Positions 1 to 36,068 of a stretch of 36,068 nucleotides of DNA are shown piece by piece (within the stretch, counting starts at the first letter, position 1; every line of letters begins with the position of its first letter). The translations under genes and the position numbers were made by a program. Under the pieces are notes generated by a model. It saw nothing but the letters and a program-made list of their open reading frames with translations. It made no database searches and was not told where the DNA came from. The stretch comes from a virus. The stretch spans positions 1 through 36,068 of the IMG/VR virus record IMGVR_UViG_3300010885_003030; one strand, written 5' to 3'.

Positions 1-1
1 A

Positions 2-3000
2 TGGCAGCGTATTACAGGAACATTTACTACTGCTTCTAATACTGCTAACGTATCAGTATATCCAGTTTGGACTATCGCAAGTGGTTTTGGAACGACATAT
101 ATAGCATCACCGCAATTAGAAACTGGTTCAACTGCTACTACATACCAACCAAACTTTGATATATCACCTGCTGCGTTAGGATTAACAACTGCTCCTAATA
201 GAGCAATTAATTTCACTACTAATGTGCAAAAAAAAGTTGAGGTTATTAAGAATCCAACAAATAGAGATGGCACTTACTATATTGCTACAGGGCTAAGAAA
301 ACCAGTAGAAGTTATTAAGAATCCTACGCCACGTGAAAATGTTGTATATAATACATATCCTTTTAATTTTAGATTATCAAAATTACAAACACAGGTGTTC
401 AATACCGTATTATCGAGTAATTTACAGAAGCAATTAGCAGTAATTAAGAATCCAACACGCGATTCTATTGTTTGGAATACAACTAATCTTCAGAAAAAAC
501 TGGAAGTAATTAAGAATCCAACACCGCGTGATGATGTTGCTTATGACGTAAACTACCCTGTAAAATTTAAAACAATTGGAGTCAATCCAACTCCACGCGA
601 TGATATTGTATATAATACAAATAATCTACAGAAACAACTTCATATTATTAAGAATCCAACACGTAATGATGCTGTTGTTTGGGACGTAAACAATCTACAG
701 AAACAACTCCACGTAATTAAGAATCCAACGCCCAGGGATGATATTGCATATGATGTAATTACATACCCAACTAACTTCAGATTATCAAAATTACAAACAC
801 AGGTGTTCAATACCGTATTATCAAGTAATTTACAGAAGCAATCAGCAGTAATTAAGAATCCAACTACAAATGATGCTATTGTTTGGGACATAAACAATCT
901 ACAGAAACAACTTGAAGTAATTAAAAACCCAACACCGCGTGATGATGTTGCTTATGACGTAAATTATCCCATTAAATTTAAAACAATTGGAGTCAATCCA
1001 ACACCAAATGATGCTATTGTATATGATGTTAACAATTTACAGAAGCAATTTGAGATTGTTAAATTACCTGTAAAAATTGACAGCACGTATCGTCTAACAA
1101 ACTTTGATACAACATATTGGACCTATCTCAATAATAGTAATTTGATTGCGGTTGGAACAGCAAATCCAAAACTTATTAATTATACCCCAATATCAGCAAT
1201 ATCAACAAGTGGGTCAAATACTGTATTAACTATTTGGAATCCAAGTTCCAGTATTAATTATATGACTAGCGGACAGACTTATTATGGTGTGTTTAATGGT
1301 AGCGGACAGTATCTAAGCCTTTCATCTACTCCATTTCAATTTGGTACGGGTAATTTTACTGTCGAAGCATGGATATATCCTACTGCATATACATCGGGCG
1401 CTGGAGCTACTTCAATTGTTCATGATAACTGGGCAACGTCTCCTACATATACAGTCAATCAGTGGCAGTTTGGTCTTGGCAATGCAGGTCAAGCATATTT
1501 TGTCTATACCACTTCCACCTCAGCATATACAACAATAGGTGGCGGTACTGCTTCATTAAATCAATGGTCTCATATTGCCGCAGTAAGAAATGGTACAACA
1601 ATTACTGTTTATTTAAATGGTGTTTCTGTAGGATCTGGTACAAATTCCAATACAGTAGGTGTAGTAGGATCTGGAACAACTTCAATTGGTCAGCAAACAG
1701 GTGGTTCGCCCCGTTACTATTTTGCTGGATATATTTCTAATGTTCGCATGGTTAATGGCACCGCAGTATATACTGGTCCATTTACACCAATGGGTCCATT
1801 GACTACTAAACAAGTTGCCCGCACAAATGTTGTTGCGTTAAGTGGTACTGAGACTGCGTTACTGACCCTACAGAATAGCACGATATTAGATAATTCTATA
1901 TCGGTACCGCAACCAACTTATATTACTGGCACTACATATGGTGGTGGATTCAATGGTATCAATTATCTTTCTTATTCTCCAGGTAGTACTCTCACATTTG
2001 GTTCTAATAATTTTACAGTAGAAATGTGGATATATCCTACAGTTACTATACCATCTACAGCATATCTTTTTGATACTAGAGTAGGTGGTGGAGGTAGTTG
2101 GTGCTTTGGTTGGGGATTGGGAAGTTCTTTCGCAAGCTTACAATGGTATAACGGAGGAGTTATAGTTACTGATCCATCAGCCGCATCAACTTATTCACCT
2201 AATACTTGGTATCATGTGGCATATGTTAAAAATGGATCAACGGGGACACTTTATAGAAATGGTGTAGCTGTAGTTTCAGCACCAGATTCATCAACTTATA
2301 CTACTGCTTCAACAACTTCTACTATTGGTATATCTTCTGCAATATCGCAAGGGTTTACTGGCTACATCTCAAACCTCCGTATAGTTAAAGGCACAGCAGT
2401 TTATACTGGGGCATTTACTCCAAGTGGTCCGTTAGCCAATATAACAAATACGAGTCTATTAGCACTACAATCTAATAGTCCAACAGCCGATACAACCGGT
2501 CTCAATACTATCACCAACAATAACTCCAATGGACTAGTATTAGCTACATCATTCCCAGCTGGTAGTAACATAATATCTAATATTGGCTTAGTATCAATGA
2601 CAGTGAGTCAAGCATTAGGAACTGTTCCTGCTGTCAATGATTATATTCTTGTAACTGATACTATTACAGGAAATCAAGCATTGACTCCAATTGTTAGTGT
2701 TTCTAGTGCTGCGAGCAGTCCAGCAGGACAAGCAGTAGCAGTATATCCAAACGTAGTTATTGGCTCCAACTTAGTGAGCACTAGTAGCGGGGTCTTTACT
2801 TGGACTGCTCCTGCTGATGTTACCAAAGTTAGTGTTGTTGCCGTGGGTGGTAGCGGCGGCGCTGGAGCTGGTGGATATGGTGGTGGTGGCGGCGGTCTTG
2901 GATGGAAGAACAATATTACCGTAGTTCCAGGTCAAACATACTATGTGGCTGCCGGTGCTCCTGGCACCTTTGGCGGTCCAGAGTTTAATGCTGGAGTTAG

Positions 3001-6000
3001 CTATTTTAATAGTACTTCTACAGTAGCAGGATACGGCGGCGGCAATTGGGATAATTCTTTAGGTGGATCTTATTTTGGTGATGGCGGCGGCCAAGGCGGT
3101 GCTGGCGGCCGATCAAGTGGTTTAAATTTTGGTGGCGGTGGTGGCGCCGGCGGTTATAGTGGCACTGGTGGTGCTGGCGGGTCAGGTGTTGCAATTTCTG
3201 GATCTAATGGATCTGGTGGCGCTGGTGGTGGTGGCGGAACAGGTAATTTTGCCGCAGGATCAGGCGGCGGCGTTGGGTTACTAGGAACTGGATCTAGTGG
3301 TTTAGGAAGTTCGGGTGTTGCGAGTGGATCCGCAGCAGGCGCAGGCGCTGGCTCTGGTGGCTCTGGCGTTACTTACGGTGGCGGCGTTGGCGGCGGACAA
3401 GGAATTGGAGGTAATCCTGGCGCCGTAAGAATAATGTGGGGAAATTCTCGTGCTTATCCTTCTACTCTTGTAACAGATTTATCAACCGGCCCATTAATAA
3501 CTATTACAGTTGCAACAGCAGGTGTATCAAATCTAAATACTGCTAATACTTGGGCATATCAACTATGGGATCCTGAACTATTTTCTCAATCAAATCTATT
3601 AACAAATACAAGTCCACAGACTGCTCGTGAAAACTTATACTACGCTAGTTTAGTAAGTGGAAGATACGGTAGAAGGTTCCCATTTGAAACTCCCGCTGCG
3701 TTATCAAACAATGTAACAACAAGCAACCTTCAAAAAAGATTTGAAGTTGTTAAGACACCTGTTCAAGTTCCTAATAATTATAGACTTTCAGATTTTGATA
3801 GTTCTCTTTGGACTTACTTTAACAATACAAATAGAATTGCTGTTGGAAATGCCAATCCAAAATATTCCGGCATTAGTAATAATACCATTGGTTCATTGCC
3901 AACTGCAATAGGTTCTAATCTCTCAGTCATTGTTTATGGAACTTTTACTAATGTTATACCAACTACAAATGATCGACTATTATTAACTGATACCTCAACT
4001 CAAAATCAATCATTGGCTTCAGTAATAAGTTCAACAACCACTGGTTTCCCTGCTCAGGCATTGTTTGAAGGAAACGGTACTTCAACCGGTCCTGGTGTTA
4101 GCGGCAATGGTGTATTAACGGCTGGTTCAGGTGCAGCAGGCGGATATTATTCATTTACGTGGACTTGTCCTACAGGAGTCACATCAGTTTCAGTAGCGTG
4201 TATAGGCGCTGGTTCTAGCGGAGTTAACTCGAATGGTGCATTTGCCGCAGGTGGCGGTGGAGGCGCACTTGTTTATGGAACAGTTACCGTGGTTCCAGGC
4301 ACTGTTTACAATGTTCAAGTTGGTGTAGGTGGTACCAGTCCTGTATTTGCAGCAAGCAATTCCACTAACATGACCGCTGGCGGAGGAAGTTGGTTTAGTA
4401 CTTCGTCAACTTTGATTGCGGGCGGTGGATCAGCTAATATTGGTGGTATTTTCGGTGGGACTTACGCTACTGCAGGCGGTAATGGTGGTAATGGTGGCGC
4501 CGGCTATACTCTTGCTACTACTCAAGGAGGTGGTGGTGGTGGCGCAGGCGGTTATTCAGGCGCTGGTGGCAACGGCGGCAGTGGTAGTGTTACTGGAGGT
4601 ACAGGTGCTGCTGCTAATGCTGGTAGTGGCGGCGCCGGCGGTGGTAGCACAACCGCTGTTTCAGCTTTCAATTCTGGCGGCGGCGGCAGCGGCGTCGGTA
4701 TACATGGATTTACTGGTGTTACTGGTGCAGCAGGTAATGGTCAATTAAGCGGCGGAGCAGGCAGTGGCGGTACTCAAGGTACTCAAAGTACTGGATCTCC
4801 TTCTGCTCTTAGTGGAGCTGCTGGTGGTCTATATGGTGGTGGTGGCGGCGGACCTGGAACTAGTGCTACAGGCGTTTTAGCTGGAGCTGGCGGATACGGT
4901 GCTGTAAAAATTGTATGGCCAACAACTACCAGACTATATCCAAACACATCAGTTACTACAGCCACTGACACTACGTTTACCGGCGGCGCAAATATAATAA
5001 TTTCTTCATCCTCAGTTAGCAATTTAAGTTTAACTAATCTATGGAATATGAAAGCATGGGAAGCTGACATATTTCCTCAGGCAAACGTATCAATAAACAC
5101 AAGTCCAGTAACTGCTCGTGATAATTTATACTATGCTACACTAGCCAGAGGCAGATATGGACAAAGATTCCCATATCAAATGCCAACTGGCATTCCTGGT
5201 GCTGACTATAAATTTGATATAAACACTATTAACAAATTTAAACTGCCATCTATAAAGAATCAAACATTTGACGCTCCAGTCACTAGTAAACTTTCGTTCA
5301 TTGATAGTCAGTATTGGTCAGCTTATAATAACCCAAACAGTATTATTATTGGGCAAGTAAGTCCAAAAATTGCCACTTCAATTACATCCACTTCAACTTC
5401 AACTAGTGGATCAAACACAGTCATTAATTATATCAATTCTAATAATATTAGTCCAACAGTTGGGGATTATGTATTAATTACTGATACTAGTTCTTCCAAA
5501 CAAATACTTGCTCCAATTTCTGCTGTGAATAATAATCTTTATACTACTGCTTTGGGACAAGTGTTATTAACCAATGGAACAGCAACTGGCACAGGTGCTG
5601 CTTTTGTTAATACAACATCTAATCAAAATAATTATACTTGGGTTGCTCCCACTGGAGTCTTTAGTGTATCAGTTGTTGCTGTTGGTGCTGGTGGTGCTGG
5701 AGCTAATGCTCCTCCAGCAGGCGGCGGCGGTGCTCTTGCTTGGGCTAATAATATTCCTGTAACACCGGGGACAACTTATAACATAAAAACAGGGTTGAGT
5801 GGTCTTGATACAACAAGTGGAACAGCGAGCATATTTACAGCAGGCTCAGTTACTGTTACAGCAGGTGGTGGAACCGGCGGTACTCAGCAAACAACTACAG
5901 GTGGCGGTGGTGCAGGTGGCACTTGGTCAGTAACTGGATTAAGTGCTAGTCTATATGGTGGTGGTAATGGCGGTGCAGGCGGAAATGCACAAGGCTATAA

Positions 6001-6832
6001 CTTCGTAGGTGGTGGTGGCGGCGGCGCGGGCGGATATAATGGAAATGGTGGAACAGGGGCCAATCCATTTCCTGGTGCTCGTGCTGCTACTGCTGCTGCT
6101 GGCGGATCTGGAGGTGGTGGTGGCGGCGGCGCTAACATATCTAACGCAGACGGCAATAGTGGAAGTGGCGGTGGTGGTGTTGGCATATTAGGCACTGATG
6201 GTTCGCAAGGCGCTGCTGGATCTAGCGGTACTGGTGGATATGTCGGGCAATCTGGTGGTGGCGGTGGTGGTTCAGGCGGCGGTGGCGGTGCAGGCGAAGG
6301 TGGCGCAACTTATAGTGGTCCAGGTGGCAGTTATGGCGGTGGTGGTGCTGGTGATAACCTAGGTGATGGTGGTGCAAGTGGTGGCTTGGGTGCAGTAAGA
6401 ATCATCTGGCCCGCGGTAAGAAGAGCAGATGGCGTATCTGTTAGAGCATTTGGATCTTCAACAGCAACAACATTATTAGCAACTGATCAATCGAGCACTT
6501 TAGTAGAAAGTACAATCTCAATTCCAACTTCATATGTTGCTAATCTAGATCCTACTAAAACATGGACCGTACAGTTTTGGGATCCAGAAGTGATTCCTCA
6601 GTCAAATATCAGAACTATTATGCCTCCAACTAATGTGCGTGAGAATTTATATTATTCTACATTAATCCCAAATAGAATAGTAACACCTTATAGCAGAACT
6701 CAAACTCCTTATAACGAACCAATCTATGTTGATTCAAGAGGAATAATAACTAAGTATAGAACTGCGGCATTGGGTAAGGGTGTTATTGATGTTGCCTTCA
6801 AACCAGTAACACCGATACAATTCTGGAATTAA
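2..6832 (+). CDS. Giant modular tail-fibre/adhesin-like structural protein (5' end outside window)
   Basis: The frame is open from base 2, so the 5' end is outside the window and the GTG at 224 is probably internal. The first visible residues end in a QLETGSTATTYQPNF-type stretch, common at the edge of carbohydrate-binding domains of phage fibres. Next come about ten copies of a 20-25 residue repeat built on NLQKQLxVIKNPTPRDD (nt 224-1070). Two LamG/concanavalin-like domains follow (about 1270-1790 and 1920-2440), each with FTVExWIYPT and GYISNxR motifs. Three Gly-rich domains, each opening with a TWxxPxGVxxVSV strand and closing with AVxIxW, lie at about 2797-3435, 4144-4920 and 5627-6410. 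A TARENLYY-type motif follows each. I infer a host-binding or virion surface role. Glycine-rich stretches are low complexity, so homology there is weak evidence. Confidence 0.8.
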   Translation, partial: WQRITGTFTTASNTANVSVYPVWTIASGFGTTYIASPQLETGSTATTYQPNFDISPAALGLTTAPNRAINFTTNVQKKVEVIKNPTNRDGTYYIATGLRKPVEVIKNPTPRENVVYNTYPFNFRLSKLQTQVFNTVLSSNLQKQLAVIKNPTRDSIVWNTTNLQKKLEVIKNPTPRDDVAYDVNYPVKFKTIGVNPTPRDDIVYNTNNLQKQLHIIKNPTRNDAVVWDVNNLQKQLHVIKNPTPRDDIAYDVITYPTNFRLSKLQTQVFNTVLSSNLQKQSAVIKNPTTNDAIVWDINNLQKQLEVIKNPTPRDDVAYDVNYPIKFKTIGVNPTPNDAIVYDVNNLQKQFEIVKLPVKIDSTYRLTNFDTTYWTYLNNSNLIAVGTANPKLINYTPISAISTSGSNTVLTIWNPSSSINYMTSGQTYYGVFNGSGQYLSLSSTPFQFGTGNFTVEAWIYPTAYTSGAGATSIVHDNWATSPTYTVNQWQFGLGNAGQAYFVYTTSTSAYTTIGGGTASLNQWSHIAAVRNGTTITVYLNGVSVGSGTNSNTVGVVGSGTTSIGQQTGGSPRYYFAGYISNVRMVNGTAVYTGPFTPMGPLTTKQVARTNVVALSGTETALLTLQNSTILDNSISVPQPTYITGTTYGGGFNGINYLSYSPGSTLTFGSNNFTVEMWIYPTVTIPSTAYLFDTRVGGGGSWCFGWGLGSSFASLQWYNGGVIVTDPSAASTYSPNTWYHVAYVKNGSTGTLYRNGVAVVSAPDSSTYTTASTTSTIGISSAISQGFTGYISNLRIVKGTAVYTGAFTPSGPLANITNTSLLALQSNSPTADTTGLNTITNNNSNGLVLATSFPAGSNIISNIGLVSMTVSQALGTVPAVNDYILVTDTITGNQALTPIVSVSSAASSPAGQAVAVYPNVVIGSNLVSTSSGVFTWTAPADVTKVSVVAVGGSGGAGAGGYGGGGGGLGWKNNITVVPGQTYYVAAGAPGTFGGPEFNAGVSYFNSTSTVAGYGGGNWDNSLGGSYFGDGGGQGGAGGRSSGLNFGGGGGAGGYSGTGGAGGSGVAISGSNGSGGAGGGGGTGNFAAGSGGGVGLLGTGSSGLGSSGVASGSAAGAGAGSGGSGVTYGGGVGGGQGIGGNPGAVRIMWGNSRAYPSTLVTDLSTGPLITITVATAGVSNLNTANTWAYQLWDPELFSQSNLLTNTSPQTARENLYYASLVSGRYGRRFPFETPAALSNNVTTSNLQKRFEVVKTPVQVPNNYRLSDFDSSLWTYFNNTNRIAVGNANPKYSGISNNTIGSLPTAIGSNLSVIVYGTFTNVIPTTNDRLLLTDTSTQNQSLASVISSTTTGFPAQALFEGNGTSTGPGVSGNGVLTAGSGAAGGYYSFTWTCPTGVTSVSVACIGAGSSGVNSNGAFAAGGGGGALVYGTVTVVPGTVYNVQVGVGGTSPVFAASNSTNMTAGGGSWFSTSSTLIAGGGSANIGGIFGGTYATAGGNGGNGGAGYTLATTQGGGGGGAGGYSGAGGNGGSGSVTGGTGAAANAGSGGAGGGSTTAVSAFNSGGGGSGVGIHGFTGVTGAAGNGQLSGGAGSGGTQGTQSTGSPSALSGAAGGLYGGGGGGPGTSATGVLAGAGGYGAVKIVWPTTTRLYPNTSVTTATDTTFTGGANIIISSSSVSNLSLTNLWNMKAWEADIFPQANVSINTSPVTARDNLYYATLARGRYGQRFPYQMPTGIPGADYKFDINTINKFKLPSIKNQTFDAPVTSKLSFIDSQYWSAYNNPNSIIIGQVSPKIATSITSTSTSTSGSNTVINYINSNNISPTVGDYVLITDTSSSKQILAPISAVNNNLYTTALGQVLLTNGTATGTGAAFVNTTSNQNNYTWVAPTGVFSVSVVAVGAGGAGANAPPAGGGGALAWANNIPVTPGTTYNIKTGLSGLDTTSGTASIFTAGSVTVTAGGGTGGTQQTTTGGGGAGGTWSVTGLSASLYGGGNGGAGGNAQGYNFVGGGGGGAGGYNGNGGTGANPFPGARAATAAAGGSGGGGGGGANISNADGNSGSGGGGVGILGTDGSQGAAGSSGTGGYVGQSGGGGGGSGGGGGAGEGGATYSGPGGSYGGGGAGDNLGDGGASGGLGAVRIIWPAVRRADGVSVRAFGSSTATTLLATDQSSTLVESTISIPTSYVANLDPTKTWTVQFWDPEVIPQSNIRTIMPPTNVRENLYYSTLIPNRIVTPYSRTQTPYNEPIYVDSRGIITKYRTAALGKGVIDVAFKPVTPIQFWN
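371..456 (+). repeat. 86-bp direct repeat, copy 1
   Basis: This 86-bp stretch recurs at 779-864 with only two visible mismatches. It encodes the fibre segment LSKLQTQVFNTVLSSNLQKQ and the following VIKNPT. Similarity continues beyond the repeat (503 onward matches 914 onward, offset by one extra codon), so the duplicated block is more than 200 bp. Confidence 0.9.
779..864 (+). repeat. 86-bp direct repeat, copy 2
   Basis: Second copy of the repeat at 371-456, in the same reading frame, 408 bp downstream. The near identity at DNA level, including synonymous positions, suggests recent duplication or gene conversion within the fibre gene rather than selection on protein alone. Confidence 0.9.
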
Positions 6833-6839
6833 ATAAATA
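6830..6839 (+). promoter_or_regulatory. Candidate T4-type late promoter element
   Basis: The string TAAATAAATA overlaps the stop codon of the fibre gene and lies 16 nt before the ATG of the next gene, with an AGGAG ribosome-binding site between. It resembles the TATAAATA late-promoter box of T4-like phages. The match is short and AT-rich, so this is tentative. Confidence 0.35.
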
Positions 6840-6855
6840 CAACAGGAGAATTAAA

Positions 6856-7119
6856 ATGGCACTATTTGACGATTTAGACGCAATGTTCCCGTCACACACT
6901 CACTTTTATCAAGTAAACTTACCAACAATGAATGAAGCATTAGAAAGATGTGCTCGTATGACCAGCGAACTTGGACACGTATTCACTTATAACGGTACAA
7001 TGTTCATGGCTGTACAACATAGTTTAGGGAATGATAACCCATGGCTCACTGAAATCGCTGATCCAAATCCAGAAGTTGTTGAAGCCGAGATTACAGTTGT
7101 TGATACTAAGAAAAAGTAA
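6856..7119 (+). CDS. Small conserved phage protein, 87 aa, unknown function
   Basis: ATG start preceded by AGGAG at a normal spacing. It is 23 bp downstream of the fibre gene on the same strand and is the last gene before the terminator at 7139, so it is probably co-expressed with the structural module. The protein is acidic at its N-terminus (MALFDDLDAMF) and ends in a lysine run. It has no signal peptide, membrane segment or recognisable catalytic motif. I do not recognise a family. Its place suggests a virion or assembly role, which is inference. Confidence 0.7.
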   Translation: MALFDDLDAMFPSHTHFYQVNLPTMNEALERCARMTSELGHVFTYNGTMFMAVQHSLGNDNPWLTEIADPNPEVVEAEITVVDTKKK

Positions 7120-7138
7120 TTTTAGTCATTATCAATAA

Positions 7139-7168
7139 AAAAGCCCTGCTATAATATGCAGGGCTTTT
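7139..7168. terminator. Bidirectional intrinsic terminator
   Basis: The arms AAAAGCCCTGC (7139-7149) and GCAGGGCTTTT (7158-7168) form a perfect 11-bp stem with an 8-nt loop. A T-run follows the stem on the + strand, and the A-run before it serves as the T-run on the - strand. It sits between two convergent genes, so it can end both the structural and the replication-side transcripts. Confidence 0.9.
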
Positions 7169-7238
7169 CCATTACTGAGGGCAGTTACTGGAGGTGCCGC
7201 CCCCAGTGAATTCCGTTAGCGATCCTGAACAGCAGCAA

Positions 7239-8348
7239 CTACATGCTTGCCGCACCCTTGTTGAACTCTGCAAAGTTCTTCAACTTAGAAGCCTTAAAGG
7301 TCATCTTATAGTTAGTGAGCGCAGCATGGACCAGCATGACCTGCAACTCAACACCGAGATTATCCATGATGAAACGCAGCACATTGTCAAACTGAGCATG
7401 GAAGTGATCGTTTCCCTTATCAGTCTTAGCATTCTTGTCCCAACATTCCTTAAGTTCATAGCACAATGCAACTGTCAATGAATAACAAGCCGCAATGTCC
7501 TTGTTCTTAAGCTCACGCACCTTACCCTCGAGAATATGCGTAGGGTTAGGCATGTTAGCAGACACCTTGCGATGTGCGTTAAACTTAAGTGCAACGCCTT
7601 CACCAACAGTACCTGCAATGAGATCAGTAAACTCAGTCTCATTGAGATGATCTTCGCTCAACAGTTCGCTAACAAAACTCCAAGAACGAGGAGTTGCAAA
7701 ACTCTGACCGCTCATCTTAGCATCGAAGTTAAAAAGGTCAACCTTATTGGCAGTAATGTAACCAACGACATCGGGGTGGATCTTGTTATTAATGGCCCAA
7801 TTCTGCCAAGTATCAAAGTCTGGACGCAGTGTCAAGTGAATGAAACGATTAGCAAGCGGAGCAGGCATGCGATATGTAACGCCACGATCAGTGTCACGAT
7901 TACCAGCAGCAACTACTACAACATTGTCTGGCAGCACATAAGTACCAACACGACGATTAAGAATCAACTGATAAGCAGCAGCTTGTGTAGCAGGCGGAGC
8001 ACTGTTCATTTCATCTAGGAACAATACAACAATAGGGTAATTAGCAGCATCTGCCATTGTAGGCAGATCTGGAGGAGCACTCCAGGTAGCAGTATGTGCT
8101 TCGGTGTTGTAATAAAGCACACCCTTAAGATCGGAAGGATCCATCAGTGCAAGACGAAGATCGTACAACTTGCCGCCCATATCTGAGCAGATATCAGCAA
8201 CTAGTTCGCTCTTGCCAATGCCTGGAGGTCCCCAAAGGAACACAGGACGCTTGCGCTTCATAGCGACAATAATTTCACGCTTTGCAGCATCAAGAGTAAC
8301 ACTGCGGGTTTCAGTAAGCGAATCACCAGACTTAGTTTTAGTAGACAT
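7239..8348 (-). CDS. MoxR-family AAA+ ATPase
   Basis: 369-residue AAA+ protein. Walker A GPPGIGKS is at residues 40-47, Walker B VVLFLDE at 107-113, a sensor-1-like AAGN at 147-150 and a candidate arginine finger in PAPLANRF at 162-169. This order and the length fit the MoxR/CbbQ branch of AAA+ chaperones, which remodel partner proteins and are usually encoded beside a VWA-domain partner. No VWA protein is seen here. Upstream is an OB-like phage protein (8394-9092). The start is an ATG with a strong GGAGG site, behind a sigma70-like promoter at 8383-8410. The substrate in the phage is unknown. The AAA+ assignment is firm and the MoxR branch probable. Confidence 0.85.
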   Translation of the reverse strand: MSTKTKSGDSLTETRSVTLDAAKREIIVAMKRKRPVFLWGPPGIGKSELVADICSDMGGKLYDLRLALMDPSDLKGVLYYNTEAHTATWSAPPDLPTMADAANYPIVVLFLDEMNSAPPATQAAAYQLILNRRVGTYVLPDNVVVVAAGNRDTDRGVTYRMPAPLANRFIHLTLRPDFDTWQNWAINNKIHPDVVGYITANKVDLFNFDAKMSGQSFATPRSWSFVSELLSEDHLNETEFTDLIAGTVGEGVALKFNAHRKVSANMPNPTHILEGKVRELKNKDIAACYSLTVALCYELKECWDKNAKTDKGNDHFHAQFDNVLRFIMDNLGVELQVMLVHAALTNYKMTFKASKLKNFAEFNKGAASM

Positions 8349-8382
8349 TTGGCACCTCCAAGTTGTTAACGTCTATATTGTT

Positions 8383-8410
8383 ACTATATACTCTTACGCT
8401 TCTTTGTCAA
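8383..8410 (-). promoter_or_regulatory. Sigma70-like promoter for the MoxR gene
   Basis: Minus-strand TTGACA (8410-8405), a 16-bp spacer and TATAGT (8388-8383). The -35 lies inside the 3' end of the upstream 232-aa gene and the predicted start site leaves a leader of about 28 nt before the MoxR ATG. Confidence 0.7.
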
Positions 8411-9092
8411 CCTTTGTTCTTACATAATGCAAGCGAGTGATATTTTCCGCTGCATGTTGCTTAATCTTAGCAGTTGTAATCTCGACCATATGGCCCTGTT
8501 TGAATTCCCTGTCACCAGCAAAATTAACAATATTACCTGCTTCTGTCAGAGCAGTTGTATAATACTTAAACCAATTCTTACTATAGATGCAACTGAGAAC
8601 TTCTACCTTTCCTTCGAACTTATCACCAATCAAACCAAAATGAACAGAACGTCGCTTGAGATCATCAACACGATCCCACGTCTTGTCATAAGCAACACTA
8701 CGTTCCCAAGCATTGGGAAGACTGGCAATCAATCCCATCGTCAGTTGATCGTTGGAAGCAACTGATTCCTTGTAAGCAGCATTGGCGGCACTCATGGTAT
8801 ATGAGTTGGCCTTGCCGCTCATGATCTCCAAGGTCTTGCCTTTGTAATATTCGATGATCTCGCGAGCACGTTCGTAATCTGCTTCGCACGTATCGAAATC
8901 ATCGGCATCAGTCCTGTTCAAGATGACAGTCATGATATGACGGTTAGTCATCTTGTTAAGCGGAGTATTGATACCCGTAGAACTACTAACATAACCTTCG
9001 TTGCCTCGCTGAGCAGCAACAGCCGCAGCAAAGACATCCTCGATGGGATAGAGTGTGACAGTAGATTGGATGTTACGTTCACGTTTAGCCAT
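8394..9092 (-). CDS. Phage protein with C-terminal OB-like domain, 232 aa
   Basis: The C-terminal part (about residues 150-228) has the pattern HxGxxGDKFEGxVEVL, then GNIVNF, then F-x-G-HMVEITTAKIKQH and a final RLHYVRTK. I recognise this as a domain that recurs in phage replication or recombination proteins and looks like an OB fold. That is recollection plus inference. The N-terminal part is of unknown function. The ATG follows the stop of the GIY-YIG gene by 1 nt, with GGAG upstream, which indicates coupled translation. It may act with nucleic acid, but no catalytic residues are visible. Confidence 0.7.
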   Translation of the reverse strand: MAKRERNIQSTVTLYPIEDVFAAAVAAQRGNEGYVSSSTGINTPLNKMTNRHIMTVILNRTDADDFDTCEADYERAREIIEYYKGKTLEIMSGKANSYTMSAANAAYKESVASNDQLTMGLIASLPNAWERSVAYDKTWDRVDDLKRRSVHFGLIGDKFEGKVEVLSCIYSKNWFKYYTTALTEAGNIVNFAGDREFKQGHMVEITTAKIKQHAAENITRLHYVRTKVDKEA

Positions 9093-9093
9093 T

Positions 9094-9420
9094 TCATGCT
9101 CCTCGCTTGTCAGAGTTGAGAGCGGGCATCATCTTACGGATGAGTTCACGCTCGTAATCATGTGCCGCAGTCTTTCCACGAATGACTGCAAGTATAGTAT
9201 ATTCGATATCTTCCTTGCAGTCAAGTTTACGAAGTGCCTGACACAGTAGCCAGTTAAGACCCTCAGTCTGAGCACGATAAAAGTGCTTGGCTATACGGCT
9301 GCGGACTGACTTGTCCACAGTGCTCTGTGTCTTGGCAGTAACACCAATGTACAACTTACCTTTTACGGTAATTTGGTACACTATGTGGTTGCGGTCTGTG
9401 CGCTTCTTTCTCTGCATCAT
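9094..9420 (-). CDS. GIY-YIG family endonuclease-like protein, 108 aa
   Basis: The protein has the GIY-YIG core in variant form: IVYQI and KLYIGVT near residues 13-26, an arginine-bearing helix (RSRIAKHFYRA), and a late glutamate in ERELIRKMMPALN, the usual metal-binding position. It is compact, with no extra DNA-binding domain, so it may be a stand-alone nuclease, either homing-type or for host DNA degradation. The gene begins ATGATG. The first ATG lies exactly 6 nt after a TATTAT -10 element, so the mRNA may start at the start codon. The next gene downstream follows its stop by 1 nt. Confidence 0.75.
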   Translation of the reverse strand: MMQRKKRTDRNHIVYQITVKGKLYIGVTAKTQSTVDKSVRSRIAKHFYRAQTEGLNWLLCQALRKLDCKEDIEYTILAVIRGKTAAHDYERELIRKMMPALNSDKRGA

Positions 9421-9426
9421 ACACTT

Positions 9427-9454
9427 ATAATAGCACCAATAGGGGATGTGTCAA
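9427..9454 (-). promoter_or_regulatory. Sigma70-like promoter, leaderless configuration (GIY-YIG gene)
   Basis: Minus-strand TTGACA (9454-9449), a 16-bp spacer and TATTAT (9432-9427), followed by exactly 6 nt and then the ATG at 9420. With the usual -10 to start-site distance, transcription would begin at the A of the ATG. Confidence 0.7.
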
Positions 9455-9485
9455 CCAGAAAGATTAGGGGCTAACCCATTGAAAT

Positions 9486-9659
9486 CTAACACATTTGGGC
9501 AAAAGTTAGGAAATTCCAGTAAATTTCTGGTCCAAATCTTGCCCAAAGTAGCAGTCCAATTGTAACAAATACTATTACAATTGCAACGTAATAGTTAACC
9601 CATTGGGTTACGGCGCTTGTCTTCTGCACGAACTTCACGCTGCCAAAGGATATAAGCAT
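9486..9659 (-). CDS. Possible small membrane protein overlapping the upstream gene
   Basis: This frame runs beyond the end of the 9595-9864 gene and encodes one clear hydrophobic segment (YYVAIVIVFVTIGLLLWARF) followed by a short aromatic tail. The start is unclear: ATG at 9692, 9677 or 9659 and GTG at 9638 are all possible, and none has a good ribosome-binding site. I list the 9659 start as a compromise. The overlapping part also codes for the other protein in a different frame. It could be a small inner-membrane phage protein such as a holin-like or superinfection-exclusion factor, but nothing identifies it. Confidence 0.35.
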   Translation of the reverse strand: MLISFGSVKFVQKTSAVTQWVNYYVAIVIVFVTIGLLLWARFGPEIYWNFLTFAQMC

Positions 9660-9864
9660 AACTAGAAGGAGTAGCATCGCCTTCCCAAGCATGTAGTGCT
9701 GCTAATTGATTTAGCACTAGATTATCAGCAGAACGCTTTGTGAGTTCTTCGACTACCATCTGCTTCCAAGCATCAAAAGGAGTATTCTTCCTTGTATAGA
9801 CAACCGAAGTGGGACGCTTCTCTTCAACTCGTTGCGACCAATTTGGAGTAGTTTTGCTAGCCAT
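9595..9864 (-). CDS. Hypothetical protein, 89 aa
   Basis: I chose the ATG at 9864 (MASKTTPNW) because it has an AAGGA site upstream. A TTG at 9888 in the same frame is less likely. It lies just downstream of tRNA-Gly and may share its transcript. The protein is basic in its first third, then helical (FDAWKQMVVEELTKR), and ends with RNPMG. No domain is recognised. Its 3' end overlaps a possible membrane-protein frame. Confidence 0.6.
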   Translation of the reverse strand: MASKTTPNWSQRVEEKRPTSVVYTRKNTPFDAWKQMVVEELTKRSADNLVLNQLAALHAWEGDATPSSYAYILWQREVRAEDKRRNPMG

Positions 9865-9893
9865 CTGTACTGTTCCTTGTATGGTCAAAAAAG

Positions 9894-9967
9894 TGGAGCG
9901 GGGTAGGAGAATCGAACTCCTTTGACTAGCTTGGAAGGCTAGGACACAACCAATATGACAACCCCGC
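9894..9967 (-). tRNA. tRNA-Gly (anticodon TCC)
   Basis: The acceptor arms GCGGGGT (9967-9961) and ACCCCGC (9904-9898) pair over 7 bp. The anticodon arm CTAGC-CTTCCAA-GCTAG gives anticodon TCC. The T-arm has the GGAG-TTCGATT-CTCC form. A T discriminator and an encoded CCA tail (9896-9894) complete a 74-nt gene. It reads GGA and possibly GGG codons. It is the only tRNA seen in the window. Confidence 0.95.
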
Positions 9968-9971
9968 AGTT

Positions 9972-9995
9972 TGTGCAGTTAACCGTGACTGCACA
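9972..9995 (-). other. 8-bp hairpin upstream of tRNA-Gly
   Basis: Perfect inverted arms TGTGCAGT and ACTGCACA flank an 8-nt loop, 4 nt upstream of the tRNA 5' end. It lacks a T-run, so it does not look like a terminator. It could help processing of the tRNA precursor or be incidental. Confidence 0.4.
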
Positions 9996-10053
9996 CGAGA
10001 CTATTGAGCGTCTAACCTATTAGCACCGTTTTCTGCTTCTTTGCACTAACTAT

Positions 10054-10386
10054 TTAACAATATACTATGTTGACGGCTGTGTCAACATTATTATTTGATA
10101 ATGCCATTGCAATTGCCAACGGTTCGTGGAAGAATGTAACTTTATTTAAATTCATGTGATAAGGATGGACTATGTTTTGGTCCATCAAGATCATCACTTT
10201 CGAAGTGATTGTTTCGTTTAATAAAAAAGTCCAATTTTTATATTCTCTATCCAAAAGAATATTAAATGCTCTATTGGTCATTCTGAATCCATGTAGTTTA
10301 TTTGGATTGAACCAAAATAATGGATATCCTTTATCTAGTTGTTTCAGAGAAGGAATAACATCTCTGGCATACTGCGCCATTTCCAT
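10054..10386 (-). CDS. Conserved phage hypothetical, 110 aa
   Basis: The sequence has an even helix/strand mix with the motif GYPLFWFNPNKLHGFRMTNRAF and a later TITSKVMILMDQ. It has no signal peptide or membrane segment and no catalytic motif I know. The open frame continues upstream of the ATG to about 10439 with plausible residues (SDEAIRTKLSWT) but only ATA/ATT starts, so the true start could be earlier. It is 20 nt below the 98-aa gene and its 3' end carries the promoter for tRNA-Gly. Function unknown. Confidence 0.65.
   Translation of the reverse strand: MEMAQYARDVIPSLKQLDKGYPLFWFNPNKLHGFRMTNRAFNILLDREYKNWTFLLNETITSKVMILMDQNIVHPYHMNLNKVTFFHEPLAIAMALSNNNVDTAVNIVYC
10057..10085 (-). promoter_or_regulatory. 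Sigma70-like promoter for the tRNA-Gly transcript
   Basis: Minus-strand TTGACA (10085-10080) followed at 17 bp by TATTGT (10062-10057), or at 15 bp by TATATT. The -35 is inside the 3' end of the 110-aa gene. It would drive the tRNA and the small genes below it. Confidence 0.55.
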
Positions 10387-10406
10387 AGTCCAACTAAGTT
10401 TGGTTC

Positions 10407-10703
10407 TTATTGCTTCGTCGGAAATATTGGTGGTCCTTGATTAAGTAGTACCACGGAAAACTTTGTTGTCTTGAACTTTGTGTTGAGTTTCTTACATAGA
10501 TTGATAGCATGTCCGGGGTTAGAAAAACTTACCTTCTTATACTTTGGTCCTGGATACTGTGCAATTAGATTCTGAGTTTTTAAATTGATTGGTTTTGCAT
10601 CGTAGAATACTGCCCATATTCCTTCACATGCCAAAACTTGATCTGACTTGTAAGTTAATTTATTTGTTTGTTCTAATAGAATGTTGGGTTTAGGTCTTGA
10701 CAT
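10407..10703 (-). CDS. Conserved phage hypothetical, 98 aa
   Basis: Begins MSRPKPNILLEQTNK and contains YPGPKYKKVSFSNPGHAINL near the centre, a pattern I recall from hypothetical proteins of aquatic T4-like phages, without an assigned function. It is basic and has no membrane segment. It is transcribed with its small neighbours on the minus strand. A GATAAATAATAG string about 25-37 nt upstream of the start codon may be a late-promoter-like box, but the match is weak. Confidence 0.7.
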   Translation of the reverse strand: MSRPKPNILLEQTNKLTYKSDQVLACEGIWAVFYDAKPINLKTQNLIAQYPGPKYKKVSFSNPGHAINLCKKLNTKFKTTKFSVVLLNQGPPIFPTKQ

Positions 10704-10742
10704 AACTCTTTTTACTTTGACTTATACTGCTATTATTTATCA

Positions 10743-10958
10743 TTAGAATTTGCCGCCCTCTAATTCTATTGAGATTTCGCTTGCTTGCATTTTTAATCTC
10801 GAATTGTCGGACTCGAGTTCCTGTAGTAGAACTAGCAATTCTAAAATTTCTGCTTGTAAATCTCGACATTCTTTAACAGTTAATACTACTTTGTCGCCTG
10901 TTAAATTCTTACAACGCTGATTAAAATTCTTTATATGATAACCATTAAACTGTGTCAT
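10743..10958 (-). CDS. Small coiled-coil protein, 71 aa
   Basis: The second half (RDLQAEILELLVLLQELESDNSRLKMQ) has heptad-like leucine and isoleucine spacing, predicting a coiled coil. The first part is polar. Its ATG overlaps the last codons of the gene above (10945-11412) by 14 nt, which suggests coupled translation. No family is recognised. It could be a small oligomeric adaptor or DNA-binding accessory protein. Confidence 0.6.
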   Translation of the reverse strand: MTQFNGYHIKNFNQRCKNLTGDKVVLTVKECRDLQAEILELLVLLQELESDNSRLKMQASEISIELEGGKF

Positions 10959-11412
10959 TATGCAGCCTTAGTTTTTCCATCATTTCAAATTTAGTTTTAA
11001 ATGGACCTTTATATTCATAACGCTGCAATGTAATCAACTTAGGACTAAAACTCTTGACCCACCCATGTTCAAATTTAATGATGTAATACCCAGCACAATG
11101 ATAACTGTTGCTCTTATTTGTCTTGGTATATATAGGCAACTTGCGTTCTACATGCCACAATGCATTATAAGGAACGTGTGACGTTGGGAAATCATATACT
11201 TCCATGTCTGGAGTTGATTTTATCTGCTTTGTTTTCTTATTAAATGATACATTATATCTCGAACTAAGTTCTTCGAGATTATTGAATGATTGGGAAGTAT
11301 CATTGATAATTGCTGTCACTTTGTTATTTTTAACACTAATGGTTCCAATTTTCTTACCATCTTCCTCTTCAAGAATCCAAAATTTATTTTCAATAATTGT
11401 TTTGGCTTTCAT
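10945..11412 (-). CDS. Conserved phage hypothetical, 155 aa
   Basis: I chose the ATG at 11412 (MKAKTIIENKFWIL) over upstream starts because it follows the stop of the MazE-like gene by 1 nt and because residues encoded further upstream overlap that gene in another frame. The N-terminal half looks like a small beta-rich domain (KFWILEEEDGKKIGTI). The C-terminal half contains HCAGYYIIKFEHGWVKSFSP and RYEYKGPFKTKFEMMEKLR. I recall similar proteins in marine T4-like phages, with no known role. Confidence 0.7.
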   Translation of the reverse strand: MKAKTIIENKFWILEEEDGKKIGTISVKNNKVTAIINDTSQSFNNLEELSSRYNVSFNKKTKQIKSTPDMEVYDFPTSHVPYNALWHVERKLPIYTKTNKSNSYHCAGYYIIKFEHGWVKSFSPKLITLQRYEYKGPFKTKFEMMEKLRLHNDTV

Positions 11413-11413
11413 T

Positions 11414-11623
11414 TTAACATCCCACGTCGTCGTCGGTATTAAGCACTGGCATCTCTTCTTTCTTCTTGATAGTAAAAGATCCGTTCTCATTGTCGACCCA
11501 GGATAGATCAGTGCCCTCACTCCATCCCATCTGACTTAGCAAATCTGGTGGAAATGGAAGCATTAGTTCTCCAGTGTCAGGATCTGTTACAACTTCTACG
11601 GTCCAAGAATATGGATTTGTCAT
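11414..11623 (-). CDS. AbrB/MazE-like swapped-hairpin protein, 69 aa
   Basis: The core GELMLPFPPDLLSQMGWSEG followed by DLSWVDNENGSFTIKK matches the short SpoVT-AbrB/MazE pattern: a beta strand with the leucine/proline helix, a GW-x-EG turn, then a final beta hairpin. Such domains dimerise and bind DNA, either as antitoxin-like repressors or as small transcription factors. No toxin partner is adjacent. The ATG overlaps the stop of the nuclease gene (11620) by 4 nt. Family-level call is moderate and the function is inferred. Confidence 0.6.
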   Translation of the reverse strand: MTNPYSWTVEVVTDPDTGELMLPFPPDLLSQMGWSEGTDLSWVDNENGSFTIKKKEEMPVLNTDDDVGC

Positions 11624-12615
11624 GCTGTCTCCTTAGGTAGTTTCTGACTTAGAATCTCTGCTACACCCTGTGCGTTCTGGCTCATGCGTTCCAGATCATA
11701 CTTGCCGCAGAACTTGATGAACTTAGCACCAACCATGCTAACATTCTTAGGCTCAATGCTCATAAGATAGTTGTCAATGCCCTGCTTAATGTCCGGAGGC
11801 TGGCAAGTGAGATCAATCAGTGTGCGGTTCTGTTCATACTTGTCCAACACACGATGTTCAACTCCATCATGGTCAGTCCAACGCTGAAGCATCATGTTAT
11901 TCCAGGAATAACCTTTCTTGTCACGATCTTCGAATGCTTCCAAGAGCCCTACTTTCTTTGCGGTTCCCTTGGTGCGCACGCCTGGATATGCTGAGAATAC
12001 GTTATCAGTGGCGTCGCCACGCATGATCTTTTCGAACAGGATCCACTTAGGATCACCAGGAACCTTATGCTCTCCGGTCTTCTTATCCTTTACTGGCTTA
12101 CCCTTGTCATCGTAGAAACCATCTAATTTGATAGTTTGATTGGTTACACCGTTCTCGATGATTACATTGGGAGCAAGAAGCTGGTAAAAATCGCTGTCAG
12201 TGCTACATATAATATGATCATCATTAGGGTGAAGGTAAATCCATCTAGCAATAAGATCATCAGCCTCAGCATGATCGCAGCGAATAACGCTGCTATTAGT
12301 ATTAGCATCAAGCCACTTAACAAGATCATCATATGTCTCCCAAAACAGTTTATCCTCTTCTGCTTGACTTTTGCTCATAGCATCCTTGACATCCTGCCTG
12401 TTACGCTTGTATGTCTCGGTATGGCTCTTGCGCCAACTTCTTGCTTCAAGGCAGAAGATGACATGGTCAGGCTTAACCTGCCGCCATGTCTTCAACAGTG
12501 CATTGAATGTGATGTGGAGACTCATTCCTACCTTGCTCCACGAATCTGCTCCGCGAGCAGCAACGTGACGAGCACGAAAGAACATGTTTGATGTATCAAC
12601 CAGTAAATATTTCAT
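11620..12615 (-). CDS. rnh: 5'-3' exonuclease / RNase H of the T4 Rnh-FEN family
   Basis: The 331-residue protein has the FEN-family acidic ladder: D7 in LVDTSN, the YKRNR arch-base motif at 69-73, EADD at 117-120, STDSD at 138-142 and GDATDN at 200-205, followed by the helix-three-turn-helix region (YPGVRTKGTAKK). These enzymes remove RNA primers and 5' flaps during lagging-strand synthesis. Residues 168-187 form a lysine-rich insert. The ATG lies exactly 6 nt after the -10 of a strong sigma70-like promoter, so the message may be leaderless. The FEN call is firm and the T4 Rnh orthology probable. Confidence 0.88.
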   Translation of the reverse strand: MKYLLVDTSNMFFRARHVAARGADSWSKVGMSLHITFNALLKTWRQVKPDHVIFCLEARSWRKSHTETYKRNRQDVKDAMSKSQAEEDKLFWETYDDLVKWLDANTNSSVIRCDHAEADDLIARWIYLHPNDDHIICSTDSDFYQLLAPNVIIENGVTNQTIKLDGFYDDKGKPVKDKKTGEHKVPGDPKWILFEKIMRGDATDNVFSAYPGVRTKGTAKKVGLLEAFEDRDKKGYSWNNMMLQRWTDHDGVEHRVLDKYEQNRTLIDLTCQPPDIKQGIDNYLMSIEPKNVSMVGAKFIKFCGKYDLERMSQNAQGVAEILSQKLPKETA

Positions 12616-12621
12616 ACTATT

Positions 12622-12650
12622 AATATATGCTATTATAATTGATTTGTCAA
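12622..12650 (-). promoter_or_regulatory. Sigma70-like promoter, leaderless configuration (rnh)
   Basis: Minus-strand TTGACA (12650-12645), a 17-bp spacer and TATATT (12627-12622), then exactly 6 nt to the ATG at 12615. The -35 lies inside the 3' end of the upstream 224-aa gene. No Shine-Dalgarno sequence is available downstream of the predicted start site. Confidence 0.8.
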
Positions 12651-13307
12651 GTGAGTCATTAGTATTTTACCTAACTCTTTATGTCCTTGTACAGAAAGGA
12701 AATTATTAGTATAACTGACTAGATTATTATCCACTGCCCATTGGTTTAAGGTATTGTTATTTGGGTTAAACAACCAATAATTGGTATCACTGAAGATATT
12801 GTGATGCATATTCTTATCGGCCATCATATATGCGTGGCATATATTTTTTGATTCTAGATCTTTAGTTAACTGTTGTGTAGCATTACAAAATTCCACTTCC
12901 TCGTCAAACAAGTCAAAAGTTGAAAAGAATTCAGTGATTAAGTTTCGAAGTTCTTTGGGAAGAGATGTATTTTCAACATCATTAAAAACAAAAGTTGTTA
13001 AAGTATTATTATATAACACTTCACCGCGATAAAAATTAGGCCAAGTAATAACCAAATATCTAACATCATTTGTTTCCAGCGTCTGATAAGTTTTTCGGAG
13101 AATATTACGCCAATTACTATTGATGTAAGCATCATTTCTCAGACTCTGATGCAGTGCATTGCTTAAAAATTTTGAATAACTTGCATCGAAATTTTTTGGG
13201 TGAATGGACTTTCCCTTAAGTTGATATATGGGATCCTGTGCTGCATACGCAAAAGGTGCGGCACTATAACTAGCAGCGGAGAACCCTTCTCCATTTACAT
13301 AAATCAT
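12633..13307 (-). CDS. SGNH-hydrolase-like protein, 224 aa
   Basis: The opening MIYVNGEGFSAA resembles block I of phage SGNH/GDSL-like proteins (usual form VNGDSFT). The C-terminal SVQGHKELGKILMTHL resembles block V, which carries the catalytic histidine. A central strand VRYLVITWPNFYR fits the block III area. The expected nucleophile position reads GEG instead of GDS, so the protein may be inactive or use another serine. The ATG overlaps the stop of the 141-aa gene by 4 nt. The fold call is from pattern only. Confidence 0.5.
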   Translation of the reverse strand: MIYVNGEGFSAASYSAAPFAYAAQDPIYQLKGKSIHPKNFDASYSKFLSNALHQSLRNDAYINSNWRNILRKTYQTLETNDVRYLVITWPNFYRGEVLYNNTLTTFVFNDVENTSLPKELRNLITEFFSTFDLFDEEVEFCNATQQLTKDLESKNICHAYMMADKNMHHNIFSDTNYWLFNPNNNTLNQWAVDNNLVSYTNNFLSVQGHKELGKILMTHLTNQL

Positions 13308-13729
13308 GATATTTCAGTTTTACCTTCACCTAAATTTTTTCGATTTACTAATGTTGCTGCACTTATTGAAGTATTGGTTCCTGGATATTGATTTGAAATG
13401 ATCGTGCGACAGACATCATTCAACCATCTGTCAACTATTTCTTCTTCGCTATTTCCTACATATCCGTGCTTAGTTAATAGTTCAACGAATTCACTATTCC
13501 AATCTAGTTCGATCGAACCAAGTCTCGGATCAGCAGGATCGAAGTCAAACTTAAGTATGTCCACCTTAGGTTCAACTTTTGGTGGTGTGATAGGTTTTTC
13601 TTTCTTAACTCTGGGCTTCCGAATCTTCTTAGGTTGCTCGTTTTGAGCAATCAAAACAGCAGTCATTTCTAAGTCCTGCTGCTTAACTTCTTCATTCTTT
13701 TTGAACCAATTAAAGATATTCAATTGCAA
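13304..13729 (-). CDS. Conserved phage hypothetical, 141 aa
   Basis: It begins NIFNWFKKNEE, has a basic, proline- and lysine-rich linker (residues about 33-55), and then a conserved-looking acidic/helical domain with DPRLGSIELDWNSEFVELL. I recall this C-terminal domain from T4-like phages of cyanobacteria and other aquatic hosts, without a function. It overlaps the gene above by 10 nt and the SGNH-like gene below by 4 nt, so all three are likely translated from one message. Confidence 0.65.
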   Translation of the reverse strand: MQLNIFNWFKKNEEVKQQDLEMTAVLIAQNEQPKKIRKPRVKKEKPITPPKVEPKVDILKFDFDPADPRLGSIELDWNSEFVELLTKHGYVGNSEEEIVDRWLNDVCRTIISNQYPGTNTSISAATLVNRKNLGEGKTEIS

Positions 13730-14055
13730 AGCCTTAAGTTTTCTGTACCAAGATAACGACCATAATTATCTACTATATCTCGCTCTTCGATCCAACAATG
13801 ACGTTGATAACGATCATAAACTAGAGCACCGCCGATACCTAATGCAAGTCCGCCGATGATGGCAGGCGCAACCCACCCACTGCGATTTGGTGCATGACGG
13901 GGAGCATATTGTGGGACATAACGGGGAGCATATTGTGGGACATAACGGGGAGCATCATAACGATGTGGTTCATGTCTGCGATATTGAGCATTTGCAGGAA
14001 TACAGGTTGCTGCAATAGTACCCAAAGCAAGCATAGCAATAGCAAATTTACGCAT
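13720..14055 (-). CDS. Small secreted protein with PRYVPQYA repeats and a glycine-zipper-like segment
   Basis: Residues 1-23 form a Sec signal peptide (basic start, hydrophobic core, ANA cleavage site before Q24). After it come Arg/His/Tyr-rich repeats (APRYVPQY twice plus a degenerate copy), then a hydrophobic Gly-rich segment (APAIIGGLALGIGGALVY), then a C-terminal domain with two Cys. This layout is common in small periplasmic or outer-membrane proteins of Gram-negative bacteria and rare in phages. A sigma70-like promoter and an AAGGAG site precede it. It may be acquired from a host and alter the envelope during infection. Role unknown. Confidence 0.75.
   Translation of the reverse strand: MRKFAIAMLALGTIAATCIPANAQYRRHEPHRYDAPRYVPQYAPRYVPQYAPRHAPNRSGWVAPAIIGGLALGIGGALVYDRYQRHCWIEERDIVDNYGRYLGTENLRLCN
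13897..13944 (-). repeat. 24-bp tandem repeat (two full copies plus part of a third)
   Basis: The 24-bp unit at 13897-13920 is repeated exactly at 13921-13944, with a partial third copy from 13945. It encodes the eight-residue APRYVPQY unit of the secreted protein. Identical DNA copies suggest recent slippage. Confidence 0.9.
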
Positions 14056-14080
14056 TTTGGACTCCTTTTAAACTATCATT

Positions 14081-14108
14081 AGTATACACTATTTACCCAC
14101 TCTGTCAA
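14081..14108 (-). promoter_or_regulatory. Sigma70-like promoter for the secreted small protein
   Basis: Minus-strand TTGACA (14108-14103), a 16-bp spacer and TATACT (14086-14081). It is placed in the short gap below queE and gives a leader of about 20 nt containing AAGGAG before the ATG at 14055. Confidence 0.8.
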
Positions 14109-14112
14109 CCAC

Positions 14113-14940
14113 TTAAGCCAAACTGGCGTATAAATGGATCTGCAGGTTCAAAACAAACCCATTTTTGGCACAATATTGGGCTGCATACTCATGATTTATT
14201 TGGTTTTCCTTCATATCCAACAGTCCTTCTTCCCAGAAGCTGATGACCTCATCAACGGCACTGCGCTCTTCTAAAGTGATGCTATTCTTCTCGCTACGCA
14301 TCTGCTTGCTCTTCTGAGGTTCTCTGTTATAGATGTTCATTGGGCTGATGAATACCTTACGATCACCTCTTGCCCACTCTGGGATAGAACTATATGGGCT
14401 ATCCTGATCAGCATTCATGACGAACTTCAGACAATCAGCACGGGCAAGCATCTTGGGGTTGGGTTCTAGATATTTTACGGGCTTGCCATTCTTCTCTAGG
14501 CACTTGGGACTGACTACTAGTGTAGTTGAATCTGGAATGTTCTGTACGATAGTTCCGTTGCTTTCGATCTGTGTCCAAGCAAAGTGATCCTTGATATATT
14601 CAAGGAACATGCCAAGATTCTTCTGTAGCATTGGCTCACCACCAGTAATAACTAATCCAACCTTCTCACGGAACCATACAGGAACCTCTTCACCGAAGTA
14701 ATCTGCTACAGCCTTGAATATCCTTACTTCTAGTTCCTCAGGGGTTAGCCAGTCCCCTCCGTCGAAATAAGTATCACAGAAGCTACAGGCCAGATTACAC
14801 TTAGCAAGGCGAACGAATACTGCGGGTTCTCCACGATATGGTCCTTCTCCCTGTAGGGTATAGAATATGCTGGTGACAAACAACTTATCACCAGCAGCAT
14901 CGAAATATTTCTGTCCTACAATCTCGTTCTTACCAAACAT
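14113..14940 (-). CDS. queE: QueE, 7-carboxy-7-deazaguanine synthase
   Basis: Radical SAM enzyme that converts 6-carboxy-tetrahydropterin to 7-carboxy-7-deazaguanine (CDG). The cluster-binding cysteines are C48, C52 and C55 (CNLACSFC), the QueE-type approach FYTLQGEGPYRGEPAVFVRL is at 26-45, and GGEP is at 100-103. At 275 residues it is longer than many bacterial forms, with an insert around residues 150-180. It is the third enzyme of the set with QueD (15352) and FolE (16414) on the same strand. Its start codon is adjacent to the stop of the DNA glycosylase gene (shared boundary at 14940). Assignment is firm. Confidence 0.93.
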   Translation of the reverse strand: MFGKNEIVGQKYFDAAGDKLFVTSIFYTLQGEGPYRGEPAVFVRLAKCNLACSFCDTYFDGGDWLTPEELEVRIFKAVADYFGEEVPVWFREKVGLVITGGEPMLQKNLGMFLEYIKDHFAWTQIESNGTIVQNIPDSTTLVVSPKCLEKNGKPVKYLEPNPKMLARADCLKFVMNADQDSPYSSIPEWARGDRKVFISPMNIYNREPQKSKQMRSEKNSITLEERSAVDEVISFWEEGLLDMKENQINHEYAAQYCAKNGFVLNLQIHLYASLA

Positions 14941-15350
14941 TAGATTACCTTTTCTTTCTGCGGGTATCCAAGATACCTTCTCAATTCCTTATCCTGCGGC
15001 TCGAATCGTTCGCCCAACCAGAATATGCGATAACTCTCGCTACCATATTGTCCTATTCCATATAGCATGGTAGCATCCTTGCCATCCCACGTCAAATAAT
15101 CTCTGCTCATGCCTCGTATAGCACGTTCTCTGCGATTATAGAATCCCAGAGGACGAATGACTTCGATCACTTCCTCTGGGGTGCTATTTAGGTATGCTTC
15201 TTCGTCTGGCCAACGACTTAGGAACTCAGGTAGCACTGTCTTCACAGGCTTGCGCCCAGTCTGGTTCAGCATGATCACTCCTACCATGTGTTGCCACTTG
15301 GTATTCACTTGCTGCTGAACCATCAGATCATCGCAAAGAGGCTCTGCCAT
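14940..15350 (-). CDS. MBD4-like HhH-GPD DNA glycosylase
   Basis: 136 residues from the ATG at 15350, which I prefer because it follows the queD stop by 1 nt and has GAGGG upstream. Another start at 15383 would overlap queD. The protein matches the C-terminal glycosylase domain of MBD4: VIMLNQTGRKPVKTVLPEFL, then the hairpin LYGIGQYGSESYRIF at 96-110, then a candidate catalytic Asp in EPQDKEL (D120). MBD4 enzymes remove T or U from mismatches with G. It lacks the 4Fe-4S cysteines of EndoIII. Its position within a deazaguanine operon raises the idea of a role with modified bases, which is inference. Confidence 0.75.
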   Translation of the reverse strand: MAEPLCDDLMVQQQVNTKWQHMVGVIMLNQTGRKPVKTVLPEFLSRWPDEEAYLNSTPEEVIEVIRPLGFYNRRERAIRGMSRDYLTWDGKDATMLYGIGQYGSESYRIFWLGERFEPQDKELRRYLGYPQKEKVI

Positions 15351-15351
15351 A

Positions 15352-15903
15352 TTATCCCTCGTAGATTGCTGAGTTACCAGCATGTTCGAATACTTCAGCT
15401 GACTTAAGTCTCACAGTCTGCCCAATTGGATAACGCCCACCAATTTTTACCGTTTCGCCTACAGGATAACGATTGCTTGTATCCTTGTATGCATCTAGTA
15501 GACTTGCCATTGAATCATAACACATCTTAGCAAACATCTCACAGCCCACGCCAGGAACGATGCGTAGATCACATAATGCTCCACGCTCATAAGGTTGCCC
15601 GATAGTTTCGCCGTCATAGGCAATCGCCGCCATCTTCTTGAAGAAATCGAGATAAGGATCATCGGCAGCAATTACAAGTGTATGGTCAAACATAGCATCG
15701 GCCCATTCCTTAAACTGCTTTAGACCGCCAAAGTCAAAGACCCAATTGCGATCATCCAGTGTCTCGCTCTCGAAAACTAGCTTGATACCAATGCTGTACC
15801 CATGAAGTGTACTACAATGACTATGCGTAGCACGCCACTGACGAAAGCAACAACTAAGCCCTCTGTCTGTTCCATAAGTCTTAGTTGAATAATACTTTGC
15901 CAT
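15352..15903 (-). CDS. queD: QueD, 6-carboxy-tetrahydropterin synthase
   Basis: Second enzyme of 7-deazaguanine synthesis, acting on the FolE product. The family pattern is clear: CFRQWRATHSHCSTLHGYSI near residues 19-38 with the zinc histidines (H27 or H29, H34 and neighbours), WVFDFGGLKQFKEW, a FDHTLV strand, and VGCEMFAK. Residues about 143-165 hold an unusual 11-residue tandem repeat (RYPVGETVKIG then RYPIGQTVRL) that I do not know from other QueD proteins. The stop is 1 nt before the glycosylase ATG, and the start touches the end of the 102-aa gene. Confidence 0.9.
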   Translation of the reverse strand: MAKYYSTKTYGTDRGLSCCFRQWRATHSHCSTLHGYSIGIKLVFESETLDDRNWVFDFGGLKQFKEWADAMFDHTLVIAADDPYLDFFKKMAAIAYDGETIGQPYERGALCDLRIVPGVGCEMFAKMCYDSMASLLDAYKDTSNRYPVGETVKIGGRYPIGQTVRLKSAEVFEHAGNSAIYEG

Positions 15904-16211
15904 TATCTTGTAATTCCTTTACGTAGCATTTCCATTGTAATTGCCTGTGCCACACGCTCTTCAAAATTCTCATTCTGACTGATGACATGTAGTGCATAAT
16001 CACTGCGATCCTTATTATGATCATAGTGTCTAAACTCCAAAACAGTACCGCCATCAGCACCGTAGATACTTAGACTTAAGCCATTCGAATCTAATCCTCC
16101 ACGTGGAGATGCTGCTGACAACGTAACATAGGTACTGGGATTTACCGGTTCATCACGAGTCATCCACGCTTCTTTACACTTCCGTCTAAACCAATTATCG
16201 AACCACTTCAT
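15903..16211 (-). CDS. Hypothetical protein, 102 aa, in the deazaguanine operon
   Basis: It begins MKWFDNWFRRKCKEAW, contains a probable beta-rich core (TYVTLSA, SLSIYGADGGTVLEFRHYD) and ends in a helix (ERVAQAITMEMLR). It overlaps the 69-aa gene above by 4 nt and the queD start below by 1 nt, so it is a member of the folE-queD-queE transcript. No enzyme motif is visible. Position is the only hint of function. Confidence 0.65.
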   Translation of the reverse strand: MKWFDNWFRRKCKEAWMTRDEPVNPSTYVTLSAASPRGGLDSNGLSLSIYGADGGTVLEFRHYDHNKDRSDYALHVISQNENFEERVAQAITMEMLRKGITR

Positions 16212-16417
16212 TTCTCGATCTCCGTAATCTTCTTTCTTCCCATGGTATGGTTAACTCTTGCGCGGATCTGAGCATTTTCCCAGGTCCAACATTCTCCAGT
16301 ATCGTCCTGAAAACAGACCCACATGAGATCATGCTCTGGTCCGTAATCGATTAGAAAGTGTGCTAACGCACGACCTTTGGGAGTCATCAGTGGGATTGGT
16401 GGATCTATTCTAGTCAT
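16208..16417 (-). CDS. Conserved phage hypothetical, 69 aa
   Basis: It begins MTRIDPPIPLMTPKGRALAHFLIDYGPEH and contains DDTGECWTWENAQIRA. I recall close relatives scattered in phages of proteobacteria, always unannotated. It overlaps folE above (ATGA-type, 16414-16417) and the 102-aa gene below by 4 nt, so it is translationally coupled. Function unknown. Confidence 0.7.
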   Translation of the reverse strand: MTRIDPPIPLMTPKGRALAHFLIDYGPEHDLMWVCFQDDTGECWTWENAQIRARVNHTMGRKKITEIEK

Positions 16418-17097
16418 CGAGCATACTCCTGCTGTAACTTAATGTTGTCGAAGAATTCTTTCTTCGTACCTGCATCCTCATTGAACGCACCTTTAAGCAC
16501 TGTAGTCTGTGTCAATGAACTGTGTGCCATAATGCCTCTGTTCTCACAGCAGCCGTGAGTTGCCTGTATATAAACAGCAACATTTTCACTGCCAGTTGCC
16601 TTCTGAATCTCGCGAGCAACATCGTTGCAAAGTTCTTCTTGTAGTGTTCCGCGACGAGCGCACCACTGTGCAATGCGTGTATACTTGCTTAGACCAATCA
16701 ACTTTTTAGCAGCAATGATTCCAATATAAGCAACACCACTCACTGGCTGATGATGATGGCTACACATTGACTTTAGTTCACTGCGAACGACCAACATGCC
16801 AGTATAAGCATCATCGCCATCATTGGGAAAGCTTGTTGCATCTGGGGCGGGATTGTACCTGCCGCTCATCACTTCATTGAAGTACATCTTGGCCAGACGC
16901 TTTGCAGTGCCTTTGCTGTTTGGATCAGTCTCACGATCAATGACAAGTGCATCTAATACTTGCTCGAATGCACTGGCTGTTTCTTCGATCAAACGATCAT
17001 ACTCATCAAAATAGATATACTCTGAGATATTATCGCCGGCCCAATAGCGGCCACCAGCAGTCTTAATACGATTACGAATAGTTTCTGAAACGCTCAT
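16414..17097 (-). CDS. folE: GTP cyclohydrolase I (FolE)
   Basis: Converts GTP to dihydroneopterin triphosphate, the first step for both folate and 7-deazaguanine. The 227-residue protein has the zinc ligands C112 and the HHH at 114-116 (MCSHHHQPVSG), the GLSKYTRIAQWCARR strand-helix, and GCCENRG at 182-188 with the second cysteine. It opens the operon that also holds queD and queE, so its role here is 7-deazaguanine synthesis rather than folate. An AAGGAAAT site precedes the ATG, and a sigma70-like promoter lies at 17142-17170. Confidence 0.92.
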   Translation of the reverse strand: MSVSETIRNRIKTAGGRYWAGDNISEYIYFDEYDRLIEETASAFEQVLDALVIDRETDPNSKGTAKRLAKMYFNEVMSGRYNPAPDATSFPNDGDDAYTGMLVVRSELKSMCSHHHQPVSGVAYIGIIAAKKLIGLSKYTRIAQWCARRGTLQEELCNDVAREIQKATGSENVAVYIQATHGCCENRGIMAHSSLTQTTVLKGAFNEDAGTKKEFFDNIKLQQEYAR

Positions 17098-17141
17098 CTA
17101 ATTTCCTTATGATCACGCAGTAGGTATTGCGATATAATGTT

Positions 17142-17170
17142 AATATACTTTATTTAGGCCTGAGAATCAA
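17142..17170 (-). promoter_or_regulatory. Sigma70-like promoter for the folE-queD-queE operon
   Basis: Minus-strand TTGATT (17170-17165), a 17-bp spacer and TATATT (17147-17142). The -35 is inside the 3' end of the sulfotransferase-like gene. The predicted leader before the folE ATG is about 38 nt. The -35 is a weaker match than the others in this window. Confidence 0.6.
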
Positions 17171-17852
17171 TAATAAAATCTTCTTCGGGAAAAATTTGAG
17201 GAAATTTAAATTGATAGTAATTGAAAATTTCACTACCTATTCTTTTGAAGAAATTTGCATCTTCGATTCGATTCCATTTATCGAAAGGTTGAGAAACGGG
17301 TAAAATAAAGTCATGTGGGCGCGGATGTGGCTCAAGATTTAATCTCTTATTAATAGAATCCATATCGATGGCTTCTTTGTAATTTATAACAATAGATTGA
17401 TCCAGTAGTTTCTCTGTAAATATGTACCAATTTATAGTTTTAAATAGTTCATTGATGAATTCATCTAGTTGCAATCGAAATTTTACATCTTTATACAATC
17501 GAATATATTTGTTTAAGTTCATAACATTTTGGCTTTCGATATCACCAAAATGGAAAACATTTGTTTTTCTTGCAATCAAATGACTTAATGCAATCTCAAC
17601 AGGATTTCTTCTTATTATAATAGTTTGTCGATTTTCTTTAAAATAATCAATCAATGGAATATGATGAATGTGTAGTACTACATATTCATCAACTGAAATT
17701 TCTTCTTTTTGATCTAAACTAAGATTGCTTGTTTCTGTGATTGTTTTTGTATAATAATCGTTAGTTATTGTCATGATGTTCTTGTGCTGCATGATATACG
17801 CAGTAGTAAAGAAACTGCCACATCTACCTGGGCTTGCCACTAGATAATTCAT
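17154..17852 (-). CDS. Sulfotransferase-like P-loop protein, 232 aa
   Basis: I chose the ATG at 17852 because it overlaps the glycosyltransferase stop by 4 nt (ATGA). The N-terminus NYLVASPGRCGSFFTTAYI resembles the 5'-phosphosulfate-binding loop of sulfotransferases. Further on, TIIIRRNPVEIALSHLIA matches the 3'-phosphate-binding strand-helix (usual form RxPxxxxxS). The rest is divergent. Such enzymes move sulfate from PAPS to glycans or small molecules. A neighbouring APS-kinase-like protein (20644) could supply PAPS. Some phage P-loop proteins of this fold may have other roles, so substrate and activity are unproven. Confidence 0.65.
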   Translation of the reverse strand: MNYLVASPGRCGSFFTTAYIMQHKNIMTITNDYYTKTITETSNLSLDQKEEISVDEYVVLHIHHIPLIDYFKENRQTIIIRRNPVEIALSHLIARKTNVFHFGDIESQNVMNLNKYIRLYKDVKFRLQLDEFINELFKTINWYIFTEKLLDQSIVINYKEAIDMDSINKRLNLEPHPRPHDFILPVSQPFDKWNRIEDANFFKRIGSEIFNYYQFKFPQIFPEEDFIIDSQA

Positions 17853-18928
17853 TTTGAACACACTATGGTTTCATAAAGTTTTGAACCATCGAAGAAATTG
17901 CCAGTTGATGCATTATTTAAACTTCGAATTGTACGTGGAAGATCTTCATTATTACTACCCATGATATTGTGTATTCTTTCCATCAAACGATTCTTATTAC
18001 GCTGATAAGAATCCCAATTTTTAGACCAATCGCTGGGATACTTAAAGAATGTGTCCCACATCTCATCATAGCTAAGACGATTAGGTACCAGTGGATAAGT
18101 TCCAACAATGGCACCTTCATAAACTGAGATACCCAGCGTTTCCTGTAAGTTGGCACTGAACACAATCTTACTTTCGGCTAGGTGTGTATGATATTCATGC
18201 TTGCTCAACTGATGGTCCTGTGCGACGAACCATTCATATTCTGGCATCGATGCAGCAAGATCATTGAAGATCTCCAGCTGCTTCTCAGGAGCAAGACGAT
18301 GGGGGAAAATAATCTTATCCTTCTTTGCGGTATTGACATATGGCTTAAGAATATTGTTTAGATATTCCATTGGCCAACCAACAATATGAATTTTATCTGG
18401 ATGCCATTCCATCATCTTATCGCTAAATGGTTCATCGAACAGATTCAAACAAAACATATCAAGATGGAATTTAGTAGCAAAGAAGTTATGATCATAACAA
18501 TAGAACATGCTAGATTCGGCATTACGTACCCATGCAGCATCTCCAATCAAACGACCAAGAAAGTCTTGTGGATCATAACTTCCAGCATGCCACATGCCTC
18601 CTAATTTAACAGGAATACCCAGTAGTTCGCTCATATACTTTACTTGAATAACAGTTGGATTCCAAGCATCTGTATAAAGGAAGTAATCACCTGCCTTAAC
18701 TGTACCGTTGGCAAACAATTCTGATATCTTTAGCAATTGTTGGCTCTTATAACTGTTTGTTCCAGCAAAGTTTAGGAATGCACCGGGAGTAGTAGATTGC
18801 GGAACATCCCCTCCGCTAATTACAACGACATCCATGCCTGCTGTTTGCATCTGATTAGGAAGATACTGCTTCCATTGTGCTGTGTAACGTGTTTCAACGG
18901 CTTCTAAATCTACTAGATAAACTGTCAT
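17849..18928 (-). CDS. GT-B fold glycosyltransferase, 359 aa
   Basis: Two Rossmann-like halves fit a GT-B fold. The C-terminal donor-binding half shows KDKIIFPHRLAPEKQLEIFNDL, then NLQETLGISVYEGAIVGTYPLVPNR, the typical E-x7-E-like nucleotide-sugar site of GT4-type enzymes (E in QET and YEG). No membrane segment or signal is present, so it works in the cytoplasm. It is coupled by overlap to both the sulfotransferase-like gene below and the 91-aa gene above (4 nt each). The acceptor could be modified DNA, a protein or a surface glycan, and the sequence does not decide. Confidence 0.75.
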   Translation of the reverse strand: MTVYLVDLEAVETRYTAQWKQYLPNQMQTAGMDVVVISGGDVPQSTTPGAFLNFAGTNSYKSQQLLKISELFANGTVKAGDYFLYTDAWNPTVIQVKYMSELLGIPVKLGGMWHAGSYDPQDFLGRLIGDAAWVRNAESSMFYCYDHNFFATKFHLDMFCLNLFDEPFSDKMMEWHPDKIHIVGWPMEYLNNILKPYVNTAKKDKIIFPHRLAPEKQLEIFNDLAASMPEYEWFVAQDHQLSKHEYHTHLAESKIVFSANLQETLGISVYEGAIVGTYPLVPNRLSYDEMWDTFFKYPSDWSKNWDSYQRNKNRLMERIHNIMGSNNEDLPRTIRSLNNASTGNFFDGSKLYETIVCSK

Positions 18929-19200
18929 GATCTTTCCTTATAATAGTTACTGGCCATCCAATGCATCAAGCAAATGAGTCCTTGACCTTCTTGTTTAAAT
19001 TTTACTGTAATCATACGATAATCTTTATACTCAGGATTAACAATAATAGCATAGTCCTCATACAACTTCAAATTTTCTCTCTGAAGCAATGCTTTCAGTC
19101 CTGTCAAGGTCGCATTGCGATTATGCCAACTTCCCGCTTTATGGCCTATCAATGGAAAGTCGATGGATTCCCAATTTTCGGTTAACCACAGTTCATTCAT
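18925..19200 (-). CDS. Hypothetical protein, 91 aa
   Basis: Begins MNELWLTENWESIDFPLIGHKAG and ends MHWMASNYYKERS. It appears to be a mixed alpha/beta cytoplasmic protein with no recognised motif. It overlaps the glycosyltransferase gene by 4 nt and the radical SAM gene above by 8 nt, placing it between two enzymes in one transcript. A sigma70-like promoter within the radical SAM gene (19238-19266) would give it a short leader with AGGAAA, so it can also be expressed separately. Confidence 0.65.
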   Translation of the reverse strand: MNELWLTENWESIDFPLIGHKAGSWHNRNATLTGLKALLQRENLKLYEDYAIIVNPEYKDYRMITVKFKQEGQGLICLMHWMASNYYKERS

Positions 19201-20449
19201 ATTTCCTAAACTCTTCTACTAGCCATGGGAAAAGTATAGTATAATCAGTCTTTCGTCTCTTGTCAAGTGTTTCTAGATAAAACTTTAATTTCGATATTTC
19301 TTTAGTATTTGGTTGAGTGTTTTCAATTTGTTTTCTAATGCCATTCATATATTTTTGTGCAGTACGTGCATGTTCTGTATTATCCAACATTAGAGATTCG
19401 ATGATATCAAAATCTTTATCAAATACCCCGGCACCAAAGATGTCAGGATTTAAAAAAGTGGGATCCTGTACTGTCATGAAGTTATTGTATATTGGCCTAA
19501 TGCTACTCCACTGTCTCATATTTGACAATAAGTCAGGCATTGTTTTGATACTGAGTCCACACATAGCATGGTTTACTTGTAGTCTGACCCATTTTAATTT
19601 GAGCAATTTTTCAAAATTTCTTTGCCACTGTGCTAGATTCAATCCTGATCTTACATATTCCTGTTGTGGACCCCAGCAATCTAGACTTGCAGTTACTTGT
19701 AATGCACTAAGTTTTCTCTTGCCAACTAACTTTGCAAATCTATCGATGAAATAGTCCATCTTTGTATCACCGATGCTTAAATTTGTAATGATGACAAATT
19801 CAAGATTGGGATTTGGATTCTCTTCGAAGAAATCCAGGCATTGTATAAATTCTTCCTGCATAAAAGGTTCTCCACCTAATATATGGAAACTTTTTACATT
19901 ATGATGATTTTCTTTAAGCCATTCAAACAATTTCACGACCATCTGATCATAATCTTTATTTAAATTGAATGTATGCATTATTTCAGAATGATTGTCTTTG
20001 TTAAAAATTTGGCCATGCTTAATATATTCAGATTCGATCTTACTACTAAACCATGGGCCGCAATAGATGCATTTTAGATTACATGTATTGTTAAAATAAA
20101 CTTCTAGCACAGTGGGAGTAACTTTGATCGCAGTGGGATCTGTCAGTAATTCGACTGGAGTAAGATTTTCATATTCTTCGGTCATATGCATTTGTCTATC
20201 ACTATAACCATTTGCATCTTCGATATTTCTACAATATTCACAGCCGCCGCCTGGCCAAGTTCCTTCAGCCATGAGTTTACGATCATTTAGTTTACGTGGC
20301 AGATTATGAAAGTCTTTGAATGTATCTAGTGTTAGCGTATCATGCTTAACACGATGACAACTAGCAGTGGTTGATTTACTTAGGTAGATAGTGCTCCATG
20401 CCCATTTTTGTCTACAGCCAGGAGATTTTTGAAAAGGAAAGTTACTCAC
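19193..20449 (-). CDS. Radical SAM protein of the twitch/SPASM type, 418 aa
   Basis: The SAM cluster motif CNLKCIYC uses C123, C127 and C130. A GGEP motif follows in FHILGGEPFMQEEF. Extra cysteines before the core (C12, C31, C70 and C73, in GGGCEYC) fit an auxiliary cluster of the twitch/SPASM kind, here placed N-terminal. I recall radical SAM proteins of this type, labelled as twitch domain-containing, in marine phages and uncultured bacteria, with no known substrate. SPASM/twitch relatives modify peptides or sugars. It lies in a run with a glycosyltransferase and an APS-kinase fusion. Class is firm, reaction unknown. Confidence 0.85.
   Translation of the reverse strand: MSNFPFQKSPGCRQKWAWSTIYLSKSTTASCHRVKHDTLTLDTFKDFHNLPRKLNDRKLMAEGTWPGGGCEYCRNIEDANGYSDRQMHMTEEYENLTPVELLTDPTAIKVTPTVLEVYFNNTCNLKCIYCGPWFSSKIESEYIKHGQIFNKDNHSEIMHTFNLNKDYDQMVVKLFEWLKENHHNVKSFHILGGEPFMQEEFIQCLDFFEENPNPNLEFVIITNLSIGDTKMDYFIDRFAKLVGKRKLSALQVTASLDCWGPQQEYVRSGLNLAQWQRNFEKLLKLKWVRLQVNHAMCGLSIKTMPDLLSNMRQWSSIRPIYNNFMTVQDPTFLNPDIFGAGVFDKDFDIIESLMLDNTEHARTAQKYMNGIRKQIENTQPNTKEISKLKFYLETLDKRRKTDYTILFPWLVEEFRKYE
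19238..19266 (-). promoter_or_regulatory. Internal sigma70-like promoter before the 91-aa gene
   Basis: Minus-strand TTGACA (19266-19261), a 17-bp spacer and TATACT (19243-19238), all inside the 3' end of the radical SAM gene. The leader of about 31 nt contains AGGAAA before the ATG at 19200. It would drive the glycosyltransferase and sulfotransferase-like genes. Confidence 0.75.
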
Positions 20450-20681
20450 TTGAAGTACCCCAGTTGATTCTTAACCACGCTCTTTCGTGTAGCCAATACA
20501 ATGCTACTTTAGTACAAAATTCTACAGCAGTAATAGTAGCGGCGATAACTGGATGACCAGTTATCAACCAACTTAGTAAGAATGTATCTAGGCTTCCAAC
20601 GAATCGCCAAGTGATTGCTTTGACTAAACTTCTGGTACTATTCTCAGTCAATGCCCATTTCCTTACGTATCTTAGTAGCAC
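20442..20681 (-). CDS. DUF2061-family small membrane protein, 79 aa
   Basis: RSLVKAITWRFVGSLDTFLLSWLITGHPVIAATITAVEFCTKVALYWLHERAW is the DUF2061 pattern, here split by two hydrophobic segments. DUF2061 proteins are predicted inner-membrane proteins of unknown function that in bacteria often sit near sulfate-assimilation or APS-kinase genes. Here the gene overlaps the end of an APS-kinase-like fusion by 38 nt and the radical SAM start by 8 nt. I give the ATG at 20681; a TTG at 20651 is possible. The genomic link with sulfur genes is from recollection. Confidence 0.75.
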   Translation of the reverse strand: MLLRYVRKWALTENSTRSLVKAITWRFVGSLDTFLLSWLITGHPVIAATITAVEFCTKVALYWLHERAWLRINWGTSSE

Positions 20682-21432
20682 TTATCGTAGTCACCGATTC
20701 ATCAAAAGTCTCTTCACCGCTAGTGTATCCCACACCACGCCCCCAGCCGATGTGTACAATGTTAGGAACGACTTGTATCTCATACTGACCTTGGTATAGA
20801 GGATCTAGATCTCTGCGGATGAAACGCTTTACTTGCTCGATCTCGAATGGATTAGACCCTTGCCACCCTTGTACATCACGAACTTGGATGATGACTTGAC
20901 CTGTTCGCTCCAGTAGGCGCTTAAACAACGCACGATGACCATCATGCCAAGGTTGCCAACGACCCAGCATCTGTACTGTTTCCCTGCGCCAATCAAAAAT
21001 CGGGCGGCGGCGTTCAGCACAGATATGATCCCATATAAAAGCAGCCCATTTGATAGCATTCTGTTCAGGCACACGGAAGTCATATAGACTAGGTTCGATA
21101 AATGCTTTGTTAGTATCTTCATATCGACCGCGATCGATAGTATCAATCCAAATGATCCAATCTGCTTTGAAGTTATTACGCATCTCAACAAGTGGAGCAA
21201 CAAAATCAGCAATCACAAAATCCATTGTACTTGCTTCTGCTAGTTCGCGCATACGTATGCTCTGTCGGATACGTCCACTTTCACTGAAATCCCAATCATT
21301 ATACTGTTGACGAACAGCATCAGCATTAAACCAATCCACAGTATAGAAATCTTTCTCCATACGCTTCTTTAGTTCTTGTGCTAGTGTAGTCTTACCTGCG
21401 CCTGGAAGTCCCATAATTAGAATTTTCTGCAT
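20644..21432 (-). CDS. APS-kinase-like / nucleotidyltransferase fusion, 262 aa
   Basis: The N-terminal half has a P-loop GLPGAGKT at 8-15, then NADAVR and DFSESGRIRQSIRM near 36-61, the positions of DGDxxR and GFSxxDRxxNIRR in adenylylsulfate kinase. The C-terminal half has the HxGH nucleotidyltransferase motif GRWQPWHDGH at 157-166 and ends with TTISATKIRK, like the ISSTxIR signature of NMN/cytidylyltransferases. A fused kinase and adenylyltransferase could make PAPS from sulfate, or could act in nucleotide or sugar activation. The domain calls are firm, the reaction is not. Confidence 0.82.
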   Translation of the reverse strand: MQKILIMGLPGAGKTTLAQELKKRMEKDFYTVDWFNADAVRQQYNDWDFSESGRIRQSIRMRELAEASTMDFVIADFVAPLVEMRNNFKADWIIWIDTIDRGRYEDTNKAFIEPSLYDFRVPEQNAIKWAAFIWDHICAERRRPIFDWRRETVQMLGRWQPWHDGHRALFKRLLERTGQVIIQVRDVQGWQGSNPFEIEQVKRFIRRDLDPLYQGQYEIQVVPNIVHIGWGRGVGYTSGEETFDESVTTISATKIRKEMGID

Positions 21433-21460
21433 GATTGTTTCCTTGATATATTACTTATTT

Positions 21461-21492
21461 CTACAAAAAATAGGCTAGTATTTCTACTAGCC
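21461..21492 (-). terminator. Strong intrinsic terminator with GAAA tetraloop
   Basis: On the minus strand, GGCTAGTA (21492-21485), loop GAAA, and TACTAGCC (21480-21473) form an 8-bp stem, followed by TATTTTTTG. It lies directly below the last of three small genes and just above the APS-kinase fusion gene, so it closes the 21523-22484 unit. Confidence 0.92.
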
Positions 21493-21522
21493 TGTGAACT
21501 CGTTACCTGGCAGTATCAGTGA

Positions 21523-21735
21523 TCAATTATAGTTGATTGGGCGAGTATTGCGATTAGCATCTTCGGCCCAGTTGTTGGTTACCTTATCACCCCGCTTGGC
21601 CCTTTCAAACTGACCATAAGGAGTGTTACGCTTATACAGATCCTTCTCGTTAAAGATAAATCCGTATTCTACACAAAATTCGCGATATGCGTCTAGTTCT
21701 TCAAAAACACGAGCAACGATGCGATTCTTAATCAT
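21523..21735 (-). CDS. Conserved phage hypothetical, 70 aa
   Basis: I chose the ATG at 21735 (MIKNRIVARVFEEL) because it follows the stop of the gene above by 1 nt, the same TAA-T-ATG spacing as the next pair. An upstream start at 21780 would overlap that gene. The protein is helical with FEELDAYREFCVEYGFIFNEKDLY and a polar tail. I recall relatives in T4-like phages, with no known role. It is last in its unit, before the terminator at 21461. Confidence 0.65.
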   Translation of the reverse strand: MIKNRIVARVFEELDAYREFCVEYGFIFNEKDLYKRNTPYGQFERAKRGDKVTNNWAEDANRNTRPINYN

Positions 21736-21736
21736 A

Positions 21737-22159
21737 TTAAAGTTCCCATTTGATGTTACAGCCATTTTCATTATCTTCACTTACTTCGATTTCTACTGTC
21801 CTGCCAGGGTAACGAGTTGAAATTGTTTTGTACAAGTCTTCTGCAATCATTTCGCAACTCTTGTAGTCAAGTTGCAGTGTAGCTTCATTATAAAGATTTG
21901 TCAACCAGCGTTTAAACTGGATGAATTCAATGTCCCTATCGTCGTGGAATACTTCAATAGAAACACGGAAATGGAAAATGTGACGATGAGGATATCCAAG
22001 GAAGCTGACATCATACTCATCGCCTGTAGCCAACTTTGGATCATCTAAAGCAGCGGGATACTTGTGAATGCCCTCACGCTCAAACTTAACCCAAATCATG
22101 CTCTTACGTACTGTGGGCATACGATCAGTTACCATCTTCTTCTTCTTGAAAGGATTCAT
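21737..22159 (-). CDS. Conserved phage hypothetical, 140 aa
   Basis: I chose the ATG at 22159 (MNPFKKKKMVTD) because it follows the upstream stop by 1 nt. The ORF remains open further up. The motif SFLGYPHRHIFHFRVSIEVFHDDR and then IEFIQFKRWL suggests a compact beta-rich fold. The HRHxFHF histidines, with a later CEMIAEDLY, recall the general layout of the QueD/pterin-synthase (T-fold) family, but zinc and catalytic residues do not line up clearly, so I leave function open. Such a paralogue would be notable in a phage with queD. Confidence 0.65.
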   Translation of the reverse strand: MNPFKKKKMVTDRMPTVRKSMIWVKFEREGIHKYPAALDDPKLATGDEYDVSFLGYPHRHIFHFRVSIEVFHDDRDIEFIQFKRWLTNLYNEATLQLDYKSCEMIAEDLYKTISTRYPGRTVEIEVSEDNENGCNIKWEL

Positions 22160-22160
22160 A

Positions 22161-22484
22161 TTAATTACGACCATTGTTTTGAGTCTCTTCGTATAGTTTA
22201 TAGTCTTCTGTATATGTGTCAAGTACTCTTTTGAGATTGACCACATCCTTGTGATCAGGGATTACATCATGCCATTCAACATCAGCACGACCAATTAGGA
22301 AATTAGCAGCCATCTTTAGCCGTTCCCAAAAATTGAGATGTCCTTTGTCGGATTGAAGCATGAAATAAAGTTCTGGTTCATCCTTTCCTACCCACTTATA
22401 ATAACTAACACGGATGAGATGCTCTGGGGCATGGCATTGACAGCCAATGTAGATTGTTTCGCTGTTGTCAGTATGTGTGCTCAT
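22161..22484 (-). CDS. Conserved phage hypothetical, 107 aa
   Basis: The core IYIGCQCHAPEHLIRVSYYKW followed by ELYFMLQSDKG and FWERLKMAANFLIGR is a pattern I recall from many unannotated phage proteins, in which a pair of Cys and a His near the N-terminus may bind metal. It is the first gene of a three-gene unit. The ATG lies exactly 6 nt below a TATATT -10 box, so the message may be leaderless. Confidence 0.7.
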   Translation of the reverse strand: MSTHTDNSETIYIGCQCHAPEHLIRVSYYKWVGKDEPELYFMLQSDKGHLNFWERLKMAANFLIGRADVEWHDVIPDHKDVVNLKRVLDTYTEDYKLYEETQNNGRN

Positions 22485-22490
22485 AGTGTT

Positions 22491-22519
22491 AATATACTAT
22501 GAGCACACTGGTTTGTCAA
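22491..22519 (-). promoter_or_regulatory. Sigma70-like promoter, leaderless configuration (107-aa gene)
   Basis: Minus-strand TTGACA (22519-22514), a 17-bp spacer and TATATT (22496-22491), then exactly 6 nt to the ATG at 22484. The -35 abuts the stop codon of the 942-aa outer-membrane protein gene. Confidence 0.8.
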
Positions 22520-25348
22520 TTAGAAATCTACCTTAAGACCAATAGTTCCAACTGCGGCCGTATAGTCCTTGCCCTTGTCGAAACCAACAGTGGCATTTAA
22601 GAATATGCCCTTGTCAATTTCAGTCTTGGCAACTAGTTTGATACCACCAACTGTTTTAAAATCCTTAGTCTGAGTGACCTTAGTTTCGAAACTGATGTTG
22701 TTGTCTAGATCATACTTTACACCAATGTATGGATTAACACTAGTAGATGATTTAACAGGGATAGTTGATAGCAATGAACTTCCCATTTCAACTACATTGT
22801 TAATCTGACTTTGATTTACAGTAACACCAATCAATGGACGGAAGCCATAATAAGTGTCTGCTGTATATAAAGTGATATCAGCATAGTATGTCTGCTGTTT
22901 GAACTTGGCGCTGTTGTATAAAGCAAATAGTGGGATTGAAGTTGTACCAGTATAACTGCTATTACCAGCACCTACTGAAGCCTTAATCCAAAAATCTTCC
23001 TGCTTGCTTAGAATATAACCAGTCACATTGTAATCAGTGACATCAACTGTTGCGCCAGTTAGACCGCTACTCTTTCCAGCAACATATGCGCCAGCAATGC
23101 CAAATGAATTGTTTTCAACAGTCCATTGATAACCTGCTGTTAGCCCACCTTTTGACATATTGCCCGCAGTCTTATAATATCCTGCTGTTGGGTCTGCCCA
23201 AGCACCATCCTTTTGATTCAATGCATCAACCAGGAACGGATTAGTATTCTTTACTTTTACAGCATCACTAAATCCAGTAGCACTAACACCTTTAACAACA
23301 TTATTACTTGTCTGTGTATAAGTGTCATTATTAACAGCACTGCTGACATTTTGATAGATTGTGTTACTGACATTTACTGGTGTTCCAGTGGTCACACTGG
23401 TAGTTGCACCATTCGCATCTTTATTTGTTGTAGTTGGAGTATGAGTAGTTACAGTAGTAATAGGTGTTGTGACCACTGTGGTTGTAGTTGATGGGTGATC
23501 AGTAATAACTGTAGTATTTTGATTGATGTTTAACATCTTACCTACTAGATTTTTAGTATAGGTAATGATCGAATTACTGCTAGTTGCCCAATTTACAGTG
23601 CTGCTAGAAGCAGTAGCAATTCCGCTTGTTGTATTAGTTGTAACAACATCTTTTGTTGTGGCAACATTCTGTATAGCAGGTTGTGTTATATTGGCAGTTA
23701 CCGTATTAGAAGTTGCCGAAGTTACGACTGGCGTACCATTTGCTGTTGTAGTAGTTCCATTACTGTAAGTTGTAACAGTAACAGGCGTAGTTGTAGTTGT
23801 AACTGTGTTTGGAGTAGTTGTAGTTGTAGTAACTGTGAAATAAGTTGTTACTACAGGATTACCGTTTGCGTCAACACTATTAACCAGACTAGTATTCTTC
23901 ACTGAAGTTACAGTCGGTGTTCCAACTGCATTACTTGATGTTACGATCGGTGTTCCGGGAGCAGTACTCACTACTGTTGGAGCAGCAGGAGCAGTGGCAT
24001 TATTAGGAGCAGTGCTACCAGCATTAGGAGCAATAGCACCAAATGGTGTAGTAAAGTTAAGTGTTGTACCTACATCTTTAGTAACAAAAAGTATTGGGCT
24101 ATTTGTTGTATCACCTTGATTGAATACCGCAAAGCCCAATGTATAAGTTCCGTCAGCATTGGCAGTGTAGTTTGCCAATTGCCAACCCGTTGCACCATAA
24201 CTGCCAGTTGAATAGTTACCTGTCCCTGGGCTTGTAAATCCAAGTAGTGCATATTCTTTATTGGCGCCATTAACAGTAGCAACCGTAGTGCCTGACTTAT
24301 TGACAAGAGAAGTCATGCTTCCATCATTGAATGGAACATAGTCAGTCGATACATACTGCCAAGCCATATGGAAGGTCTGACCATTTGTAAGTGTGATATC
24401 TTGTTTAATCCAAGCGGCATTAGTAGCAGCACCACCAGCGGCACTGATAGCAGCAGCCAATTCTGTCTTACTAGCAGCACTTAAGCCTAAAGAAGCAGCC
24501 ATTGCATCGAATGTATTGATATTAGCACCACTAGTTACTGTGCTATTAGTAGGCTGTAGACTAGCCATATATGTTCCAACTGGAGGAGTAACTGTCCAGC
24601 TATAACTGTTAGGGACACCGGGACCTTGTCCCTGTGTATTGAATCCAGTCATTCCACTGACAACACTTACACCAACACCTTGGTTAGCATTGTAAGTTCC
24701 GCTTGATTGTGTGCCTGTGCCGCCACCAGCAGTCCATGGTCCCAAGGTTCCTGTAGCAAAATCAGTATTGGTAGTTGAACTTGTAATGTTGGGAGCAGTT
24801 GGGGTTACGGGTGTTGGAGTAACAGTTACAGCCTGCCCTGCTGCTAATGGTGTAGTTGAACCACCCGCTGCTAATGTATTAACCTGTGCCAATGATGGAT
24901 TTAATGTTCCAGTCCAAGATACACCACTGGTGTTAGCGAACCCACTGGTCATGCTAAACAATTGTCCAGTATTATTATCATTGCCAACAAAGAAAAAATA
25001 GTCAGTGCCCATATTAATAATATGGCCAGTACCCATTACTACTTTTTGTACCCCCGCAGAATTATATTGTATAGCATTGTAGGGATTAGTGGCATTACCA
25101 GTTGCTGAAAATTTAACATAATCCCCCGCAGCCCATGTTAACTGTCCAGTAGTGAACGGTATCTTATAGACTGTTCCTGGGTTTTTGCTATAGATTTGAC
25201 AAGTGGTTGTATTCATACAGGCATTTACGTTCCATTGGCTATCTGCTATCTGTGCTTGGCCAAATTTTAGATCCGTAAAATCTGCATATGCTGATGTTGA
25301 AAATAAGCCAGCAAGGATTGCGGCTGTTTGAATGATCTTTTTAATCAC
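22520..25348 (-). CDS. Secreted outer-membrane protein with C-terminal beta-barrel (autotransporter-like), 942 aa
   Basis: Residues 1-22 are a Sec signal peptide (KKIIQTAAILAGLFSTSAYA, cleaved before D). A beta-rich passenger follows; residues about 195-440 resemble a jelly-roll domain of the kind seen in bacterial surface proteins (FATGTLGPWTAGG, later HMAWQYVSTDYVPFNDGS). Residues about 470-690 are a Thr/Val-rich linker. The last 260 residues have alternating aromatic strands (GLTAGYQW, FWIKASVGAG, YYADITLY) and end in KVDF, the terminal Phe that BAM recognises. The start is GTG, with GGAG 7 nt upstream. A phage-coded barrel could alter host surface or block superinfection. Passenger function unknown. 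Confidence 0.8.
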   Translation of the reverse strand: MIKKIIQTAAILAGLFSTSAYADFTDLKFGQAQIADSQWNVNACMNTTTCQIYSKNPGTVYKIPFTTGQLTWAAGDYVKFSATGNATNPYNAIQYNSAGVQKVVMGTGHIINMGTDYFFFVGNDNNTGQLFSMTSGFANTSGVSWTGTLNPSLAQVNTLAAGGSTTPLAAGQAVTVTPTPVTPTAPNITSSTTNTDFATGTLGPWTAGGGTGTQSSGTYNANQGVGVSVVSGMTGFNTQGQGPGVPNSYSWTVTPPVGTYMASLQPTNSTVTSGANINTFDAMAASLGLSAASKTELAAAISAAGGAATNAAWIKQDITLTNGQTFHMAWQYVSTDYVPFNDGSMTSLVNKSGTTVATVNGANKEYALLGFTSPGTGNYSTGSYGATGWQLANYTANADGTYTLGFAVFNQGDTTNSPILFVTKDVGTTLNFTTPFGAIAPNAGSTAPNNATAPAAPTVVSTAPGTPIVTSSNAVGTPTVTSVKNTSLVNSVDANGNPVVTTYFTVTTTTTTPNTVTTTTTPVTVTTYSNGTTTTANGTPVVTSATSNTVTANITQPAIQNVATTKDVVTTNTTSGIATASSSTVNWATSSNSIITYTKNLVGKMLNINQNTTVITDHPSTTTTVVTTPITTVTTHTPTTTNKDANGATTSVTTGTPVNVSNTIYQNVSSAVNNDTYTQTSNNVVKGVSATGFSDAVKVKNTNPFLVDALNQKDGAWADPTAGYYKTAGNMSKGGLTAGYQWTVENNSFGIAGAYVAGKSSGLTGATVDVTDYNVTGYILSKQEDFWIKASVGAGNSSYTGTTSIPLFALYNSAKFKQQTYYADITLYTADTYYGFRPLIGVTVNQSQINNVVEMGSSLLSTIPVKSSTSVNPYIGVKYDLDNNISFETKVTQTKDFKTVGGIKLVAKTEIDKGIFLNATVGFDKGKDYTAAVGTIGLKVDF

Positions 25349-25410
25349 AATATTTCTCCAAATGGATTAGATTCGTCGAAATACCATGATTAATTGAAAA
25401 ATCTACTGTA

Positions 25411-25935
25411 TTATTTATCTACAGTTTGATCTTTGGTGTACTGATCCCAATACGTATACTTGTCCTTATCCATTAGATCATGTAACTGATGTGTCCAAAC
25501 ACCTGGATTAGTCTTGCCCCAAGTTAGGTCATCGATCTTCAATGTGGTATTATAGTTGAACTGTTTGATATATGGCAGTTTAACACTGAGCATTGGGACA
25601 AAACGATCATGCTCGCATAATCCAGATTCAATCAATCCTTCTGCTTGCTTAACATCGAGATCCAAGGTGCACCAAAAATCTTCATCTAAACATGCCTTAA
25701 TCACATTTGCCCAGTTGTTCCATTCATCAGCATCGTTTACGCCGATATCAGGAAAGCTCTGGCTAGTGCCAAAATAGATATGTTCTACTTGGTATTGCCT
25801 GGCCTGTGATAGGATCTCTGCTACAGGGGGAGTGCCCACAACAAATAATGTAAACTTATCATAGCAAATAGTATGTTCTACTTCGAATCCGGTAAAATAA
25901 GTCACTGCCTGTCGTTCTTCTGTATTCAAGGCCAT
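25411..25935 (-). CDS. Conserved phage hypothetical, 174 aa
   Basis: Starts MALNTEERQAVTYFTGFEVEHT and has VEHIYFGTSQSFPDIG, then a helical region and an aromatic C-terminus. I recall proteins opening with this YFTGFEVE pattern in marine phages, usually next to a zinc-type alcohol dehydrogenase and an oxidoreductase, as here. It overlaps the dehydrogenase gene by 10 nt. No catalytic motif is visible. A role in the same pathway as its neighbours is inferred from context. Confidence 0.7.
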   Translation of the reverse strand: MALNTEERQAVTYFTGFEVEHTICYDKFTLFVVGTPPVAEILSQARQYQVEHIYFGTSQSFPDIGVNDADEWNNWANVIKACLDEDFWCTLDLDVKQAEGLIESGLCEHDRFVPMLSVKLPYIKQFNYNTTLKIDDLTWGKTNPGVWTHQLHDLMDKDKYTYWDQYTKDQTVDK

Positions 25936-26840
25936 ACCAAGTATCCTCTGCTGTATCCTGCTGGGCGATTAACGCCATCTTCAAATGCTTGTTGCCATTC
26001 TGTATTACGATTATAACCCCTAGTCCATAGCCCGTCAACTTTCATACCACAGTTCTGAATGTATGACACAGCCATGGTCATTGCAGTGTAGAATTCAGGA
26101 TTTCGTGGGCTTGGACATTTTATTGTACAATTCTTCCAAAGAAGATTGGCAAATGAAGTAGTCACAGCAGGATGTTTCTCTGCTGCTAATACGATAACGG
26201 CATTATCCTTCAGAACATCTTTAGTGAATACTGTATCATCCTGCTTGAGATCAATTACAACATCATACTGACCTGTAGGTTGATTAGCAAGTTCAATGTG
26301 ATCCTGCCAAAGATGACGATTGCTATTGCCAACTACAGTAATGGCACCATCATAAGAATGTATTAGCATAGTTTGAAACACGATCCAAGATAAGAAACCT
26401 GAACCCAGTATTAGCAAACGCTTGTTGTCAGTGTTATAAGTTGGAAACCCCTCTTCTGCAACATTGATGCCGCAAGCAATGGGTTCAATGATCCATTTGG
26501 GATCAAGTTCTGGAACAACTACAAAATCATATCTTCCAACATTATAATAATCGCTATATGCCGGCTCTCCGCGTGTTGCTACAAAGTCACCCACTGTTAC
26601 TAGTTCTAATCCGGGCCTATTAACATTCTTACCAACCTTAGTAACAATGCCTAAGCCTTCGTGTCCTTGCATATGTATGGGCAATGGACTAAAATTGCCC
26701 TGCATCATATCAATATCGCTACGACAGATACCAGTCATTGCAGCCTTTACTTCAATTTGATCCTCTGTAGGTTCAGGTTTATCCCAAACTGTTTCAACAA
26801 ACTTACCATCACCTGCTGTATAAAGAATCCTACTTCTCAT
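25926..26840 (-). CDS. Zinc-type alcohol dehydrogenase-like (MDR) protein, 304 aa
   Basis: I chose the ATG at 26840 over a TTG at 26852. The catalytic zinc site is visible: C39 in GICRSD, H60-E61 in MQGHEGLG, and C in EPIACG. The four-Cys structural zinc lobe is missing, which explains the short length (304 against about 350 usual). A Rossmann glycine motif lies in LLILGSGFLSW. MDR enzymes oxidise alcohols or sugars, or reduce carbonyls, with NAD(P). It overlaps the Gfo/Idh/MocA gene above by 11 nt, so the two are probably coupled, perhaps as consecutive steps in cyclitol or sugar metabolism. Confidence 0.82.
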   Translation of the reverse strand: MRSRILYTAGDGKFVETVWDKPEPTEDQIEVKAAMTGICRSDIDMMQGNFSPLPIHMQGHEGLGIVTKVGKNVNRPGLELVTVGDFVATRGEPAYSDYYNVGRYDFVVVPELDPKWIIEPIACGINVAEEGFPTYNTDNKRLLILGSGFLSWIVFQTMLIHSYDGAITVVGNSNRHLWQDHIELANQPTGQYDVVIDLKQDDTVFTKDVLKDNAVIVLAAEKHPAVTTSFANLLWKNCTIKCPSPRNPEFYTAMTMAVSYIQNCGMKVDGLWTRGYNRNTEWQQAFEDGVNRPAGYSRGYLVWP

Positions 26841-27717
26841 CGTATGGTCCAATCATATTGTGTATCCACAGATCTTGTGCAAGTTGATCTTGCCACCAAA
26901 TCTCATTAGTAAAATTGTCAAAAGCAGTTTCAATCATTGTCTTATATGCTGAAACTGGGCACAGCCCCAGTTCGAAACGACGCTCTCGATCACCATAAAA
27001 AATAATTGCTTGATCATCTTGTTCTAAACTACGCCAGTTAGCAGTTAGATTATAATGTACTTTACCAACAATTAATTCGAGCCTTGCATAATCGTCTACA
27101 TCATATAATCCATCTAGATTAATCGAACCATATGCTGTGCCTGAGAGATCGTTCAATTGCCATCTTTGTTCTTTTTCAAATTTTAAAAAATTACAATCTT
27201 GATATGTAGTTGGGTGTATTGCTGCAACCCAACTTAATAAGTGTGGCATTAGATCTCTACTAACTCCGCCAAAACTTAAATGACTACTAGTAAACCAACT
27301 ACCTGGGTTAGGCACACGATTATAGTTAATCCAGTTAATGTTTACTGTATCACTGACATTAGCAATTGCTTTGAAGAATGGCAATTCTTCGCGATATTGG
27401 TTATTCTTTACCATGATAAATTTAGTATCAGGATAGGAATCGACCATGATTTGCCAATCATGAGCAGTGCGAACACCTGGCTTTTCAACAAACACTATCT
27501 TGCTATGTTCTGCAACAAAATAAGCAAGATTTTCATGTGTATGATTTGGAGTACAGATGAACGTAGCATCGAATCTAGGATGAACATCCAATGCAAGTCC
27601 TACGCTTTTAAAATCAGCAGGACGAGTATTATCCACTGTTACAACTTCATGTCCTAAATCGCGGAGAACTTCTCTATAAAGTTCTCCGATTCCCATTCCA
27701 ATAATTAAACTCTTCAT
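26830..27717 (-). CDS. Gfo/Idh/MocA-family oxidoreductase, 295 aa
   Basis: The N-terminal Rossmann fold opens with SLIIGMGIGELYREVL. The family EKP motif is at 78-80 (FVEKPG). The C-terminal domain has GGVSRDLMPH at 150-159, placing D155 and H159 where the catalytic pair of the family is expected. Members use NAD(P) on sugars, inositols or sugar nucleotides. It sits 3 nt below the dpdA-like gene and overlaps the zinc-type dehydrogenase, so it shares a transcript with both. Substrate unknown. Confidence 0.85.
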   Translation of the reverse strand: MKSLIIGMGIGELYREVLRDLGHEVVTVDNTRPADFKSVGLALDVHPRFDATFICTPNHTHENLAYFVAEHSKIVFVEKPGVRTAHDWQIMVDSYPDTKFIMVKNNQYREELPFFKAIANVSDTVNINWINYNRVPNPGSWFTSSHLSFGGVSRDLMPHLLSWVAAIHPTTYQDCNFLKFEKEQRWQLNDLSGTAYGSINLDGLYDVDDYARLELIVGKVHYNLTANWRSLEQDDQAIIFYGDRERRFELGLCPVSAYKTMIETAFDNFTNEIWWQDQLAQDLWIHNMIGPYDEK

Positions 27718-27720
27718 ATC

Positions 27721-29166
27721 TCACTCAAATAATGCGTTGAACTGTGTGCTGGCATTTATAGTCTTCTTGCCAGTATAACCCCGCTGACCTACGATGTCAA
27801 TCCAGAATTTATTATGCTCTTCGATGAGATCTAAACTACGCTGATTATCTGCGTTTTTAATAATCTCATCGACAAGTTCACGAAATCTAATTCCAGTGTT
27901 CTTACGAATAAGCATACCTGGAACAACTCCCATATCATACTGTTCGTTGGCAGTAAGCACAGCATTAATATGCATCCAAGCATTATGTGCCATTTGGATA
28001 GCATAACTAAAACTGTCCCAACTGGTCTTGCCTTCCTTACCGATCATGTTTAAAGCGCCGGGGGCGTAAGTGCAAACGTCTTTTACTGTGATATGCTTGG
28101 ATATATGGCTATCCATAAAGGTAGGAATGATCCCATCATCGCGAGCAACATCTCCATATAGTCTGGTATCAGTTGCATATTTCTTGTTGTCAATCCCTGC
28201 TTCCATACCATAAGTCCATTTTGCATTATGTTCTATCCTCAGTTGATCATATACAAGACCTTTAGCATTAGCAAGGAATGGGCTTGCGCAATCAAAGCTA
28301 ATAGTAAAGTTCTCATTATGATATCTACGAACTGCACGTTGAACATCTGTCAACAACGTAGCCCATTCTAGCTTGCTAGTACCAAGAAAATGCATCCAAT
28401 CATGTGTGCCTTTTTCGAGCAGGCCATCGCGGATCATCTGTACGATGCGACGAAGAACAAGATGTATATCACACATATTCTGACCACCCATGGCCCAACC
28501 GTTAAAGTGTGTACCTGGATACAGTTTGGGATCGCAGAAGTCCTTCATCTGATTATACCAATCATCTGCTTCGGTATGATTCTCACCTTGTAGCACGTTT
28601 AGGAACTTACAACGTCCTGTGCGATGTTTCATCCAGTATTCGTTATTGATGCGTGTGCCTTTTACGGCTTCCGCGTAAGTGCTAATGCCAGTGGCACGAG
28701 CACCAGCAGGGCTACGAGCAACCCAAGCGGGAATATCAAGAACCATACCGTAATCCATATAAGCATCCATCCACTTAAGAACACCATCACGCTTAGAGTG
28801 CGCCCTAGGGCAATTAGGATCTCTCCAATCGCCTTCCCACACTCCTTTACCAATTTGGAATCCACCACTATCTCCTAATACGAAACTATTGGGATCACGA
28901 TTGCGAACCATTTCTTCTTTTTCTTCAGGACGCACATCTAGAATAGCATGTCCTGCAGAATATAGACACCATGGATAATAGAAGTAACTGATATCTGGAT
29001 CTAGGAAATCCAACCCTCTGATGCCGTTTTGCATCGATGGAGGAATTCTACTGGCCTGCATCTTCTTTCCATACTTACAGATCTGGAAAGTATAAAAACT
29101 ACTCAGTGCTGGTAGGAACACTGCGTAGTCTTTCTGACGTAACTTCATATTATCCTGAGGTATCAT
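27721..29166 (-). CDS. dpdA: DpdA-like DNA 7-deazaguanine transglycosylase (TGT family)
   Basis: DpdA proteins swap guanine in DNA for a 7-deazaguanine and are relatives of tRNA-guanine transglycosylase. This 481-residue protein has the base-binding DSGGFQ at 99-104, VLQGE at 191-195, GWAMGG near 223-228, and FDCASPF at 291-297, where D292 fits the nucleophile Asp of TGT (DCV/DSA-type). The Cys/His zinc cluster of tRNA TGTs is not seen. FolE, QueD and QueE are encoded 10 kb away on the same strand, the companion set expected for phage DpdA. It lies directly below the sliding clamp gene. The fold is firm, the DNA substrate very likely by context. Confidence 0.85.
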   Translation of the reverse strand: MIPQDNMKLRQKDYAVFLPALSSFYTFQICKYGKKMQASRIPPSMQNGIRGLDFLDPDISYFYYPWCLYSAGHAILDVRPEEKEEMVRNRDPNSFVLGDSGGFQIGKGVWEGDWRDPNCPRAHSKRDGVLKWMDAYMDYGMVLDIPAWVARSPAGARATGISTYAEAVKGTRINNEYWMKHRTGRCKFLNVLQGENHTEADDWYNQMKDFCDPKLYPGTHFNGWAMGGQNMCDIHLVLRRIVQMIRDGLLEKGTHDWMHFLGTSKLEWATLLTDVQRAVRRYHNENFTISFDCASPFLANAKGLVYDQLRIEHNAKWTYGMEAGIDNKKYATDTRLYGDVARDDGIIPTFMDSHISKHITVKDVCTYAPGALNMIGKEGKTSWDSFSYAIQMAHNAWMHINAVLTANEQYDMGVVPGMLIRKNTGIRFRELVDEIIKNADNQRSLDLIEEHNKFWIDIVGQRGYTGKKTINASTQFNALFE

Positions 29167-29175
29167 TTAATAACC

Positions 29176-29904
29176 TTACTTGCTCTGTGCTGGTAGAATA
29201 TATTCGTAAATTACGAGGCCGCTGTTAACTGTAATCTGTGCAGCACCGTCATCGCTAAACCGTACGATCTTATCGCCTGACAGATTTAAAATATTCAAAA
29301 ACTGTATAATCGGCCAGTTCCAACCTTCCTTAATTACTCCAGTGACTCCTGCTTGGAATACAAAGTTTCCAGCATGTGTGCTGCGATCACCGAAATAGAA
29401 CTTCAGATCAGTTCCATCTGTCTTAGCAATGAACACAGTCTCTTCACTGTGTGCGCTTGCTTGAAACTTAAATCTCTGAATGTTGGCAATCGTTGGTTCA
29501 AAGGTCACGTTCCAATTAACACCTTTGAACTTAACGCTCTTCAACTTTTCATTGATGACTTCAGTTGCCATGAAACGATAATCATTCTTAAAATCGCCAT
29601 TTGCATTTTCAAACGAAATTCCATCTGGAACATCTACACCATTGCGATTTGAAGTCTCAAGTTCTATCTTGGCATTCTCCTTGTATTCTGGAATATTAAT
29701 AATAGTATTAAGTCTCTGGAGATTTGGCATTCCAAAAACGCCTTTAAATTCTGCGTTTGGAGTATTGAATGTACCCTTAACTACCGCACTCTTATCATCA
29801 GCAACTGCTTCAACAATAGTACTTGTATCATCGCCTGTGATCTTAACCAAAGAAATACCCAATGGTAGTGTATGCGTTACAATATCGGTTAGAAAATCTT
29901 TCAT
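29176..29904 (-). CDS. 45: DNA polymerase sliding clamp (T4 gp45-like)
   Basis: The 242-residue length and the C-terminal strand NLSGDKIVRFSDDGAAQITVNSG followed by VIYEYILPAQSK match T4-type clamps, which form trimeric rings around DNA and tether the polymerase. In T4 the clamp also activates late transcription, which fits with possible late promoter boxes here. A methyltransferase-like gene and then the polymerase gene lie upstream. The clamp loader genes are not in the window. A short leader with AAGGATAA precedes the ATG. Confidence 0.88.
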   Translation of the reverse strand: MKDFLTDIVTHTLPLGISLVKITGDDTSTIVEAVADDKSAVVKGTFNTPNAEFKGVFGMPNLQRLNTIINIPEYKENAKIELETSNRNGVDVPDGISFENANGDFKNDYRFMATEVINEKLKSVKFKGVNWNVTFEPTIANIQRFKFQASAHSEETVFIAKTDGTDLKFYFGDRSTHAGNFVFQAGVTGVIKEGWNWPIIQFLNILNLSGDKIVRFSDDGAAQITVNSGLVIYEYILPAQSK

Positions 29905-29928
29905 AATTTATCCTTTACTTTCCTTATT

Positions 29929-30765
29929 TTATAGTAATTCATCAGTAGTTGCAATAATTTTCGCAAGTATACTGCTGAGTTTAGGGGAGTCTAACTCTCC
30001 ATATTTCCTGCATATTATATAGGCCATCTTACTAGGCTGTTGATTGATTTTAAGAATTTGAAATCCAATTCTTTCTAATTTAGACACTAAGTCTTCAGTC
30101 AATGTACCGTAGCCAAATTGGTCAATGTTTTGTTGCACTCCCCAATAACGATCCAACGGATTATAGTTAAACATATAAATGCCGCCTGGCAACAATACAT
30201 TATGAACACTATTTGCTATTTCAGTCAAACCATCCAACCCTTCAAACACTGTCCAGTTAACGCTGGTCACAAGTCCAAAAGACTGTTGTGGTAACGGCGA
30301 CAGATCGTATTTAGAAATCTTATACTGCATCAATCTTTTATTGGCATAGAAATCATTGAACTGAGCAGCACAGTGATTTAATACTTCATCGGACCAATCT
30401 GCAATATAAAGAGGTTCTGCACCCAACAAGCCAGGTAAAATCTTTCCTACCCCCGGAAACAGAACTAATGCAGGATAATGCCAACTGACAAATGCTGATA
30501 ATATGTCCTTATAGAATTCTACTTCTGCAGGATTGTAATCGTGGCTTTGAAAGAATTTCAACCAATTAGTCGAACTCATACCAATGCGACGTTGTCTTAA
30601 TCCTTCAGCAGCATTATTCAAGTCGTTTAAACTTGGTCTAATTGCTTGCTTAACTTGATTTAACACAGGAATCAAATCCTGTGATATTTTTATTTGATCT
30701 TCTTGACATATATCAATCGAATGTTCGAGATAGTTTCTAACTTTGGTTAAAGATACTATATCCAT
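29929..30765 (-). CDS. SAM-dependent methyltransferase-like protein, 278 aa
   Basis: After about 95 helical residues comes a class I Rossmann-like core: ALVLFPGVGKILPGLLGAEPLYIADWSDEVL resembles motif I plus the acidic end of strand 2, then GLVTSVNWTVFEGLDGLTEI and a VLLPGGIYMFNYNP strand typical of the LxPGGxxxF motif. Motif I is irregular (LFPGVGK). The gene sits 6 nt below the polymerase stop and 24 nt above the clamp start. It could methylate a modified base, but it may equally be a small-molecule or inactive methyltransferase. Confidence 0.65.
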   Translation of the reverse strand: MDIVSLTKVRNYLEHSIDICQEDQIKISQDLIPVLNQVKQAIRPSLNDLNNAAEGLRQRRIGMSSTNWLKFFQSHDYNPAEVEFYKDILSAFVSWHYPALVLFPGVGKILPGLLGAEPLYIADWSDEVLNHCAAQFNDFYANKRLMQYKISKYDLSPLPQQSFGLVTSVNWTVFEGLDGLTEIANSVHNVLLPGGIYMFNYNPLDRYWGVQQNIDQFGYGTLTEDLVSKLERIGFQILKINQQPSKMAYIICRKYGELDSPKLSSILAKIIATTDELL

Positions 30766-30771
30766 TTGCCC

Positions 30772-33420
30772 TCAAAAACTAAACAGCGATTCAAAGGTAT
30801 TACGATTATCTGTTGCACTGGCAAGATCCCATTCTAGTACTCCCAGTAGATTTTCTACTTTTTGAGTAATGATAGTTTCCTGCATTGCATCAGCATCAAA
30901 TGGCATTTCTTTAAACCACTGCGGTAAACGCTGCTCATCAGTTGGATATGCAATACTGGTCATGCCCAATGGATTGGATTTTAGTTTGCAAACAATCGCT
31001 TTCATACCGTCGGTAATCTTCATACTACGATTATCACTGTACATACGAAGCATATTGTTCCAATTGATACCGGCACGAACGTGTCCAGGCATATTAGTTT
31101 TGCCATTCTTGTTTTCAAGATCAGCATAATATGTTAGTTTATTAACACGCTTGGGAGTACCTTTTTCCCATGCTGGTCTTGCCTTAAACTCTTTTTTAAA
31201 TTCTTTAATCTTCTCGATAACATCTTCTCTTGTTTTACCTTCTAGCACTTGCTGTAGAATATCACTGAGAAATTCTTGTACAACTTTTGGAGTGTCGCTA
31301 CGCTTGAGATCAAGTCCCATTGCTTTGATCTTGCCGCTTTTGCCATCAACATCTAAACGCTTACCTTCGAGATCGATGATCAATGCGGCATAACGCTTCT
31401 TCGTGATGAATAGACTCTTGCTGGCAACAAGTTCTCTTCCACCTTTGATGATCTTACCATTTTCGTGAGGAACATGAAATGCACGTTCCATGAATGGAGG
31501 AAAACTGATATTAACCTGTTCGGCAATCTGATCATATAGTTGTATACAGATGTTACTGTTCCATTCCATACGTCCAGCAGCAACATCATCTTTAACAACA
31601 GGCCATGCACTAAAGTAAACAGAATCGGTATCACCGTAGATTACAGTTTTACCAACATAATCGTATTCGCCTGTTAGGCATTCATTAACAGTGGCATCCA
31701 TATGACGTGCAATTACACGACCACTCAGTGTGGTTGATTGACCAATACGTCGATCGAAAAATCTACAGCCTGGATTCAAAATTGCTCCGTAAAGACTATT
31801 TAGATTAATTTTCTTAACCAACTGTCTCTTGTCCCAAAAGGCTGCTTCTTTAGCGTCTTTTGCTTCTTTCTTTTTGGCCTGTAGTTCCTGACGTTCTTTG
31901 TACCATTGTTCCAATAATCCTGGTACAACACCCTGTCTGTCCAGCGTGAAGAGCGTCCCGTTGGCGCTAAGACTCCATGTTTGGTTGGAATCAAAGACCA
32001 TCCTGTATATCTGCGCTGCACTATACGTTTCACTGTTGCCATCCTCCCAGTCAACTGTAATCTCAGTGCCAATTTCTTGATTCATAACTGCGGTATATTC
32101 AAATGTACCAAACATACCTTCCCATGCATCTGCGAATGTACTTTTATTGCTCATTTTATCAGCAATGTATTTGTCAGTCATGATAGGACGTAACTGCCCA
32201 ATGATGGTTTCAACGCTCATATTCAGCGCACGAATTGCTGAAGGATACAGTGAATTGATGTCAATTGCACCGATCCATTCATGTATTCCTTTCTTGGGAT
32301 AAGCAACATAAGCACCTGCTGCTTGGTTGTCATCGCTATAGCCTTTGCGTGTTGGTACGACCATGCCACGTGCATGAGCAGCGTTAATAATTGCTTGTTC
32401 AGTCACAGCAACTGCACCCATCGTTGTCTGTAGCAACACAGTATTAGCATGAGCAAGTTCGTTAGCAAGTTCGATAAACTTTAACTTTTTATCCAACTTA
32501 TCTAGCAGTGCAGTATCCTGTCTGTTGTACTCTAGAAACTTCTTAAAGTCATCGTTATACAATTGATCGAGTGATCCTTCGTATGGTATCTTACGTTCGT
32601 TAAGTTCGTATTCGCCAATTGCATCCAGTGCATAACTATGTCGCTCTTCGTAGGTATACTTACGATAGAGATTCATATAATCCATATGAACTCTGCCAAC
32701 AAGATCAAAAGTTTGACGCTCTAATCCATATTTCTCATATGTACGATCACGTGGCATCTGCCCCCAAAGACAATAGCGACGTGTATCATCCTTACTGAGT
32801 ACACGAGCAGTACGATTGATCATGTAGGGAATATCAAATCCTTCACTGTTCCAACCACTTAAAATATCTGCATCTTCGATGAGATCCATAAATGTCTTTA
32901 GCAGTTCTGCTTCTTCCTCAAACAAGTAACAGTTGGGAATACTATCACAGATTGCTTGTGCATCTGCTTGTGACATATTAGGCGGAGCAATACACAGTGT
33001 AATCAATTGATCTAACCAATTGAGAAACACTGTTACTGCTGTTACCTTAGTGAATGGATCTTCTGGACTACTGTATCCACGAACCTTATCAAAGTCCGTC
33101 TCAATATCGAAAAACGCCACATTAAGTTCTGGCGCATCCTGACCTAAGTAATTGTCCGCCAAACAACGAAAGATTGGATTGATATCGCTTTCGTATATTT
33201 GCTTGCCCTTAAACGCAGCCATTTCCTTACGAAATTCTTTATTGCTACGAGTGCTTACACGTTGACATGGTTCGCCCCAAAGAGTGCGGAACTTGCCGCG
33301 CTCATCAGGGTAATAGAACACATAGTTTGGGGGATACTCATGGTAAACTCTTTTACCATCTCGACGTTCCACAACATGGATACGTTCTTTCTCTCTATCG
33401 ATGATAGCATCTACGTACAT
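30772..33420 (-). CDS. 43: Family B DNA polymerase (T4 gp43-like)
   Basis: The replicative polymerase has both activities in order. The exonuclease motifs are FDIETD (104-109), WNSEGFDIPY (190-199) and YNRQD (297-301). The polymerase motifs are DINSLYPS (386-393), KINLNSLYG (535-543) and YGDTDS (593-598). At 882 residues it is close to T4 gp43. The C-terminus ends ESLFSF, which fits the short hydrophobic clamp-binding tail of this family. A GAAGGAA site precedes the ATG, and a small hairpin lies about 40-60 nt upstream. All catalytic aspartates are present, so it should be active. Confidence 0.97.
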   Translation of the reverse strand: MYVDAIIDREKERIHVVERRDGKRVYHEYPPNYVFYYPDERGKFRTLWGEPCQRVSTRSNKEFRKEMAAFKGKQIYESDINPIFRCLADNYLGQDAPELNVAFFDIETDFDKVRGYSSPEDPFTKVTAVTVFLNWLDQLITLCIAPPNMSQADAQAICDSIPNCYLFEEEAELLKTFMDLIEDADILSGWNSEGFDIPYMINRTARVLSKDDTRRYCLWGQMPRDRTYEKYGLERQTFDLVGRVHMDYMNLYRKYTYEERHSYALDAIGEYELNERKIPYEGSLDQLYNDDFKKFLEYNRQDTALLDKLDKKLKFIELANELAHANTVLLQTTMGAVAVTEQAIINAAHARGMVVPTRKGYSDDNQAAGAYVAYPKKGIHEWIGAIDINSLYPSAIRALNMSVETIIGQLRPIMTDKYIADKMSNKSTFADAWEGMFGTFEYTAVMNQEIGTEITVDWEDGNSETYSAAQIYRMVFDSNQTWSLSANGTLFTLDRQGVVPGLLEQWYKERQELQAKKKEAKDAKEAAFWDKRQLVKKINLNSLYGAILNPGCRFFDRRIGQSTTLSGRVIARHMDATVNECLTGEYDYVGKTVIYGDTDSVYFSAWPVVKDDVAAGRMEWNSNICIQLYDQIAEQVNISFPPFMERAFHVPHENGKIIKGGRELVASKSLFITKKRYAALIIDLEGKRLDVDGKSGKIKAMGLDLKRSDTPKVVQEFLSDILQQVLEGKTREDVIEKIKEFKKEFKARPAWEKGTPKRVNKLTYYADLENKNGKTNMPGHVRAGINWNNMLRMYSDNRSMKITDGMKAIVCKLKSNPLGMTSIAYPTDEQRLPQWFKEMPFDADAMQETIITQKVENLLGVLEWDLASATDNRNTFESLFSF

Positions 33421-33461
33421 TTACATTCCTTCGCTGCTTAGGGCCAGCATTGCCACTACAT

Positions 33462-33477
33462 GCCGAATAAGGTCGGC
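33462..33477 (-). promoter_or_regulatory. Small hairpin in the DNA polymerase leader
   Basis: The arms GCCGA and TCGGC flank a 6-nt loop (CCTTAT on the minus strand), in the 70-nt gap above gene 43. In T4 and RB69 the polymerase represses its own message through a hairpin at its ribosome-binding site. This one is about 40 nt further up, so a regulatory role is only a possibility. Confidence 0.3.
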
Positions 33478-33490
33478 GACCTGTGTGTAC

Positions 33491-33763
33491 TTATTCGTCT
33501 TCGTGTCGTAGATTATCTGTGCTGTTTAAGATGCTTTCAATCATGTCGAGATCATCACGGACACGATCATAGTCACGCTTCTGTGCCATCTTAATTGCTC
33601 GCTTGAGCAAACTTGGCTTGATCTCCATCTCTTCAGCAATATGCTTAATGGTATCATTGAGACCTTCAGTCAATGTTTCAACTTCAGTCATTACTGTTGA
33701 GCTCTCGCTGATGAGATTCTTCAACTTGGCCTTTTCTTCTGCGTTAAAATTACGAGTTGTCAT
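33491..33763 (-). CDS. dsbA: DsbA-like small DNA-binding regulator, 90 aa
   Basis: The pattern FNAEEKAKLKNLISESSTVM, then LNDTIKHIAEEMEIKPSLLKRAIKMA, then an acidic tail fits the small helical family annotated as DsbA (double-stranded DNA-binding, late transcription) in T4-like phages. The middle helix pair resembles a helix-turn-helix (EMEIKPSLLKRAIKMA). It is directly above the polymerase gene. Its start overlaps the end of the 171-aa gene. The family call is from recollection of the pattern; direct DNA binding is not shown. Confidence 0.6.
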   Translation of the reverse strand: MTTRNFNAEEKAKLKNLISESSTVMTEVETLTEGLNDTIKHIAEEMEIKPSLLKRAIKMAQKRDYDRVRDDLDMIESILNSTDNLRHEDE

Positions 33764-34265
33764 TTTTTTCCTCTATTAGTAATGCTTCTAGCAGTTTGAA
33801 TTGTTCGTAAGCTGCTATGTACTGTTCGCTATTATAGCGTGGTTCAATATGTTTTGCACTATCATATTGTCTAAAAGCATCCATAAGTGTAGGATGTTTT
33901 TCAATTTTGTCAAAGTCTGGCACGATGATATGAAACATCTCGTTAACTATTTCTAAATTTCGACATAGCTTATCAATATCAATCTTATTCTTCTTAGTAT
34001 TGATGTGCGGATTATCAGAATCTAAAGTAAGATTTCCGGTCATCGTGATAGTGCCTTGCGAAATAGTAGGATTAGTTGATAGCACTGAAGTCCAACCACT
34101 TGAACCAAAATACTGTCCAGAACTAGCATTGGTAGCGGGTAAAGTAATTGTGCCAGAAGAAGAACCGCTACCTCCACCAGTTACTGAAATAACTGTGGTA
34201 TTAGGAGCGGCATTTCCAGATGGGTAAGTGTAAGTTGTTGTTGAATTTTTAGTAGACCAAAACAT
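33750..34265 (-). CDS. Chimeric-looking protein: fibre-like N-terminus, conserved helical C-terminus
   Basis: Residues 1-85 are Ser/Thr/Gly-rich beta-type sequence (TVISVTGGGSGSSSG, then GTITMTGNLTLDSDNP), much like the shaft segments of phage fibres. From about residue 88 it changes to a charged helical domain (DKLCRNLEIVNEMFHIIVPDF, HPTLMDAFRQYD, KLLEALLIEEK). The two parts look unrelated. It overlaps the DsbA-like gene by 14 nt and precedes virion-like genes. It could be a structural protein, or a small replication protein with an acquired extension. Confidence 0.6.
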   Translation of the reverse strand: MFWSTKNSTTTYTYPSGNAAPNTTVISVTGGGSGSSSGTITLPATNASSGQYFGSSGWTSVLSTNPTISQGTITMTGNLTLDSDNPHINTKKNKIDIDKLCRNLEIVNEMFHIIVPDFDKIEKHPTLMDAFRQYDSAKHIEPRYNSEQYIAAYEQFKLLEALLIEEKNDNS

Positions 34266-34286
34266 ATAAACCCTTTATGTCAAGGG

Positions 34287-34832
34287 TTAGATCTCTCGTG
34301 GTTGACCTTCTCTTGACTTCTTATATTTTATAGCATATGAGTCAGGAGTGCAAGAAAATTTTTGAACAAACATATTATGTAGTTTCTTTGGTTCAACTCT
34401 AAATTTTTCACATATATGTTGCATCAGCATGTTGATATAATCGTATGTAGTTTCAGGAACATGTCTTAGATTAAACTCAAGTTGATCAACTGCATTTTTG
34501 TCGCTGTCATGTGAATTAGTTTCGACTGCTTTATCATAACGGAATCTGGCACCCATTAGTCCACGAGCACCCGCGCTAATAGGGTGCTTACTCTGAACAC
34601 CCACGCTCATAACTGCTTCAGTAACATCTTTCACACGCATTACTTTACCACTTGGGTTTAATTTTGGAACTTTACCATCTTTACTTATCTTAAAACCAAA
34701 CTTAGCGGCTTGCTTCTTATCCTCGCCTGGTCCAATATCAACAGTTAGTGCATTGGACCAGCGAGGATCGTGTGCTTCTTTCTCATTATCAGGTATATGA
34801 CCGCTGGCTTCAATGATCTCCTTTATTCGCAT
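34287..34832 (-). CDS. Virion-associated-looking protein with capsid-targeting-like N-terminus, 181 aa
   Basis: I chose the ATG at 34832, which overlaps the upstream stop (TGATG). The opening MRIKEIIEAS is nearly the same as that of the next protein (MRIKEIISEAA) and resembles T4 capsid-targeting peptides, which the prohead protease cuts after I/L-x-E. The remainder is soluble, with ARGLMGARFRYDKA and a helical end containing HICEKFRVEPKKLHNMF. No enzyme motif is seen. Packaging in the head as an internal protein is inference from the N-terminus. Confidence 0.65.
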   Translation of the reverse strand: MRIKEIIEASGHIPDNEKEAHDPRWSNALTVDIGPGEDKKQAAKFGFKISKDGKVPKLNPSGKVMRVKDVTEAVMSVGVQSKHPISAGARGLMGARFRYDKAVETNSHDSDKNAVDQLEFNLRHVPETTYDYINMLMQHICEKFRVEPKKLHNMFVQKFSCTPDSYAIKYKKSREGQPREI

Positions 34833-35518
34833 CAGCAATGCCACTTACGCAATGACTTGTTAATACGACTATTTGGATCTCTCTTAGTCTTAGCACCAGT
34901 ACGATGCTTCTTCATACCCTTCATGCGGGCACAGAAACTCTTGCGACGCTTAGAAGCCTTACTGCCCTTCTTTAGTTTGCTGGGCTTAGTAGTGACAGCA
35001 GTCTGTAGTTTGCTTCCAGGATGACTTTTGCGATAACTTGCCACGCCCTTCTTGTTAAGACCGCCGTTCTTATTCTTGCCTGATTTCTTCTGCCATGCTT
35101 CTGCTTCTTCTAATAGATCCAGATCATCTACTGATTCTAGATCTTCCCAGATTACGTCAGGATCGACTCCATGCAGTTCAGCCCAGTGTTCGACCATTTC
35201 TTCAATCATATCAAAATCAGATTCTAGTTCTAGATCTTCATCTATCTGATTTGCGGTTGATAGATCAATGCTTTCATCTTTAACACAGTTACGTACTTGG
35301 CCGCCATTCTTGCCTTTCTTAGTACCTGCTGCATGATGTCCGGGCCAGCACTTGGTGTAACCGTTACTGTCTTTTTGCCCTTTTTGAATTTCGTTAAGAT
35401 TTTCGTCGGCTTCATCTGTTTCTTCTTTTGGCTTCTTGCCCTGCTTTTTCATATTAATAGCAATAGCTGCTTGCTGTGCTGCATTCGCTGCTTCAGAGAT
35501 GATTTCCTTAATTCTCAC
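34832..35518 (-). CDS. DUF6321-like basic protein with capsid-targeting-like N-terminus, 228 aa
   Basis: Start is GTG at 35518, overlapping the stop of the 49-aa gene (GTGA). The first 11 residues, MRIKEIISEAA, fit a T4-style capsid-targeting peptide with cleavage after ISE. A Cys/His segment follows (YTKCWPGHHAAGTKKGKNGG with a later C), then an acidic stretch rich in D, E and L (residues about 85-140), then a very basic C-terminus with GGLNKKGVASYRKSHPGS and SFCARMKGMKKH, which I associate with DUF6321. A strongly basic, DNA-binding head protein is plausible. Confidence 0.7.
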   Translation of the reverse strand: MRIKEIISEAANAAQQAAIAINMKKQGKKPKEETDEADENLNEIQKGQKDSNGYTKCWPGHHAAGTKKGKNGGQVRNCVKDESIDLSTANQIDEDLELESDFDMIEEMVEHWAELHGVDPDVIWEDLESVDDLDLLEEAEAWQKKSGKNKNGGLNKKGVASYRKSHPGSKLQTAVTTKPSKLKKGSKASKRRKSFCARMKGMKKHRTGAKTKRDPNSRINKSLRKWHC

Positions 35519-35664
35519 GGTTTTCCCTGTCCTCTATATTTCTTAAAACTACGTTTAGTATGTTTATTCATTGAACTCATCTTAAGGTTACCAATACCTT
35601 GGCTTGTGCCTTTATTATTCTTAACACGCTCTAATTTTGTTTCTTTGATTGCTTTACTTGCCAT
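35515..35664 (-). CDS. Very basic small protein, 49 aa
   Basis: An ATG at 35664 with AAAGGAG at good spacing opens a 49-codon frame ending in TGA at 35515. It begins MASKAIKETKLERVKNNKG and ends KRSFKKYRGQGKP, with about one third Lys or Arg. The stop overlaps the GTG start of the DUF6321-like gene, and the gene follows the Ala-rich gene by 13 nt. I recall short relatives in marine phages ending in a similar SFKKYRGQG pattern. It probably binds nucleic acid. Confidence 0.7.
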   Translation of the reverse strand: MASKAIKETKLERVKNNKGTSQGIGNLKMSSMNKHTKRSFKKYRGQGKP

Positions 35665-35677
35665 GATTGATACTCCT

Positions 35678-36068
35678 TTATGCTGTTGCGAGTTCTTGTT
35701 GTAGTAGTGCTACTAACTTCTGCTTGTCTGCAGGTTTCAAACTTTTAATCTGTTGTGATACAGTATTGTATGTTTTGCTTGGTACAAAGTCTCTAAACTT
35801 ATCAGCAACTGCACCAGCAGCACCTTTAACTGCTCCTGCTGCTTTTCCTGCTAATCCACTAGCAGCAGCGCCAGCAACGCCAGCACCGGCAATTTTTTTA
35901 ATTTGATCAACTGTTGCGCTTAATGCATCATTGAAAGCAGCAATGCCTTTTGCTTGTTCCATATATGAATCCCACGCTGCTTTTGCGGCTGCTTTACCAG
36001 CAGTATTTGCAGCAATGAGTTTCTCTGCCGCTTTTGGCATTTGATCTGCTAGAGTTTGCATCTGTTGA
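35678..36068 (-). CDS. Ala/Gly-rich helical protein (5' end probably outside window)
   Basis: The frame stays open to the window edge (two Gln codons above the ATG at 36061), so the true start may lie outside. The visible 127 residues are Ala-rich with a hydrophobic, small-residue segment (IAGAGVAGAAASGLAGKAAG) of GxxxA type, able to form tightly packed or membrane-active helices, and a C-terminus LKPADKQKLVALLQQELATA. No enzyme motif. Position next to head-protein-like genes suggests a virion or ejection protein, which is inference. Confidence 0.6.
   Translation of the reverse strand, partial: QQMQTLADQMPKAAEKLIAANTAGKAAAKAAWDSYMEQAKGIAAFNDALSATVDQIKKIAGAGVAGAAASGLAGKAAGAVKGAAGAVADKFRDFVPSKTYNTVSQQIKSLKPADKQKLVALLQQELATA

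What the first reader, a model, noticed from the sequence alone, without database searches (positions are those of the whole stretch)
14113..29166. Split 7-deazaguanine DNA-modification system without queC
FolE, QueD and QueE (14113-17097) make CDG, and a DpdA-like transglycosylase is at 27721-29166. DpdA with queuosine-pathway genes is an established phage DNA-protection system. No QueC, QueF or amidotransferase gene is seen, so the base placed in DNA may be CDG itself or preQ0 made with a host QueC. Splitting dpdA, beside the clamp, from the synthesis operon by 10 kb links modification to replication in gene order.
Basis: partly seen in the sequence, partly recalled or inferred. Interest (0 to 1): 0.85.

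Follow-up and report, generated by a model that had tools for sequence, protein, structure and literature searches.

The report
Phage DNA-guanine hypermodification gene cassette

Summary
The 481-aa protein is a TGT-fold enzyme with the catalytic residues intact (DpdA-like). No QueC lies in the window, but the window is 36 kb of a jumbo genome. Two complete cultured relatives, Pseudomonas phage PA5oct and Sinorhizobium phage Phosso, also have FolE/QueD/QueE/DpdA and no QueC.

The "split" is not a separation. Of 46 DpdA loci with 6 kb downstream, 46 have g169 and the transferase. In cultured phages g169 occurs in 11 lineages; all carry FolE and QueE, and none has full-length canonical QueC. g169 and the transferase also accompany an unrelated DpdA subfamily (ACP17, X1, BUCT-ZZ01).

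Best reading: CDG, not preQ0, is the precursor; g169 converts or decarboxylates it; DpdA inserts it; the transferase and dehydrogenases probably elaborate it. The inserted base is unproven. dCDG and dDG are already known in phages (recalled; paper not held). A sugar on 7-deazaguanine would be new.

The parts
14113..14940 (-). QueE, 7-carboxy-7-deazaguanine (CDG) synthase, radical SAM with CNLACSFC (CX3CX2C)
   Evidence: phrog_2076 E 1.2e-50; PF04055; NCBIfam QueE models best but under cut-off; 63% identical to Phosso QueE
14940..15383 (-). MBD4-like HhH-GPD mismatch DNA glycosylase inside the operon (role in the system uncertain)
   Evidence: PF00730 1.6e-9; MBD4 in PDB E 2e-18; in 13 of 46 DpdA loci with 6 kb downstream
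15352..15903 (-). QueD, 6-carboxytetrahydropterin synthase (phage type, C-x3-HGY)
   Evidence: PF01242 and phrog_2389; Cys30 and the D73-H74 pair invariant in 10 phage QueD
16414..17097 (-). FolE, GTP cyclohydrolase I
   Evidence: PF01227 4.7e-39, phrog_2197
17849..18928 (-). GT4-type glycosyltransferase (359 aa), conserved member of the cassette
   Evidence: 46/46 DpdA loci; EX7E and R..EK motifs; Xanthomonas X1 homologue PF00534 8e-12; in phage records found chiefly with g169 (16 of 20 records)
21737..22246 (-). g169: QueD/PTPS-fold protein of unknown function (phrog_17812), probably converts or decarboxylates CDG
   Evidence: 46/46 DpdA loci; phrog_17812 1.5e-32; model pLDDT 90.3, top PDB hits E. 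coli QueD, VIA Z 12.4; invariant H26, H52, H54, S95-C96-E97, E122
25411..25935 (-). g174: conserved protein of unknown function, cassette member
   Evidence: 40/46 DpdA loci; directly upstream of the other-type DpdA in ACP17; in PA5oct follows the dehydrogenase pair (E 3e-63)
25926..26852 (-). Alcohol-dehydrogenase-like (MDR) protein, accessory cassette member
   Evidence: PF08240 1.2e-9; 76 of 80 relatives lie with DpdA, 80 of 80 with the Gfo/Idh gene; among annotated phages found in the PA5oct group; a viral protein named ADH N-terminal contains a g169-like domain
26830..27717 (-). Gfo/Idh/MocA oxidoreductase, accessory cassette member
   Evidence: PF01408 2.7e-8; always paired with the ADH gene in 80 loci and in PA5oct (E 8e-66)
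27721..29166 (-). DpdA-like DNA-guanine transglycosylase, TGT fold, catalytic residues intact
   Evidence: homologues in PA5oct, Vibrio 2.275.O and Phosso
29176..29904 (-). Sliding clamp (neighbour, not part of the modification system)
   Evidence: family annotated as sliding clamp in Phosso, E 1.5e-79; phrog_12062

Best explanation
The block 14113-29166 is one cassette for replacing guanine in phage DNA with a CDG-derived 7-deazaguanine that is then further elaborated. GTP is turned into CDG by FolE, QueD and QueE (inferred from orthology). Because QueC is missing, CDG is not taken to preQ0. Instead g169, a QueD-fold protein that keeps a likely metal-binding histidine triad, acts on CDG or a later intermediate; decarboxylation to 7-deazaguanine is the most economical reaction. 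DpdA exchanges guanine in DNA for the product (fold and active site shown; reaction inferred). The GT4 glycosyltransferase, with the Gfo/Idh and alcohol-dehydrogenase-like proteins and g174, probably makes and attaches a sugar-like group to the base or its precursor (inferred from co-occurrence across unrelated phages). The likely benefit is resistance to host restriction, as shown for other 7-deazaguanines in CAjan (PMC6884629).
For: FolE/QueD/QueE homology. DpdA fold and catalytic residues. Cassette: 46/46 DpdA-anchored loci with 6 kb downstream have g169 and the transferase, 39 FolE, 34 QueE; searched from g169 instead, 45/45 have DpdA and the transferase; searched from ADH, 76/80 have DpdA. 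g169 in 11 cultured-phage lineages, all with QueE and FolE, none with full-length canonical QueC. QueC-positive phages R5C, Motura, phi38:2 and 2.275.O have no g169 hit. DpdA, transferase and g169 are adjacent also in PA5oct, ACP17, X1 and BUCT-ZZ01, where in the last three DpdA is a different subfamily. g169 fold. PA5oct carries all members in three separate places.
Against: No chemistry was measured. The transferase was not seen beside g169 in some phages (phiST, RHph_I1_18, D479), so any glycosylation is not universal. If g169 yields plain 7-deazaguanine there is no obvious hydroxyl for a glycosyltransferase. A few relatives hold a distant PP-loop protein, one with a C(x)10CxxCxxC cluster. 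The window genome is incomplete. The viral-contig loci are related to one another, so their counts are not independent.
Confidence: 0.5

Rival explanations
1. The inserted base is plain 7-deazaguanine or CDG (g169 being the CDG decarboxylase, or inactive), and the glycosyltransferase, Gfo/Idh and ADH act on something else, for example another base or host glycans.
For: g169 also occurs without a nearby transferase in phiST, RHph_I1_18, D479 and Ahp1. dCDG and dDG are known phage bases and a CDG decarboxylase, DpdL, was predicted (Cui et al. 2023, recalled; paper not held).
Against: The transferase keeps company with DpdA and g169 across unrelated phages and with two DpdA subfamilies; Gfo/Idh, ADH and g174 co-occur with the set in PA5oct without synteny.
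Confidence: 0.32
2. Host QueC turns phage CDG into preQ0, so the DNA carries dPreQ0 or a derivative.
For: Many hosts have QueC, and host participation has been proposed (PMC6884629).
Against: QueC is absent from 9 of 11 cultured lineages that have g169 and only partly matched in the other two, whereas the QueC-positive phages examined lack g169. A conserved dedicated enzyme in its place argues against passive reliance on the host.
Confidence: 0.13
3. The pathway feeds host tRNA queuosine rather than phage DNA.
For: Some phages carry preQ0 genes without DpdA (PMC6884629).
Against: A transglycosylase of TGT fold without the CXCXXC zinc motif of tRNA TGT is embedded in the cassette and is far from tRNA TGTs in sequence.
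Confidence: 0.03

Closest known systems
Phage 7-deazaguanine DNA modification (DpdA with FolE/QueD/QueE/QueC; 9g, CAjan, Rosebush)
   Same: CDG branch of the queuosine pathway plus a TGT-fold DNA transglycosylase
   Different: No QueC, QueF or amidotransferase in the window; g169, a glycosyltransferase, two dehydrogenases and g174 instead; DpdA not found by our profile in 9g, CAjan, nt-1, Dp-1, CP220, HVTV-1 or 7-11
QueC-less phage systems such as Mycobacterium phage Bipper and Cellulophaga phage phiST
   Same: FolE, QueD and QueE without QueC; phiST also has a g169 relative
   Different: No glycosyltransferase cassette seen at those loci; different DpdA subfamilies
Pseudomonas phage PA5oct group (incl. 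Paride, MIJ3, Callisto)
   Same: DpdA, glycosyltransferase, g169, FolE, QueD, QueE, Gfo/Idh, ADH, g174; no QueC
   Different: Genes in three places; second QueD-like gene; no modification reported in the papers found
T4-type DNA glucosyltransferases
   Same: Glycosyltransferase encoded beside a DNA base-modification pathway
   Different: GT4-like protein, different base; no sequence match to solved structures

Membership tests
Phage 7-deazaguanine DNA-modification system | DpdA: TGT fold with catalytic aspartates | tested here: met
Phage 7-deazaguanine DNA-modification system | CDG synthesis genes FolE, QueD, QueE | tested here: met
Phage 7-deazaguanine DNA-modification system | 7-deazaguanine nucleoside in virion DNA | not testable with these tools
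   needs LC-MS
preQ0-type subgroup (CAjan, Rosebush) | QueC (PF06508 with SGGxDS and C(x)8CxxCxxC) | tested here: not met
   absent from the window and from complete PA5oct and Phosso; only partial PP-loop hits in contigs. The rest of the window's own genome is unseen.
tRNA-guanine transglycosylase (tRNA TGT) | CXCXXCX22H zinc site and sequence similarity to tRNA TGT | tested here: not met
   no CXCXXC in the 481 aa (direct reading); no TGT among PDB sequence hits
Named DpdA subfamilies (DpdA1, DpdA2, others) | Sequence similarity to phage 9g/CAjan, nt-1, CP220, HVTV-1 enzymes | tested here: inconclusive
   no match of profile A1 in those genomes; reference proteins were not compared directly by structure
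QueD (6-carboxytetrahydropterin synthase), for g169 | PTPS T-fold and metal-binding His triad | tested here: met
   (fold by predicted model; His triad by invariance)
QueD (6-carboxytetrahydropterin synthase), for g169 | Catalytic Cys before HGH/HGY | tested here: not met
   no invariant Cys upstream of H52-x-H54 in 31 sequences, unlike phage QueD Cys30
DpdL (predicted CDG decarboxylase, Cui et al. 2023) | Sequence identity with the published DpdL | not testable with these tools
   paper not held
GT4 glycosyltransferase | GT-B C-terminal motif EX7E with upstream R..EK | tested here: met
   Pfam PF00534 over cut-off only in the X1 and BUCT-ZZ01 homologues

The most novel reading that the evidence does not exclude
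These jumbo phages carry a glycosylated (or otherwise sugar-derived) 7-deazaguanine in DNA, made from CDG by a QueC-free route through the QueD-fold enzyme g169 and finished by a dedicated GT4 transferase and two dehydrogenases. This would be the first hypermodified 7-deazaguanine of that kind in DNA, and it is abundant in uncultured jumbo phages.
Probability: 0.38. Interest if true: 0.88.

Novelty: new variant of a known kind. Interest (0 to 1): 0.72.

Why it matters
It names a compact gene set, two members of which (g169 = phrog_17812, and g174) have no assigned function, that travels with QueC-less 7-deazaguanine systems. It predicts a DNA base beyond the simple 7-deazaguanines. Because the full set is in cultured, complete PA5oct-group phages and its core in Phosso, ACP17, X1 and BUCT-ZZ01, one LC-MS run and a few gene deletions would settle it. 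Sugar-decorated guanines would extend the phage anti-restriction repertoire of glycosylated bases from pyrimidines to purines.

Tried and rejected
Sequence-only search of DpdA against PDB found no TGT; only the fold search did. QueC hits in relatives: those read from 343-kb G051 and 197-kb G052 look like NAD synthetase, others like unassigned PP-loop proteins; one (G031, L082) has C(x)10CxxCxxC and could be a distant QueC relative. I took X1's 215-aa protein for a PIG-L deacetylase by eye; Pfam gave no support, dropped. Searched ORFs for an ADH-g169 fusion in 80 loci: none; the only sign is BFVD entry A0A6J5LEZ6. g169 against PDB by sequence profile: nothing. Papers on modified DNA of PA5oct: none found. 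The 2023 paper on dCDG/dDG is not held, so DpdL identity rests on memory.
Full report
OBSERVATION. FolE, QueD and QueE are real and form a tight operon on the minus strand: FolE-g69-g102-QueD-HhH-QueE, neighbours overlapping by 1 to 32 bases. The 481-aa ORF at 27721-29166 matches no family in Pfam, PHROGs, NCBIfam or PADLOC and no PDB sequence. Its AlphaFold model is confident (pLDDT 90.7) and its best structural matches are all tRNA-guanine transglycosylases (Foldseek 5e-6; VIA Z 20.2 over 300 residues, rmsd 4.2). DSGGFQ, the second Asp (D144), the GG loop and D292 are invariant or nearly so in 37 sequences including phages PA5oct, Vibrio 2.275.O and Phosso. The position that by my motif alignment corresponds to the preQ1-reading Glu235 of bacterial TGT is Gly in all 37, consistent with a substrate other than preQ1 (inference). 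The CXCXXC zinc motif of tRNA TGT is absent (direct reading).

WHAT VIRUS. The window is a whole 36,068-base linear virus record. Its DNA polymerase is closest to those of Phosso (469 kb), Agrobacterium Atu_ph07 (490 kb), Vibrio 2.275.O (349 kb) and the GAP32/121Q jumbo phages. So about a tenth of the genome is seen, and absence of a gene from the window proves little.

NOT A SPLIT. Eighty relatives of DpdA in viral contigs show a conserved order: polymerase, clamp, DpdA, (Gfo/Idh, ADH), g174, g169, glycosyltransferase, FolE, (QueD), QueE. Of 46 loci with at least 6 kb downstream of DpdA, 46 have g169 and the transferase, 40 g174, 39 FolE, 34 QueE; the median DpdA-to-FolE distance is 5.2 kb, against 10.6 kb here. 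Searching from g169 instead gave the same picture: 45 of 45 loci with 5 kb on both sides have DpdA and the transferase, 43 FolE. Searching from the ADH gene: 80 of 80 have Gfo/Idh, 76 DpdA, 75 g169. These contigs are related, so these are counts of synteny, not independent events.

INDEPENDENT EVIDENCE FROM CULTURED PHAGES. A relative of g169 occurs in 26 records of the phage collection at E 5e-7 or better, which I group into 11 lineages: PA5oct group, Phosso, RHph_I1_18, ACP17, X1, Bakedbeans, Ahp1_CNU-2021, D479, BUCT-ZZ01, phiST group, MA9V-3. All 11 carry QueE and FolE. QueC gave no hit in 9; D479 and X1 have only partial PP-loop matches. For scale, a tblastn with the window's QueE found 255 of 50,697 records, a lower bound. 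Phages that do have QueC (R5C, Motura, phi38:2, 2.275.O) show no g169 in the same search. The transferase has 20 hits, 16 of them in g169 carriers. In ACP17, X1 and BUCT-ZZ01 it sits with g169 and a transglycosylase of another subfamily (phrog_10773 in ACP17 and X1; DSGGLQ...YDSTTHT) that our DpdA profile does not detect and that aligns only at profile level (hhalign 3e-5). So the transferase and g169 follow the chemistry, not one genomic neighbourhood.

PA5OCT. This complete 287-kb phage has FolE and two QueD-like genes at 168-172 kb, DpdA-transferase-g169-QueE at 223-228 kb, and Gfo/Idh-ADH-g174 at 250.9-253.1 kb (HMM E 8e-66, 4e-86 and 3e-63 for the last three). It has no QueC and no QueF. 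The set is kept even where it is dispersed.

WHAT g169 IS. phrog_17812, unknown function. The predicted model (pLDDT 90.3) matches E. coli QueD first and archaeal PTPS/QueD by VIA (Z 12.4, rmsd 2.1). H26, H52 and H54 (PTPS-type His triad), S95-C96-E97 and E122 are invariant in 31 sequences; the QueD catalytic Cys is not there. Profile comparison with phage QueD aligns the purine-binding end (5.6e-6). So it is a QueD paralogue with, probably, another reaction. From memory, Cui et al. 2023 (NAR gkad657; not held) found dCDG and dDG in phages, and predicted a CDG decarboxylase, DpdL; g169 is a good candidate for that function, untested here. One viral protein in BFVD named 'alcohol dehydrogenase, N-terminal' contains a g169-like domain (43% identity), which would tie the ADH to the pathway.

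WHAT THE TRANSFERASE IS. GT4-like by motif (R..EK, EX7E), by weak Pfam matches and by stronger matches of its homologues. Its acceptor is unknown. The proposal that it decorates the 7-deazaguanine rests on co-occurrence only.

CALIBRATION. Shown: gene identities, DpdA fold and active site (on a predicted model), cassette conservation, g169 fold (predicted model), absence of QueC from two complete relatives. Inferred: CDG as branch point, g169 acting on CDG, sugar attachment, anti-restriction role (known for other 7-deazaguanines, PMC6884629). Hutinet et al. already noted that a QueC-less phage (Bipper) might carry CDG (PMC6884629), so a QueC-less system as such is not new; the g169 and glycosyltransferase cassette is what I found no description of in the papers searched.

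Noticed in passing
window 14940-15383 (-): MBD4-like mismatch DNA glycosylase (PDB MBD4 E 2e-18) overlapping QueD and abutting QueE; recurs near the cassette in other loci.
   Followed up: partly
window 20644-21432 (-): Fusion of an APS-kinase/AAA-like P-loop kinase with a nucleotidyltransferase-like (NMNAT-type) domain.
   Followed up: no
window 19193-20449 (-): Second radical SAM protein, near the glycosyltransferase; related radical SAM genes are plentiful in relatives, up to 11 QueE-profile hits in one 123-kb contig (G027).
   Followed up: no
window 17154-17861 (-): 235-aa P-loop protein (SPGRCGS start) that by eye resembles a sulfotransferase; only one weak homologue in the loci.
   Followed up: no
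window 224-6832 (+) and 22520-25348 (-): Huge glycine-rich repeat protein and a Thr/Ser-rich 942-aa adhesin-like protein; the latter is an insertion that widens the DpdA-FolE gap in this genome.
   Followed up: no
window 9894-9967 (-): tRNA-Gly (TCC).
   Followed up: no
L104 3459-3920 (Synechococcus phage BUCT-ZZ01): Xanthine-guanine phosphoribosyltransferase beside QueE, possibly salvaging the guanine that DpdA releases.
   Followed up: no
L082 (contig G031), L193 (contig G013): PP-loop proteins distantly related to QueC, in G031 near several radical SAM genes; L082 has C(x)10CxxCxxC.
   Followed up: partly

Follow-up and report, generated by a model that had tools for sequence, protein, structure and literature searches.

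The stretch of DNA analysed here, a record of 36,068 nt from a freshwater virus of bacteria, referred to below as the window, is probably a fragment of a jumbo phage of the T4 superfamily, judging from the relatives of its family B DNA polymerase, which was closest to those of Sinorhizobium phage Phosso and Agrobacterium phage Atu_ph07 and then to those of GAP32/CBB-type phages. The minus strand of the window encodes a predicted autotransporter-type adhesin, and the features of the locus are as follows.

25412..25419 (-), GATAAATA, a motif of the late-promoter type (NATAAATA), which overlaps the upstream ORF's stop codon and marks the left edge of the mobile cassette
25356..25359 (-), GGAG ribosome-binding site, 7 bases 5' of the GTG, read from the sequence
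22520..25348 (-), gene of the autotransporter-type adhesin (942 aa), starting with GTG
25283..25348 (-), signal peptide of Sec type (residues 1-22), cleavage after AYA and before D, assigned by inspection
24824..25279 (-), N-terminal head module NMOD, residues 24-175 (QIADSQWNVNACMNTTTCQIYS)
24014..24793 (-), middle head module MID, residues 186-445, tentatively of a jelly-roll or carbohydrate-binding-like fold (best Z 7.0, weak)
23279..23968 (-), Thr-rich stalk, residues 461-690, with the motif TPVTVTTYSNGTTTTANGTP common to the family
22523..23284 (-), pore helix and C-terminal translocator barrel, residues 689-942, Phe last
22491..22519 (-), sigma-70-type promoter of the next ORF (22161-22484), TTGACA-17-TATATT; right edge of the mobile cassette

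The signal peptide has a KK n-region and a hydrophobic core peaking at +2.1, and a signal-like segment starts every full-length relative listed. Cysteines 44 and 50 of NMOD are the only two in the whole adhesin, and threonine makes up 31% of residues 461-690 compared to 18% of the entire protein. Searches of the window protein against Pfam, PHROGs and NCBIfam yielded no usable match, and no match was found among cultured phages. Its relatives in many phage contigs, the conservation of its modules and low dN/dS values (0.04 in MID and 0.06-0.10 in the barrel), which indicate strong purifying selection, together argue that the gene is more than a chance reading frame. Directly upstream of it, an alcohol-dehydrogenase-like and a Gfo/Idh/MocA-like ORF (25926-27717) are suggestive of sugar metabolism. 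Elsewhere the window encodes a QueE-like radical SAM protein (14113-14940) and a second radical SAM protein (19193-20449), possibly genes for deazaguanine DNA modification, as well as an ORF of 2276 aa that is cut by the window edge (2-6832; matches to phrog_4474/3545) with three tandem repeats of ~204 bp near its start (364-963).

The C-terminal part was modelled with AlphaFold from a 28-row alignment as a pore helix (692-702) and a barrel of the 12-strand type, in which 11 strands were assigned in addition to a low-confidence first strand (barrel pLDDT about 80). When compared to solved structures, its 16 best matches were without exception autotransporter domains, led for residues 689-942 by NalP (Z 23.4, rmsd 3.0 Å, 252 residues aligned) and including EstA (Z 21.7) and AIDA-I (Z 19.8), then EspP, Hbp, AaaA and BrkA, and the matches included the pore-helix region. 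In the Pfam search the window protein stayed below the curated cut-off of PF03797, which was passed by the phage relatives L008 (E 4e-9), L101 (7e-10), L105 (1e-14) and L106 (2e-7); against a profile of such PF03797-positive phage barrels, the window barrel scored a probability of 97.4 (E 1.1e-11). The model thus indicates that the C-terminus is a genuine autotransporter barrel, and the barrel is ultimately bacterial in type. A NalP-like protease or EstA-like esterase passenger was rejected, as there was no match to a catalytic family. The initial annotation had described a signal peptide, a Thr-rich passenger and a barrel ending in Phe, all of which are borne out here, and its reading of the product as a bacterial-type outer-membrane surface protein in a phage is supported by the modelled structure and by the PF03797-positive phage relatives. 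It had also pointed to structure prediction and autotransporter family membership; the fold agreed, while membership by the PF03797 cut-off held for the four relatives and not for the window protein itself.

The passenger has a different set of relatives. When viral contigs were searched for NMOD, at least 87 relatives emerged, nearly all with curlin-type repeats instead of a barrel, and PF07012 scored above its cut-off in three of these (L035, L048 and L073). The window protein itself lacks curlin repeats, having no PF07012 match and no QxGxxN repeat. Its head shares 52% identity over 450 aa (E 1e-113) with L048, a curlin-repeat protein of a phage curli operon. L048, L052 and L073 each consist of a signal peptide, NMOD, MID and a curlin-type C-terminus, and are encoded within curli operons; the window protein consists of a signal peptide, NMOD, MID, stalk and barrel. 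For 13 of 14 phage barrel proteins the head was also found on a curlin-type protein, and at least four head types were common to both anchors: NMOD with MID, NMOD with F5/8C (barrel proteins L007 and L008; curlin-context genes L022 and L034), the L006/L085 type and the L101/L010 type. The barrel protein at L103 (3810-5801), located in the fibre slot of a curli operon, has a head unlike all others and unmatched among curlin-type heads. Among predicted viral structures, the head model of the window protein had two strong matches, one named 'Autotransporter beta-domain containing protein' and the other 'Curlin associated'.

Fold searches with MID gave weak matches of jelly-roll, CBM and MAM type (Z up to 7.0), tailspike domains being among the jelly-roll matches. 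As the head fold matches are weak (Z ≤7), no ligand is claimed, and binding to sugars or cells would be a guess. The tentatively carbohydrate-binding-like fold of MID, and the galactose-binding-like F5/8C heads of L007, L008, L099 and L105, would suit a protein that captures nutrients or surface polysaccharides, or that forms a coat against grazing, to the infected cell's advantage in a long infection. We consider such a role improbable, as neither an enzyme domain nor an uptake partner was seen and, apart from the translocator, nothing points to a transport channel.

The genes surrounding the headed curlin genes were found to form operons whose members match CsgF, CsgG, Curlin_rpt, FecR and a CHASE2-adenylate cyclase. 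In large freshwater phages the order is CsgF-CsgG-curlin-FecR-[head protein]-cyclase, identical to that of the published type VIII secretion operon of pelagiphages (PMC9599517), and the head protein stands where that operon has its second curli repeat fibre. CsgG was detected in 52 of the records searched for it, and complete operons of this type (CsgF, CsgG, curlin, FecR, headed second fibre and CHASE2-cyclase) were seen at about 50 distinct large freshwater phage loci, for example L022, L024, L048, L069, L070, L077 and L097. The cited literature on phage curli operons covers marine pelagiphages and one methylophage only (PMC7029224, PMC9599517, PMC9004378).

Gene context separated the two protein types. 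Among 70 protein clusters at 95% identity, considering neighbours within 5.5 kb and genes with enough flank, CsgG and FecR lay nearby in 54/54 curlin-type (barrel-free) genes but in only 3/13 barrel genes (Fisher p = 1e-9). The three linked barrel genes (L103, L105 and L106) sit in the operon's fibre slot directly after FecR, with the cyclase on the other side where the contig extends that far, an arrangement that is what an intermediate state would look like. In the barrel tree, stand-alone and operon-borne barrels formed no clean clades, a result that fits either one swap or several. A 367-kb record (G006) has a barrel gene but lacks both CsgG and curlin, four others (G013, G018, G019 and G020; 280-357 kb) have a headed curlin operon and no barrel gene, and two (G003 and G010) have both a barrel gene and a curli operon, the second fibre of which is short and headless (176 and 86 aa). 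The head-bearing protein was thus never found on both anchors in these seven large records, which is a pattern rather than a rule as the records are not certified complete. The window record gave no CsgG and no FecR-profile match; as it is a 36-kb genome fragment, a curli operon may lie elsewhere in the genome, and two relatives carry both systems. The occurrence of the same heads on both protein types, and the tracking of CsgG and FecR with the curlin type, strongly suggest that phages exchange the anchor beneath one adhesive head, using either an amyloid repeat with CsgG or a self-exporting barrel; with the amyloid repeat replaced by such a barrel, the phage would no longer need CsgG. The domain structure, sharing of heads, anchor swap, operon context and cassette mobility (see below) are all backed by the sequences and predictions.

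The sequence ATAAATA, which is the late-promoter core of T4 and cyanophages (PMC2984593), precedes the adhesin gene and others of its kind. It was found 66-145 bases upstream in 8 of the 12 barrel genes that stand alone (2000 shuffles gave a mean of 0.9 and never more than 4), a count that overstates independence as the window, L001 and L002 are close relatives among the eight, and upstream of just 1/32 other window genes. The motif suggests that the promoter would be used late in infection. Compared to L001 and L002, the flanks in the window are collinear (75-82% identity), but the adhesin gene lies at a different place. The DNA block common to all three runs from the promoter motif (25418) to the stop codon (22518), and the NMOD segment (25247-24806) has no match to L001/L002 at the DNA level. 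Since the common block spans promoter to stop but not NMOD, the promoter and gene moved together and the head module was exchanged, which makes the stand-alone adhesin gene a mobile promoter-plus-gene cassette. At the other edge, a similar TTGACA-type site precedes the same next gene in L001/L002. A palindrome with 15-bp arms (22475-22508) encloses the -10 box and start codon of that ORF in the window and is missing at the L001/L002 junction; it was rejected as a terminator of the adhesin gene for want of a T-run on the gene's strand.

The late-type promoter and the beta-rich head with its weak jelly-roll matches, tailspike domains included, might fit a fibre or spike of the particle. We nevertheless regard this as very improbable: the protein has a signal peptide and a translocator barrel with pore helix, homologous heads are found in CsgG-linked secretion operons, and no tail genes adjoin it.

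The initial annotation had further placed the gene within a phage transcription block, flanked by a terminator/promoter pair, and had suggested its capture from a host on the grounds of codon and repeat style. The late-type promoter core upstream supports a transcription unit of the gene's own, and of the pair the promoter-like site (22519-22491) stands while the terminator does not. The codon use of the adhesin gene is 0.099 from the window average, inside the range of 19 other window genes (0.076-0.219), and is thus not foreign. Among the bacterial genomes scanned, NMOD was found in a single Microbacteriaceae metagenome-assembled genome (1/299 members of the family, 1/296 of the phylum). This sole bacterial case (L111, 5911-6624) is a distant relative on a secreted protein that is encoded among housekeeping genes (threonine dehydratase-, UppS- and PhoH-like). 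For MID, a remote relative was seen in a protein encoded on a Novosphingobium plasmid, the annotation of which is autotransporter-associated. That the gene was captured recently from a host was rejected as the simplest account, as codon use is like that of the neighbours, NMOD is found at at least 87 viral loci and in one bacterial genome, and the nearest relatives of the head are fibre proteins of phage curli operons. The earlier account is partly supported, its observations being sound and its interpretation half right.

We consider it fairly probable that the protein is a phage type V adhesin, a curli head on a self-exporting barrel that sticks infected cells to their neighbours or to surfaces. 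In the mechanism that we infer, the host would make the adhesin late in infection from the phage's own promoter, Sec would export it, and the BAM machinery would insert the C-terminal barrel into the outer membrane, so that the Thr-rich stalk and two-domain head would be displayed on the infected cell. That cell could then stick to neighbouring cells or surfaces, similar to the 'sibling capture' proposed for phage curli, and benefit the phage thereby. A wider proposal, which we hold tentatively as an open possibility, is that head modules are traded between the amyloid curli fibre (type VIII) and the autotransporter (type V), and that the swap released the adhesin from the curli operon and gave rise to a mobile late cassette holding bystander host cells near the bursting cell.

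The protein could instead cover or replace receptors so that other phages cannot adsorb. Exclusion of phages by phage-encoded outer-membrane proteins is established, as for the Lom/porin-type genes of lambdoid phages, and the surface could be screened by a long stalk that bears a bulky head. Defence against superinfection is moreover among the functions proposed for phage curli (PMC9599517). Against this, an early shield would not need a late-type promoter, and heads that are exchanged between lineages and common to fibre proteins look like an exchange of binding specificity rather than receptor mimicry. We therefore judge exclusion or receptor masking unlikely, and adhesion or aggregation is better founded than either owing to the head's origin in phage curli operons.

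The role of phage curli genes is debated, a fibre, a pore, a lysis timer and sibling capture having all been put forward. Sibling capture, defence against superinfection and import are the proposals of the curli papers (PMC7029224, PMC9599517). Phage Melnitz, which carries curli pore genes, showed no clumping in culture, and a lysis role was proposed for its pore (PMC9004378). The barrel version is pore-free, which makes it harder to explain the head-bearing gene by a pore alone. Curli-type and curli-free phages have the adhesive head rather than the pore in common, which argues that the displayed cargo, and not the CsgG pore, is under selection. What is new here is that one phage-owned adhesive head is exchanged between type VIII and type V export; no description of the autotransporter version was found in the open-access papers searched. 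These phages thus seem to provide the cells they infect with an adhesin that leaves by one or the other of two export routes, recombining an identifiable set of head modules between two secretion types, and the single-gene, self-exporting version provides a form of the curli-head adhesin that can be expressed and tested.

Among known systems, the curli operons of pelagiphages and methylophages (HTVC008M, HTVC023P-type, Melnitz; PMC7029224, PMC9599517, PMC9004378) encode CsgF-CsgG-curlin-FecR-second curlin-repeat protein-adenylate cyclase, and it is on the second curlin-type protein of the corresponding freshwater large-phage operons that the window's head is found. The window protein differs in having an autotransporter barrel in place of the amyloid repeat, and its gene stands alone behind a late-type promoter with no CsgG nearby. 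With type Va autotransporters (PF03797; NalP, EstA, AIDA-I) it shares the signal peptide, passenger, pore helix, translocator barrel and terminal Phe, but it is encoded by a lytic-type phage and has, in place of a beta-helix passenger, the head of a phage curli fibre carried by a Thr-rich stalk. The Lom/Ail-type proteins of lambdoid prophages are likewise phage-encoded outer-membrane barrels made in the host, as proposed here, but are small 8-strand barrels with no secreted passenger, from prophages rather than a large lytic-type phage. Two autotransporter-annotated proteins of the cultured freshwater Synechococcus phages DSL-LC03 (WJZ47857.1) and DSL-LC02 (WJZ48311.1) have barrels homologous to that of L105 (E 1e-17 and 2e-15, respectively); these phages belong to the Kyanoviridae and the N-terminal heads are unrelated to that of the window protein, while the genes carry the same stalk motif (TPVTVTTYSNGTTTTANGTP) and likewise have ATAAATA upstream.
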